Assembly: GCA_031213475.1 (NCBI GenBank)
Contig: JARUPZ010000005.1
Location: 7,498,988 to 7,562,987 of the forward strand
Source: Nereocystis luetkeana
Taxonomy: Eukaryota; Sar; Phaeophyceae; Laminariales; Laminariaceae
Direction: 5' to 3'
DNA length: 64,000 nt
Below, piece by piece: positions 1 to 64,000 of the stretch (position 1 is its first letter; each line of letters begins with the position of its first letter). Both the position numbers and the translations under genes were made by a program. The notes under the pieces were generated by a model, which worked only from the letters and a program-made list of their open reading frames with translations, was not told the DNA's origin and made no database searches.

Positions 1-102
1 ACTTCTGTACATAGCGCTCCTACTGCAGCCCGCGGCAACGTAAACCCTAGCCCTCAGGCGTATCAGTTGCAAAAAGAAAAGAAAAGAAAAAAACGTACAT
101 AC

Positions 103-192
103 CTCGATAAGCTTCTTCGGGTTCAGGGAGCGGTGGAAGTACCGGCAGCACGCCAGGGGCGTAGGAAGCACCACTCCCGCCGTATACACCGC
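103..192 (-). CDS. NMT: NMT exon with YTAGVVLP
   Basis: Acceptor ACACCAG|GCG, donor GAG|GTATGT. Encodes 30 residues, [16 protein letters not shown] then [14 protein letters not shown]. It is the last NMT exon in the window; a (CAA)n run in the intron lies just beyond the acceptor at 238-300. Confidence 0.95.
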
Positions 193-245
193 CTGGTGTC
201 ACCACCAACCCCCCCGGCCACGTTCCGACGAAAAAACAACAACAA

Positions 246-292
<47 letters not shown>

Positions 293-3200
293 GCAGCAGC
301 AGTCAACCGGCGAAGAGAAGAACGCAGCAAGGGGGGGGGGGGGGGGGGGTAGGGGAGGGAGACGATTTGTCAAGGGGCGAACCGACACATGTGCATGGTC
401 GGGGGGGGCGGGGGGGGGGGGGGGGGGGGGGGGGGCAGAGACGTTGAGCGCATAGGGGAATAGCGCTCGTGAGCATCCGACCAAAACTCACCCTCCACGA
501 TAATTGGTATCGGTGGCTATGAGCAGACAAAAAAAAAATACTTTCGGTCGCTTCGGACCTGTGCTGCAGCCACGCTCACGGGACAGGATCCTTGGGATTA
601 GTGTGTGTGGGGGGGTGTTTTGCTCCGCTTCACCCCTTTGCGACTACGCACCGTAACGCCACCCCCCAAGTTTTTGTGGGCAACGCCCTTGGGATCTGCA
701 GGAGTGCTGCGTGTCGTATGCAGCCGATTAAAAAAGGGCTACCCGTCGGATCGGAACGAGCGCAGGTGCCTTATCGCATCTCCACAGGCGTCTGTCTTAT
801 CGCAGCTGCACAGGCGTCGTATTGCAGCTTCGCTCCCCCCCCCCTCCCCCCCCCCCTCCCCCCCCCCCCCCAAAAAAAAAACAAGATAGGAAAAGCCAGG
901 AACGAGATTGTAGGCACACTTGTCTGCGGAGCGAACATTCTGCGGAGACAATTAACCCCTTTTACCTATATACGAGTGCGGAATGCCCCGCAAAGTGAAC
1001 CTCCTTCACATTCCCAGCGAGCGCGTCAGGAGACAAGTCAAGCGAAGCAAAGGATGTAGGAGCGAGTGCCCCACACTAAAACCAGTAGTAATGCGGTAGC
1101 CCCCTGCCCCTGAAATTAAGTACTGCTTTAATCGAATCTCAGTATACCAGAGGTCTTCATACTATCACGGGGGGCCATAGTTAATAGGACCTACGGTGAA
1201 CACAACAACCTAAATATTTCCCTATTTTTACCAACACTATTTGGTCCTGTTTATTATGGTCCCCCGTAATAGCGGACAGAGGGGTATTCAATAGTAGTTT
1301 GGCGCTAGTCAAGGCACGTCAAGGCAAATTTGTCAGCCAAAGAGGGGTGAAAAAGCTGTCTCCTGATGACATATTTTGATTCCAAGTACCTGGTACATAT
1401 TACTATTCACGGGGGACCATAGTAAATAGGATCAAACATTGAGAGTAAAAATAGAGAAATACTGGTATATATTTAAGAGTGTTTTTTTGTGTGTGTGCGT
1501 GTCTTAGGTCCTATTCACTATTACTGTGTTCCCCCGTAAATAGTAGTCTTCCACGAACCTGAAAAAAAGGAGGCTTCACTTCCAAAAAGACTATTACTAT
1601 TAAGAAGCAGTCGGTGTGGGAACATGCACCACCATCACCTGCCATACGCCGGATCGATTAACTCTGCGGGTGACCTCCTTGATGAGCACCGGCGCCAGCC
1701 TCTTCGCCCTGAGCTTCTTGTGCACGCACAGGAAGTTGATCTCCACCGTCTTGATCGACGACTCGTTCACTCGCATCCTGACACCGTCGTGGCCAGCGGC
1801 GGCAGCAGCAGCGGCGGCGGCGGCGGCGGCGGCGGCAGCGGTGGTGGAGGTGGTGGTGGTGGTGGTGGTGGTGGTGGAAGCGCGTTTAGCACCAACAAGA
1901 ACAAAAGGAAACAAAAAAAAAAAACGAAGGGGGGGCGCGGCGGCGTCAATGGTTGTGCTTGATCAACCTACGGAGTTTTTCCAGAAAGCAAGCGATGTCA
2001 GTGGTGTTGGTGGTGGTGGTGGTGGTGGTGGTGATGGTGGTAGTGGTGGCGGTGTTAGTGGTGGAGTTGGTGTTGGTGTTGGTGGTGATGGTGGTGGTGT
2101 TGGTGGTGGTGTTGTTGGTGGTGGTGGTAGTGATGGTTCTTCGCATCTGGCTGCGTGCCGAAATCCCCACAAGACGCGCTACAACATACGAGTACCTACC
2201 CTGTTCCCTTACATAGGGATGATTTTGACATTATTGTTACGTACAGCAAGTAGCATCTGGGCGAAAAAATAAACAAAATCCGGACTTCGTTTTTTTTTGT
2301 TTACTGTGTTTGCGATGAACCAGCACAGCGCTCCAGAGCAACGCAAAAAAAAAAATCCAGAAAAAAATACAATAACCTTCATAAGAGTCTCACTATTACG
2401 GGGGACCATAGTTAATAGGACCAAATATTGTTAGTAAAAATTGTTAAATATATAGGATTTGATGTATACCATAGGTCCTATTAACTATGGTCCCCCGTAA
2501 TATTAATAGCCAAGGAAACTCGGAGCTAGCCTCACGTTTGCTCCTGTTCAAGGTCCTCCTCGTTGTTTCAAAATTCGGTTTATTTTCACACTGGGTTTTA
2601 CTTATCTCCCAGATCCAAGCGGCCAATAAAAATGGTTGCTCGGAAAATGCTGCGACCACCACCGGTCTTCAATTTTTTCCCCTCCATTTTTTCTCCATTA
2701 AAGCCGGTGAATTTTCAGAGCGCAATCAACACGCCCTCAACGCCTACACGTGTTGTTCCGTCGTCTGCGATGCCAACTTTGTTTTTGGGAAAAATCATTA
2801 TTTTATTTTATTTTCGGCGAGCGGAAGTTCGGAAATCGGAATCGAGCGAAAATCGGATGAAAACCCGGGTGTTTCAATACTTTATTTTTCTCCAGACATA
2901 ACCTCAAATGTTCTACTTATATGCGAAGAGACCAAGACAAAGTGACTCTCGGGACGCAATCTGCGTGTTATCAAGCAGGACTAGAAAGAGTCCCTCTATC
3001 GTGGGAATAACCCTCCCGTCCCTTTAGAATGGAAAATAGTGGAATATAGCCATCTATCCCCCGCGCGCGCGTCAGCCCAAAGGCCCCACTCTCTCTCATC
3101 TACCCTCTCGTGCGGTCCACTCAGGATAAAAGTTGGGTGTCAGACACCGATTCTGACTCAGTCGACTAGCGGCAGAGCCGCCTACAACACCGACAAGAAA

Positions 3201-5171
3201 CAGCAGCAACAGCGAAAGCCGCTTACAACACCGACAAGAAACAGCAGCAACAGCAACTAATGCAGCAGCAACAAAAACTGTTGATAGCAACGACAAAAAC
3301 AACTAGCAACACCCACAGCAGCAGCGATACCACAACAGCAACATCAGCAGCAGCAACACAATGACAACAGGCAACAACAACCCCCACCACCACCACCACC
3401 ACCACCAACAACAACAACAGCAAAAGCATATGACGAAGACTCACTGCGTGGGCACGGCGGTAATGAGCCCCATCAGCTTCCCCTTCGAGCTCCGCACCCC
3501 GACGTGCAGCTCCGGCGAGTATCCTATCGGTACACACAAAAACGAGGAAACGGTAGACGAGTCCGTAGTTAGGCAAGTCCGTAGACGAAGTCGGTGCACA
3601 CGTCGATACACACGTCGACAAACCCGTCGGTAATCCCGTCGGTAACGACGTCGGTAAACATGTTGGTAAACATGTCCGTAGTTAAGTCGGAAAAATGTCA
3701 ACAAACAAGTCAGCAAGCATATCGGCATATACGTCGGAAGATAAGTCGGAATAAAATCGGTTAACATATCTGTAAAACATATAGGTAAAACACGTCGGTA
3801 AGTAAGAAGGAAACACGTCAACAAACACGTCAGCAAGCATATCGGCATACACGTCGGTAGACAAGTCCGAAAAAAATATGTAAACACGTCGGTAAACATA
3901 TCGGTAAAACACGTCGGCAGGCAAATCGGCAGAAAAAATCGGCAAAAAGACGTCGGCATGAAAACTGCAACTTAGCGGACATGATGACGTCGGCCAACAC
4001 ACCGGTAGACACGTCGGTTAGGGCGATCGGCAGATACGTCGGTAGCGAATTTGGCAACAAAAAAACGTCGATACAGACATCGGAAAACGTATCGGCAAAC
4101 ACAATGGACACGCCGATCAATGCGTCCGCAGACACGTCCGGCGGACACGTCGTTAAACACGCGGGAAACACGCCAGGAATAGAAGGAAGGAGAGGGAGAA
4201 AGTGATGCCAAGGGAGAGAGGGAGAGGGAGAGAGACAAACAGAGAGAGACAGACGAGAAGAAAGAAAAAGAGACCCCCCCCACCCCCCCGTCCCCTTGTA
4301 GCTCCCGCCTTACCGGGGGGCGTTAACGCCCATCGGAGGAACTCCTTGGAGTAGTCGAACCGGAACATGTTGTCGTCATCTTCCACGTAGTTCTCGGAAA
4401 GGAGCGTATAAACTTCCTGGAAAGTTCGCGGGGCGAGCGAGAGAGCAGCCGCACACACGTACGGCGGGAAGAAACGAGACAAGGATTAAACCAATGCAAC
4501 ACAACATGAAACATCCCATAAAAAAAACAATTACACAACACATCAACATGGGCGACGCATCATGCACAGCGAGCGACCCTAAGGCACAATCAGACTACAC
4601 AATCTAAATGAGTACCATAACACCTACCCAAGTGTCAAACGAGACCAACAACATTATTACGCTACTACCGTACTTCACCGTGCTGGCTACACGATTTCAA
4701 CTACCAACAATAATCGGGCGGACACCAACACGTATGCGACCCGCCCGCCCCCTCCCCCCGGCATCCCCTCCCCTCCCCCAACCTCGTCCCTCCTCCCCCT
4801 CCCGTTGCCTCCCTTCCACCACCCCCTCCCCATCTCCCCCACGTTAAAAAACACACGCAAAAAAAACGTAAACAAAACACCAAACACAAAGCACAAAAAC
4901 ACAAAAAAAACACACACACACAAAAAAACACACTAAAACACAACGACACAAAAAGCACACAGAAACACAAAAGAGACACGCAAAACACACACACACGCAA
5001 AATGCACGCACCTCCGCTTCCGCGGCGTCCATGACATCGACGTGGCACCACTCGAAGCCGGGTGGCATGTTGTACGGCTCCGGCTTGACCTCGTCCACTG
5101 TTTTTGTCTCGATTTCCCCCTCCTTCCCTGCCTCCTCCCCCGGCTTCTTCATGGGCTGAGTGTCCCAGAAT
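103..5171 (-). CDS. NMT: Glycylpeptide N-tetradecanoyltransferase (N-myristoyltransferase), partial multi-exon gene
   Basis: Transfers myristate from myristoyl-CoA to N-terminal glycines of cytosolic proteins. Five exons on the minus strand join in phase: 5171-5012, 4416-4314, 3523-3445, 1777-1639 and 192-103. The translation carries family landmarks in order: FWDTQP near the N-terminus, [39 protein letters not shown], the NMT signature [12 protein letters not shown], and YTAGVVLP followed by [15 protein letters not shown]. All introns are GT-AG. The C-terminal third, including the second signature and the catalytic C-terminus, lies beyond the left edge. The residues before FWDTQP must come from an exon above 5171 that I could not find. 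Introns of 0.6-1.7 kb carry triplet repeats and a minisatellite. Identification is very secure; the outer limits are not. Confidence 0.95.
238..300. repeat. (CAA)n/(CAG)n microsatellite
   Basis: Near-perfect AAC triplets passing into CAG, in the NMT intron. Poly-G runs follow at 331-349 and 402-435. Confidence 0.9.
1163..1272. mobile_element. Element A, copy 1 (short inverted-repeat element)
   Basis: Begins CACGGGGGGCCATAGTTAAT and ends TATTATGGTCCCCCGTAATA, an imperfect 25-bp inverted repeat around an AT-rich core of about 60 bp. No coding capacity. Typical of non-autonomous MITE-like elements. Other copies start and end at TA. Confidence 0.85.
1297..1375 (+). repeat. Dispersed repeat shared with 11868-11943
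   Basis: GTCAAGGCAAATTTGTCAGC ... GGGTGAAAAAGCTGTCTCCTG matches TTCAAGGCAAAATCAGGGCA ... GGGTAAAAAGTGCTGTCTCC at 11868-11943. Confidence 0.6.
1405..1541. mobile_element. Element A, copy 2 (decayed)
   Basis: The left end is recognisable (CACGGGGGACCATAGTAAAT) and the right end is diverged (GTGTTCCCCCGTAAATAG). A GT-rich stretch has expanded inside. Confidence 0.7.
1639..1777 (-). CDS. NMT: NMT exon with signature [12 protein letters not shown]
   Basis: Acceptor GTGTCAG|G, donor CAG|GTGATG. Encodes 46 residues including [20 protein letters not shown] and [16 protein letters not shown]. The first is the family signature that contacts CoA. The exon lies directly beside GGC/GGT repeats (1797-1880); these lie in the intron and extend the raw reading frame artificially with Ala/Thr runs. 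Confidence 0.97.
1797..2130. repeat. (GGC)n and (GGT)n arrays
   Basis: GGC/GGT triplets at 1797-1880 and imperfect GGT triplets at 2004-2130 in the intron between NMT exons. The homopolymeric reading frames over them are artefacts. Confidence 0.85.
2394..2503. mobile_element. Element A, copy 3 (near consensus)
   Basis: TATTACGGGGGACCATAG at the left and CTATGGTCCCCCGTAATA at the right form a near-perfect inverted repeat continuing as TTAATAGGACC/GGTCCTATTAA. A good reference copy without TACCWGGTA insertions. Confidence 0.92.
3445..3523 (-). CDS. NMT: NMT exon with HVGVR and GLITAVP
   Basis: A 79-bp exon encoding [20 protein letters not shown] followed by TAVPT. Acceptor ACCGATAG|GA, donor CA|GTGAGT. 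Both phases (1 in, 2 out) match the neighbouring NMT exons. Confidence 0.95.
3550..4165. repeat. CGTCGGTAAACA-type minisatellite in NMT intron
   Basis: About 600 bp of degenerate, roughly 12-base units built on CGTCGGTAAACA and CGTCAGCAAGCA, between two NMT exons. It makes long repetitive reading frames on both strands that are not genes. Confidence 0.8.
4314..4416 (-). CDS. NMT: NMT exon with [16 protein letters not shown]
   Basis: Acceptor TTCCAG|GAAGTT and donor G|GTAAGG. Encodes [15 protein letters not shown], then [19 protein letters not shown]; this block is among the most conserved in N-myristoyltransferases and lines the myristoyl-CoA site. Ends in phase 1, and the next exon starts with GA to make the glycine of PPG-Y. 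Confidence 0.95.
5012..5171 (-). CDS. NMT: NMT exon with FWDTQP motif
   Basis: Reads [15 protein letters not shown], then a charged stretch and [20 protein letters not shown], 53 codons after one base. The donor GAG|GTGCGT is phase 0 and joins [10 protein letters not shown] in the next exon. The acceptor is placed at AATCAG|A (5172) because it leaves one base to complete the codon before FWDTQP. The frame stays open further upstream, so an earlier acceptor near 5245 cannot be excluded. Confidence 0.85.
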
Positions 5172-6282
5172 CTGATTGTTTCGGCGGAGAACGAGAGCGG
5201 GGTTTGGTGCGCGCCCGCGTGTGGGTGTGAGTGTTCTCCTTTGCCAAGACGAAAAAAAAAAAAACACGGTACCCACCCATCGACATCCAGGCGAAGGAGA
5301 AAAAAAAAACAAAACGGTTGACAATGTCGGTGGTGCTATTACTTCATCCTGTTTTTATGAGAGTTTAATTTTGTTTCGTTTTTTCGCGTAAACTTGTATT
5401 CGTTTTGTTTGTCCCTCATACCAGGTACGCAGAGAGATTGGACACGAACTAGCTTGTTATTCTCACCCATCGACATCCGACACACAGCGAAAAAATCGAG
5501 TGTCCATACATATCCTACCGCAGAGCGACGCCTGGCACCACGTAGCAGGGACGACTCTGACCGAAAATATAATACCCATTTGGAATATGATACCGATAAT
5601 CAAACGGTGCTTGTATTTACGGTCAGGATGGTATGCTGTACCTGGTGTGATACAAGCTCTTACGGTCTCGAAACTACCAAGAAAAGAGACAGAAAAAAAA
5701 AACACACACACACACACACGCAAAATTGAGCAAGGAGACTACCTCGCAACGAGACGACGCCATGCAGCGCAATGACCAACGAAGTGGAAACGAGTGGGGT
5801 GGTGTGGGTCGCCCCCATAGCGTTTTATATTACAACTCGGCCCACAACCGACAACAGAATCGATACTACAGGTACTTGAAAAAAACTCCCCACGATGTGT
5901 TCATTTTCCGAGATATTTCCCGACACATTCCCCCCCTCCCCCCCTCCCCCCCCCCCCTCCAGAAAAAAACAGGTATTTCAGGTCGGGGGTTAACGATACA
6001 ATATATCTGGCAGGTTCTTGAGCTACGTGAAAGAAACCGTAGGCTTACGTAGTGCATAACGTCAACTCGTTATGCCATCTTCAGTTTCCGAAAAAAAAAA
6101 AGTCCCAGGCGTCCAGTCGGCTACTATTATGTCTTGTTGTCTTCGCTTAAAATCTTTCTTTTTTATTTACCACCCGACATCAGCGCACCCAGCGTCCATC
6201 CTGTTTATTCGTCCTACGTACTGGTGTTGTACGTACGCAAAAAGAACCACAGACAGTATTTACAGTTTTTTTTATTAAAAAA

Positions 6283-6704
6283 AAACCCAGCAGCCGTGAG
6301 GTCGAGGACTTCGTCGAGAAACTCATCTTTAGCAAGCTGTGTGTGATACTTCCATCGCGCGTACGATGTATGAGTATGAACACGGGTTTTATATGGCCTC
6401 ATGCAGGGTATATATACACCCTGCACACGAGGGAAGGGGAAATACGAAGGCGCAGCGCAGAGTTGAAGGAGTGGGTGCGTCTACATTGGGGGGGGGGGGG
6501 AAATTAAAAAATAAATAAATAGTTTTCCGAGGTTGCACGTCGCTTGCCTCGAGTTGGAGAGTTTTTCCGGCGTGTCGAATGCCACGATCAGGGTTTTTTT
6601 CCCCCCGGCCGTGTCACTTGTCGCGAGAGGGGAAATTTTCCGGCGTGTTTTTTTTTACCGGACACGTACCACTGCTGCTGTTTAGTAAATATATGTCGGG
6701 ATAC

Positions 6705-6744
<40 letters not shown>

Positions 6745-7220
6745 GCTACTACAGCATCAACTAACTGAGGATGACAAGATGTGTCTACCAGGTATAATTT
6801 AACGAGAAGATAATGAAAATAATGTGGCGTGCGATGACCAAAAATTCCACTCACGAGGCGGGTGGAGACATGTAGTCAGGATCGATTTAATTTGTTTACT
6901 TTGCGCATGATTTTTTTTCCGGCAAAAAGCGGACACGATATTGGTCAACAAACGCTACGGTGAGATCGAGGATTTCGCCGAACCCCATATTTCCCAGCCG
7001 TGCGTGATACCTGGTAACTACCTGGTATTAAAAAAAAACGGTGCGTACCACGGATTTGGATAGCGAGATATTGGGGGAACAAGACCCTTGAATCAATGCG
7101 CATTGACTATTTTCGCCAAGGAGGACACACGATACCGATACATCTGCTCCATCAGCTGTAAGAGCGAGGGTTTCGTCGAACATCATTTTCTGAAGTTGTG
7201 TGTGATGACAAGATCGTGCG
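6283..7220. repeat. Element E, three dispersed copies
   Basis: A roughly 75-bp motif around GTCGAGGACTTCGTCGAGAA followed by AGCTGTGTGTGATAC occurs at 6288-6365, 6958-7012 and 7148-7222. Two more copies lie at 50770-50850 and 52885-52960. Confidence 0.65.
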
Positions 7221-7223
7221 TAC

Positions 7224-7333
7224 TATTGCGGGGGACCACAGCAAATAGGACCTACGGCAAACACAAAAAACTATATATTTGCTTGTTTTTACTTACAATA
7301 TTTGGTCCTATTTACTATGGTCCCCCGTAATAC
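7224..7333. mobile_element. Element A, copy 4
   Basis: TATTGCGGGGGACCACAG to CTATGGTCCCCCGTAATA. Core of the subtype reading GGACCTACGGC...TTTGGTCCTATT. Useful empty-site reference for the insertions in copy 5. Confidence 0.9.
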
Positions 7334-8365
7334 GGATTTTTATATACTGGTACTGTTTTTACGTGAGTGGCATGCTTGACAGTTTCGTTACCAACCGACG
7401 CCAACCCAACCTAAACAAAACATACTGGAGGGAGCGGTGGAGGGGAGGGGAGGGGGGGTGGGGGGGGGGGGCGAGCGCCCGAGGCGATTGTTTTGCGCTT
7501 TTCGCATTCATACCCACCAGCACTCGGGGTAAACACATAAGGGTCTGCGGTGGTAGCGACAGGCAGGAACTCATCCATAGTGAGCAATGAAACCGTTTCT
7601 CCCTCTTTCGTATACTCCTTTCTGCAATTTTCGTAAAAAATTTCCGTTGTATGGAATGATGTCTTGTGGGGCGTGTAGTGCTTTCTTACCTGGAATGTTT
7701 CGATGTACCGTCCAATCTACCGGTGCTCTCAGACAGCATACGTATGCTGCCCGTATATTTTTGACTGCCAGCATATACTGCGCCGACACCCAGCCCTAGC
7801 GGAAAGTGTTCTCGTTTTCCTGGCGTTTCCTGGTGATACGAGAACTACGAGAATTATCTCGAGTTTTGTGATAATTCTAGGAATCTTCCCATGTACAATT
7901 ACGCAATGCCTGGTACTAGGTACTCGCTAAAGAGTTCGATCGAATGTTATGTTTCGCAGCCAGGTGCCAGGCAACCAGCGACCTCGGAGAAGAGACAAAT
8001 TATAACGCCGGCAGTGTACCTCGGACAAAGGACGACGTGTCCCCAGCCTCGACACAGTCCTCACTACTGCATCATTCCGAGCACCTTCTCAGCAGGCCAG
8101 GCCGTAGAGGTTATAGGCCGCACACACGATACATACGCGGGAGCGCGAAGCAGCAGAGAGCTCACCGCTTATCCGAGAAGAAAATGGTGCGCTCGAACTG
8201 CTGGGGCACACACTAGTGCTGCTGTGAACGAGACAAAAGACAAAAGACACGACTGCTGTACGTGCAATGCTAAACGGTGATTGATGAAATCTGAGTTACG
8301 GTAGATTTGGCTAGGGCTTAGGATTAGAGTCAGGGATACGGCGGCAGCGGGGTACCCATGATTAA

Positions 8366-8478
8366 TCATTTTACTACAGCAGCCCCGTTTTGCAGCAGTC
8401 CCGTTTTGGGGACAAACTACATAAAATTCGAGTGGTTTGTCCTCGAAATGGGACTGCTGTACTAAAAGAGTTACCACC
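8366..8478. mobile_element. Element C, copy 1 (palindromic, decayed)
   Basis: Arms CAGTCCCGTTTTGGGGACAA and TTGTCCTCGAAATGGGACTG face each other across about 25 bp. The RNA or single strand would form a long hairpin. Confidence 0.75.
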
Positions 8479-8821
8479 GACCCCGAGACAACCTCATAAA
8501 CATGTTCTCATCTCTAAAACGTGGTCTAATATTTTACTGCTGACCGCACTAGTCCCACGTAGCTTTTTTCTCGTGACAAAGCCGACTCCAATGTACCTGG
8601 CCTTATCTCCCGAAAAGTCTTACAGCGAAACGGAAGGATGGTCTTGAACCGGGCACCCCGCTGCCGTACTTCTGTTGGATTCGTACACAACAAGTGAACC
8701 CTCAACTATTTTCCGAAAAAGTGGTAAGTTAGCACTCTCGTGACCACTAGCTACCCCGTACCTCTTACACCGCCCAACACGTAGGGGCCCCTTTTCAGCC
8801 GTGTGGGTGACGCCGGAAATT

Positions 8822-9005
8822 CTCAAGAAAAAACGCGAAAAGCCGGAGAAGATCCTCGCCCTCCGAACGAAAATCTCCGAAAAAAACGAAAGTCTCCCAG
8901 GAAACCGGAGACCCTCGCCGCCCGAACGGAAATCTCCGAAACAACGATAATCTCCAATGAAACCGGAGATCCTCGCCGTACGAACGAAAACCTCCGAAAA
9001 AATAT
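8822..9005. repeat. Three tandem ~60-bp units
   Basis: Each unit reads roughly CCGGAGATCCTCGCC, CGAACGAAAATCTCCGAAA, then a variable tail. The uninterrupted minus frame over it is a by-product. Confidence 0.75.
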
Positions 9006-10613
9006 TCTCTGTTTTCGTTCGTTTGTTTTTTTTACTGCGTTCCACCAGCGCCCACAGGTGTTAACGACAGTAAGGCACGCAATAGAACTACATACTTAGA
9101 TCACAACCCCTGAGCGTGCTCGGTTGGTGCATCCCTGGCCTCTCAGAGCTCCCACTTCCAAACCGCCTCCTTTCATTACTTGCCGGACCTTTCCAGCAGT
9201 TCTTTGTTTTCTCGGTCATTTCTTCCTTTTTCCTTCTTTCGTTTCGTGTGCGTGCGTGTTCTCCGAGCACGGCATCGCGGGAGGACCCGGCACCGTCGCG
9301 GGTGCCAGCGGGTGCTGGCGGGTAGAGGGGGGGGTGCAAGGAGCGCGGTCGCCGCTTTCGTGCCTAGGCGTCGCGTGTGCCTCGAGACACGAGGGATGCA
9401 TGCACGGGCTTTGTCTGGCTTCGATTTATGATTGTTGATAGAGTATGTACGAGTTATAAAGGTCGTTTGGGAGGGCAAGATAACATTCAAGCGGTGCTTA
9501 TTTTTGAGACCGCGCTAAAGTTGAAAGAGGGAGGTGTGCAGTTTGAACACCAACGTTATCGAGCTGGCGAACGACGGCCACGGTGAGCACCGGGCTTCAC
9601 GCGGGGCGGGCGACGGGGCGGATTGTGGCAGAGAGTGATAAAAGCTTTACCCGGACCGAATCGGTAGCGAGGTGGTCGCGAGAGGGGCGGGCGGCGTACG
9701 AGGCTGAGAGAGAAGCTCTTCTGTGCGATTTTTTCTTTTCTTCTTTTCGACCTGGTTTAAGTGTTCCAATCAGGCAGAAAAATATTACACGAGAGGGGAC
9801 GGGGATTTTTTTTCCTTTCCGAGTTTTCGGTTTCATTTTCATTGTTTTTGCTGCTGTGCCGTGCTGTGCTTTCGCTTTCTTCGTACATACAGTACAGACA
9901 TAGAGCATATCGAAAGAAGAAAATAAGTACAGACAGTAGTACCCTACCTGGGGTGTATGTACGTACGTACGTACGTACGACATCCGCGACGCGAAGCGTA
10001 TATGTGGCATCCAAGCTGACGTCGGAGCTGTTTTTTCCTGAAGCATGGCGGCGGGACTCTTGGCATTATCAAGTCGCCGGTTTTTGCAATGACGAACCTT
10101 GAAAATACTAGACTCTCAATCGTGGACCTCTGTTCGCTTCGCATAATTTGATGTGTACTTTTTTCCTTCCTGAGCGAGCGTAGCGGGCGGCGTAGGCCGC
10201 CCGCGGAGCGAAGCGCCTTGTATTTAATACTATAACTATTAATACCTACCAGTGGGAGTTCCAGGCTAGAAAATTTGGCACCCCCCACCCTTGACGGATA
10301 GTAGCCGACAGGGAAATCCCCACAGTATCCTTGACGGACAGCAACTCCTTTTGGGGGGGGGGGGAAGGGAATTACTTGGCTTTAGTGTACAATTATGTTG
10401 TGCAGTGGTAAAGGGGTTTCAACCACGTGGAATCAGTGTGTGTGTGTTTTTTTTTTTGCAGTGTCGTGAAAGGGATAAAAGCTGCACGGTAGATACATTT
10501 GCGTCTGAAGAGAGCTTGACGGGGGTCAGCACACGGCCGTCAACCGACTTCTTTGCTAGCGAGAGCTACCCTGCCACAGTATAATAGTGGTCCCTCTAAA
10601 GTACCGGTTGAGT

Positions 10614-10747
10614 ACTATTACGGGGGGCCATAGTAAATAGGACCTACGGTACACACGAAAAAAAAAACAGATATTTTCCTACCAGGTATTTTTACTAACA
10701 AAATTTGGTCCTACCAGGTATTTACTATCATATGGTCCCCCGCAATC
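10614..10747. mobile_element. Element A, copy 5, carrying two TACCWGGTA insertions
   Basis: Same subtype as copies 1 and 4 but longer. At 10680 and 10712 the sequence reads CCTACCAGGTATTT where the related copies read CCTATTT, so two independent 7-bp insertions at TA are visible in one element. Confidence 0.9.
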
Positions 10748-11148
10748 ATAGTGCCGCCTTCCGGCCATAGTGCAGGTGAAACCGCTTGGCACAGATGGGG
10801 TTAACCAGTGTTGCAGCGTGCGGAGTAGTTAGTGCCGTTTTACGCTACAGTATAGTGCCGGTATTGTTCGCCGGTGCATACACACCGACAATACAGAGGC
10901 AACGTCACTGCTCTGTATAGCTTCAAATATAACATCGCGCATACCGGGAAAGAGAAAAGACGACCAACCGGTCGCGAGGGTGCGGGGAGGTAGAGGGAGG
11001 CATGGTGGGGCGAAGCCTAAACCTCAGCCTTCCGCATGCGGTTGAGACGCAAGGAGCGTCGACCCAGGTGCATTTTCTCTCTGAAGCCCCAAGGTCGACC
11101 GGTGCCCTTTTAGGGAGCTGTCAGCTGGTACTACAGTAGTACCCAATA

Positions 11149-11190
<42 letters not shown>

Positions 11191-12959
11191 GCCGGTTACT
11201 GCTGCTGCTGAAGCTGCTGTAGCGCAGGGAGGGATGGCGATAGCAGGGGCACTCTTGCGGACTACTGATACGGCACTGCCGCTGCACGCGAATAGGTAGA
11301 AAGCTGCGTGAGGGAAAACGGGTGTATCTGGTACACACTTACGGCTCACACTGTTATGGAAACAAACAAAGTATTCCAAGGTGCACCACGTACATATAAG
11401 GCACGTCTATACGTACAGTCAGCCGTGAAACACTTCCAATCTACAACAGCAGCAACAGCAGCAGCAGCGGCAGCGGGATGCTGATATTGGTGCGGGGGCT
11501 GGCGGCCGGGTGGGTTGCCGGCATTAAATTGATTGGGGCGGGTGCCCGCCCATTTCCCCTAAGAGAATTGAGTTTTGCCATCCTGCTGCCATCCCGCCAT
11601 CCCCTTGAGACGAAAAAAAAAGGTTATAGTGTACGCAAGGGAATTATACTTCAGTCCACATCAGCAGAACCAGGTACGGCAGTATCGATACAAGTAAAAA
11701 AAAAAAGGCAGCATTGCACGCTGCGAGCGCCCGAGAGCCAAAGCAAAGATGCCAGAAGGCATGCATGCCAAGCACAAAAAAAAATAAAAAACGTGCGTTG
11801 CCAAGAGTGTAGGGCCGAGTGTTCCACACGAAAAAAGAAACAAGCATCAATACTCAATAGTTTTGGCGTCATTCAAGGCAAAATCAGGGCAAATTTGGTG
11901 TGTCTTTCCAAGGGGTAAAAAGTGCTGTCTCCTGACACATTTGCCGGGAGACGCCGGTCACCAGCCAGCCCCGACTCTCGGCCTCGCCCCTCTACCCCCG
12001 CAGGCCGGTCTGCTTATTGTGTGCGTGGCCGACGCTGCTGAATTTTCGCCATCCATTTTCTCCGACGTGCGTTTCACAATTCAATCTCCGACCGCACACA
12101 AAACATGCCCATGGAAGGAAGAAAATACCCTTTTGGGACCCGGGAAGAGAAGCGACGAACACTGCTGTGTCGGGTGCGGTGGCGGACATCGACATCGGAA
12201 ATCGAGCTCGACACGACACCGATATACAAACACGCAGAAGGACCACAGTACGTTGATCGATACGATTTTGATTTTTTTCCGATTTTTTGTATCAGGTACA
12301 TCCGAAGCTTCCGTTCCTCAGCGTTGACACCGAAAGACACGGGAATAAACGATATACCACCTGGGGGGTGGAGGGCAAAACATGTTAGATATATCGATAA
12401 TTTTTTCCAAACGATATCCAACACTATCGTAATGGTCAGGAGCAGGCGTATCAGCCTTCAAATGGGAGCACCAAGAAACATGGGCAACTGCTGGTAGTAG
12501 CATATACCTGGTACCTGGTACGTACCGAGGTATCATGCTGCGTGCGGGTCAGCGATTTCCTCGCATTGTATATACCTGGTACACGCATACCTGGTATACA
12601 GCAGGTTTACGGTGTTTGCAAAGGGTTTTGGTTGGAACCGATTTGGTTGGGTTTCTTATGGTCTGTTTCCCACACAAAAATTGACCCTAACCCATGAGAC
12701 CTTCCTAAAAGATGAAAACCCAACCCGAGCATAGTTGAGCGAAGAGTGGCCAAATACCATTTCCAACCTGATCATTCTTGGGTTTACAGTACGCACGTAG
12801 GAAGGTTCCATGGCTTAGAGGTCATTCGTTTACACCTGGGAGGAAACAGACCACGAACAGACCCAACCAACTTGGTTCCAACCAAAGTCTTCGCCAGCAC
12901 CCAACAGTATTGGTGGGAGCTCGGGCACCCGCCCCGCCCCGATTGCTTCGTGCGACCAA

Positions 12960-13265
12960 TCCTTCGCAGCTCGGACAGATCATCCGCAGATCACACCCAC
13001 AGTTCATGATCTAGGCCATTCAAGGCAGGCAGATAATCTATTCCCGATCTTGTACGTAGATGTATGGTCTAGCTCATTTTGCCGGGTGGGATCCGTAATA
13101 TCTTCATGATCTACTGATCTATCTGTAACATGTTTCCTGTGTTGCATCTGTCCTATGCGGCAGATCCGGCACAACCTCTCACAACGGCGGGAGGCGAGGC
13201 ACTAGATGATCTATCTGTCGATAGATACATCATGATCTGTACGAGCTGTGCAATCTGTCGACAAG
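12960..13265. repeat. GATCTATCTG-type degenerate repeat
   Basis: Repeated AGATCATCCGCAGATCA, GATCTACTGATCTATCTG and related words resemble the arms of element F (30131). No terminal repeats recognised. Confidence 0.5.
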
Positions 13266-14147
13266 GTTTCCCGTTGAAGTCCCAAAAGGGATACGCATAT
13301 AGACACAAACCGGCTGCGGGCCGTGGACTGGACTTCGTCCGGCGACATCAAATTTGCTGAGATTGCCGGGTGGATCTTCCGCCTCTCTTACTCGTAGATG
13401 GATCGTTGCTTTGGCAAATCCGCTCTGCGAGACACCGTGGGTATGTACGAGCCCCTTTCGAGCCCTCGAGGCCGGCGTCGTCAACGGTATAAACCCTCGT
13501 ACGAGTATATATGTTGTACGTGGTAGTTATGCTTCACACCCCTACATGTCTTGAAACAGTGCTACCATATAATTAACCCTCTTTGCCAACAACTGCAGTA
13601 TTAATAGCAGTAGCAGTAGCAGTAGCAGTAGCCACGTACTCCCAGGTATAATATATGGCAGCAACCAACATTGCACGAACGGAACCTGCTCCGTCAGCAG
13701 CGGACCACTGCTGTTGACAGGGAGCCTCCCCCGGTCATACCTCCAATACGGCAACCTCCGTATCAGCCATGTTGGAATTCATACTGGTATATTAATAGCA
13801 TGGTACGAGGATGAAGGTTGTTGCTGTATGTAGGCTGCTGTAGACTACACCGGACGGTACGCACGTATAGGCAGTTAAGGGCTGCCTACTATCAAAAGGT
13901 ATATTTCCTAACTTGTTCCCCGGCATACTGCGAGTACCCGAGGTATCCGCACCGCAATCGCAATGTGTGGCACTGTGTGTAGTATCACATCTAAACCCGA
14001 AATGCTGCGAGCACACGAAGTACCTGCAGAATTGTGTCTCGAAAATACCACCTGCTATATACCCGTGGTGCCATTAAAATAGTCACAGGTACTCAGAGCA
14101 TCTGCTGTGTTGATTAATTCATTAATTCTTACACCGCGCCCACGGTT

Positions 14148-14280
14148 TCGAGGACAAGCTACTTGGAATTCAGAATGGGACCCCTTTTTTGCTTACATAC
14201 CGCCGTCTCGTTTCGGGGGAAAACCGGTCAAATTACGAGCAGTTTGTCCCAAAAACGGGACTGCAGTATATACTAAAAAT
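14148..14280. mobile_element. Element C-like, decayed
   Basis: Contains TTTGTCCCAAAAACGGGACT and a diverged left arm, preceded by a related motif (TTTCGAGGACAAGCTACTTG) that recurs at 38360. Confidence 0.55.
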
Positions 14281-14805
14281 GGTTGAGGGCAAAATCGATA
14301 AGCCACGCCGTGTCTCTTTCGTCACACTTAAGTGCAGGGCTTAAGAGGTTGCTTGGTGTTTGGGTGCGCACTATATATTGCATCGGCATAGTACATACCT
14401 GGTATGACATACGATGACCATCTTGCCCTTCATTTGCAGTATGGTTTAGTATACGGTACATTGTCCTATTTACAACCAGGTACTCGTATTTGGTGCCAGA
14501 TACGCACCTGGTATCCGGTACCAGGTACCAGGTATGTGCCTGTACAACGGCAATGAGTAGATCAGCTGTACATATGTACGTACTCGCACCTGTACCCGTA
14601 AAGAGAACGCTGGTGTACCCGTGGTACTGCTGCTGCTGCTGCTGCTGCTGCTGTACGAGTCCATCAAGAAGTCTGTATGACTGACTCGAGTAGGTTGAGG
14701 TTAGGTTTGCTGTCTTGCTGTCCCGTATTTATTAGTCTACTATTAATAGTCATCACTATCGTATTATATTCGATAAATATAACCTTAGGTAGAAGTGTGT
14801 CGTTC

Positions 14806-15681
14806 TCACTTGTGCTCCTTGGTACCGCCCTTGCCGCCTGCGCTCATCGCCCCGGCCCTAGCCACCATGTTCTCGATCTGCTGCTTCTTTAGCAATTGGA
14901 GGATATCCGCCCCGTTCGTCACCGCGCTGCTGAGCGTAGCAGAGCCAGACCCTGCACCACCATCGACCCCAACACCTCCACCCCCTTCCTCGCTCCCAGC
15001 AGCAGCAGCTGCTGCTGCTGTTTCTCCCCCACCGCCGGCGACCTGTTGTCGGCCAGCTTGGTCCCCGTCGCCATCTCCGCGAGCTGCACCCTTTCCGTCC
15101 TGCCCTTGCCCAGCTGATCCTGTTCCTGCGGCTGCTCCTGCTGCTGCCATTGCTGCTGTTGTAGCTGTTGTTGTTGCTGGCGATAATGACCCGTTCAGAG
15201 TTTTGCTAGAGCTCCCGCCTGCTTCTGCTTCGGCCGCACCCCCCTTGCCCGCGGCGGCCGCCGCCGCCGCCGCCGCCGCCGCAGCTGTCGCTGCTGCTGC
15301 CTTCTTCTTGTTCTTTTTCTTTTTGTTATTGATACTGCTGCTGCTGCTGCTGCTGCTAGTGTTGCTGCTGTTGTTGTTCGCACCGTTAGATGCTTTGGGG
15401 TCCGAGGCAGCACCACCAGCAGCGGTAGAACTGGTTGCATCGGCGGAGGCGGCGGCAGCGCTGGTGGTGGCAGCACCGGCGGCGGCAGCGGCAGCCCCAC
15501 GGTTATCCGTCGCTCCGACCTCTGTGCTGGCTCCGGTACCACCAGCCGGAGAAGGGTCCTCCCCGTTGCTCTCCCCCGCGGACGGCGAGCTTGCTCGAGG
15601 CGGTTGCTCGGCAGAACCCTCGGCGATGGCAGCGGCCGCCTTTTTATTCTCTATCAAGGACGCCATCGCTGCGTACGACTG
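14806..15681 (-). CDS. Low-complexity Ala/Ser/Gly/Lys-rich protein, C-terminal exon or whole gene
   Basis: An 876-bp open frame ending in TGA at 14806-14808. An acceptor CCACAG|CAG lies at its start, and the first in-frame Met (MASLIENKKAAAAIAEGSAE) is at 15666 in a GCAGCGATGG context. The chain has Ala runs, an octa-Ser followed by INN and a Lys-rich KKKKNKKK segment near the middle, then GDGDGDQAGR. It ends with the only ordered-looking part, ILQLLKKQQIENMVARAGAM, plus GGKGGTKEHK, a likely short amphipathic helix. The basic patch would suit a nuclear or nucleic-acid-associated protein, but this is inference. No family recognised. The frame continues upstream to 16020 without convincing protein character. 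Triplet expansions shape much of the chain. Confidence 0.6.
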   Translation of the reverse strand, partial: QSYAAMASLIENKKAAAAIAEGSAEQPPRASSPSAGESNGEDPSPAGGTGASTEVGATDNRGAAAAAAGAATTSAAAASADATSSTAAGGAASDPKASNGANNNSSNTSSSSSSSSINNKKKKNKKKAAAATAAAAAAAAAAAAGKGGAAEAEAGGSSSKTLNGSLSPATTTATTAAMAAAGAAAGTGSAGQGQDGKGAARGDGDGDQAGRQQVAGGGGETAAAAAAAGSEEGGGGVGVDGGAGSGSATLSSAVTNGADILQLLKKQQIENMVARAGAMSAGGKGGTKEHK

Positions 15682-18203
15682 CTGTGGTGGGTCACACACA
15701 CAGGTGGATGCGTGAGGCCAGGGTGCCGGTGCCACCTCCCAGGACGTCAATTCATCCCTGTGAAATAACGCCTTTGCAAGCGTTATGAAAACTGGCAGTC
15801 TCACGTCTTGGGTCTCCCTAGAATTTTCTGTTGGGAATGCTGTATACCGGTAAGCGGCCGGCCTGGGATTAGAGGCTAACCATTGTTGTGCCACACGGAT
15901 CCAGCACCCTTGACGGCCTTTGTGAGGTTTTGGCTCATCAGCCGCCCCTGGCAACCTGTCAAGCATTTGGTCCCTGCAGACAAGACCATCAATCTTTCCG
16001 ATTTGAACCCGCAGTCTCAAAATGTCGATTGCACCTGCTCCAGCCGCTGCTGCTGCTGCTGCTGCTCATCGCGACGGCCAGGCTCAGGGCGATGTCACTT
16101 TGTTCCACTTTCCGGGAATACTAGGTGCTATGGGGTGGGGATGGCTGCACCCGAGGTGAGCGTGTCGGTGGGATACCCTCTCCTCTTTTCGATTTTGGTA
16201 AGGGGCGAGTTAGCTCGAAGAATGTGTCGCGGCCGCTGCTGCTGTGCTGCTCTGCAACACCTTGGCACATCGCAGTGCGTCCCTGACAGTCTACCTAAAA
16301 CACTCAAGTAATCGCTTGCTGTGCACAGGAGTATTCGCTGCTGTGTTATGTACTCGCTGGGAAAGGGAGTCGCATGCCAGGTATACTTCGAAGTATGATT
16401 TACGCATGGGGGGGGGTATTGTTGCGGGTGGTTATGCCCCCTGCTACGTCCCGTGTGTGTCAGCCGCAAGCTCAACAAGACCGCTCTGCTACCTCTTGCC
16501 GCGTCAGGGACTCCTCTTGCTTGCTTGCTTCCGCTGTACTTGTGTTCGAGGGCATCATATACCCGTATCTTGTGATCCTGCGTCATATGCAGAGATGTGA
16601 CGGACGGTGTTGTTATGGTTTGACCCCGAGAGCTTTACCAGTATGTCTCTCTCCGTGTCTTCCGTCTCTGCCCCCTCTACTGTAGAGCTACACCCACCCG
16701 CACAGCAACAACTGCAGTGGCAGTTGAAACAGTTTAGTTGGGAAACGTCAACCAACTGCTGTAACTTCGCAGCACATACTCGTACTTATATTTGATGTAT
16801 TTCTCTTGGTCACTTCCAATATGTTCAACATTTTCATACCGTGACGTTCGCAGTCGCTTGCTGCTGCCGCCCCTCGTATTAACTGTATCACAGCCTTGTG
16901 CTGCTGCTGCTGCTTGGATAATCATACCTTGTTCCGCTGTACCTTGTTCTCCGAGCTCCAATCCTGCCGTCCCGGAACAAACAAACAAAATGTCCCGGAG
17001 ACTCGTACTTTGCATATCATGCTCATTTTTTTTTGTCTTGTATGTCATGCCGAAGTGGGGTACTACCGGTGTTGCTGTATACCAGTACTGCTGTACTCCT
17101 GTATACTTACGCATTTGCTTCAACAAACACTCGTTTACTCGCATGTACCCCAGTTTTACAGCAGTATATTATACCTACTGCTGTCAGGCAGACAGCAGTA
17201 TTCAATAGTATTAACAAACTAGTAGTACGTACAGCAGTAGTGGCATTACCAACTGCTGTTGTTTTCCCAGGTACTTGTATGGGTACACAGATATCTGGTA
17301 TTAATTTCCCAGGTACTTGTATGGGTACACATATATCAGGTATTAATAGTAGAGTAACACCACTCAGTACGTCCGTACGCTATCATACCTGTTGTACGAG
17401 TATCCCAGCTTATCTTAATCGCACCGGGTGCCCAAGGGTACATCAAGGTGAATAATACGTACCGGCACGTACCTGATGACACCCATGTATAAGCGACAAC
17501 GCCTCGTACTTACAGCAGTATAGTTACAGCTGTGTACCAGGTAGTACCCAGTAAGTACTCGTAGCAGTCACCACCTTTAAAACTTCCATCGTCTCTGTCT
17601 TCCGATGCGGTGATGAGCTTGCAGGATACGATACTCCCCATGGTACGATGGTACGGGTATGTCGAATACTGCTGCTGCTCTACGAGTACTATTATAGTCT
17701 GTTCTTTATACTGCTGTAGGATTGGAACTCCGTACTCGTATAATGATATGGACTACCAGGTATTATTATTAATAATACGAGTACGTAATGCTTGTATAAT
17801 AGTATGTCTCTATTATTATTAATATGAACAACCGGTACATACTAATAATACACGTCTATGCTCGTATGACTTTTTTTCTGCCGTATTTAGTATCCAGTAT
17901 CCAGCCCCTGACCCCTCCCTTTGACCCCCTGTGTGATAGCGGCCAACACAATGGTTGATAGACTTTGGTGCTGCCAACCATGGCTCTACGAGCAGCGGGA
18001 GTGAGCGCCCAGCAGCAGTACTACCTGCACCCGGTAGGTTCATGTCGCGGCCGCGCCGTGCGACTCCTGTCCGTTGTGCGTCGGACACTAACTTTGTACC
18101 AGTATTAATCGCGCAGCAGCAGTGTCTGCTGCTGTAATCGTTCGTCACTTATACAGTATGCCATCGTCAATTTTCCACCTCTGCAGCCCCAAGAGGGTCT
18201 CTA

Positions 18204-18298
18204 GCCTTTTAGAACCGCAGTCCCGTTGTGGGGACAAACCAGTCAAATTCCAAGTACTCTGCCCCCAAAACGGGACTGCGGCTCTAAAGGGGTTAAAC
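18204..18298. mobile_element. Element C, copy 2
   Basis: CTTTTAGAACCGCAGTCCCG at the left and CGGGACTGCGGCTCTAAAGG at the right, ending in GGTTAA. Confidence 0.85.
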
Positions 18299-18353
18299 TA
18301 TTATTAATAGTATTAAATATTATTAATAGTAACTGCTGTGCATACGCAGACTA

Positions 18354-18606
18354 AGGGTCATTCTTATCGGAGAGTTTTGTTTTCCGTAATTTCGACTTTT
18401 TTTTTCGCGCAATTTTTCAATCATCCATATTTTCCTGATTTTTTTTTTCCGAATGTACATACGTGAAATTTAACGAATTTCTTTTTTTTTCTTCTGGAGA
18501 ATTTCACGAGACAGAACGCCTCCGTATATTGAATACATACCAGGTATATCTAATTATTTCCAAACTTTGAATATCATGGAGAAAAGCTCTCCGATAATAA
18601 TGAGCC
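18354..18606. mobile_element. Element B, copy 1
   Basis: A 253-bp element starting AGGGTCATTCTTATCGGAGA and ending TCTCCGATAATAATGAGCC, flanked on both sides by TA (empty site GAC-TA-ACC). Inverted terminal repeats of about 20 bp, AT-rich core, no coding capacity. Consistent with a Tc1/mariner-type MITE. It carries one internal TACCAGGTA at 18538 that copy 2 lacks. Confidence 0.88.
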
Positions 18607-18826
18607 TAACCGTACGTGGTACGTACCAGGTATAGCGGCATATGATAGCATAGGAAAGGCCCATGCATAGGTGAGAACTACAAGTAAATCTCTTTTGGAA
18701 ATTCGAGGGGAACATTGACGATAAGAAGTGGCGGTTGCAGCGACGGTCACTGCGCGATTGCGGGATGATGATATCATACATGTAACTGCATGTTGCACAG
18801 CACGGGACCAACACGATCCTACTTTT

Positions 18827-18964
18827 TCTATTACGGGGGACCATATTAAATACAAGGTAGAACCTACAACTGTCAGTAGTGCATACAAAAACCTACTGGT
18901 ATATATTTTGCTATCTTTACTAACAGCAGTATTTGGTCCTATTTACTATGGCCCCCCGTAATAC
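18827..18964. mobile_element. Element A, copy 6
   Basis: TATTACGGGGGACCATAT to CTATGGCCCCCCGTAATA. Contains a variant insertion, AAATACAAGGTAGAACC, where the consensus has AAATAGGACC, and a CAACTGTCAGTAG expansion in the core. Confidence 0.85.
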
Positions 18965-19029
18965 TGCTGGCCCCTCGCCCTGTATGCTCGTGGACAATTG
19001 ATCACACTGCAGCAGCAGTTAGCCCTCGT

Positions 19030-19392
19030 ATTATTACGGGGGACCATAGTTAATACCTGGTAGGACCTATGGTATACATAAAACCTATGTATTGAACCAT
19101 TTTTACTAACAATATTTGGTCCTATTAAGGGTCATTCTTATCGGAGAGCTTTTTGTCCATATGTTCGACTTTTTTTTCGCGCAATTTTTCAATCTTCCAT
19201 TTTTTTTTTTTCTTTTTTTTTAAATATTGGAATGTTAACGAACTTGATATTGTTGCTTCTGGAGAATTTCACGAATAGTGACAGAACGCCTCCGTATATC
19301 GATACATATCTCCAATTATTTCCAAACTTTGGAATTTTTGGAAAAAACGCTCTCCGATAAGAATGAGCCTAACTATGGTCCCCCGTAATAAT
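19030..19392. mobile_element. Element A, copy 7, split by element B
   Basis: Left half 19030-19127 and right half 19370-19392 rejoin perfectly (GGTCCTATTA + ACTATGGTCCCCCG) once the 242-bp element B and one TA are removed. The left arm also carries TACCTGGTA at 19054, where other copies have only TA. Confidence 0.92.
19128..19369. mobile_element. Element B, copy 2, inserted in element A
   Basis: A 242-bp copy with the same ends as copy 1, inserted into a TA of element A copy 7 with the TA duplicated. The empty site is known from other A copies, so the target-site duplication is unambiguous. Confidence 0.93.
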
Positions 19393-19478
19393 AGTACTGC
19401 AGTCCCGTTTTGGGAACGAACCACTGCTTCTGCTGTGACTCCAACTGGTTTGCCCCCAAAACGGGACTGCAGCTTTTT
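19393..19478. mobile_element. Element C, copy 3 (ends eroded)
   Basis: CTGCAGTCCCGTTTTGGGAA ... CCCCAAAACGGGACTGCAG, immediately after element A copy 7. Confidence 0.75.
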
Positions 19479-20020
19479 TTGTCTGTTTTGGTCGCTGTGA
19501 TATCTCGGAGTCCCGAAGAAAGGGGGTGAAAACACAAGGACTCACTTTTTGGAGGTCGCTAAGAAAACTGGAATAAGAAATTGTGCTCAGCAGTGGTGAA
19601 CATTGCTACTGTGCACCGAATCCTACTGCTTTACCAGTATATACCAGGTAGTAGACTATTAATAGTATACTACAGCGGTATCGTCAAGGTCGGTGACACG
19701 ATAATGTTTCGAGTACGGCTTGCTCAGAGTAGGCGTGTCTTGTTCGCGGGCTCATACTGTAATCAACTCATATACCTCCTGGTATATATACCTGGTATAT
19801 ATATACCAGGGTACAGCAGTAGTATGCGAGTACGTAAGTAAAAACGTAGCAGTATGAAAGACAAAATCGTACCGTGTGACACTTAAGATAGCACACACCC
19901 TGGGACGAACTGTTCAGATCCGGTTTCCTCTTCAAAACATGGGGGGGGGGGGGGGGGGGGCACACGCGAACGAAAGTGGTGGGTTTCGGAAGATTCCCTC
20001 CAGAAGGTTGCACAGCAGTA

Positions 20021-20131
20021 GTATTACGGGGGGCCATAGTTAATAGGACCAAATATTGTTAGTAAAAATGGTTAAATATATGTTTTTTTATGTATACCAT
20101 AGGTCCTATTAAATATGGTCCCCCGTAATAG
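20021..20131. mobile_element. Element A, copy 8
   Basis: TATTACGGGGGGCCATAG to ATATGGTCCCCCGTAATA, close to consensus. Confidence 0.9.
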
Positions 20132-23100
20132 AGCGCATCGCCCGTCGTATCCAGTACGCCCTCCCTGTTGTCGAGAAACCCAGCTTTCGTCCAGGGGGGG
20201 GGGGTGTTATCTCGCGTGCCATGTTGTACGGCATTGTACGCGTACCAAGTACTCTACCACCCTGGGTGGATTTGTCGGGAGCGTCTTGTATTCATATTAT
20301 TAAGTCCAGGGAATGTTTATGCGCTCCTTGTACTTGCACCCAGAGGTGTGCCAAGTACAGTATGGCATGCCCTAGGGCTCGCGAAACGCTCCAGACAGGG
20401 CGGTGTACGCACGTAGCGTAGTGTTCCAGTACCAGGGAACATATTTCCGCTTCTTGTGGTGTGGCTGGTGCTCTGCCATCGTCATTTTTCTTTCGCCGCT
20501 TCCCACCCCTGCGGCAGGTCCCAAAATGGATCGAAACTTCCACAGACAGCGGCGGCTGCTCCAATTTGTCGTTGTTCTCACATTATGTCATCGCCTTCAA
20601 TCTGCCAAACTGTTGTAGTCCGCGGTGCGAGCATTCCCAGGCTATATCGACGGGTAGAAAGAACGGTGTAATGTGAAGAACACACACACATATACGTGGT
20701 GCGTGAAGGTGCTCTGGTGCTGCTGTGGCCCTCGATATTGTCCGTTCGGACGAAACAACTAACTCCGTGCCCTCGGCCGGAGGCGTTGGTTGCAGACACG
20801 TCTGCTGTCGGTGCTGCTGCTGATATCACTTTACCAGTCTGGTCGTAAATATAAGATACGTTTAGATACCAAAAAAAGATCCGATCGTTCCTTACATCTA
20901 TGGTCACACTGGTACCAGGTGCACACATACCCTAGAATACCGTCTGAAAGCTACTGCGGTAGATACCAGGTACCTGGTTTACAGCGAACAGCAGACACCA
21001 GCAGCAGCAGCAGTAGCATGCGGCTTTCCCGTACCAGAGGCCCCACTTAACAGCTCGGCTCACGGACGGGGCTAGGAACACTTGCAGGTGCCATACTTGT
21101 ATGCTGCGAGAAGCAACAACGACAGCCGTATACAGAGTAACGTAATGTGAGCTGACTGTATTTTGTGACAACTGGTAGCAAGGTTTTTCAGTCGTTCGCC
21201 CGCCATATTACACCCCGTGGGGACACCGGAGACTACAGGGAAATTGTCTGAATCCGGCCAGAACGGAAAGTATGTCTTGTGCGCTGCAGGTCACCCCTTT
21301 CGTATTCCCCGGTACTTCAAAGCAGGTTTATATGATACGTGGGTTCTACCTCTGGTGAAACCGTATAACGCAAAGCAGTACGTGCGTACCGGTATAAGTT
21401 CATCCATTAGTTCCGGCAGACTTACGTAGCAAACAGGCCCCGCCAGTGGGTTTTTTGTTTAAAGCCGATGAAGTTGTGGTCATTTTAGATTTTTTCCCCG
21501 AGTTTTTTTTTTGTCTGGTGTGAGGCGTGGAGAAGACATACCTCGTACAAACGCTGTTCATGCGTACACTCTGCAGGCGCGTACGCACGCGGAACATGTA
21601 TGTGTGATCTCCTTTCCGGTTCCAAGGCTTCTGTTGTGGAGAGCGGCAGGTCAGAGAACACCATCAGAGCGTGCTTACTTACGACAGTAGTCTTCGTATA
21701 GTCTGCAATGGTACCATGCGCGTCGGTACGAGTACCGGCGGGCTCTTGTTGTTGTTGCCTCTACGTGCAGCATCGTCGTCAATAAAGAGCTAAGGGCAGG
21801 AGGAGCAGGAATCCCACATATTGTTCAGCAGCAGCAGCAGCAGGAGGAGTCTACGCATGCAGCCAATCCCGCTTACGATTATATTCATATCCTTACAGCA
21901 GCAGCGGTAGTGATGTTAACACTCCACACCTCGAACGAATCGCCCCCCCCCCCCCCCCCCCCGCGCGCATGATCTACTGCCGCTGTAGAACTTTGAGGGC
22001 AGATAAATGGATTCCCGATCTGATATGACCTACAGCAGACAGTAGCTCATGTTTGCCGGCCGATGTGAGCCGCATGACCTTCAGGAATCTACAGCAGCAG
22101 CACACGTTTCCCCGCGTTGGGTCTCTGCTTATTCAGGTCCCGCACGATACCTCCTATTCACAGGGGCGGCTTATTCATGTCGTGATCTGTTCGAGGCTTT
22201 GCAATATTCCATGTTTTTTTTTTATCACCCCTTCTCTTTACGTGAGAGGACCGCTCCACTGGGCCAGAAAATGCATGCTCGTACCTCTCTGTGCCCACAC
22301 GTAAAGACCGTTTTAATTGAATATTAATGTACAAACGGTCCTAATATATAGGGACAGTGGTACACAATATCGGCCCTCTTGCACGTAATAAACCTGAAAT
22401 TCGACTGCTGTATAATAGGCTGAAGGCTGCAGGCTGGATCCCTATTCTCGCCGAGCGAGACCCTGGATAGGGGAGATTATTTTACGATTTTCCTATACAT
22501 AGACCAGCGAATGCCTACGAGGCTATATATACTTCCGTGTTTTCTTTTTTTTCTTGTTCTAGACTAGATTTCTTTGAAAGTGTTTTCTTTTTTGCTATAA
22601 ATTGAGGGCCGACACTGCTGTACCGGTACTACTATTAATTGTAGTAGATGGTAGTACAAACAGCAGCAGCTTCGAAATGCTGTTGTTTATAAAAACATCT
22701 TGCAAGTTGACCATTTTTCTACCGATTACCAGGTACGTGATCGATTGACCACTAAAATTGCAACTCAAGTAACGGCAGGTGTTGCTCGTTTTTGTTGCTT
22801 GCGTGAGAGGCGTGGGGAGCAGTTACAGCTTACAGCAGTTGGGTAAACGCGGTACGGTACAGCAGCCGTGCATACCGGGTATATATACATGCCGCCCCTC
22901 TCGTAAGATGGTGCAACCCGCAAAAGGAGTGACCGTTGAGAGTTGGAAAACACAGAGAAAAAAGCGCCCGGCCCGGGCGCCGCGCCGCGCTGCGCTGCGC
23001 AATCGGGCGACGTCCGAAGACACCACCGCGAAGGCCAGACCGCTTGGCAGCAGGAGATACCAGAAAGTGAAAGTATTACATACGAGAACCAATAGTGAGA

Positions 23101-23465
23101 AATATGTGTTTTTCCGCTCGCCAACCATAAATAAGAAAGTCAGCCCGAGCCTGATCCCAGGTTTCTTGCGAGAGGACACCGGTACACGTGCTGCTGTGAG
23201 TGTTCACCGTTCTCATGTATACCTCACCGCCGAAATTTCGGTCCGCAGGCAAATGGGACAGGCCCCGATAGCTCTGGAGCTGGAAGAAGTACCTCAAGAA
23301 AATACTCGTATTAATAGTACAAATAGCGCCTCGGTATGTGCTCGGTCTTACACGCGCGCGCGCGCTATTTTAGAGCAATCCATTCGTTGAATTCGTTGAA
23401 GATACTGCTGCTGTATGCAACACTTTGCGCTCACATGCGGTTCTTAGCCCTTCCATTAATCGTAG

Positions 23466-23552
23466 TGTCTGCAGTCCCGTTCTGGGGATAAACCACTCAT
23501 ATTCCATGTAGGTTGTCCCCAGAATGGGCCTGCCGTCTTGAAAGGGTTAAAA
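23466..23552. mobile_element. Element C, copy 4
   Basis: CTGCAGTCCCGTTCTGGGGA ... TCCCCAGAATGGGCCTGCCG, ending in AAAGGGTTAA. The change of A to G in the left arm (TTCTGG) is matched in the right arm (CCAGAA). Confidence 0.8.
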
Positions 23553-24168
23553 TCCAGATGGGTACGTATGTATATATATACGTAAACGTGCGCTGAGTAC
23601 CGAGTGCAGCAGTACTGAGTTTATGAGACGTGGGTTACTTTTGTCCGTGGAAACGGCAACTACACCGGTACGAATTAGTATTTATAGTACGAGTACACGT
23701 GTACGTTCGTGTTTCGTACCCTGGTGTAAATTTACCACGCACCTTAATTTTTTTCGTTTTTGTTTCTTCGTTTTTTTTTTTTGCTTTTCGGCCATCACCT
23801 TTTCCCTCTCCGAACGGTTTTACCGTCGACGGCCTCCTCGATGCTTGTATCTAGTTTCGCCCAACCAACTCCCGGCACCCTCGCGCCTTTTTTTTTTTTT
23901 TTTTTGTGCGGCGAATAACAAAACCTTTTTTTATGTTCTGAAACGATGAATTTTCGACGAAATCCTCCTTTTCTCAGCTGTCTGTCTGTTTGTTTTTGTT
24001 TTTTGTTTTTTGTTTTCTTCAACTTTTTTTTATAGTGATGCTCGATTCAAACGCGCATACGTACCAAAAAAAGTTCAAGGTGCTTGCATCATATTCCAAA
24101 CCTCGCGCACAGCTCTTATCTCCTTGTCGAGTCTGCGAGCGTGTTCATGTAGAAGGTGTGGGCTGGCT

Positions 24169-24390
24169 ATGCAACAGCCGCCGCGCGACGACTTCAACGG
24201 GCGCGATCAACCCATCCATGGTCCCCTCCCACCCACGCTGTGCATGCCGCGAAACAGGTTTCTGGTGCTGGAGCACTCGGTGCTGCTTGTCTACGCGAGC
24301 GAGGAAGACTGGGCGGAGCACCGCGAGCCTTTGGACGACATGACGCTTTCGCACGACTCTTCTGTGGACCTGGGCCAGGAAGGGGGAGAG
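24169..24390 (+). CDS. Channel gene exon 1: first half of PH-like domain
   Basis: Encodes [11 protein letters not shown]..., then [32 protein letters not shown] and [10 protein letters not shown]. The pattern of a strand reading FLVL, a turn, and a strand reading LLVYAS fits strands 2-3 of a PH domain. The donor is GAG|GTATGC, phase 0. Met at 24169 is chosen as the first in a coding-like context, but the frame is open upstream to 24010. An acceptor at CGAAACAG|G (24255) could instead link to an unseen upstream exon carrying PH strand 1. Confidence 0.7.
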
Positions 24391-27300
24391 GTATGCGTGT
24401 ACCATACGACGCGGGACGGTGGTGATATTGCCTTTTTTGTTTTCAACACGAAAATACGAAAAAAGAAAAACGCGAAAATTAAAAAAATGAAGAACTTGAG
24501 GAAATGCGCTCACGTACATACATACACCCCACACGTTGCTTGGTATTTGCCAGGTATATATATACTTGTATACGTGCGAAGTTGTTGACAGCGGTAAAAA
24601 ATGCCGAAAAATAAAGCTAAGACACGAAAACACGAAAACGCGCAACGAAAAGCATGAAGAACGCAAAAATACGAAAAACTATAGGAAAACAAAAGTAATT
24701 CGGGAAACTCGAACACTGCTTGGTATATAATAGATACCTGGTACACTTGTATACGCGCGAAGTTATGGCAGAAGTAAAACCCGGAAAAAAAAACACCCGC
24801 AAAAACGCAAAAACGCAAAAACGCAAAAAAAAACAAACGCGAAAAAGTGAAAAATCGAAAACGTGGAAACGCGGCAACGAAGAGCATGAAACGCGTGGAA
24901 ACACTAAACTCGAAAGCACGAAATTGTTGACACGAGGACACGGAAGCAGTACGTACGTATACCAGGGCAAAAAAAAATCGAGGGCGAAGCAGGTGCGAGT
25001 GCGGTCGGTGGTCCTGTCGGTGCGTTCCTTGGTTTTGTTTCGTTTTGGTCCCGTTGAGAGGACGAGGCGATGGCGAAAGGGGTTCGGGGCGGGGGGGGGG
25101 GTGTTGGTCCAAACTGAAAAAAAAATCCACCTTACTTTGCATTCCACCTGTTTTTTATTGTGCAGTCAGCGCGGACTACAGTAGATAGCATAAGAGTCTA
25201 CTGGTGGCAGAGGCTGTCTCCTGCTAGCAAACAAAACAACGTTCCAGGAGAAAGACATCTCGCAGTTTCCTGAGTGGTCATTTTTTAGGGTGGATTTTGT
25301 TATTGTTGGAAAATCCTTGGACGACATTTGTCATCATCCACGGTCAATTTTCCGTTTAAAAAAAAAAAAAAAAATCCGAAAAGTGACCTCACGATTCCGG
25401 ATGACGACTTTCGACTGAGGATTTTTCACCATTTGAAAATTCCGACCTGAAAAATTGACCAATCAGAAGACTGCGGGGACTAAATCTCTTTCTCTATATA
25501 AAACCAGCAAGACTTCGTTAGGTTGGGGGGGGGGCATGTGTGCCTTACCTTCCTCTTTTTGTTTTGTTTTTTGTTTTGTATCCGCAAAGGAGGTTGGTCG
25601 TTGCAGAGTACACGAATAGATTGTGGCTGCTTAGAAGAGGATAGCAGAAGAACAAAACGTACCACGAACAGCGGTAAGGGTCGAAGACAGGCCAGGCCTC
25701 CACATATTTTTTCGCGGCAACCAACATTATTTTTACCAATCCGCCGGAGTCTAATTTTTTTTCATATTAATAATAATTCGCGCACAAAATATACAACTTA
25801 GGAAAACGCCGCAAATTAAGAATCGTAACAACAAGATCGACAGGAACCACAGCAACCTGCCGCAAGACTCAAATTTCACATTTTTTTCTAATCTCGAGTT
25901 CAAACTTTTTTTTTTTTTTTTTTTTTCAAACCCCTTTTTGCGCTTTTGCAGGCGGTTGTCAAGGTCCGCTTCCCGGACAACTCGTCGCTGTCCTTCAAGG
26001 GCTCGGCGGACGAGCCGGGGGGGCTCGACAGCGAAGCTTGGGGGCGAGCCCTTACCCGGGTGGTCAGCAACCTTAGGCGAGAAATGACGCGCACGACGCT
26101 GACACAGACGGCCTCTCGGACGGCGTCACGGACGGCGACACATACCGAGTCACATACGACGTCACGGACGGCGTCACGGACGGCGTCAAGGACGGCATCG
26201 AGGACGGCATTGCAGACGGTGGCTCCGGCGGAGACGAACGGGGGGTGGTGGGTGGGGTCCTGGCGCTTGTGGAGCGCTCTTGGACTGGCAGGTCCTGCGG
26301 AGGGGGCCGCAGCGGAGACGGTGCGGAAGGGGGACGGAGAGGGGGTTAACGGGAACAGGGTGAGCGCTTCTTCGTTTTTTTTTGCATCTGCGCACAATGC
26401 TTTGCCGGTTCTCGAGTCGTACAGTTGTAAGAGGTAAGAAGTGGCTTGGTCGAGGGTTTTGCTTTATGGGCGATTGGTCGATCTCGCCTGGTGGGTCGGT
26501 CGGTCGTTTCTGTCAGAAGAACCAGCTTAACCAAGTGGGCCAACCAAACAGATGGATGGATGGATGGATGGATGGATCGAATGATCAGTCGAAACGATCA
26601 GCCAACTGATCAATCAAGTCGATCTATTTGATCAATCGATCGACTGCTCAACTGATCAAACGAATAAATGGATCCATCAATCGAACTTTGTATGTATTGC
26701 GACCAACCAATCGATCGGACCGACCAAGCACATCAATCAATCAATCAATCAATCAATCGGTCAATCGGTCAATCAATCGATCAAATCGAAAACCAACCAA
26801 TCAACGAAGACAACTGATGGATTCGATTGCAAGAGCACCCAACACCACCACCACCACCACCACCACCACCACCACTACGACAGCCCCCGCCCCCGCCGTC
26901 ACTCCCCCACCCCCCTCCCCTTCCTCCCCCCACACCCCAAGACCTCCTCCGAAATCGAACTCCAAGAAGAATTGGACGGGTCCGAAGATAACTGGGGCGG
27001 GTCTAACGGAGGCGCTCACGGTGCCGGCGAAGAGAAAGAAGATCATAGACGCGACAGCGAGGATGCACGCGGAGGAGGGGGGAGGTTAGGAGGCGGGGGT
27101 GGGGATGGTAGCGGGGGTGGTGGAGGGGGCGGGAGTAGCACTGGCCGGGGGCGCGATAGCAATACGAGCTCGCGACAGAGCAGGGTTTCTGCTGCCTTCC
27201 GACGGTGAGCGCTGATGGGGGAGGGGGGAGGGGGGAGGGGGGGGGGGGAGAGGGGGGGCGAGGCCGGGGGGTAATCGATTTCTTTTATTTCGTCTTCTTG

Positions 27301-30300
27301 TTCGTCGGTCGGGCGGTTATATTGCTGGCTGTTTTTTTTGTGTCTCGGGGTCCTCGGTCTTGGGTCTCGGATAGTTCGTCTAGTGGGAGGTGTCTCATGG
27401 AAATTGTCTTATCTCGTCCCTTGTGTGATGTGCAGTGTGTGATGTGCATTGGGTGTGTGTGTGTTTTCTTTCTGTAATTCCGTCTTACGTCATGCGCATC
27501 ATGTCGTGTTTATCAGCGTGTTTTTTTTTTTTTTTTTTTCTAGTCTCTAGTTTAGTTGTGTTGATGGTGGCCGAGCGAAAGCGACTCGTATTTTGGATGG
27601 GGGTACGGGCTCTCCTGGGCCTTGCGGAATAAAGGCAGTTGGCGTGTGTGTGTGAGGGGGGAGTCGCCCACCTACCCCGCCTCACCCCGACCCAACCCAA
27701 CCCAACCCAGCCCAACCCAGCCCAGCTCAACCCGGCCGAACCCGGCCCAAGCCAACCCAACCCCCACCTCATCCCCCGCTCACGTAAGTCTCAGCCGCGC
27801 CCCCGCCCCAGCCCCCGCCCCCACCCTCACCCCCAACCGCCGACCCCGGCCCGGAACGTCGAACGAACGTGACAGGTGGCCGCTGAGACGATCCCAACCG
27901 ACCCGCTGCGCCCCCGACGACGACGCCGCCGCCGCCGCCGCCGCCGCGGTTGCGAAGGAAGGGACACCGCGAGGCGTGAAGCACGTGAAAATCAGTGATG
28001 GCGGCCGTGATGGCGGCCGTGGTGGTGTTGTTGGCGGCCGCGGTGGTGGAGGTGGTGGTGGTGGTGGTGGAGGTGGTGGTGGTGGTGGTGGTGGTGGTGG
28101 TGGTGGTGTTGGCGTTGATGGCCGGGGGAAGGGGGCGGCGCTGTGGCGAAAGGCCTCGGCCGCGTTCCGGCGGAGGGATTGCGCGGAGTGCGATTGCAAA
28201 TGGTGCCGGGACGGGGGAGGGTTCGGCAGGTGCGGTGTGGGGTCGGGTCGGGTCGGGCCGGGTGGTGTGTACAGGGAGGGGAGGGGAGAAGAGGGGAAGG
28301 GAGGGGAAGGGAAGGGAAGGGAAGGGAAGGGAGGAAAAAAGTGCCGGTATATAGTGTTTTGGTCGAAAGAAGCTGCGGGATTGTTGCGGTTGTGGTCGTG
28401 GAAGCGGGGGAGGGTACTACTTCGATGCTTGTTCCATCGTTGCTTGATAGTTGAGGCGGTAAGTGGGGGTTGGGGGCGGGGAGGGGGTTCCTCGGCATGT
28501 CTGGGAGGGTGGGGGTTGGCGGGGGGCGCGTTCGCGCATATGCCTTACCGCTCTTGCCACGTTTATGTTATTCATTGGGTGTTCTCTGCCTTGGCGTGGT
28601 GTCGGTATTGCACGATGTGTCGGTGATCGAAAGCTTGAAGCCGCGCTCCATGTACTTGAGGGGGAGTTTTCGTTGCTGATTTTTTGTTGCTGACGACGCC
28701 CTCCTACTGTACGCAGCCATCCTCCGCACCCAAAGCAGCAGCTGTCGACCGGAGTGAGCTTTCGGCATAAGTGCTCGTGGAGCAGGAGGGCTTCGAGAGA
28801 GACCACCACCCCTGCGATCGACCGGTGCGCTGTCTCATGCCTTGCTACGTATCGCTATATTGATAGCTTTGACCGTTGGTCGGTCGGTTGGTTGGTCGGT
28901 CGGTTGTTTTGATTTGGTTGGTTGATCGGTTGGTCGGTCGGTTGGTTTGGTTGGTTGGTCGGTCGGTCGGTTGTTTGGTTGGTTGGGTTTGGTTAGTTGG
29001 TTTTGTTGGTTGGTTTTTGTTTTTGATTTGTTGGATATTTGCTCCATGTGTTTTCGCTGTTTTGCTTTGTACGGTATGTTTCGTTGTTAGGTTTTTGTTT
29101 TTTTGCTTTGCTCCGTGTGAGCCTTGGAGTATAATATCATTGCCTTGGATTACAGCAATTCCCTCGGATTATAGCATAGCGACCAAAAAAAAAATGTCAA
29201 GCGTTTTAGGAACAGCGTGCAGCAAGTGCGAACTTAGCGAGCACAACAAAGCCGTCCCGCTCGAGTGAGTGCCTTGAAGCTTTACAGCTTCTTACGTGTG
29301 CACGTCGGACACACACTCACCCCTCGCTGTACCCGTCGCTCGCTTCGGACATTTCTTCCATCTGAAATGCGAAAAGTGATGGGATCGCCTTATTATTAAT
29401 AATAACAGTCCTCGCACTCTACCCCAGAAGGCCTGTTTTCGAGTTAATACCTCTTATCTCGATCATATGATGACGCCACCCCCCCCCCACCCTCCCCTCC
29501 CCGCGTGCGCACTTCTTAGATGGTCTTTTTTTCTGTTGCTCGCAATTTTGTCGGGGTCGAGTGGCGGTGGAGGTGGGGGTGGTGGCGGTGGCGGAGGGGT
29601 GGAGAAGGGGTGGTGGTGGTGGGGGGGTGTACTCGATAGGAGAGATGTACTCGATCTCATGCATGGCCGTAGTCGTATGACCATAGACCCTGGGGGGGGG
29701 GGGTAGTTACCTCGACTCCGCGTTACCTAGTTACCTCGACTCCGCGTGACCTTTCGCCACGATGCGCCCTCGTTAACTGTGTTGCGCTTCGTGCTGTGTG
29801 GCGCACTGCTGTTGCAGGTGGGAGTATCTGGTGGGGAGGTGGATACCGCTGCAGCTCGCCAGGTCTGGCGACGTGCTCGGCGTTCGAAGGTGAGAGCCGA
29901 GTGGTGGTGGTAAGGCGGCGGGGGGGGGGGGGGGGGGGGTACTCGATAGGAGCGGTGTATTCGATATCGTGCATGGCCATAGTCGGGGGGGGGGGGGGAG
30001 GGGGGGGGGGGGGGGGGGGGGGTCGTGTTTGTTGTAGTCATTGTCGTTGTTGTTGTCATAGCCCTTTATTTTTCCTGAGCCTTTCTCTATGTGGCACGCG
30101 CAGCACATCCCGTTTTGTTTTTCTGTGAACATTCCACACCTCGAACCGATATGATAGATAGACCATCTACAGATAGATCATCGACAGATAGGTCATCCAC
30201 AGAGAGATCATCTACAAACAGATAATCTAGATCCTCTCCTGCCGTTGTAAGTTGCTGTGCAATATCTGTTTACGCACAGATCACCCAGCCCAGGAAACAC

Positions 30301-31457
30301 GTGCTACGGATAGATCATGCAGGTCATATACGGCTCCCACCCGGCAACATGAACGAGATCATACAGATCATACAGATCAGGAATAAATGATCTATTTTCC
30401 CTGAAAGATCTAGATAATGAGGTGGGAATGGTCTGTAGATGATCTGTAGACGATCTGTAGATAATCTGTCTGAGGTGTGGAATATGTGCGATATGGCGAA
30501 AGGTCACTTGTCCTCTTCTCCGCCTCTGTATTCCACGCTCCTAAAAACCCTGTCCTATACGCTCCCGTTTCGGTGTCATCTGACTCGCTCGGTTGCAGAC
30601 TTGTAGTTGCGTTTCTGTGCAGTGCAGCAGTTGAAGGGTTGACCCCGCCTTTGCTCCTTCCCGGCATTGTAGGGATGCGAGGGTCTCATACGACTACGGC
30701 CATGCATGAGATCGAGTACATCTCTCCTATCGAGAACCCCCCACCCCCCCCCCTCCTCTTTGCGGATCACAAGCGGTTCTTAGTAGGATGCGGCTCACCC
30801 TTCATGCGAATCGCCGGCCACCTCACGTTTCGCTTCGCGCTTGGCGCAAGCAAAGCAATGTCTGTCTGGTCGGCGAAAACCCGACGTGCTCCGTCCCGGC
30901 ATTGTACATAGGGATGCGAGGGTCTATGATCATACGACTACGTCCATGCATGGCATGAGTACGCCCCCCCCCCCCCCCGCCCCGTTTGCCCCTCACCGCC
31001 TGCAGGTTTCTGGAGAAATTTCCTGCGTATCCCGACAAGCCGAACTTGTTGCGAGCGGCGGTGCGGTACAAGCAGTACTCCCTGGTCGAATACCTCCTGG
31101 ACGAACAGGTATGCTACTGCTCTACACTTGGAAAAATCACGCAAAAATCGTAAAAAAAGACTACAGCAGGATAATTTAGTTTCTCTTACACTTCTTTCCG
31201 TCCCATTTATTCACTCCGGCCTCTTCCCTTCGCTTCTTTGCGTCCCGTATAATAACTCCGGCCTCCCTTCCCCCGTCTCCCTCCTGTATAGTCGTAACTC
31301 CAGAGCCTGGGTCACATACATATTCATATATTTGCTAATCTGTCCCAAGATGTAAAGGGGCTTTTTGATTGAATATTAGTATATAAACTATTAAATTATT
31401 CGTTGTGTTTTGGGGGACAAAAGTGGTGTTCATTTTATCAATATAGCAGGCTGGCTT

Positions 31458-31488
<31 letters not shown>

Positions 31489-31625
31489 CCAATGCCTACG
31501 GTCGTGACTTCCATATTTTATCGTGACAAGTGACCAAGACTCCAGCCCCTTTGTTCTCTCGTTTGACTAGCGTCGAAAAGCTCCCCCCCCCCCTCCCCCC
31601 GAAATTGCTTCAGCTCTAACTTTGT

Positions 31626-31660
<35 letters not shown>

Positions 31661-34600
31661 GTGGGCACACGGTATATGTATACATTAAAAACAAGGCGAT
31701 GCACCGGTGACCACTGGGGTGGGGGTTCTATTGTGTTGAAAAGAAATGTTGACGTTGTTTTTTTCATCTTGCTTTGTTTTGCTTTGTTTCGTTTTTTCTC
31801 GCTTGGTTTTGAAAGTGCCCCTTTCTGCCTTCAGTCTCGGAGATAGGTGTGCGGCTCCATATATATATTCGTTTCGAGTACCTTCGGGGGGAGGGGGGGG
31901 TGGGAGTAGTTTGTACTGGTAGTCAGCGCTCACGTGCATGAGTATGCACATCGCCGCAATGTTGCCATTCATATGCGCTCGAACCCTGAGCCCCCACCGA
32001 CAATCCCGACTCCCACCCCACGCCACCCCCGTCCCGGCATTGTAGGGATGCGAGGGTCTGTGCATGATATCGAGTGCACCTCCCCCCTATATTTTTTATA
32101 TAGGTTGGGCTGGCGTCGGTTGGCAACGACGCTGTAAAAGATCCCGCTCAGTACTTGAGCTAGACAAGCAGGGTACCATATTTTTTTCCTGGTGACGGAG
32201 TCAGATTATTTTGTGCGGGGTGGATAACCTTTACTCCGCACAAGGGGAATGATCGTATCCCGTACCAGGTGGTGCTTATGGTAAGGCATCCAAGAGGCGG
32301 TTACATGGGTACTGCCTGTGGAAGTGGCCACACCGGAAATTAAATAAACTCAATGAAGCTGTCGTCCATAGACAGGTCCGCCTGACAAGCGATTCTTACA
32401 AGTAGTAGGATGCAGCTCACCCTTCATGCCACTCGCCGGACACCTCACGTTTCGCTTCGTGCTTGGTGCCGGCGATGTCTGCCTGGTCGGTGAAAACCCG
32501 ACATGCTCCGTCCCGGCATTGTAGGGATGCTAGGGTCTATGGTCGTACGACTACGGCCATGCATGATATCGAGTACACCTCTCCTATCGAGTACCCCCCC
32601 CCCTCTGTCACCCCCCCCCCCTCTCCCCGTACTTCCCCCCTCCAACGCTACCCCCCCCCCCCCCCCACCCCGGTGAAAGTCCATCGTCATACGACTACAG
32701 CCATGGATGACTTGAGCACACTCGCCTCACCCCCCCCCCCCCCCCCCCCCAACGCACGCCGTGAAACAACTCAACAAAACTCCAACCCCCCCCCCCCCCC
32801 CCCCAGCACATGGACGTCAACCTGGAAAACGTGGCCGGCATGCCCATGGTGTGGTTCAGCGTGGTGTTTATGCAGAAGGGGGACAGCGGGGTCATGCTGC
32901 GGTTTTTGCTGCAGAAGGGGGCGGACATCAACACCCGGAACCTCGTGGGGCAGAACGTGCTCTTCCTCGTCGTGTCCAGCCGAGGCAAGGAGGCCATCCC
33001 CATGCTCAAGTGAGATGAAAGCCTCCTTGAGGCAGGGGTCGTGGAATGTACACTATGTCGGGGGGAATGTATTACAGGGGGACCATAGTTTATAGGACCA
33101 AATATTGCCAGTTATTAATATTACGGGGGACCACAGTTAACAGGACCTATGGTGTACATAAAAACCTATATATTTAACATTTTTTACTAACAATATTTGG
33201 TCCTGTTAACTATGGCCCCCCGTAATAGTAAAAATGCTTAAATTATGTAGGTTTTTATGTGTACCATAGGTTCTGTTGACTATGGTCCCCCGTAAAAGTA
33301 AATAGGACCTACGGTGCGCACAAAAAGCTATATGTTTACCTGTTTTTGCTGACACTATTTGGTCCCATTTACTATGGTCCCCCGTGATGGCAGTGCCGGT
33401 CCCTCGATTGCAGTAGCGGTACGTGCAAGGAACAGTGCAGACACTGGCATTATTACGGCGGAGACCGGCATTATTCCGCACACTGCCTCGCTGTTGACAG
33501 GAATCCCCATGATGTCCCAAGCGATTTCACCATTTATCCGGCATTAAATCGCGCATCGGCACAATTTAAACCGACATTGTAGAGGGACGGACCCTACTGT
33601 ATAGGGTTGGAGGTATGGGGTCAGGGAAGGCGGGGGGGGGGGGGGGGGTTGGGACTGGAATTTTGGAGGCCGGGGGTGGGGGGGATTTTGATTTTTCGGG
33701 TGGATTTTTTGGGGTTTTGATGTTGAGGTTGGGATTTTTTGCGTTTTGGGAAGTGGGAGGTGGTGTTGGGGGGCACTCGGTTCTGTTTTTGATGGTGGTT
33801 TTAAGCGGCGGCAAAGAAGCCGTTGCCAAGCTCGAGCGAGATAGTCTCTTTTTTGAGTCGGGGGTTTCGGGATTGGAGCTGATATTTTTCGTCTGTGTGT
33901 GTGTTTTGGGGTGGAGTTGATTGAGGTTTTTGGGGTGGGGGTGAGGTTGATGAAGTTGAGGATGGATGGGCGTTTGTATCTGTGGTTAGGCTCTTTGGTG
34001 GGTGGGAAGTGAGATCGATTGGCTTTATCATGAACTTCTTCTTGGGGTGTTTGGGCTCTTGAGATCGAGCTGGAGTCTGGGTTCATGGGACATTAGGTGG
34101 GGCCTGGACTTGAGGAGCTTGTGCCCGGGACTGAGCCTGGGCTTGGCCTCGTGCCCCCTGCTCTTGCTCTTGCTCTCCCCCAACCCCTACCTCCTCCCCC
34201 CTCCCATCCTCCAACCTCCACCCGCCATTCCCGTCACACAGCCCCCACCGCCGCCGCCGCCGCCGCCGCCGCCGCTCCCATGCCCAGGTACTTGGTGGAG
34301 GAGTGCGGGCTGTCGCTGACGGACAGAGACGATTTCGGAGCCCTACCCCTCCACTTTGCTGTCCTCTACGGGCACATGGACACCGTGCAGTGGATAAGCC
34401 TCAACTCCCGCCACGTCGCGGCCAGAGCGGACTGGGCGAAAGCGTTCGAGAGGGTGAGGATGGGATGAGGTGGTGTCATGGGGTGGGGTAGGGTGGAGGC
34501 GACGGCATGACTGAGGCGGGGGGGGGGGGGGGCGAGGGGTGTGCTCATTTGTTGCTTGCCTTCGTCCTTTGACCATCGAGCACGCATCCGGCGGGCGGGG

Positions 34601-37600
34601 TTATGGTTGCGAATCCCATTGCATCCCGTAGCTTTTCCGATCTCATTTCGATCGATTCCATCCTATTCCAACCCGTACCATGCCATACCATATCATACCA
34701 TATATTATCAAATCTCATTCCATCCCGTCCCATATCCCATCCCATCCCATCCCATCCCATCCCATGTGTCGTCCCAGCATCCCATCCAAATCCATATCCC
34801 ATTCCCTCCCCATCCCATCCCATCTCATCCCATCTCATCCCATCCCATCCCATCCATCTAATCCCATCCCACCCGATGCGATCCGATGCGATCGCGTAGA
34901 ATCATCCCATCCCACCTCCGACCCTCCTCTCCACAGATGCAAAAAATCCGTCTGGTGAGGCCCGAGCACATGGGTGCGGTGAAGTCGTGGCGCATGCGGG
35001 GGCTGCAGAAGAGCGCCCGGTCACTGACGCCCCTGGGGGTGGCCGTCCTCCACAACCACGAGAGCATCGCTAAGTGGCTCATGGGGTAAGCAGCGAGGGG
35101 TAGAGGGGAAGGAGCCTGGTTTCGAGAGAGAGGGAAACAAGCGAACCGAAGAAATTCGATGACCACTTTCATATTGTATTTTTTTTTTCAGTAGGGATAC
35201 AAAACAGTGCATAGCGGGGTAGCCCTTGTGAAACCACGGCAGCGTCTTTCTCCCCAAAGCGGAGTGGGCAATGGACTCTTGAAGAATTTGGGGCGGTATG
35301 CTTGAACCAGCCTGTACCTGGTGTGTATGTAGGTAGCATAGAACCATCGCTCATTGATAAAAATCACTTCCGTTTGACGCAAACAACCCTGATGGCTTCA
35401 CACGCCGGCCAGCCCTGATGATGCCTCTTTTTTGTTTGTTTGTTTGTTTGTTTGTTTGTTCTTGCTCTCGCTCTCTCCCTCTCCTTCTCCCTCTCCCTCG
35501 CTCTCTCCCTCTCCCTCTTCCTCTCCCTCTCCCTCCCCCTCTCCCTCTCCCTCTCCCTCTCCCTCTCCCTCTCCCTCTCCCTCTCCCTCTCCCTCTCCCT
35601 CTCCCTCTCCCTCTCCCTCTCCTCTCCCTCTCCCTCTCCCTCTCCCTCTCCCTCTCCCTCTCCCTCTCCCTCTCCCTCTCCCTCTCCCTCTCCCTCTCCC
35701 TCTCCCTCTCCCTCTCCCTCTCCCTCTCCCTCTCCCTCTCCCTCTCCCCCTCCCCCTCTCCCTCTCCCCCCCCCCCCTCTCCCTCTCCCTCCCCCCCCCC
35801 CCCCTCTCCCTCTCCCCCTCCCCCTCTCCCTCTCCCCCTCCCCCTCTCCCTCCCCCCCTCTCCCTCTCCCCCTCCCCCTCCCCCTCTCTCTCGATGTCTC
35901 TATCGCTGGCGCGCGCTCGTGCACAGATACGGCGACCATAACCCCCGGTGTCTCTCCTGCAAGCGAAACAATCTCTTCAGCGAAGACAACAAGGACTTGG
36001 CTCTCGTCGCCAAAACGTGGCCGGAGCTGCTGCCAGCGGTAAGGAGCTTAGGTCTTGGTCGGGGGCGGGGGGGGGTGGTGGTGTTGGTGGGGTGTCTGTG
36101 CTTGTTGGTGGTGGTTGGATGGTGGTTGTGTTGTTGCTATGGGTTGGGCTGCTATGGCTGCGAATGCGGTGCCCTGCTGCTGTTGTTTCGGTTGTTTTCA
36201 TTGCCAATACGAAGTATGTGGTATACCAGGTATACAAAATACGAGTGCCCTTGTTGTTGATTTTTGTTTTGCGCGTCGATGTCGGTCGGTCTTGATCCTG
36301 GCCGGTGTCTGCGCGAGTGTCTCGAGCCTATAGCGCGCTGGTATACGCGAGTGTCTCGATATCTGTAGCGCGCGGATAGCAGTAGCCGAAAAGCTGGCGG
36401 CCCCGCGACGCAGCAAACGATCACCCGCGGGTAGAACGTGCTCGCACATCCACACAGCGGCATGCATGTGTATGCTTCTTGCGTCTACTGTCTGACAACG
36501 TATGTTAGCATGAGCTTCCACGTTGATCAACCATAAACATCAACATCCCCAGAAAGGGGAATGCGTTGTACGCACTATTGCTACTGCCAGGGAAGGGCAA
36601 CGACGTATTGTTACGGGGGACCATAGTTAATAGGACCAAAAATTGTTAGTAAAAATGGTTGAATATATACCAGGTAGGTTTTTATGTATACCATAGGTCC
36701 TATTAACCATGGCCCCCCGTTATGGTGTACACGTTGTTGTTTTTTTCTTCGTTTTTTCCACTTCATTTTTTTTTTCTCGTCTGCTCGAGTGCGTTAATTT
36801 TGTTCGTTTGTTTTTTCCCCTGATTTGATGGGGGGTGGTATTTCCCCCAGGGTATGCATTGCGAATCGTGCACAGTTCTTCGTTTTCTTCCTGGCTTTTC
36901 ATATACCAGGTAATGAATATTTTTTTCATTTAACTCCATGATTAGTGAAGCTGGCTGTGTTGTGATCTCGGACTTTGAGATTTGGCGACGAGTTATAACC
37001 CCTTTAGGACCGCAGTCCCGTTTTGGGGACGAAGCACTCGAATTTCATGTAGTTTGTCCCCAAAACGGGACTGCAGTCCTGAAAGGGTTAACGTGAGAAC
37101 AACAAAAACAACATCCGGCACTACGCTGGCGTTTTTTTTTGCGGATGTACGGGTTTGTTTTTAGTACCTTGCTTTTTCTTTTCGTTCCTCAAGAATTTTC
37201 GGAGTAGAAGAACAACCCACCCATCCACCCACCCACCCACTTTGCCCGAGGTGTACGATGCGCTTCGGCTGTGATGTGTATTTTTTCGCTTTTGTTCTCC
37301 TGAGGCGTCCTCGGTGGCTTGGTAGGCGGTCCGCGGGCCTACGAACAGATCAAGTTCGGTTTCGTGGGTGTAGAAGAGTCTCACCGAGCGCACACTCACA
37401 GGGACTCTTTCTTGCGTGCAAGTTGATTAGCGGAACGCGCGAGAGCGCGAGTTATGATAGCGACATTCGATGGGAATCGGCGAGCAGTGGGAACGCTGAA
37501 TGAAGCCTATGCACGATGAAAATGAATGCACGTACCGGGGGGGGGGGAAGAGGGGCGAAACCTGTGACCACGGCTTGTCCAGAAGCAGATCGCTGAGGGC

Positions 37601-40600
37601 GAAACCTCCAGCGAGTTGAGCTGGAAAGTAAAAAGTTAATGATTTAATTTTTGAAAAAATCGTCCCACTCCAGAGAGTCGTTGTTGGAGCCCGTCCTCTG
37701 CAGTGGTGACCACGGACTCGTTTTTTTTTTCGGCGATGAGGGAATGTGAGAAGTTCCAACAACAGCACCCGCACACCCACCCACAGGCTGGAGTGTCGGC
37801 GATTTGTTAGCGTGAGAACGGGAACGACCAACACCCACCCCCACACCCATGCGCCGACACACCCATGCAACCCCCGACCCCTTTCGGTTGTGTGTTATGC
37901 AGGTGCTGCAGGGGTTCGAGCAGAAGGAGAACTCGGCGAAGACTTCGTGGGACACGGACGACAGGCTGAATGTCACGCCGACCGGATGGTCGGAGCGCAC
38001 GTACGACATCAAACTCCTCTACGGGTCGCCCGAGGTTCGTAGAGGGTAATATTAATACCTGGTAGTCTGTTTGTTTGTTTTTTTATAAACGTTTTTCAGG
38101 CACAAAATACACCACAGCAGCAGCAGCAGCTGCTGCAGGTTATACTCACAGTGCATCGTACCAGGTATATATGGTAAAATATATGGTGAGTATTATGTGG
38201 GTGTCGAAATCGTTCTCTTGCGGCGGAATAACGCATACCACTATGTCCAAAAATGCAAGCACCTTTTTAATTCAGTATTAGTATAAAATGATCCCTATAT
38301 TTCGGGGCAGAGTTATACCTGGTATGTGCGTGCCCCCTTTATAGATTATAACTATAGCCCACGTTTTCGGGGACAAATTACTTGGAATTAGTGTGGGGGT
38401 CATTTTTTGCGGTATTATACAGTGGTGCACCCGTCTTGAGACCATCCGATTTAAGGCCATGGTAGTATTACGGAGGGCCATAGTTAATAGGACCAAATAT
38501 TGTTATTAACCCTTTTAGAACCGCAGTCCCGATTTGGGGACAAACTACTTGAAATTTGACTGGATTGTCCCCAAAATGAGACTACAGTTCTAAAAGGGTT
38601 AATAGTAAAAATGGTTAAATGTATACCAAGGTAGTTTTTTATGCATACCATAGGTCCTACTAACTATGGTCCCCCGTAGTAATAGTAAGAGATGATCCCA
38701 GCTATAAAGGCTTAACCCCTTTAGAACCGCAGTCCCGTTTTGGGGACAAACTACTCGGAATTTGAATGGTTTGTCCCCAAAAACAGGACTGCGGTTCTAA
38801 AAGGGTTAATTGTCACGAGGAAATAATGCTCGGAATTAGTACTGTCAGTACAATAGTAAAAGATAGGGCACACGTTTTTCATTCGGGGCCTGTCCACTCG
38901 GGTGGTTTTGAAAAACGGGTACCGCACTACAGTACAGCACTACAGTAGTAAATAACAGGTGCTTAGTAGTAAAGAACAGGTGCTTTCGTACAGCAGCAAG
39001 TGGTGCCGCATGCCATACTGGTGCTGCTGCTGCTGGTGCTGTGCTGTGCTGCCCTCAGGTGCCCCCGAGCCGGTCCCCCCTGACGATCCTGCTCAGCACG
39101 GAGCACCCCGAGCTGTTCGAGGTGAAGGCCGTCCAGATGGTGGTCGCCCTCAAGTGGTCCATCTTCGGGCACAGGTAAGGACTGCATTACCACTCTGGCA
39201 GTGAACATGAGGGATGATGGATGATGGGGGGGGTATTCACAGGATTCATGACATCTATATGGGGTCCTCCTGGTACAGGTGAGGTTTATATCGGTAGTGC
39301 TCGATGGCGTCGGTCATCGGCGCATGGTTTCCGTCTGCGCCTTGCATGTAATGCGCGCCCGGAGTGAGTACGCCCTGTATATCCCTGACACCACCGCCAA
39401 CAGTTCACACATCGGGACAGATCATGGTCTATCTATCTATATATCTACACCATCTCTCTGTCTATCTATATATCTAGACCATCTGTCTATCTACCTATCT
39501 ATCTATCTATCTATCCATCTATCTTCTAGACCAAATATGACGAGGGACCATAGTGAATAGGACCAACAATTGTTGTTGTGGACCATAGTAAATAGAACCA
39601 GGTATTGTTGGTAAATACATCGAACCAAATATTGTTGGTAAAAATAGGTAAATACCCGGTATACAGGTTTTTGTGTTTATTGTAGGTTCTGTTTACTATG
39701 GCCCCCCGCAACTAAACGAACCGAATTGTGGCAGGTATTACGTTTGGGAGCTCGGGCGGTACCTGGCGCTGTCCGGAAGCTTCGTGGTCGGGTTCATCAT
39801 ATGCGGCGGCTCGGGCAATTGGATCGGTTCCATCGGATCGGGCTACGACAGGATGAAGGTAAAGAGGCGTTTTTGTTTGTGTTTGCTTAGAAATGTGGTT
39901 GGGTGAAACCGGGGGGGGGGGGGGAGGGGGACGATGGACGTGGGGTGGGGGCAGGGCGTAGGGAGGAGGGAGGAAGGGCGGGCGGGGGGGGGGGGTGCTC
40001 GTGTCATTCATGGCCGTAGTCGCAGGGCCATAGACCCTCGCATCCCTTCTAATGCCAGGACGGAGCACGTCGGGTTTTCACCGACCAGGCAGACATTGCT
40101 TGCACCAAACGCGAAGCGCCTGGGGGTGTGTTTGTTTGGTGTGCTTTGTTTGATTTGCTTTGTTCGGTCTGCTTGTTTTTTTTTTATTTGTTCTGTTTGG
40201 TCTGAAAGCTCGTGTGGACCGTTTGTATCCTTCGTTTTTTTCGATGTGTTCTGTTTGTGTGTGTCTGTGGATGCAACTTACCGCGAAAGCACCGACGACG
40301 GTTGAACTGACTGCTGAACTGATGCCACCGCCGCCGTCGAACGAACTATGGTTGGGACTGCAGGTGGTGGGCGGGACGCTAGCGCGCGGGCTGTGCTGGG
40401 GCCTGACCTTGTACAACCTCTTGGTCGAGGAAGGACGCGAGCTCAGAGCCTCGAAGAGCGTCAAAAAGTGAGAAAGGGCGACTGTAGAGAAAAACCTGGG
40501 GTGGTAGTAGTTGTGGTGGCTGTTGTTGTTGCTGTTGGTGGTGGTGGTGGGGGTTGAGGTTGTAGTGATGGTAGTGTCACTGGTGATGTTGGTGGTGTTG

Positions 40601-42350
40601 CTGTTGGTGCTGTTGGTTTCCTTGGCGTTGTGCCCTTCATTCTCGTGCCGACAGTACCCCCCCCCCTATTTTATATAGGTTGGGTTGGCGTCGGTTGGCA
40701 ACGACACTGTAAAACATGCCGCTCACTACGTGAGCTAGACGACCAGGGTACCGTTTTTTTTTGTTTTTTTTTTTGGCGGTCGCCCACAGCCGGTTGTCGA
40801 GTTAGATCATTTGTGCGAGCCAAAAAACCTTTATTTCGCACAATTGGGAATGATCGGATCACGTAGTGTTCAAGGTAAGGCACCCAAGAGGCGGTTACAT
40901 AGTGCTCCCATTGCTGTCTCTGGAAATGCCTACACCGGGAATTAAATCAACTCATTGAAGCTGTCGTCCATATGCAAGTCCGCCTCAAAAGCGGTTCTTA
41001 GTAGGATGCAGCTCACCCTTCGTGCGACTCGCCAGACATCTCACGGCGCTTCGCGCTTGGTGCAAGCAATGTCTGCCTGGTCGGTGAAAACCCGACATGC
41101 TCCGTCCCGGCACTGTAGGGATGCGAGGGTCTATGGTCATACGACTACGGCCATGCATGAGATCGAGTACATCTCTCCTATCGAGTACACCCCCCCCCCC
41201 CTCCCCCCCGTCCCCGACCCGCTCGGCCCTCATCGGCACCATTCTCCCTTCTGTACGCACTCATGTGAAAAAAGGGCCACGGCCGACCTTGCGGTTCGTA
41301 TACCAAAATAAAAATGCGGTGAAATGTATGCAATACACCAATGTTTCTTGCAACATTGTGTCAGCCGAACCAAACAAAACTAATCTTTACGGCAAAAATG
41401 GCCGCGTTCATGCGTGTGTCTGTGTGTCGTGTGCCTCTTTTATGCTTGTAAAAGGTACCTCTTGGGGGGGTGGAACCTCCAGTCCGTGGTGGCCTACGTG
41501 TTGGTGCTGGCGCTGATACCCGTGTTCAAGCCTTGGCGGCACGGGGTCCAGTGGCAGTACGAAAGCCGTGACGACTTCGGCGACGACGAGACCCTGTATA
41601 CGACGGCGGGCATCGTGAGTGAAGGGGAGGGGGGGAAGGTGGGGGGGGGGCGTGTACTCATTATCATACATGGCCGTATTCGTATGGACCATAGAGGGGC
41701 GGGGGGGGGGGAGGTGGGGAGGGGGGGGGGGGTGTACTCATGCCATGCGTGGCCGTAGTGGTATGATCATTGACCCTCGCATCCCTAGAATCTAGAATGC
41801 CGGGACGGAGCACGTCGGGTTTTCACCCACCGGGAGCGGGGGGGGGGGTGGAGGGGGGGAGGGAGGAAGGAAGGAAGGGGGCAAGGGGAGGGGGGGAGGG
41901 TGGAGAAGGGATTGGGAGGATCCCGGTGGCGGAGGTTAGGCCGCTCGCCGCGGCGGGTTCGAGCGTGACGACCCCGCGTGCCGTATGTTACTTCTTCTTT
42001 CTGTGTTGTTGTCTTGTTTCTTGTGAAGTCTCTCTCTTTTTTGTTGTTGGTGATTACTAACGCCAGGTATTGATTAATTCGTTAGTTGCATGTACGTATA
42101 TTCTCGAAGTGTGTATTTTCGTTCAAGCTGTGGCGTTGTTTTATTGTTGTGTTGTTTGCGGTGTTGCAGGTGCGGCGAGTGATGACGGCCCCCGCGGCCC
42201 TCTTTCTCTTCACCCGGCTGATGGAGCACCTGGCGGTCTGGAGGTCGACGGGAATATTCATCGCGGTGATCCGGATGATGATCGTTAACACCGCCAGCTG
42301 GTCGGTTCTCTTCATTCTGTTCGAGGTACATCAACGGCAGAAGCAGTAGT

Positions 42351-42386
<36 letters not shown>

Positions 42387-42395
42387 AAGTAGTAG

Positions 42396-42456
<61 letters not shown>

Positions 42457-42466
42457 CAGTAGTAGC

Positions 42467-42505
<39 letters not shown>

Positions 42506-45500
42506 GGTAAGATCAACTGGATCTAGCCCGAACCAACATCGTGTCTTCGCTTTCTCCCCGACGCGTGTTAACCGCCCGTTACCGCCACCCCGGTGTGCCG
42601 TTCCTTGTTCAGGTGGCGTTCGCCCTGTCTTTTTACGCCCTCTTGGAAGGAAACCCCGGCTTCGAAACCGTCTGGGAGAGCATGGTGTCGCTGTTCGTCA
42701 TGTCCATGGGGGAGATCACAATTCCGTTTAGCCACGACAGGTGAGCGACGCCGCCGCGGCCGTGGCCGTTACGGGGAGTTTTTAGCCGCCACGTGATCAT
42801 CTCCGAAGAAAAATAATAACACACGGGCTGGTGTTTTGTAGCAGGAAGCGCAACATTTCACCTTGGGGCGATCAAATGTGGAATACGCCGGAGTTTTCGA
42901 TACTGAAAACTTATATATATATGCAAGTTCTCCCTTCGGAGTGGCATGAGCGTAGCGTGTAAGAAGACTCTTGCCAAAATACGTATTTGGTGGGTAGGTT
43001 TGAACTATTCCACCAATTGTATTTATGTGCTGAAATTGGGGGAAGAGCTCAAATGTACCTGTTACAACCAAATACCAGGTATGTATTAGTACGATAAAAG
43101 GATAAAAGTAGTGGAACATGCAGATGAGAGGTGACGTAAGAGGGCAGTTATAATGACCGAAAAAGCAGGTAGAAATTATGTATTTCAGCTGCTATGAGAC
43201 ATGAAGGCGACATGAGTGTGATATGCAACTACGACAGTAAGCACTTCTTCAACGAACCGGAGCGCCAGTAGACTCATGTCCTGCGACACCTAACGGTTCG
43301 ACAACGAACGAAGCCTTTGGCGGACGCCCAAACCAACTACGACAGTTATTCTTCAAGGAAATACGTCTTCAACGAAGCGTAGCAGTGGGCCCGGGGCCGG
43401 CGTGAAACGCAAAAAACTCGAAGCGACGGGAGTAGTAGCAGAAATGCCCTCGCAAACGCAAATGTCGCTACCAACAACGGAAGCAACACCCTGGCAAACA
43501 CCCAAGGTAGATCGAAAAAAACAGGATCCTTCGCTGCCCACAGCACCAAAAGAGGATGCAGAAAAGTCAGTCAGACCTTGGCACTCACCAAGACACTAGC
43601 TTGATGAAGGCGATGCTAATTCTGACACTCTTCTTAGGTGAAGAAACCTCCACCGAAAAAAAAAATGAACCAGTCCGCTCCCCACGCTTGACCTCAAAGC
43701 ACTCGCTGGCAGACGTGCAAGTACACGCACAACGGATGTTTGCTGAAAGTATGAAAATATTATAGACGCAGGCGCACGCTGCAATGAAACGCCCGTGAAC
43801 ACCTCTCAATTCAGACCCGAGGCGCAGACCAAAGGCAGATCAACTGTGTATGGTGCTCTACCGGAAAATCATGATAGACACGAGACCACACTTCAAAGTA
43901 CGAAGGTCTATTCCGAGTCCGACCGAGGAGATCGACCGACACAGCCTTCCCGCTTGGCGGCGCTCTTCTCCAGTTCCACCCGAGCCTTTCCGCCGAACTT
44001 CGCGTGGCGTTCGCCCTGAACTTGCTCGTCGTGGGCGATGAAGAGCTTCCTGGAGTGCTTGGAGCACGAGAAGTGCAGGGGGGCCTTGCACAGGCCGATC
44101 AATATGTCGTTGTCCTTGATAGTTCCTTTGCAGTAGACACAATCCTTCCTGACCAACAAAAAATGATCATTGACAACAAACCGACAGCACAAAAGAGACA
44201 TGTGAGTCGTGTTGAATACAAAGATTTCAGTTGGTATGAGTTTGGTTGACGAAGACTTTGAAAACGGTTCAGAAAATACGCGTTGGCGTGCGCTGTAGAG
44301 GCAGGAAGCACGAAAGGTAAATAGGAATGGGATGCGAGGAAAGATGTTGGCATAGCCTTACGTCTTTTTTTCGCTGCAGAGTCGGAGGGGCAGCCCGAGA
44401 CGACGCCCTTAAGACAGTTCCAAAAATGGGCGTTGGCGTGCGCTGTACAGGAAGAAAACATGCAAGGTAAATAGGAATGGGAGGGAAGGAACAACAACAA
44501 CAACGGCAATGGCGGCGGCAAACGTAAGTGGTAGTAGGTGTACAGGCAGCACGGGTATAATAAAACAAAAGTTGCAGGAGACTTCTATGAGCAAAATAAC
44601 AAAAGCATACGCAAAGAGCAGCAGCAGCATGAATCATGGGAACGTGTTAGTGTACTCAACGCCTGTCTGTTATCATGTCTGAACAACAACAGCAGCAGCG
44701 GCGGTAGACAACTGTCTCGGTGTGGAAAGAAACGCAGGCTGTAAACAACAACGGCAACTGTTCGGAAAAAAAGAACTTTGGTTATATATAGTGTGCAAAA
44801 AAACAACAACGACAGCAGCAGGGCATGTACAAATGGCAGTACGCGTACTATACCCCTGTCTCGGTGTGAGCTCGTATCAAAAAAAAAAAATGGCCAAAAT
44901 TGTTTGGTCATGCGTGCAAAACAAAATCTCGAAATTAGTACCATGGTACCTGGTATGTATTTGTGTCTTGTATCTAGTGATGAAGGTCGACAGCATGTGG
45001 AAACAGCAACAACGCCAACAACAACAACAACATAGGCAACAGCTGCAGCAGCAGCGGCGGCAGACACTGACTCAAAGCTGCCTACAACAGCAACAACGCG
45101 GACGACGACTGCGTACACAACAAAATCAGCATTAGGGACGATAGGCGCGTGGGGTTACAGCAGCAGGAAAAGAAGCAGCAGCAACAGCAGCAGCAATGGG
45201 CTCCGCCACCAAGTCGTGTTCTCGCGTGCGGGGACAGCAACAACGCCAACGACAACAGCATAGACTGACAACAGCAGCGGCGGCGGTAGACACCTACTAC
45301 AGCAACAACAATTGCAGCGTCAGGGGCGGTAGACCCGCGGGGTTACAGCAGTAGGGAAAAGAGCAGCAGCAGCAGCAGCAGTGGGCTGCGCCAGCAAGTC
45401 GTGTCTCGTATCACGAATAAGAATAGCAAGGGTGGATAAAACTCAACAACAGCAGCCGCGGAACAGCAACAACGCCAACAACAGCAGCAGGAACAATAAC

Positions 45501-48500
45501 AGCAGCAGCGGCGGTAGACACTGTTGCGGAAACGAACGCAGGCTGTATACAACAACGGGAGAGACAGCGGAAGTAGCAGCACCAAAGCGAATGGCAGTAG
45601 GCGCAGCCAATAGCGCATAAACAAATGGCATTATGGAAATTACTGTAGTACGTTTTTTGTCTTGGATTTAGTGCTAAAGGCCGAATACGTGCGGGAACAG
45701 CAACAGCACCACCATCAACAGCATTCCAGGTAAACAACAGCAGCAACGACGACGGTAGACACCTGTCTCGGTGTGGAAAGGAACGCAGGCTGTACCGAAC
45801 AACGGCAGCAGCAGCGGCAGCAGCAGCGCATACGCGTACTATACCCATATCTCGGTGTTAACTCGTATAAAAACACAATGGCAAAAACATCTTGGTAGTA
45901 GATTCAGTGCTGGAGGTCGACAACGTGCGGGAACAGTAACAACGTCAACAACAACATAAAGAACAGCTGCAGCGGCGGTAGACACTGACTCGCAGGTCCC
46001 TACAACAGCAACAACGCGAACGACGACTACATAAACCAACCTGAAACGAGAAAAACAGGATCAGGGACGGTAGGCGTGCGGGGTTACAACAGCAGGAAAA
46101 GGAGCAACAGCAGGAGCAGCAGCAAAGGGCTGCGCCACCAAGTCGTGTTCTCGTATTAATACAAACAAAAATGGCAAGTAGTGTGGAAAAAACGCGACAA
46201 CAGCAGCCGCGGGGCGTAGACATAGCAAACAAAAACAGCAACAGAGAAGCACAGAACACAACTCACCGCCACCTCCTGTCTCGAGCGTGAAGGACACGGT
46301 GCAGACGTCGATAAGCCTGGCGCAGAACTCACAGTCTTTGGGCCACTTCAAGATATCCCGCTGCCGGGGCAGGTGTCGCGCCCGCATGTCGCAAGATCAA
46401 CCTTGCCTCCAAAGTTCTATCTCCATAGCTGCGAGATGCAGCGGTTGAACTTTACAGCGGGATTGAGCACTGACTTGGACTGGGTGGTTCTGTTCGAAAC
46501 GGGCTTCCAAGATCAGCCAGAAGAGGGCGAGGCAGAGGAGCCTTGGGGACTTTTCGTAGGTGCATTGAAGGCAGCACCATTAATAGCGGCACCAGGAAAA
46601 AGTGCTGTCCACTCTGTAGAAGCAGCACCACCAGGAGCAGGCGATGCCGTCTACCAGGCAGGAACAGCACTAGCGGGAGGAGCACCCGGTATCAGCAGAA
46701 GCAGCGAAAGCAAAAGCAGTACCAACAGGAGCGGCACCAGAAGGAGCGGCACGAGCAGGAGCGGCACGAGCAGGAGCAACGCTAGCAGGAGGCCAGCGGT
46801 ATAATACGAAGAGGCAGCAACAGCGTGACGCGCGTCGTATGTTGCCTTCATGTGTCCACGCACGCAGATAATCCAATGACCCGCGTCGTATGCCGTCTCA
46901 TAGCCGGTCTTTTCACGACAAAGCAACTGAGATCAACGTTCAATTGGCCAGAAAACTGACAGCCCTGTTGAAACTGTTCCCGAAAAAAATGAAAAAATTC
47001 CGTCTACTCGCGAAAAGTTCAAAGCTCTCGCGAATCATGGTTGACAGTCTTGCGAAAGGCTACCGAAACGCCCTGACAGCGACCGTCCAGAGCAAACGAG
47101 TTTATACTTGTATTTATATATTTATATACGTATAGACGAACATATATATTATAACCGCGTGGACAAGGGGAACACATCGGGGAAGTTTCTATTTTTGGCG
47201 TGTGAGGTGCAGTTCGAGAGATGAGGGTAGTCTTCGTGGTTCTTGAGGAGGCGCCACGTATCTATTTCATAGAGAATACCTTGCTCAAGTAAGAAAATCA
47301 CGGCAGTATAGTATGTATTCAAGGCATATATCGGTCAGCACGGCGAGTAATTCGGGCACTGAACGTCTTGACGTGATCGCATCGACATCAGGAAGACGCC
47401 CATGCCACTTTTTTTTGTTTTTGCGAGCCAACGAGACTGTGATGGGAAACGCCTGCCAAGGTACTAGAAAAAGGTATTGAGCAATTTTTCAAACTCCCGG
47501 GAAATCATTTGTACACCATGGATTTTGAGAGTTGAAAACCAAAATTTTGGCATGGTGGTTCTTCCTGGAAGTGTGCAAAAAGTGAGGCCTGGCTTTTTTG
47601 GTTATATTTTCGTGAGTCAGTTACGGTCAAAGTTGCCGAAAAATCCCGACAAATCGTAAATTTGAGCCTCAGGAACGAAAAAGAACGACACAAATCCATT
47701 TTTTCACATTGCCGTGAAGATGTTTTTTTCGTTCCAAGCTCTCGAAAACCATGGTGTAAAAGTTCCGCAGCCGAAATCTTCCGCCTATCGCTGAGACCAG
47801 CTCGTATTCACGTTAACTTGCGTCATCAATTGATCCTTCCGCCCACCCCACCGTTTGTGTTGTGTGTGGTGTTTTTGTTTCTTTTGCATATTGTGTTGTC
47901 TGCCACATCTCCTTCTCGGAGGCACGACACGTTTTCGTTTTTACTTTTTTTTTTTTGTTCTCCCGATTTCTTGTTCTCTGTTCCTTTCGATTTTTGTTTT
48001 TACTTTGATACAGTGTGTGCCTGTCGTATCCAGTACGATGGCGTGACACCGACTTGTGCTGTCTACTCTGCCTACCGCATAACAATGCAGTATATCTGGA
48101 TCGTATCGTAGTTTTGTGACCACAGAGAGAGCTTCCTGGCTCTAGGATTGAAGAATCGGCACGGACACTGGTTGTGCTGGAAGTCGACTGGTAGGTAAAA
48201 GGGTTCAAAATGTGACAACACAGACCTATGATATTGTTACAATACATACACTCTGTCCGTAAAGGTAAGTGCATAAAATAAGTACCGATTTGATTGGATA
48301 TTAGTATAGCAATCGTCCTAATGCCCACGCACAGAGTGATGGGCCGGAAGAGAGTTCCGACCGCGGGTGTCGACATCGTCATTGTTGACCTCAGTCTGTT
48401 AACTACTGTGGCTGTCCTCGGCCCCAATGCCGACATCAATCTGGTACGTCGATCTCGAGTGTTTTCGAGCTCGACATCGATTTTGAACCGCTCCCGACTC

Positions 48501-50295
48501 GATTCCGAAATGTCCGTGTCGAAATCTCGAATCTAAATCCCGAGTTTCGAATTTCGACGTCGAAGTTCGACTTTTCGAATATCTATTTCAAGATTTCGTT
48601 TGTCGAATCTCGATCTTGAACTCGATGTCGATATCCATGCCATTTCAGTCCCAGGTGAATCTCAACGTGAACGTCGATCCCAATCTCGGTGTCAATGTCG
48701 ACTGCTGTGTTGCGTTTCTTCGTGCTTTTCGTTGTTCCTTCGATGGCTCTTATCGCCCACCTTTTTTTTGTTTTTGTTTTTTGCAGGTATCTGCACGTCG
48801 TGGCGGTACTGATGTTCGTGACGTTCATGCTGCTGGTGGCGATCGTGTACCTCAACCTTCTCGTCGCCATCATGACCAGCGGGTACACCGAGGCAAGGAA
48901 AGAAGCAAGAAGTGGAAAGTGATCAAAAGTGTATCACAGTACGCAGTGGAATTGATTGCTGTCACGTAGTGTCAGTACTTTTCGTTTTTGTTTTTTGCGT
49001 TCTTTCGCTTCCCAATTATTGTTTTCGCCCTCCTTTTCTCTCTCCATCAACCATTGGGTCACGTGTGTAGCAGGCTGCCCCCCCCCTCCAACTACGTACG
49101 GTTCGTGCCTTCTTTCTTATTTTTATCTCCAGAAGACTCCAGCCCTTCCTGCCCACGTTGACTTGCGTCGAGTTTGTAGGGGAAAAAGAGGCGTTTTTTG
49201 TTCTCTAGTCTGCTGCAACGCTTTACGGGGCAAAGGGTCGCTTTGGTTTCTCGTACGCTGTAGATTATGTTTCGTGTTTTTGTGTGTGTGTGCGTGATTG
49301 CCTGATTTAGTTTATGTTTGTGTTTTTTTTTGTTTTCGCCTCTTCGTTCGTGCCTGTCATGACCCGCGGGTGTATGCGCCGAAGCGGTTCAAGCTTTCAA
49401 AGCCTGTTGCTAGTTTCAAGTAAGCTTGAAACACTCCGGATGTCATGCCTATATGCCACACGGCATCGAAGGCACCACTCTATTGCCAATTCACCAACAA
49501 GATGTGGGTGCGGTGTGCTATGGCAGGACGAACACAGGTACATGTCACGAGTATTATGTCACGAGTGTACCGTGATAATCGAGTTTCTGAACAACAGGAA
49601 TATAAGGAACGCTTAGGCATTAATACCAATAAAATACGTTTCGTTAAGTTGTCGTCCAGAGCGGTAAGCCGCCACCGCTATCATAGCAATGTGTGGGCGG
49701 CGGGTTTTCGAGAGGAAGAAGAAGAAGAAGCTGGAGAGCAGGAAAGGCGGGCACGCGCGGTTGTTCTTTCTTCTGCTTTCCGTATTCAGTTTTGTATTTT
49801 CATTTTCTTCCGTGGACAGTGTACTGCTTTTTTTTTCCAACTAAATATATTACGAATACTACGAAATGGTTTGATTTTGTGGTGCAATCTATGGGTATGG
49901 CTGACGGAGAGATTTGATCACCTCGTGCTACTACGGGGGACCATAGATAATGGGACCAAATATTTTTGGTAGAAATGGTTAAATATATAGGTTTTTATAT
50001 ATACTACAGGTCCTATTAACTATGGCCCCCCGTAATAATGGATGGAGGGGATTATTTTGGGCTGTTTTCTTTGTCCACGTGATAACCTTGTTTTCCGTCT
50101 CGCCTTTCGCTTTTGCTGCTGTTGCTGCTATTGCTGCTGTTGCTGCTGCTACCGCCGCCGCTGCTGTGGTGGTGGTGGTACTGGTGCCGTGCAGGTGGTG
50201 AGCGGGGCCAATGCGCAGGCGATGATGAACCGCGCCGCTGCCCTGGTGAAGTGGGAAGGGATCATGTCCGAGCGAACGAGGATAAAGGTGAGAGG

Positions 50296-50328
<33 letters not shown>

Positions 50329-53300
50329 CTTCATGATGCCGGCTCTTGTCGTCTGTGGGACTGGGTCATCAATGGCATTTCACTCACACGAACAGATCAT
50401 CAACGATCCCCACTTCAAAAAACGATCTACCGTCAGTATATAGCAATGACTGTAGGGCGAAGAAATTTTCTTGCCCTGTGGTACGGTCTGGCTGGTGTAC
50501 TCTAGCTCATGTTGCCGCCGGATGGGAGTGTTATTTTACTCTGCGTGGTTTGCTGTAGGACATGCGTCCTGGGGGGGATATGTACCTTGAGTCTCATCTC
50601 ATTCCGGGTGAGGGCGGGGGGAGGAAGGGGGGGGGCGTGTACTCGATAGGAGAGATGTACTAGATCTCATGCATGGCCGTAGTTGTGTATGACCATAGAG
50701 GTTGGCTTTGCGTTTACGTGTGGTGTTGCTGTTGGCTTGTGTTTTTACACTACAAATGAAGAAATAAAATAGCATCCGTGAGATCGAGGAACTTCGTCGA
50801 AAACTCATACCTTGCGAGCTGTTTTGAGTCATGCTTGGATCGCGCGTACCTGGCGGCTGGCATGCGCTATGATTAGGGGGGTTTGCTTTGGCGTTTATCC
50901 CTTTCAAGGCAAAAACTAAAGTCCTCGTGTTGGGGACAAAACTACTCATAATTTGAGTGGGGTGTCTCCCTAACGGGACTGCGGTCCCAAAAGTTTTTCA
51001 TGTCAAATGGCTTTTTATAACACCAATAACATCGTTTCTGGTCTCCCCCCTCGCATTTTTTTGTTTTCGCTTTGGTTGTCCGTGCATGTTCTTTTTCGGC
51101 CTACGCAACCTTCTTTTTGATTTTGTCCTGAATTTTGCCGCCCCTGCCGCCAGTCTTTTCTGAGCATCTCTCCCGGGAAGGGGAAGCGGTCGCACATTAC
51201 GCTCAAGGGCTGGTTCGGGGGTGACGCGACGGAGGTCTTCTGCGGCGAGGAAGTGAGTGTGTTCTGCTGGTGCTACAGGTGTTGTCGGTGGTGGTGGTGG
51301 TGGTGGTGGTGGTGGTGGTGGCGGTGGTGGTGGTGGTGGTGGTGGTGGTGGTGGCGGTGGTGGTGGTGGTGGTGGAGGTGGGGGTAGTTGTGGTGGTGGT
51401 GATAGTAGTGGCGGTGGCGGGGGTGATGGTGGTGATGGTGGTGGTGGTGGTGGGGGTGGTGGTGGTGGTGGTGGTGGTGGTGGTGGTGGTGGTGGTGGAG
51501 GTGGTGGTGGTGGTGGTGGTGGTGGTGGTGGTGGTGGTGGTGGTGGTGGTGGTGGTGGTGGTGGTGGTAGTGTTCGTGATAGTGTTCGTGGTAGTGTTGA
51601 TGGTGTTGATGGTGTTGGGGGTGGTGGTATTGGTGGTTTGTTGATCTGATGTTGATGTTGCTGTGCTTGTTCGTGCTCGTTTCCAGGGGACGACAGCGGT
51701 GGAGCCCGAGCAGAGCTCCATCAACAGGCGCGTGGACCCCCACGCGACGGTGATGAACGAGCTTGCGGAGATGAGGTGGGCTGTAGAGGGGGGTGGGGGG
51801 GGAGGGGAGGGGGTGGGGCGGGGCGGGAGGGAGAGATAGAGTGGCGAGGGATTCAGGTGTTGAAATTATGCTAGAGGGAGAGAGAGGGGGAGACAGAGAA
51901 TAGCAGAGGCGGAAAACACACACAGACTGACGGAGAATGGCGGAGGCGCGCTGATTCGCAGACAGACACCCCGACAGAGAGAGAGAGAAGAGGCAGAGAC
52001 AGCGAGAGGGAGAGCTGGAGGGAGGTAAAAAATATGTCAAGGAGGACGATTTATTTCCGTCGGTCGAGCTAACCTTCCTTTTTGTGTATTGTCTTGTCTT
52101 ATCTTGCCTTGTCTTGTCTTGTCTTGTTTTGTCTTGCGTTGTCTTGTCTCGTCTTGTCTTGTCTTGCCTTGCCGTTTCTTGCCTTGTCTTGCCTTGTCTT
52201 GCGTTGTTCTTGTCTTGTCTTGCCTTGCCGTGTCTCGCCTTGCTGGGTCTTATCTCGTCTTGCGTCGTCTTGTCTTGCCTTGTCTCGTCTTGCGTTGTCT
52301 TGTCTTGCCGTGTCTTGCCTTGCTGTGTCTTGCCTTATCTTGCCGTGCCTTGTCTTGTCTTGTCTTGTCTTGTCTTTGTTTTGTCTTGTCTTGTCTCATC
52401 TTCGTTTTGCCCCCGCAAGCCTTGACTATGACCCCCCCCGTTTTTTTCCGCGAACAAACAGGGAGATCATGGAGAGGCTCGTAAAACGCGGTGGCTTGCG
52501 GCGCGCGCCGGAGGGCACCGAGGACAGCAACGTATCGACCAGTGACAACCAGGAGTCCAGCTTCCGGAGGCGGCAGGCGGGGATGCTCGACGCGCAGGGG
52601 AAGGGTCTGTCGCAGCTGCGGCTCAGCACTCAGGGCCGTAAGGCTTCGGCCGGCTCTGTATCAGCGAGCGCGATGCAGGTGGGGGGGGGGGGGGGGTGGA
52701 CTCCCGATATGTTTTGTTTTTTTCGTAGTAGTGGCGGGGCTGTTGGCTGGGGTAGGGGGTGGTATGGCTGAGAGAAGGGGCGGTTGGGGTGGGCGAGCGG
52801 GTGAAGATGGCATGCTGCAGGAGCGCACACTCAGCGGTGGCTGTTATATATCTGGTGATTCGTGTTTATACCCACCAAAAACACGAAGAGCTGTGGGATC
52901 GAGGATTTCGTCGAAAATCGTATTTTTTGTAAGCTGTGTGTGCGATAAATCGATCCGTGTTGTCTAGGTGGCGGCGGGGGGGGGGGGGGGGGTTGTTTGG
53001 TTGGCACGTTTTCGATGGTGCTTACTATTGCTGATATTCGCTGACATACCCTAAACTTTATCTTTCTCCGCCCCCCCCCCCCCCCCCCCCCCCCCCCCGC
53101 TCTTCATGCTCCGTCCCGGCATTGTAGGGATGCAAGGGTCTATGGTCATACGACTACGGCCATGCATGAGATCGAGTACGTCTCTCCTATCGGGTACACC
53201 CCCCCCCCTCCTTTATAGATTTCGAGAGCGTGTTGACGAACCTCTCGGAACGAAATCATCCCCCCCCCCCTCCCCTTTTCCTCTAAACCATACACCGTGG

Positions 53301-55267
53301 GTAACGCCTTCTCTCTCGGTGCGTGGTGCGTAAAGCGTAGTTACGTATACACATGTGTAAAACATACGATTGGTCTTCTACGGGGGGCATAGTAAGTAGG
53401 GGCAAGTATTGTTAGTAAAAAGAGCGAAATATACAGGTTTTTGTGTGCACCGTAGGTCCTATTTACTGTGGTCCCCCGTACTAGACGTCTCCTGTAGACT
53501 TGCTCTCTTTTTTGTTTCTGTGTCACAGCCTGCAGCCACAGCATAGTATGTACTATTACGGGGGACCATAGTTAATAGGACCCAATATTGTTAGTAAAAA
53601 GGGTTGAATATATAAGTTTTTATGTATACCATAGGTCCTATTTAACATGGTCCCCCGTGATAACATCTCTTGTTAAATGCGTAGGATGAAAAATCTGGCG
53701 GGCAATTGGGTTCGCTGATGGATGATGAGGAGGGTGGTGCTGTCGTCGTTGGGTAGAAAGAAGTACGAGCAAAGGTTTCAGGCGAAGACTACGAGTACTA
53801 CAGGGGAGCGTATCTAGCGATCGCTTCAAAATGTGGCGCCTGACGATACAGGGGGATACCTGGTTCCTTTTTAGGTCCCTCGTGGAGTCTGATCGCTGTC
53901 GGTATGTATACCTTTTATGATATAGGCGAAGCTGATTCGTGGGTAACTCCCGCCGTCGGCCGGACGCCTTTCCGCGCGGTTTCTTCGCCGGAACAAGCCC
54001 CAGCCCCGCGTGCGCCCGTCGGCGCCGCAGGTTCGCCCGCTCCCCCGCCCGCACGCGTCCCGTCCCGTGCGCGAAGTCGTAGACGAAATCTTCGCGAAAT
54101 GCTGCACTGCTCTCTCAGCGTTTTGGCGCCTCCCGCCCCCCCCCCCCCCCCCCCCCCCCTGTAATATTTGCTGTTGTGGGGGGGCATGTGTGGTGTGGAA
54201 ACATAGATAACTTAGGGGGGTAGATACATGTTGTTTTGGGTTTATCGCGGGTTCTGATTGGTATGTATTGCTATGCCCCTTCCCTTGCCCTCACACCCAC
54301 CGTAGTGGCGATGCCACTGGTAGATGAAGTAACCTTTTTTTTGGTGGTGTGGAAGCACACACTGCGTGCGTACAGTAGATATTTGGAGTGAGCTCTAGGT
54401 ATTTGAAATTCCGAAACGGCCTGCACTGTGGCTCAACAGGCTCCTTCCCTCCCTCCCTCCCTGCCTCCCTCCCCCCCTCCCTCTCTCTCCCCGCCTTTCT
54501 GCCTTCCTGCCTTCCTGGCTTTCTTCCTCCCCTCCCCCCCTCCCTCTCCCTCCCTGCCTTTCTACCTTCCTGCCTTCCTTGCTTTCTTCCCCCCCTCCCC
54601 CACCTCCCCGCGTTCTTCCCCGTCTCCCTAACGTTGTTGCTCGGGGCGGCTCACGACGGCTACAACAACCACTATGCTGCTTCCTACCTGCCTGCCTCCC
54701 CGCTCGCTAAAAACTGGCGTGTATTACACGCTAACGACCGGGCATTCATACATTTTGGGGTGTCGGGGATTATATTCAAATATGTTTTTGGTTCTCTTTT
54801 TTTGCTGTGTTGTTTTTGTTCGTTCTAACTAATTTATGGATTACGAAACGACGAAACAAAAAAAACTTTTCGTTTCCTAAACAAAATGAAAATGAATGAA
54901 TGAATCAATTAATTGATTGAAAATTACAAAATAACGAAACTAAAACTTTTATTTTCTAAAATAAAATGATGTGAAATTCAATCTAAAATAAAATGATGTG
55001 AAATTCAATCAATCAATTACTTAATTACGTAATTAATCAATTTATAAAATGACAAAACTTAACAAAAAACGAAAATAACAATAAAAATAAAATTGAAAAT
55101 AAAAATAAAAATAAAAGGAGTGGAGAGAAAAGGCGCGGGGCGTTCAGGAGCAGGCTCAATCCAGGCGGGGCGTGGTCAGGGCACAGGCCGTCATCCGAGG
55201 CTACCTAACACGCTCCAAATCTCGAGCGAAGTTCCTGCCTGACAACCTGGAGGAAATTGGGGACTGA
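24169..55267 (+). CDS. PH domain-ankyrin repeat-TRP-type cation channel with IQ motif, about 22 exons
   Basis: Exons rebuilt by hand: 24169-24390, 25952-26359, 26942-27204, 28717-28824, 31006-31108, 32807-33009, 34288-34453, 34937-35085, 35927-36038, 37903-38034, 39059-39174, 39735-39858, 40364-40467, 41455-41614, 42170-42325, 42613-42740, 48787-48892, 50195-50287, 51154-51252, 51687-51775, 52462-52678, 55148-55267. Every junction keeps phase, giving 1,125 residues and a TGA stop. Order of domains: PH-like fold, acidic/Gly/Ser linker, four or five ankyrin repeats, pre-S1 linker, six membrane helices with a pore loop between S5 and S6, basic tail, IQ motif. The few basic residues in S4 and the ankyrin N-terminus point to the TRP superfamily rather than voltage-gated channels. 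Likely a membrane cation channel bound by phosphoinositide and calmodulin (inference from domains). Weakest parts: the start codon, exons 3-4 and the last intron. Confidence 0.85.
25952..26359 (+). CDS. Channel gene exon 2: second half of PH-like domain plus TASR repeats
   Basis: Acceptor TTTTGCAG|GCG after a 20-T tract. Encodes [20 protein letters not shown] and [20 protein letters not shown], the latter matching the amphipathic C-terminal helix of PH domains with its conserved Trp. Then come [13 protein letters not shown] repeats from a 12-bp DNA repeat (26100-26215) and an Ala/Gly-rich tail to the donor AGG|GTGAGC. The repeat could be excluded by an undetected earlier donor. Confidence 0.7.
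26100..26215 (+). repeat. 12-bp coding repeat ACGGCGTCACGG
   Basis: About nine imperfect copies give Thr-Ala-Ser-Arg repeats within exon 2 of the channel gene. Confidence 0.8.
26942..27204 (+). CDS. Channel gene exon 3: acidic, Gly- and Ser-rich linker
   Basis: Acceptor CCCCAAG|ACC after a long C/T tract; donor CGACG|GTGAGC. Encodes [18 protein letters not shown], a Gly-rich stretch and [16 protein letters not shown] second frame over the first half ([20 protein letters not shown]) also looks protein-like but stops at 27090 and lacks a good donor. Phase 0 in, phase 2 out. Confidence 0.6.
27876..28229 (+). CDS. Possible extra channel-gene exon, partial duplicate of exon 3
   Basis: Acceptor CGTGACAG|G, donor GGCAG|GTGCGG, phase 2 in and phase 2 out, so it can be spliced in or skipped without changing frame. 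Encodes [16 protein letters not shown], an Ala run, a long Gly run and [20 protein letters not shown], then ECDCKWC. The K-ASAAFRR end repeats the VSAAFRR end of exon 3, and both follow Gly-rich segments. Adds 118 residues if used. Transcript support would be needed. Confidence 0.35.
28717..28824 (+). CDS. Tentative channel gene exon 4: basic linker
   Basis: Acceptor GTACGCAG|C, donor GACCG|GTGCGC. Only the frame that fits both neighbouring phases is open across the interval, reading [20 protein letters not shown] and [16 protein letters not shown]. No family match. A competing frame ([13 protein letters not shown]) in the second half looks more protein-like but has a stop before it and the wrong exit phase. 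Confidence 0.45.
28877..29010. repeat. (GGTTGGTC)n array
   Basis: Imperfect GGTTGGTCGGTC units in a channel intron. Related short arrays (GGAT)n at 26550-26578 and (TCAA)n at 26728-26758 lie upstream. Confidence 0.85.
29630..30965. repeat. Element D, short copies (end fragments)
   Basis: At least four fragments: 29632-29690 and 29938-29985 in reverse, 30656-30745 and 30785-30965 forward. Each retains the CATGCATG...TATCGAGTAC end next to a poly-C or poly-G run. Further fragments lie at 39993-40110, 41655-41700, 41735-41830, 50638-50698, 53105-53205 and 55550-55745. Confidence 0.75.
30131..30483. mobile_element. Element F, fold-back element
   Basis: Terminal repeats ATTCCACACCTCGA and TCTGAGGTGTGGAAT. 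Both arms consist of degenerate 12-14-bp units of the type AGATCATCTACAG, and in inverted orientation GATCTGTAGATGATC, so the whole 353 bp can fold back. A related left end (ACTCCACACCTCGAACGAAT) with GATCTA-type units is at 21923. It lies in a channel intron. Confidence 0.8.
31006..31108 (+). CDS. Channel gene exon 5: first ankyrin repeat
   Basis: Acceptor CCTGCAG|G, donor CAG|GTATGC. Encodes [12 protein letters not shown] then [20 protein letters not shown], the helix-loop-helix of an ankyrin repeat (L-x-x-A-V ... V-x-Y-L-L). Confidence 0.9.
32085..32605 (+). repeat. Element D, long copy 1
   Basis: Dispersed repeat of about 540 bp. Its start is TATAGGTTGGGCTGGCGTCG, its middle CAAGAGGCGGTTACATGG, and its end CGTCCCGGCATTGTAGGGA...CATGCATGATATCGAG then TCTCCTATCGAGTAC before a C run. 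No open frame. Lies in a channel-gene intron. Origin (SINE-like or other) not resolved. Confidence 0.8.
32807..33009 (+). CDS. Channel gene exon 6: ankyrin repeats
   Basis: Preceded by an 18-base C tract and CAG. Encodes [40 protein letters not shown] and [29 protein letters not shown] is a standard ankyrin repeat junction. Donor AA|GTGAGA, phase 2. Confidence 0.95.
33070..33388. mobile_element. Element A cluster, copy 9 (one copy inside another, a third abutting)
   Basis: An outer copy starts at ATTACAGGGGGACCATAG, is interrupted after AATATTGCCAGTTATTAA by a complete inner copy (about 33119-33228), and resumes at AGTAAAAATGCTT to end near 33295. A third copy lacking its left end (GTAAATAGGACCTACGG...) follows to 33388. 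It sits in a channel-gene intron just after the exon ending at 33009. Confidence 0.85.
34288..34453 (+). CDS. Channel gene exon 7: ankyrin repeat
   Basis: Completes K from the previous exon and reads [20 protein letters not shown] then [23 protein letters not shown] and the GH turn are textbook ankyrin consensus. Donor AGG|GTGAGG. Confidence 0.95.
34660..34870. repeat. (CCCAT)n array next to a splice acceptor
   Basis: CCCAT pentamers, fading at the left end into CATAC and TCCAT words, upstream of exon 8. Confidence 0.85.
34937..35085 (+). CDS. Channel gene exon 8: ankyrin repeat
   Basis: Acceptor TCCACAG|ATG follows a (CCCAT)n array. Encodes [20 protein letters not shown] and [20 protein letters not shown]. 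Donor GG|GTAAGC, phase 2. Confidence 0.92.
35432..35890. repeat. (TTTG)n then (CTCTCC)n array
   Basis: Seven TTTG units followed by about 420 bp of almost pure CTCTCC hexamers with later C expansions, ending about 30 bp before the exon 9 acceptor. Confidence 0.95.
35927..36038 (+). CDS. Channel gene exon 9: end of ankyrin region
   Basis: Acceptor GTGCACAG|A. Encodes [20 protein letters not shown] and [17 protein letters not shown], a Cys-containing linker after the last repeat. Donor GCG|GTAAGG. Lies 30 bp after a 430-bp (CTCTCC)n array. Confidence 0.9.
36608..36725. mobile_element. Element A, copy 10, with TACCWGGTA insertion
   Basis: TGTTACGGGGGACCATAG to CATGGCCCCCCGTTATGG. The core reads AATATATACCAGGTAGGTTT against AATATATAGGTTT in copies 8 and 13: a clean 7-bp insertion at TA. 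Confidence 0.9.
36996..37091. mobile_element. Element C, copy 5
   Basis: TAACCCCTTTAGGACCGCAG to CTGCAGTCCTGAAAGGGTTAA; nearly complete palindrome. Confidence 0.88.
37903..38034 (+). CDS. Channel gene exon 10: linker to membrane domain
   Basis: Acceptor GTTATGCAG|GTG. Encodes [20 protein letters not shown] and [17 protein letters not shown]. Only a donor at GAG|GTTCGT (unusual +3/+4) keeps frame with exon 11. A better donor 9 bp on (GG|GTAATA) breaks the frame. Confidence 0.85.
38463..38690. mobile_element. Element A, copy 11, split by element C
   Basis: The outer copy reads ATATTGTTA | element C | TAGTAAAAATGG; removing C and one TA restores the consensus TTGTTAGTAAAAATGG. It also has a variant insertion TACCAAGGTA in the right half. 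Confidence 0.9.
38506..38602. mobile_element. Element C, copy 6, inserted in element A
   Basis: A 97-bp palindrome, TTAACCCTTTTAGAACCGCA to GTTCTAAAAGGGTTAA, inserted in a TA of element A copy 11 with TA duplicated on each side. Confidence 0.92.
38712..38809. mobile_element. Element C, copy 7
   Basis: TTAACCCCTTTAGAACCGCA to TGCGGTTCTAAAAGGGTTAA. No flanking TA is visible here, so TTAA could instead be the duplicated target for this copy. Confidence 0.88.
39059..39174 (+). CDS. Channel gene exon 11: pre-S1 segment
   Basis: Encodes [20 protein letters not shown] and [18 protein letters not shown]. The pattern SPL-x-x-L ... HP-x-L-F ... VV-x-x-L-x-x-KW-x-x-FG is the pre-S1 region shared by ankyrin-bearing TRP channels. 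Donor CACAG|GTAAGG. Confidence 0.92.
39536..39715. mobile_element. Element A, copy 12 (rearranged)
   Basis: Two partial left arms in tandem followed by one right arm ending CTATGGCCCCCCGCAAC. It contains TACCCGGTA, a CCSGG-type variant of the 7-bp insertion, where related copies have TA. Confidence 0.75.
39735..39858 (+). CDS. Channel gene exon 12: transmembrane helix S1
   Basis: Encodes [20 protein letters not shown] then [11 protein letters not shown]; the hydrophobic run from LALSG to IICGG is S1. Donor AAG|GTAAAG, phase 0. Confidence 0.92.
40364..40467 (+). CDS. Channel gene exon 13: S2
   Basis: Acceptor GACTGCAG|GTG. Encodes [20 protein letters not shown] then [14 protein letters not shown]. 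Donor AA|GTGAGA. Confidence 0.9.
40665..41205 (+). repeat. Element D, long copy 2
   Basis: Same order of blocks as the copy at 32085, ending CATGCATGAGATCGAGTAC, ATCTCTCCTATCGAGTAC and a C run, between the S2 and S3 exons. Confidence 0.82.
41455..41614 (+). CDS. Channel gene exon 14: S3 and acidic loop
   Basis: Encodes [20 protein letters not shown] then [20 protein letters not shown] and [13 protein letters not shown]. The W-N-L motif before the helix and the hydrophobic run identify S3. The acidic segment follows. Donor ATC|GTGAGT. Confidence 0.93.
42170..42325 (+). CDS. Channel gene exon 15: S4 and S5
   Basis: Encodes [40 protein letters not shown] and [13 protein letters not shown]-x-x-x-R-x-x-x-G-x-F-I-x-V-I-x-x-M-I is the S4-S5 linker pattern of TRP channels; S4 lacks the regular Arg ladder of voltage sensors. 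Donor GAG|GTACAT. Confidence 0.95.
42346..42505. repeat. (AGT)n array
   Basis: About 50 AGT triplets in the intron between S5 and pore exons. Confidence 0.95.
42613..42740 (+). CDS. Channel gene exon 16: pore helix and selectivity filter
   Basis: Encodes [20 protein letters not shown] then [21 protein letters not shown]-x-x-V-W-x-S-M-V-S-L-F-x-M-S-M-G-E is the pore helix and filter, with a GE pair where TRP channels have GD or GE. Donor ACAG|GTGAGC, phase 2. The following intron is the largest in the gene (6,046 bp). Confidence 0.95.
43908..44148 (-). CDS. Last exon of a minus-strand Cys/His metal-binding protein, inside a channel intron
   Basis: Acceptor TTGGTCAG|G, 80 codons to TAG at 43908. 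Encodes [20 protein letters not shown], then [20 protein letters not shown] and a basic tail. C-x2-C-x12-C-x4-H-x2-C-x2-H is a zinc-binding spacing of the RING/PHD/B-box kind. Only part of a cross-brace domain is visible, so the subfamily is not assigned. The exon lies on the opposite strand within the 6-kb intron between channel exons 16 and 17. Confidence 0.75.
44640..46200. repeat. CAG/CAA-rich imperfect minisatellite
   Basis: Recurring modules: GGCGGTAGACA, CTGTCTCGGTGTGGAAAG, AACGCAGGCTGTA and GCGCCACCAAGTCGTGTTCT, separated by CAGCAG/CAACAA runs, at least three copies each in the 6-kb channel intron. Confidence 0.75.
46267..46387 (-). CDS. Upstream exon of the minus-strand Cys-rich protein
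   Basis: Donor GGCG|GTGAGT. Encodes [20 protein letters not shown] then [11 protein letters not shown], with another C-x2-C pair preceded by KDC as in the 43908 exon. It starts either at an ATG (46387, MRARHLPRQ) or at an acceptor GGCAG|CGG (46360). It leaves in phase 1 while the 43908 exon enters in phase 2, so at least one exon lies between. A candidate at about 44354-44397 (ending AAAGAC|GTAAGG) fits the phases. Confidence 0.6.
48787..48892 (+). CDS. Channel gene exon 17: S6
   Basis: Encodes [20 protein letters not shown] then [23 protein letters not shown] is the S6 gate signature of TRP channels. The only exit in phase with exon 18 is GAG|GCAAGG, a GC-AG intron. Confidence 0.95.
49930..50038. 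mobile_element. Element A, copy 13
   Basis: CTACTACGGGGGACCATAG to CTATGGCCCCCCGTAATA in the intron after the S6 exon. Confidence 0.9.
50195..50287 (+). CDS. Channel gene exon 18: post-S6 helix
   Basis: Acceptor CGTGCAG|GTG, donor AAG|GTGAGA. Encodes [20 protein letters not shown] then [11 protein letters not shown]; this resembles the TRP-box position, with a Trp after a helix. Confidence 0.9.
50904..50995. mobile_element. Element C, copy 8 (decayed)
   Basis: TTGGGGACAAAACTACTCAT and TAACGGGACTGCGGTCCCAA remain from the two arms. Confidence 0.65.
51154..51252 (+). CDS. Channel gene exon 19: cytosolic tail
   Basis: Acceptor CCGCCAG|TCT, donor GAA|GTGAGT. Encodes [20 protein letters not shown] then [13 protein letters not shown]. 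Confidence 0.88.
51284..51640. repeat. (GGT)n array
   Basis: About 110 GGT-type triplets in the intron between exons 19 and 20. The transcript would be G-rich and may form stacked G structures (inference). Confidence 0.95.
51687..51775 (+). CDS. Channel gene exon 20: cytosolic tail
   Basis: Acceptor TTTCCAG|GGG, donor ATGAG|GTGGGC. Encodes [20 protein letters not shown] then TVMNELAEM; starts the tail helix that continues in exon 21 as [13 protein letters not shown]. Confidence 0.88.
52084..52400. repeat. (CTTGT)n array
   Basis: Imperfect CTTGT/CTTGC pentamers upstream of exon 21. Confidence 0.92.
52462..52678 (+). CDS. Channel gene exon 21: Ser/Gln-rich tail
   Basis: Acceptor ACAAACAG|G, donor CAG|GTGGGG. 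Encodes [40 protein letters not shown] and [14 protein letters not shown]. The basic and Ser-rich sequence looks like a regulated disordered tail. Confidence 0.85.
53376..53485. mobile_element. Element A, copy 14
   Basis: TCTACGGGGGGCATAGTAAG to CTGTGGTCCCCCGTACTAG; somewhat diverged. Confidence 0.85.
53551..53664. mobile_element. Element A, copy 15
   Basis: TATTACGGGGGACCATAG to ACATGGTCCCCCGTGATA, 65 bp from copy 14. Confidence 0.9.
54440..54620. repeat. CCTT/CCCT-rich array
   Basis: TTCCCTCCCTCC-type pyrimidine repeat in the last intron of the channel gene, followed by AT-rich sequence (54840-55130) with a direct duplication of TCTAAAATAAAATGATGTGA. Confidence 0.85.
55148..55267 (+). CDS. 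Channel gene last exon: IQ motif and stop
   Basis: Encodes [20 protein letters not shown] then [19 protein letters not shown] and TGA at 55265-55267. [11 protein letters not shown] fits the IQ calmodulin-binding pattern with V for I at the first position. Three in-phase or near acceptors (GTTCAG, GAGCAG, ATCCAG) leave the exact start open. A further phase-compatible exon at 54031-54161 ([20 protein letters not shown] plus a Pro run) could lie before it. Confidence 0.8.
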   Translation, partial: EQAQSRRGVVRAQAVIRGYLTRSKSRAKFLPDNLEEIGD

Positions 55268-57254
55268 GATCAGAGGAGGGGCGTGATTCTCTGGAGGGGG
55301 GGGGGGGGGGGGGGGGGCGAGGGAGGAGGGGAAGGGGGGGGGGGGGGAGGGAGGGAGATTTTCTCTTCGTGATATTTTTCAGTGGGGTTGCTTGTTTTGT
55401 GCATACAGTAGTTGGTGTTGTCCTCCTCCGTCTATTGATGGCCAAAGACAGGAGTAGGCATCTGTCAGTCGGTAGTAGTCTTCGTGCTCGTGGTTTAGTT
55501 AGATGCGGAGGCATGATTCGCTGGAGGGGGGGGAAGGGGGGACGGGCGAGGTATACTCGATATCGTGCATGGCCGTAGTCGTGTGACCTTAGGCCCTGGC
55601 GTCCGTACAATGCCGGGACGGGGCACGTCGGGATTTTACCGACCGGGCAGGCATTTGCTTGCATCAAGCGCGAAGCGAAACGTTAGTTGTTTTGGGCAAA
55701 TCGAATGAAGGGCGAGCTGCATCCTACTAAGAACCGCTTTTGAGGCGGTTGTCTTGCACGTGGGAGACGGGGGGGGGGGGGGGGTCGGGGAAATATTCGT
55801 GACTTATTTTCGTTGATTTACCAGGTATTTATCACTCGAATCTCTCGACTTAAACACAGGCGTGGACGTTTGGTCTGATTTACGCATGGTTTTGCTGGAT
55901 GTGGGTTTCTGGCTTCGGAGGCGTGGTCAGCGGGCAGGGAAAAGGGGGGGGCAGGGGAAGTGTTTCCTTGTACTATATATTGTTCTGTCGTTTTTGTTGT
56001 GACGTGCTGTGATGTTTTTGCATTAGCGCTAAGTTTTTTAGTTCGGTATTTCATGCCTGTGGTGGTTGTTTCGTATCTGTCTTGTACTTGTTTTTAGTGT
56101 GGGGACGGAATCGGCCCCGTCCTTGTCAGTAAACCGCACTCAATCCACTCACGCGTATTATGAAATATGTATTTGTGTTTATACTCGGAAGGTGGAGGCG
56201 TCGGGGGGGGGGAGAGAGGACACGGGGGGGGAGGGGTAGCTTGATGGTCGTTGTAAAAAGCAGAACAAGCCAACTGCCATCGTAACCAGCTAATGCTTTT
56301 CTCTGAGTCGTAGTACTGCTGTAATTCGATAATGGGATGTGCAGGATGGAGGGTAGACGGTCACACCCGAGGGATACATTCTGGCATTTTTGTTGTTGTG
56401 CCATCTCGTGGTTTGGTGTTCGTGGCGATTCTGGTTGCGCGGCAGTCGAGGGTGCCGCAACCGTGTCCGGAGTGAGAGGACAGGTCCTTACCTCCCCTCC
56501 CCCCCCGCTGCATGCACCCACGCCGGCCTACTATTTGTTGCTCGGCAGGTTTTGTTTGCTTGACAGTCTGTGCGTACTTCCTTAGTGGTGGGTGTGGGGT
56601 CGGCTAGACGCGGTAATACGCCGCCGAAAAAGGGTATACTACACGGCAGCAGCAACAGCAGCAGCAGCAGCAGCAGCACAGACGCTTGTTTGGGTGCTCA
56701 CCCAGGAGTAGCACTTGACACCTATATATAGGAGCTACCGTGCACCACTCTGCAGTGTTTTTTCTTGTTAAACGTTAATGTACAAAGAGTACTTTATGTA
56801 TGGGGGCATAGTGGTATACCGCAACGGCAACAACAGCAGCAGCAGCAGCACAAGCAGCGCAGACACCTCTTGGAGCCGGAATGTTGTAGCTCGACAGCCG
56901 TAGCACAGGGGCCTGGGTGACAGCTAAAGCCCGCCGTAGCGCAAGAGTCCCCGATGCAGTTCCGTACTACTAGTACGACCGTTAGTACCTCAGTATGGCA
57001 GTACTGGTAGTAGTAGTGGTGTAAACTTTAACTTTTCTTTTAATTCTCCTTTTTTTTTCAACTCCCGACGCCGTGACCCGTAGAACCCTTCGCCTTGCCT
57101 TGGTCGGAGCTCTGACCCGCGGTCTATAGAGCGCCCGACTGTTGGAGGTGTGTGTCTCTGATGGGAGTAGGAGCGGTGTTCCGTCTCGAAAGGGATGCGT
57201 GGTCAATGGTCAAATGACTAAGGCAAGCAACCAATAAGTACGCCCCCCCCCTTT

Positions 57255-57800
57255 TTGACATAGATATAGGTTGGGTTGGCGTCGGTTGGGCACGATACTG
57301 TATACCATGCCGCTCACCACTTAAGCTGGACAACCAGGGTACCGTTTTTTTTTTTAGTGTTGTTTCCCCTCTATGGCCGGCGCTCATGGATGGTGGTCGA
57401 GTTTGATCATTGGTGGGGGTAGAGGTCCTTCACTCCGCACAAGGGGAATGATCGTAACACGTACTGGTAGTGTTTATGGTGAGGCACCCAAGAGGCCGTA
57501 ACATAGTGCGCCCGTTGCCTGTCGTATCTGGAAGTGGCCACACCCGAAATTAGATGAACTCATTGGAGCTGTCATTCATATGCGACTCCGCCTCGCTAGC
57601 GGTTCTTGGTACAGTGCAGCTAGCTTACCCTTCATGCGACTCGCCGGACACCTCATGTTTCACTTCGCGCTTGGTGCAAGCGATCTGTCTGGTCGGTGAA
57701 AACCCAACGTGCTCCGTCCCGGCATTGCAGGGATGCGAGGGTCTATGGTCATATGGTCATACGGCTACGGCCATGCATGATGTCGAATACCCCCCTCCCT
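57255..57800 (+). repeat. Element D, long copy 3
   Basis: Third long copy downstream of the channel gene, beginning TAGGTTGGGTTGGCGTCGG and ending at CATGCATGATGTCGAATACC. Confidence 0.8.
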
Positions 57801-58475
57801 CTACCCCTGGAAAACGCCTTCCTAGATTTGTGTCGCGCGAAGCGGTCGGCTGTGCCTTTCTTCGCTCGTCGTCGACTTGCTCACTCACCACACGTCGATG
57901 TTGCGTTACCTTGCGTCATCTCGGACGCCCTTGTAGCAAGTCACGTACGTACAGATTGAACCCCCGCGGGACCTGTGCTGCCGTTTTGAGCGTGAACGAC
58001 TCGAGGAAATTTCAACAGCGGAGTACGTTATTTTCACTCGATATATACGTGTATGTCTACTGTACGTAGTAGTGGCCGCAACTTTACTGTACTAGTATAT
58101 ATATAATATGAATATATACATATATATAGGTATATAAATATATAATATACATATATATTATACATATATATGTATAAATATATATATATATATAATATCA
58201 TATATTAAGTGAGTAACATAATTGAGTTCGCGACCTCAAGACTATGCTGACGTGTGCTGAAAACTTGCGCCTCCAATCGAGAGAGCTGCATTGGACATAC
58301 CTGTTCTTTTTTTTTCGTTTCTTGCGATGAGACATCCTATCTTCTTATGACGAATAAGATGTCGTGCTGTATCTATTAAATACCTGCAAAACCGCTGGGT
58401 GTTTCCGTCTGCTTCGATGGGGCCGAGAAGACGTCGCCACGCCCACCCCGCTTCGCAAACGCGACCTAAAAGGGT

Positions 58476-58593
58476 TATTACGGGGGACCATAGTTAATAG
58501 GACCTATGGTACACACAAAAACCTACCAGGTATATGTTTTGCAATTTTTACGAACACTATTTGGTCCTATTTACTCTGGTCCCCCGTAATAGC
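58476..58593. mobile_element. Element A, copy 16, with TACCWGGTA insertion
   Basis: TATTACGGGGGACCATAG to CTCTGGTCCCCCGTAATA. The core reads AACCTACCAGGTATATG where the empty allele would be AACCTATATG. Confidence 0.9.
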
Positions 58594-61296
58594 CCATGAA
58601 GGGGTTTTTATCTACCGGTATCACACTGTAGCACAGCGCCATTTTTTGTTGTTGTTGTTGTTGCTTATCTACGTATCTATCTGGAGTAATTGGATTTCTG
58701 GATTCTCCTTTTATGCTGATGGTGTCATCGGAACAAGCGCCACGCATGGTTCGATGGTAAAAAATAAAAGGGCAAACGCCAAAATCAGTTATACCTCATT
58801 CGTTCGAGCCAAAATCAGGTACATATTAAAACCAAGTGAAAAGCGCGCGCCCCGAGCGGTGTTGTGTCCACGAAGAAAGTCGGGTAAAATGAAGCGTGCC
58901 ACATGGCCTCCAAAACCAAAATCGTTTAGTTTTCTTTAGAATGTAAATACCACGGGCTTCACTTGGACCTGCAGAGAGTCACTATTAATAGGCTTCGTGT
59001 CGTTTGTTTTGCCACGGCGGGGGCGCCAACAAGAGTATTTTCTCTGGCGCCCCCCCCCGTTGGCAGCTCTAAATCTTCTAGACCGTCCTCGCGGAACCAC
59101 CTGCTCGCACGAAATTATCTTGCCGTACCAAACCTGAGACCACCTCGACGCGGGGTGATGCAGAGTGCGGACAACGACCATGCTGCTGTATAAACCGCTG
59201 TGACCACACCACACATAGAAAACAACATGTTTCGAACGTTTTGTTGTTGTTGCTGGTTTTGTTTGCTTTTATTTGCAAACGTTTTGCGTGTCGGAGGTAG
59301 GGGGTACGTCGAACCTGTGAGGAGTAGGCGGAGCTACAACAGAAGCCGTGTAACACCAGCATGTGCGCCGGATGTCGCGGCCGAAGATTCACACGAGTGA
59401 GTGAGTGTGCCTGTAAATAAATCACTCCCATTCTCTGTGGGCAGATGTGGAGAACAATCTCGAACTCTTCTTGGCATTACGTCTGAGTTTCCATCCTCAC
59501 AACGCTGCTGCGAAACCTCTTGGGCTTCTCGCGAGCCGGCGACCAGCGGCTGTCCAGGTCGTCAACGAAGCACCCTTGTATACTACATACAGCACATTAC
59601 CCCTGAGCGACTCAAGACCGCAGCTGGCGGCGGAAATAGGAAACCGCGACCTCACCCTCTCCTCCCCACCTCCCGCCCGAACCAAAAACAAAACAACCTT
59701 AATTTTAGTATTAAAGCAAAACTGACGAGCAACCCACGGGGAAGTTGATTCACACCACACCATACAACACTTGGGACACTATTTGCAGGCGTGCAAGGAA
59801 CTTACCGCTCCCCCCCCCCAGAAAAAAAATAAGACTGGTATAAGTAATCTGCAGTAGTACATAGGCTGACCCCTTGTCCCCTTTGGGCGCCGCCGCCACA
59901 GCCAACACGTAGAGAAAATGCACGGAAGTTAAGTACAGCACTGACCAAAATCTCACGTACAACATTCGCGCGAAGCGCGGTTAGGTACACAGTTAATACT
60001 CGCAAAACTGCACCCACCCACCTTTAAGGGCAAGCTGGTTCACACCACACCACGATTGGTTGACTTTATTCGCAGGAGTAGAGTAAAAGGGCTTCCGCCT
60101 CCTGTCCAAACCCAAACTGCTCGAAATCAACACTTATCTGCAGCACTAAAAATGCTACCCCTCTCCTCCTCCCCGCCGCCGCCGCCAAATATGAAATATA
60201 TAGAAACAACATGGAAGGCGTGCACGGGTCTTCTTGACTACATAGCGGCATTTACAAGCGCGATAACGAGCCAACAGGGCGCACATCCCGCCACCCTACT
60301 CACTCCCACCATCTCCTCTCACCCTCTTCAACCATCTTTCAAAAAACAAACATTCGATCGCCCTCTCGCCGAACGAATGCTGTATGTTGCAGTCAGCAAG
60401 TTTACCCCTTTTTTTCGACCTTTCGCCCCCTCCTCTCCGCCCAACCTGCACGTCCGACTAACATTACGGCACCATCACCCCCCCCCCCACCGCCACACTA
60501 TTTGGGCTCAGAATTTCGTCCATCCTTCCCCAAGCATGATCCCGTAATCACTACCCTATATACGTAGTCCCCCCCTTGCGCCCTTCCCTTCCCCCCTGAG
60601 TAGTTTTTGTTTCGCGTGTGTGACGTTTGTTTGCCACTCGCGCCCAATACTGTTGATGGCTGATGGCCCCACCGACTAAGCAAACACCCCCATATCCCCC
60701 CTATGTATTGGCATCATATCAACCGTTGAGATGGAGGAGTGATGCGCCATGCATCAAGACGGGGGCGATCCCATGCAACAACGAGATGGGATCTTTGCCA
60801 CGGAGCCGCTTACTGCTCACTCTGTGGTGTCAACCGAAACTGGGCGGCAGTGGGCGTACGGCGAGCGTATCCAAACAAACAAGAAATAACAATCGCCGGG
60901 GGGGGAAGAGATCACGTAAAACGTGAGCGCCTACTCGTACGTAATAAATCTTGGAGAAGGATGAGCGGAAAGAGGAGGGGCAGGTAGCGGACAACCGCCG
61001 AAAAATGATGAGCACAAAAAAAAGGAAGGAGGGGGAGGGGGGATGGGGGGGGGGAGAATCTGCCACGCCCAAATCGTGGGCGAGCCGTGGTCAGCGGGTG
61101 GCCGTCATCACCCTTGAAACAGGTATCAAGCCTCTCCCCGCGGGTACAGCGAGGACGATCATCGTCACCATCACCATCTTCATCATCGTCGCCACCACCA
61201 TCTTCAACATCGTCGTCAGAGTCATCTTCGTCGTCGTTCCCATCCGCATGATCATGATCATCGTCACCATCGTCGTCATCCTCGCCCTCATCACCA

Positions 61297-61849
61297 TTAT
61301 CCCCACGATGCCGCAACTTTGAGGATGTGGGAAACGAACGCTGTACGTTTTGCTTGGAGGGCATCGCTAGGGGAGGAAGAGCCGGGCCGCCGGAGCGGTG
61401 GGTGGGCTGGCGCGACCTCATATTCACAGTCGCCCTCGCCGTCACCGTCGTCGCCACCGCCGCCGCCACCGCCAGCGGTACCAGCAGCACCGTAGTCCCG
61501 GCCGCGCTTAGTACCACTAGGCGAAGACGGCGGCGACCACTGCTGCTCGATGTCGCTCACAGTATCGCTGTTGGCGATGTCGCTTTGGGCGTAGATGCTG
61601 CTGTCACTAGCATATCCGCCGCCGCCGCCGCCACCACCACCACCACCACCACTACCACCGTCGCCACCACTGCCGCCGCAGCCGCCACCACTACCACCGC
61701 CACCACCTCCACCTCCACCACCACCTTCACCACCGCAAAACCAGCCCCCACTACCTCCACGGTACCCGTCACCACTACCGCCACCAACACCACCACCACC
61801 GTGGCCGCCGCCGTCACCTCCAGCTGCAGTAGCAGCAGCAGCACCGCCA
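61297..61849 (-). CDS. Coiled-coil gene: last exon, Gly-rich
   Basis: The acceptor CCCCTTAG|T after a C tract leaves one base, matching the phase 2 exit of the previous exon. About 70 mostly Gly residues coded by GGT/GGC triplets are followed by a non-repetitive Ser/Asp-rich and then basic tail ending HILKVAASWG. An alternative is a donor in AAA|GTTGCG linking to the acidic stretch downstream; this is less likely. Confidence 0.72.
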
Positions 61850-64000
61850 CTAAGGGGGGGGGGGGAGTCCGGGCAGGGACATTAAGACCAGATAGGGGTA
61901 GCAGACGCGGGGGGGGGGGGGGGGGGGGATGTGAGCGCTGAAAAACGCGTGCGAACAAGGCGAACATACGAATGAAAATGCCTATAATCTCGTGGAGAAA
62001 CCGTAGTGAGCGAACCCGGAACCAAATGATTTGACGCATATATAGTTCGGAGCAAACTCGGATTACGAGTACGTACTGACATTGGAGATCTTGTCATTTG
62101 TCAAAGCTGAACTTTGCATTTCATATTGTGTAAAAACAGTTTGTGTTATGTATTTCTTTCTTCGTTTGTCCTGCTTTCCAAAGCATTTTCTAGTATTTTA
62201 ATGCATTCAAATGTATTTGAAAACATAAAACGATACCTAGTACCTGGTGCCATCGCCTTTTTCCAAGCGGTTTCCGAGGGAAAAGGCAGCAATCGTGTTC
62301 TAATTTACGTTTGGTTTCAGAAAGCGCCCAATTATCAGGGCCAACATCGTTTTCAATAGGCAGAGGCGCTTCCGGCTCGTTCTCGAAGAAACGAACTCGA
62401 TCGTACATCGCAGTACATCGTGTTCGCGATCACGATACGATACGATGTTCTGCTGGGGTCCGGGGCATGTGTTCGAGATGCCGGGCTGGACTCATGGCGG
62501 TTCCAATCAAGATTACACCGTGATCGTAAAGCACCATACACAACCAAACTCGTAAAAACGCCTGACGAACACAACACAGCCCGCTAGTCCCCTAGCCCCC
62601 TCGGCCCGTGCGTGCATCCATGCAGCCTCCGCACTCACCAGTTCAGCTCGGCCGTAGCGGCTGCCGCAGGGTCAGCAGCGTCGGCGGCGGGGGAAGCGGG
62701 GATAGCCGGAGCGGGGGTAGCGGGGATAGCCGAAGCGGGGGTAGCGGGGGCGGGGGCGGGGGCGGTGGCAGAGGGTGTCGATGGGCGGTACCCCGACGAG
62801 TTGACCGCAGTTCCCTGCACACAGGAGTGGCGTGTAGGAGCAACAGCGACGAAAAAGAGGACAAGAGAAAGGGTCAGAGAGAGAGAGTCGAGACGACGGG
62901 GGGGTGGGGTGTGCAAATCGTAAACACGCTTATCGCGGCGAGTCTACCGTTAGTTTTCACGGAATGGTCGTCTCCAACAAGGAGGTCGAGGAAAATCCGC
63001 GTAACCCGATGATCGTGTTAGCATCGCCGTCATGCCACTCGCCCGTACACAACACACAGTACGGCAACGAAGGGCGAGGCAAAGCAGGGCAAGAGGTTAC
63101 ATACGCAAACCTCACGCCCGTACGTCACACGACACTCATTAAATCCCTGGTCGCGAGCTCTCATGCAATTCCAAAACTGGCTACGCGACCGCGTCTACTT
63201 CGCGTTTCTTACTGTAGAGGGCTCCAACCACACGTAACTCCAACCACGTCGCTTCATCCTCCTCCCCTCCCCCCCTTCTCCCCTTCCTCCCCACCCCCTC
63301 TTTCCTCTTCCCCCCCCCCCCCCCCCCCCACCCACCTGGACCGGATTTCCGGCCATAGCAGCTCCACCGCCGGGGAACCGATCTTCATGCATGCTGAGGA
63401 CGGTCACGACTAGCTCCTGGTGGCACGTGAACCAAGCGGTCTTGGTTTTAAGAAAAGCCATGACTCGCAGCCTTTCCTCCTCCTTCTCTCTCTCCTTCTT
63501 GGCCGCGACCTCGGCTGCCATTCTCTGGGCCAGATCTTTCTGGGCGTTCATATCACGAGAAAACATGGCTCTGAGAGCTCCCTCCGTCTCGCCCACGGCT
63601 TGAACGTGGCGGAGAACGAACGCTTTGTGATCCTCGCGGGCTTTCGTCGCTTCCGCTTCCGCCTTCGCCGTCGCGCGTTCCGCACCCGCGATTCTCAAGG
63701 CTGCCGCCACCGCCGCCTCCCCCGCCGCCGTCGCTGCCTCTGCCTCGAAGTCTTTCTTCGCCGCCGCCACTTCTGCCTCCACTACCGCTGCGGCTTCCTC
63801 CGCTGTCGCGGCTGCTGTCGCTTGCGCTTGAGCCGAAGCGTCCGAAATAATTTTCCGTGCCTTCTCAGTAGCCGCGGCCACGATTTTTTCGGCATCTGCT
63901 CTACTCGCCGCCTGGAGCTCCTCCGCCTCAGCGGCCGCTCTTGACTTGGTCGCCGACTTCTCCATCACCGCTGCTCCCACTCTGGCGTCCAACACCGCTG
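61297..64000 (-). CDS. Ala-rich coiled-coil protein with Pro/Ala and Gly-rich C-terminal region, 5' end beyond window
   Basis: Three exons join in phase: 64000(+)-63336, 62814-62639 and 61849-61297, giving 463 residues to TAA at 61297. The first exon is a long Ala/Glu/Lys heptad-rich helix (AEAEELQAASRADAEKIVAA ... KKEREKEEERLRVMAFLKTK), then TAWFTCHQELVVTVLSMHED. The middle exon is Pro/Ala-rich with PATPAPAIPA repeats. The last is Gly-rich, then SDSSIYAQSDIANSDTVSDI, EQQWSPPSSPSGTKRGRDYG and a short C-terminus. No family recognised. A structural or scaffold role is a guess from composition. The SPPSSPSGTKR segment could be a phosphorylation target (inference). Confidence 0.8.
62639..62814 (-). 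CDS. Coiled-coil gene: Pro/Ala-rich exon
   Basis: Acceptor GTGTGCAG|GGA, donor ACTG|GTGAGT. Encodes GTAVNSSGYRPSTPSATAPA, PATP/SAIPATPAPAIPASPA repeats and AAAATAELN. Phase 0 in, 2 out. Confidence 0.75.
63336..64000 (-). CDS. Coiled-coil gene: exon with helix
   Basis: Open from the window edge to the donor CAG|GTGGGT. Ends ...FPGGGAAMAGNPVQ, phase 0. More than 150 consecutive residues are Ala/Glu/Lys/Arg-rich with no Pro, predicting a single long helix. Confidence 0.85.

Follow-up and report, generated by a model that had tools for sequence, protein, structure and literature searches.

The scar left by Sleeping Beauty (SB), TAC(A/T)GTA, has a 3-bp core, and that of Minos consists of CGAG/CTCG between TAs. 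The mariner element Mos1 has the tip CCA(GG) and a 3-nt overhang, and its typical scar keeps one CCA/TGG. For SB and mariner, 3-nt 3′ overhangs are described (PMC7827188). Tc1/mariner footprints are stated as 2–4 bp in PMC7913693, a range that the 5-base core described below exceeds, which counts against reading it as a footprint. In PMC1925063, the scars of Stowaway MITEs and Osmar in grasses retain short TIR pieces inside the TAs and vary in length, and different copies have them at one and the same site. For Ectocarpus, 17 Mariner-Tc1 families with almost 12,000 copies are given in PMC12477816.

The stretch analyzed here (the window) comprises 64,000 nt of the brown alga Nereocystis luetkeana (GCA_031213475.1, contig JARUPZ010000005.1, positions 7,498,988–7,562,987, forward strand) and contains the word TACCWGGTA. 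As in SB and Tc1-like elements, a TA target is duplicated, putative tip bases lie between the two TAs, and the target is AT-rich and palindromic. However, the 5-bp core, which has the sides CC/GG, is longer than the 3 bp of SB, and no transposase was seen, in that none of 10 window ORFs compared with Pfam matched a transposase domain. The Stowaway/Osmar scars share the features named above, but their tips begin with CTCC and they are described at single loci, whereas here one word occurs 34 times in 64 kb. The tip and overhang of Mos1 resemble those of the proposed source element, although its scar keeps one CCA/TGG in place of CCWGG. The Minos-type word TACGAGTA/TACTCGTA is also in excess in the window (16 versus 2.0 expected), but its core differs from CCWGG and the TACGAGTA flanks had no clear preference (1225/4000).

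The initial annotation had suggested counting TACCWGGTA against shuffled controls, and an excess was confirmed within the 64-kb window (34 versus about 0.5). In 100 dinucleotide shuffles the mean was 0.47 and the maximum 2, and the expectation from an order-2 Markov model was 0.56. The density corresponds to about 1 copy per 1.9 kb. CCAGG and CCTGG together were not enriched (155 versus 156.4 in shuffles), and the excess therefore belongs to the TA...TA frame only. One-mismatch copies numbered 35 versus 12.4 expected. An exact-word search of the open-access literature returned a single, unrelated paper and no earlier description of TACCWGGTA, a result that leaves room for one. When viral contigs were searched, the double scar word gave nine stray records and the end of element A gave no matches. 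The scars listed below were all found by word match, and those within element A also by alignment and, except for 10712, by the indel census.

1387–1395, +, scar TACCTGGTA
5419–5427, +, scar TACCAGGTA
6786–6794, +, scar TACCAGGTA
7008–7027, +, two scars TACCTGGTA, starts 7008 and 7019
10680–10688, +, scar TACCAGGTA within element A
10712–10720, +, scar TACCAGGTA within element A
12505–12520, +, double scar TACCTGGTACCTGGTA, starts 12505 and 12512
12573–12596, +, two scars TACCTGGTA, starts 12573 and 12588
14396–14404, +, scar TACCTGGTA
14519–14534, +, double scar TACCAGGTACCAGGTA, starts 14519 and 14526
17535–17543, +, scar TACCAGGTA
17754–17762, +, scar TACCAGGTA
18538–18546, +, scar TACCAGGTA within an element C copy
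18624–18632, +, scar TACCAGGTA
19054–19062, +, scar TACCTGGTA within element A
19642–19650, +, scar TACCAGGTA
19789–19797, +, scar TACCTGGTA
20964–20972, +, scar TACCAGGTA, followed directly by CCTGGTT
22727–22735, +, scar TACCAGGTA
24735–24743, +, scar TACCTGGTA
36224–36232, +, scar TACCAGGTA
36668–36676, +, scar TACCAGGTA within element A
36904–36912, +, scar TACCAGGTA
38056–38064, +, scar TACCTGGTA, abutting TATTAATA
38159–38167, +, scar TACCAGGTA
38316–38324, +, scar TACCTGGTA, bordering a family E MITE on its right
43073–43081, +, scar TACCAGGTA
44947–44955, +, scar TACCTGGTA
55819–55827, +, scar TACCAGGTA
58524–58532, +, scar TACCAGGTA within element A

The CCTGGTT adjoining the scar at 20964 may be a degraded second scar in the opposite orientation. 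The central base of TACCNGGTA in the window was A in 20 cases, T in 14, C in 1, and G in 1. An A or T center had been taken as a sign of mismatch repair. However, TACCAGGTA and TACCTGGTA are the same sequence read from opposite strands, so that a fixed scar in either orientation yields both centers and the A/T center has no bearing on mismatch repair. Only the near absence of C or G (2/36) is informative.

Filled and empty sites were compared in 19 full or partial sequences of the MITE element A. Those at 38463 and 38600 each form one half of a single interrupted copy. Three further fragments, at about 19370, 33070, and 39535, were left out of the alignment. The copies that bear on the gains are as follows.

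10610–10748, −, element A copy with scars 10680 and 10712 and a 5-bp TA-TCA-TA gain (10726)
19026–19128, −, element A copy with scar 19054; other end at 19370–19394, past nested element C
36604–36729, +, element A copy with scar 36668
58473–58595, −, element A copy with scar 58524, at the same element TA as 36668
18826–18969, −, element A copy, variant gains at 18894 (CTGG/CCAG) and 18851 (CAAGG)
38600–38685, +, element A half-copy, variant gain at 38624 (CCAAGG)
39619–39717, +, element A copy, variant gain at 39653 (CCCGG)
2388–2504, +, element A copy empty at the scar sites

All five filled/empty pairs quoted in the initial annotation (10680, 10712, 19054, 36668, and 58524) were exact 7-bp gains bounded by a duplicated TA, with plain TA in other element A copies; gains bounded in this way were also found in the indel census. 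The statement that exactly CCWGG+TA is gained each time held for these sites, but elsewhere in element A other lengths and cores occurred, including 6-bp and 8-bp gains. Besides the variants listed, copy 1407 had a less clean CTGG gain at TA, read by eye. At one site of a second repeat family, CTGG was present in one copy (57461) and CCAGG followed by TG, not TA, in another (32263). The filled copy 19026 and copy 2388, which is empty at the same place, were 95% identical. Filled copies were scattered over the element A tree, in which branches were mostly weakly supported, and the gains thus look independent and derived. Together, the comparisons support CCWGG+TA gains that are derived, TA-specific, and have arisen repeatedly and independently.

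In the indel census, 12 of the 33 gains of 6–8 bp had the form TA-X-TA versus 3/49 at other lengths, and 10 of these 12 were CCWGG or near relatives. An arbitrary segment of 6–8 bp is of the TA type at about 2% of window positions and at 4–10% in element A. The TA-type gains GAATC and TGGTCA are words unrelated to CCWGG.

The flanks of the scars exhibited a palindromic preference, AYA-TA-TRT. A score for A-1, Y-2, and A-3, fixed after the same flanks had first been viewed, was 1.73 compared with 1.10 in local TA controls (0/4000) for 26 of the 34 sites, the other eight having been excluded for their closeness to another scar (17 bp or less); the control class TA-N8-TA also reached 110/4000. 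YA-TA-TR on both sides was found at 5/26 scar sites versus 4% of all TAs. This AT-rich palindromic preference, obtained with a score chosen post hoc, is of the Tc1-like kind and had not been used in the initial annotation. The target preference of ZB, ATATATAT, is described as similar to those of SB and Bari in PMC7913693. A CCWGG flank preference common to other scar-like words was rejected, save for CCAG/CTGG (111/4000) and CAAG/CTTG (160/4000), which with this flank score were no better than the TA-N8-TA control. A matrix made from the CCWGG flanks gave 51/4000 for CCAG/CTGG, 423/4000 for CAAG/CTTG, and 242/4000 for CGAG/CTCG.

TACCWGGTA most probably represents the excision footprint of a Tc1/mariner-like element. 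Of this reading as initially proposed, the derived, TA-specific, and recurrent gains stood, whereas the A/T-center logic, the constant length, and the CCWGG ends did not. A Tc1/mariner-like cut-and-paste transposon would insert at TA, preferentially in AYA-TA-TRT, and duplicate the TA. Staggered cuts at exit would leave a few tip bases between two TAs, and the gap would be sealed by end joining. The commonest joint would be the fixed 5-bp core CCAGG/CCTGG, with CCAG/CTGG, CCGG, CCAAGG, and CCATGG as other outcomes of the same joining. With 5′-CCA tips, two 3-nt overhangs CCA and CCA, with one base lost or overlapped, could give CC(T)GG or CC(A)GG. In an alternative geometry, the overhang would be the near-palindromic 5-nt CCAGG. 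The transposon itself, its staggered cut, and the 5′-CCA tips are what we infer from the scars.

The CCWGG-like ends initially envisaged for this transposon fit the scar variants less well than tips CCA/TGG. Words expected from a CCA tip were in excess (CCAG/CTGG, 11 versus 1.7 expected; CCGG, 4 versus 1.0), and CCT-tip words were not enriched (1 versus 1.5, 0 versus 0.07, and 0 versus 6.3). These counts suggest that the TIR tips of the source element are CCA, not CCWGG. CCAAGG, CAAGG, and CAAG are not derivable from CCA+TGG without extra changes. A CCWGG-ended transposon in the window was rejected, as the best inner inverted-repeat match among 445 TACCWGG...CCWGGTA pairs (14/24) was reached by 78/200 displaced controls. 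No element with ends matching the scars was found within the 64-kb window, where scars were more numerous than any candidate source.

One candidate, and the only TA-flanked family with CCA tips in the window, was family E, old hairpin MITEs of about 80–92 bp with the TIR CCACTCTGTCCGTAAATATAAG... and TA on both sides (listed without strand).

20832–20914, family E MITE, TA-CCAGTCTGG...CACACTGG-TA, the sole copy seen to retain a CCA tip and a TA at each end
5550–5633, family E MITE, one end TA-CCA, the other degraded
22282–22363, family E MITE, tips CCT and CCA
38236–38316, family E MITE, CCA at one tip
48249–48340, family E MITE, profile match from outside the profile build (E 1.6e-5), ends without TACC

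That family E, or an autonomous parent of it, gave rise to the TACCWGGTA scars appears unlikely. The tips were CCA in 7 of the 9 ends still showing TACC, ends without TACC being left out of this count. In copy 20832, with both tips intact, the inner TIR match of 15/23 was reached by 0/100 block shuffles, and the copies at 48249 and 31337 (E 4e-4) were recovered by a profile built from other copies. However, the copies are old and diverged, and two of the four profile copies were weak matches in the first search (E 7.6; 9.8–15), so that their membership is partly circular. The insertion flanks are also unlike those of the scars, with A at −3 in 0/9 ends and a mean flank score of −1.2, compared with −0.8 for all TAs and +0.7 for scars.

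Explanations that dispense with a larger element were weighed against the same observations. A protein-binding site or other functional motif under selection, with the filled/empty pairs due to chance or deletions, would agree with the near-palindromic 9-mer and with 34 exact copies, which surpass the excess of one-mismatch copies over chance. It is nevertheless very improbable, since the word is inserted in scattered copies of element A whose close relatives are empty, and variants of other lengths also lie at TA. The initial annotation had offered a new kind of ultrashort insertion, in which CCWGG+TA is itself mobilized by an unknown enzyme. The constant 7-bp gain at the five quoted sites and the failure to find a source element in the window speak for it, but variable relatives occur at sites of this kind, and the target preference is of the type published for Tc1-like transposons. 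Such a unit is unnecessary, and five bases would give an enzyme nothing to recognize; we give it only a very slight chance. The smallest probability goes to a local event in TA-rich sequence, either microduplication or slippage. Although the sites lie within TA-rich stretches and two tandem doubles have the same orientation (12505 and 14519), slippage copies adjacent bases and could not supply one constant, foreign CCWGG core at unrelated TAs.

Further scar-like words were in excess, namely TACAGCAGTA (8 versus 0.16 expected), CAG/CTG (20 versus 6.1), and TATTAATA (18 versus 0.32). The TATTAATA flanks (16/18 sites used) matched the element A insertion-flank matrix, built from 17/19 ends after two abutting TATTAATA were dropped (0/4000 controls, z 4.5); AT-only TA-N4-TA controls also leaned toward this matrix (61/4000). 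No TATTAATA gain occurred in the indel census. The match offers a lead that TATTAATA may be a scar of element A. It is possible, though short of probable, that DNA transposition in this genome survives on record mainly in the form of scars and that the coexisting words each decode the tip and target of their own transposon: CCA and AYA-TA-TRT for TACCWGGTA, whose element was not found in the window, and TTA, with two tips overlapping by TA, for TATTAATA and element A.

Excision footprints are usually studied locus by locus, and short gains at TA are easily mistaken in annotation for ordinary indels or motifs. With one scar word per about 1.9 kb and flanks that keep the target preference, scar words could be read as a transposon fossil record, which would cover transposons with few or no copies left. 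They could also reveal how the brown alga joins broken ends. If the decoding holds, genome-wide scar words could recover extinct transposons without surviving copies.

The word TACCWGGTA, read here as an excision footprint (scar), was counted in the window against shuffled controls. It occurred 34 times versus 0.47 in the shuffles, which confirmed the expected excess, whereas CCAGG and CCTGG counted regardless of frame were found 155 times compared with 156 in the shuffles. The spacing TACC-N1-GGTA gave 36 copies, against only 0 to 6 for each spacing of 0 or 2 to 15 bases. Its central base was A in 20 copies, T in 14, and C and G in one each. The A/T centre had been taken as a sign of mismatch repair; this reading was abandoned, as A versus T reflects orientation only. 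Words one mismatch away numbered 35 (expectation 12.4), so decay is slight in most copies. Thirteen of the 34 scars lie in the predicted first intron (5190-14808, about 9.6 kb) of a single gene.

1670-15680, minus strand, N-myristoyltransferase gene, predicted exons

The predicted minus-strand exon near 5170 matched N-myristoyltransferase structures in the PDB (28 different sequences, lowest E value 1.1e-6). The joined predicted exons matched proteins of Ectocarpus sp. (90% identity) and Discosporangium (83%), as well as two EukProt proteins (88 and 87%), which identifies the window as eukaryotic and its host as a brown alga.

Filled and empty sites were compared in element A, for which 19 full or partial sequences were aligned.

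Element A, MITE of ~115 bp, inverted repeats TTACGGGGGACCATAG, TA at the ends

The proposed filled and empty alleles were recovered: the five quoted scars are spread over four copies, and other copies have a plain TA. The filled copies sit on separate tree branches, several of them weakly supported, and the filled copy at 19026 is 95% identical to the empty copy at 2388. The third TA of the central TATATA holds a different core in each of four sequences.

Cores at the third TA of the element A TATATA
36668, CCAGG
58524, CCTGG as oriented
18894, CCAG
38624, CCAAGG

This is the pattern expected of a good target that was hit several times independently. The initial annotation described the gain as exactly CCWGG plus one TA at the sites it quoted; this is true of all five, but the gains at 18894 and 38624 differ. 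An indel census by window self-comparison, blind to the motif, yielded 82 distinct gains of 3-13 bp, although it missed the scar at 10712. Among the 33 gains that measured 6-8 bp, 12 had the form TA-X-TA, versus 3 of the 49 at other lengths; for arbitrary 6-8 bp segments the chance level is about 2% in the window and 4-10% in element A. Ten of these 12 cores were CCWGG or near relatives (four exact CCWGG, CTGG twice, CCCGG, CCAAGG, CAAGG and CAAG), and two were unrelated (GAATC and TGGTCA).

Other repeats were also noted. The MITE element C (18340-18620 and 19125-19375, inverted repeats GGGTCATTCTTATCGGAGAG) interrupts element A at 19128, where it duplicated the 3 bp TAA, and is, from its sequence, probably PIF/Harbinger-like; its copy near 18538 holds a TACCAGGTA scar plus two further bases. 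The MITE element B (38504-38604, ends TTAACCCTTTTAGAACCGCAGTC) is nested in element A with the TA duplicated. A dispersed repeat family (CATGCTCCGTCCCGGCATTGTAGGGATGCGAGGGTCTATGG...) was found at 30626-32621, 41047-41215, 53056-53224 and 57684-57753, with opposite-orientation copies near 29600 and 50617.

Going outward from the scars, A was in excess at position -1, a pyrimidine (C or T) at -2, and A again at -3. For 26 of the 34 scars, a combined flank score, which was not blind, being picked after a first view of the flanks and with the Sleeping Beauty consensus in mind, was 1.73 versus 1.10 at control TAs within 400 bp (0 of 4000 draws reached the scar value). Other TA-N5-TA words showed no preference in the same test (2443 of 4000). 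The scar preference agrees with that given in PMC7913693, where Tc1-like ZB favours ATATATAT and SB and Bari are similar; pogo-like Passer has a different target, AAGTACTT (PMC9976928). Either a conserved motif or slippage might be proposed as the origin of the word, but an insertion machine with this taste at the scar sites is hard to square with both.

TATTAATA was also in excess (18 sites versus 0.32 expected, e.g. 14741, 17341 and 19657). Element A, with tip TTA, could produce it if 3-nt overhangs overlapped by their own TA. Its flanks resemble those of element A insertions (z 4.5; no control out of 4000 matched as well), but AT-only controls show a similar tendency (61 of 4000), which counts against a scar, and the window indel census held no filled/empty pair for it. 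TACCWGGTA flanks run opposite to element A insertion flanks, since 3998 of 4000 controls equal or exceed their score. A possible second scar class, derived from element A, is a lead. Among other short words in the whole window, TACGAGTA/TACTCGTA occurred 16 times (2.0 expected) and TACAGCAGTA/TACTGCTGTA 8 times (0.16 expected); the CGAG of the former is reminiscent of the Minos footprint.

Tc1/mariner exit keeps tip bases between duplicated TAs (PMC4561436, PMC7827188), and such scars can vary and be non-canonical (PMC3770610). CCWGG could arise from tips CCAGG, with a 5-nt overhang that would self-pair except at the central base, or from tips CCA, if their 3-nt overhangs were joined with one base lost or overlapped. 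The variants found in the window favour a tip starting CCA: CCAG/CTGG (11 versus 1.7 expected), CCGG (4 versus 1.0) and CCATGG (1 versus 0.13). CCT-tip words were not enriched in the window. Single CCA/TGG scars (16 versus 6.9) do not give a clean count because TACCATA occurs within element A itself.

The CCWGG-like transposon ends first envisaged were not supported, as no CCWGG pair stood out as transposon borders in the window and the variants favour a CCA start. A search of the window for TACCA...TGGTA returned an 83-bp hairpin (20832-20914) with an inner TIR match of 15/23, where 100 block shuffles reached 14 at best. A family was traced from it.

Family E, diverged hairpin MITEs, TA at the ends, tips mostly CCA

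It was founded on four copies, two of them weak hits in the first search, and two more were found by profile alone (E values 1.6e-5 and 4e-4). Family E is a candidate source of the scars, but its insertion flanks bear no resemblance to the scar flanks. We infer a source transposon for the TACCWGGTA scars, and the existence of family E means that TA elements with CCA tips were once present in this genome region.
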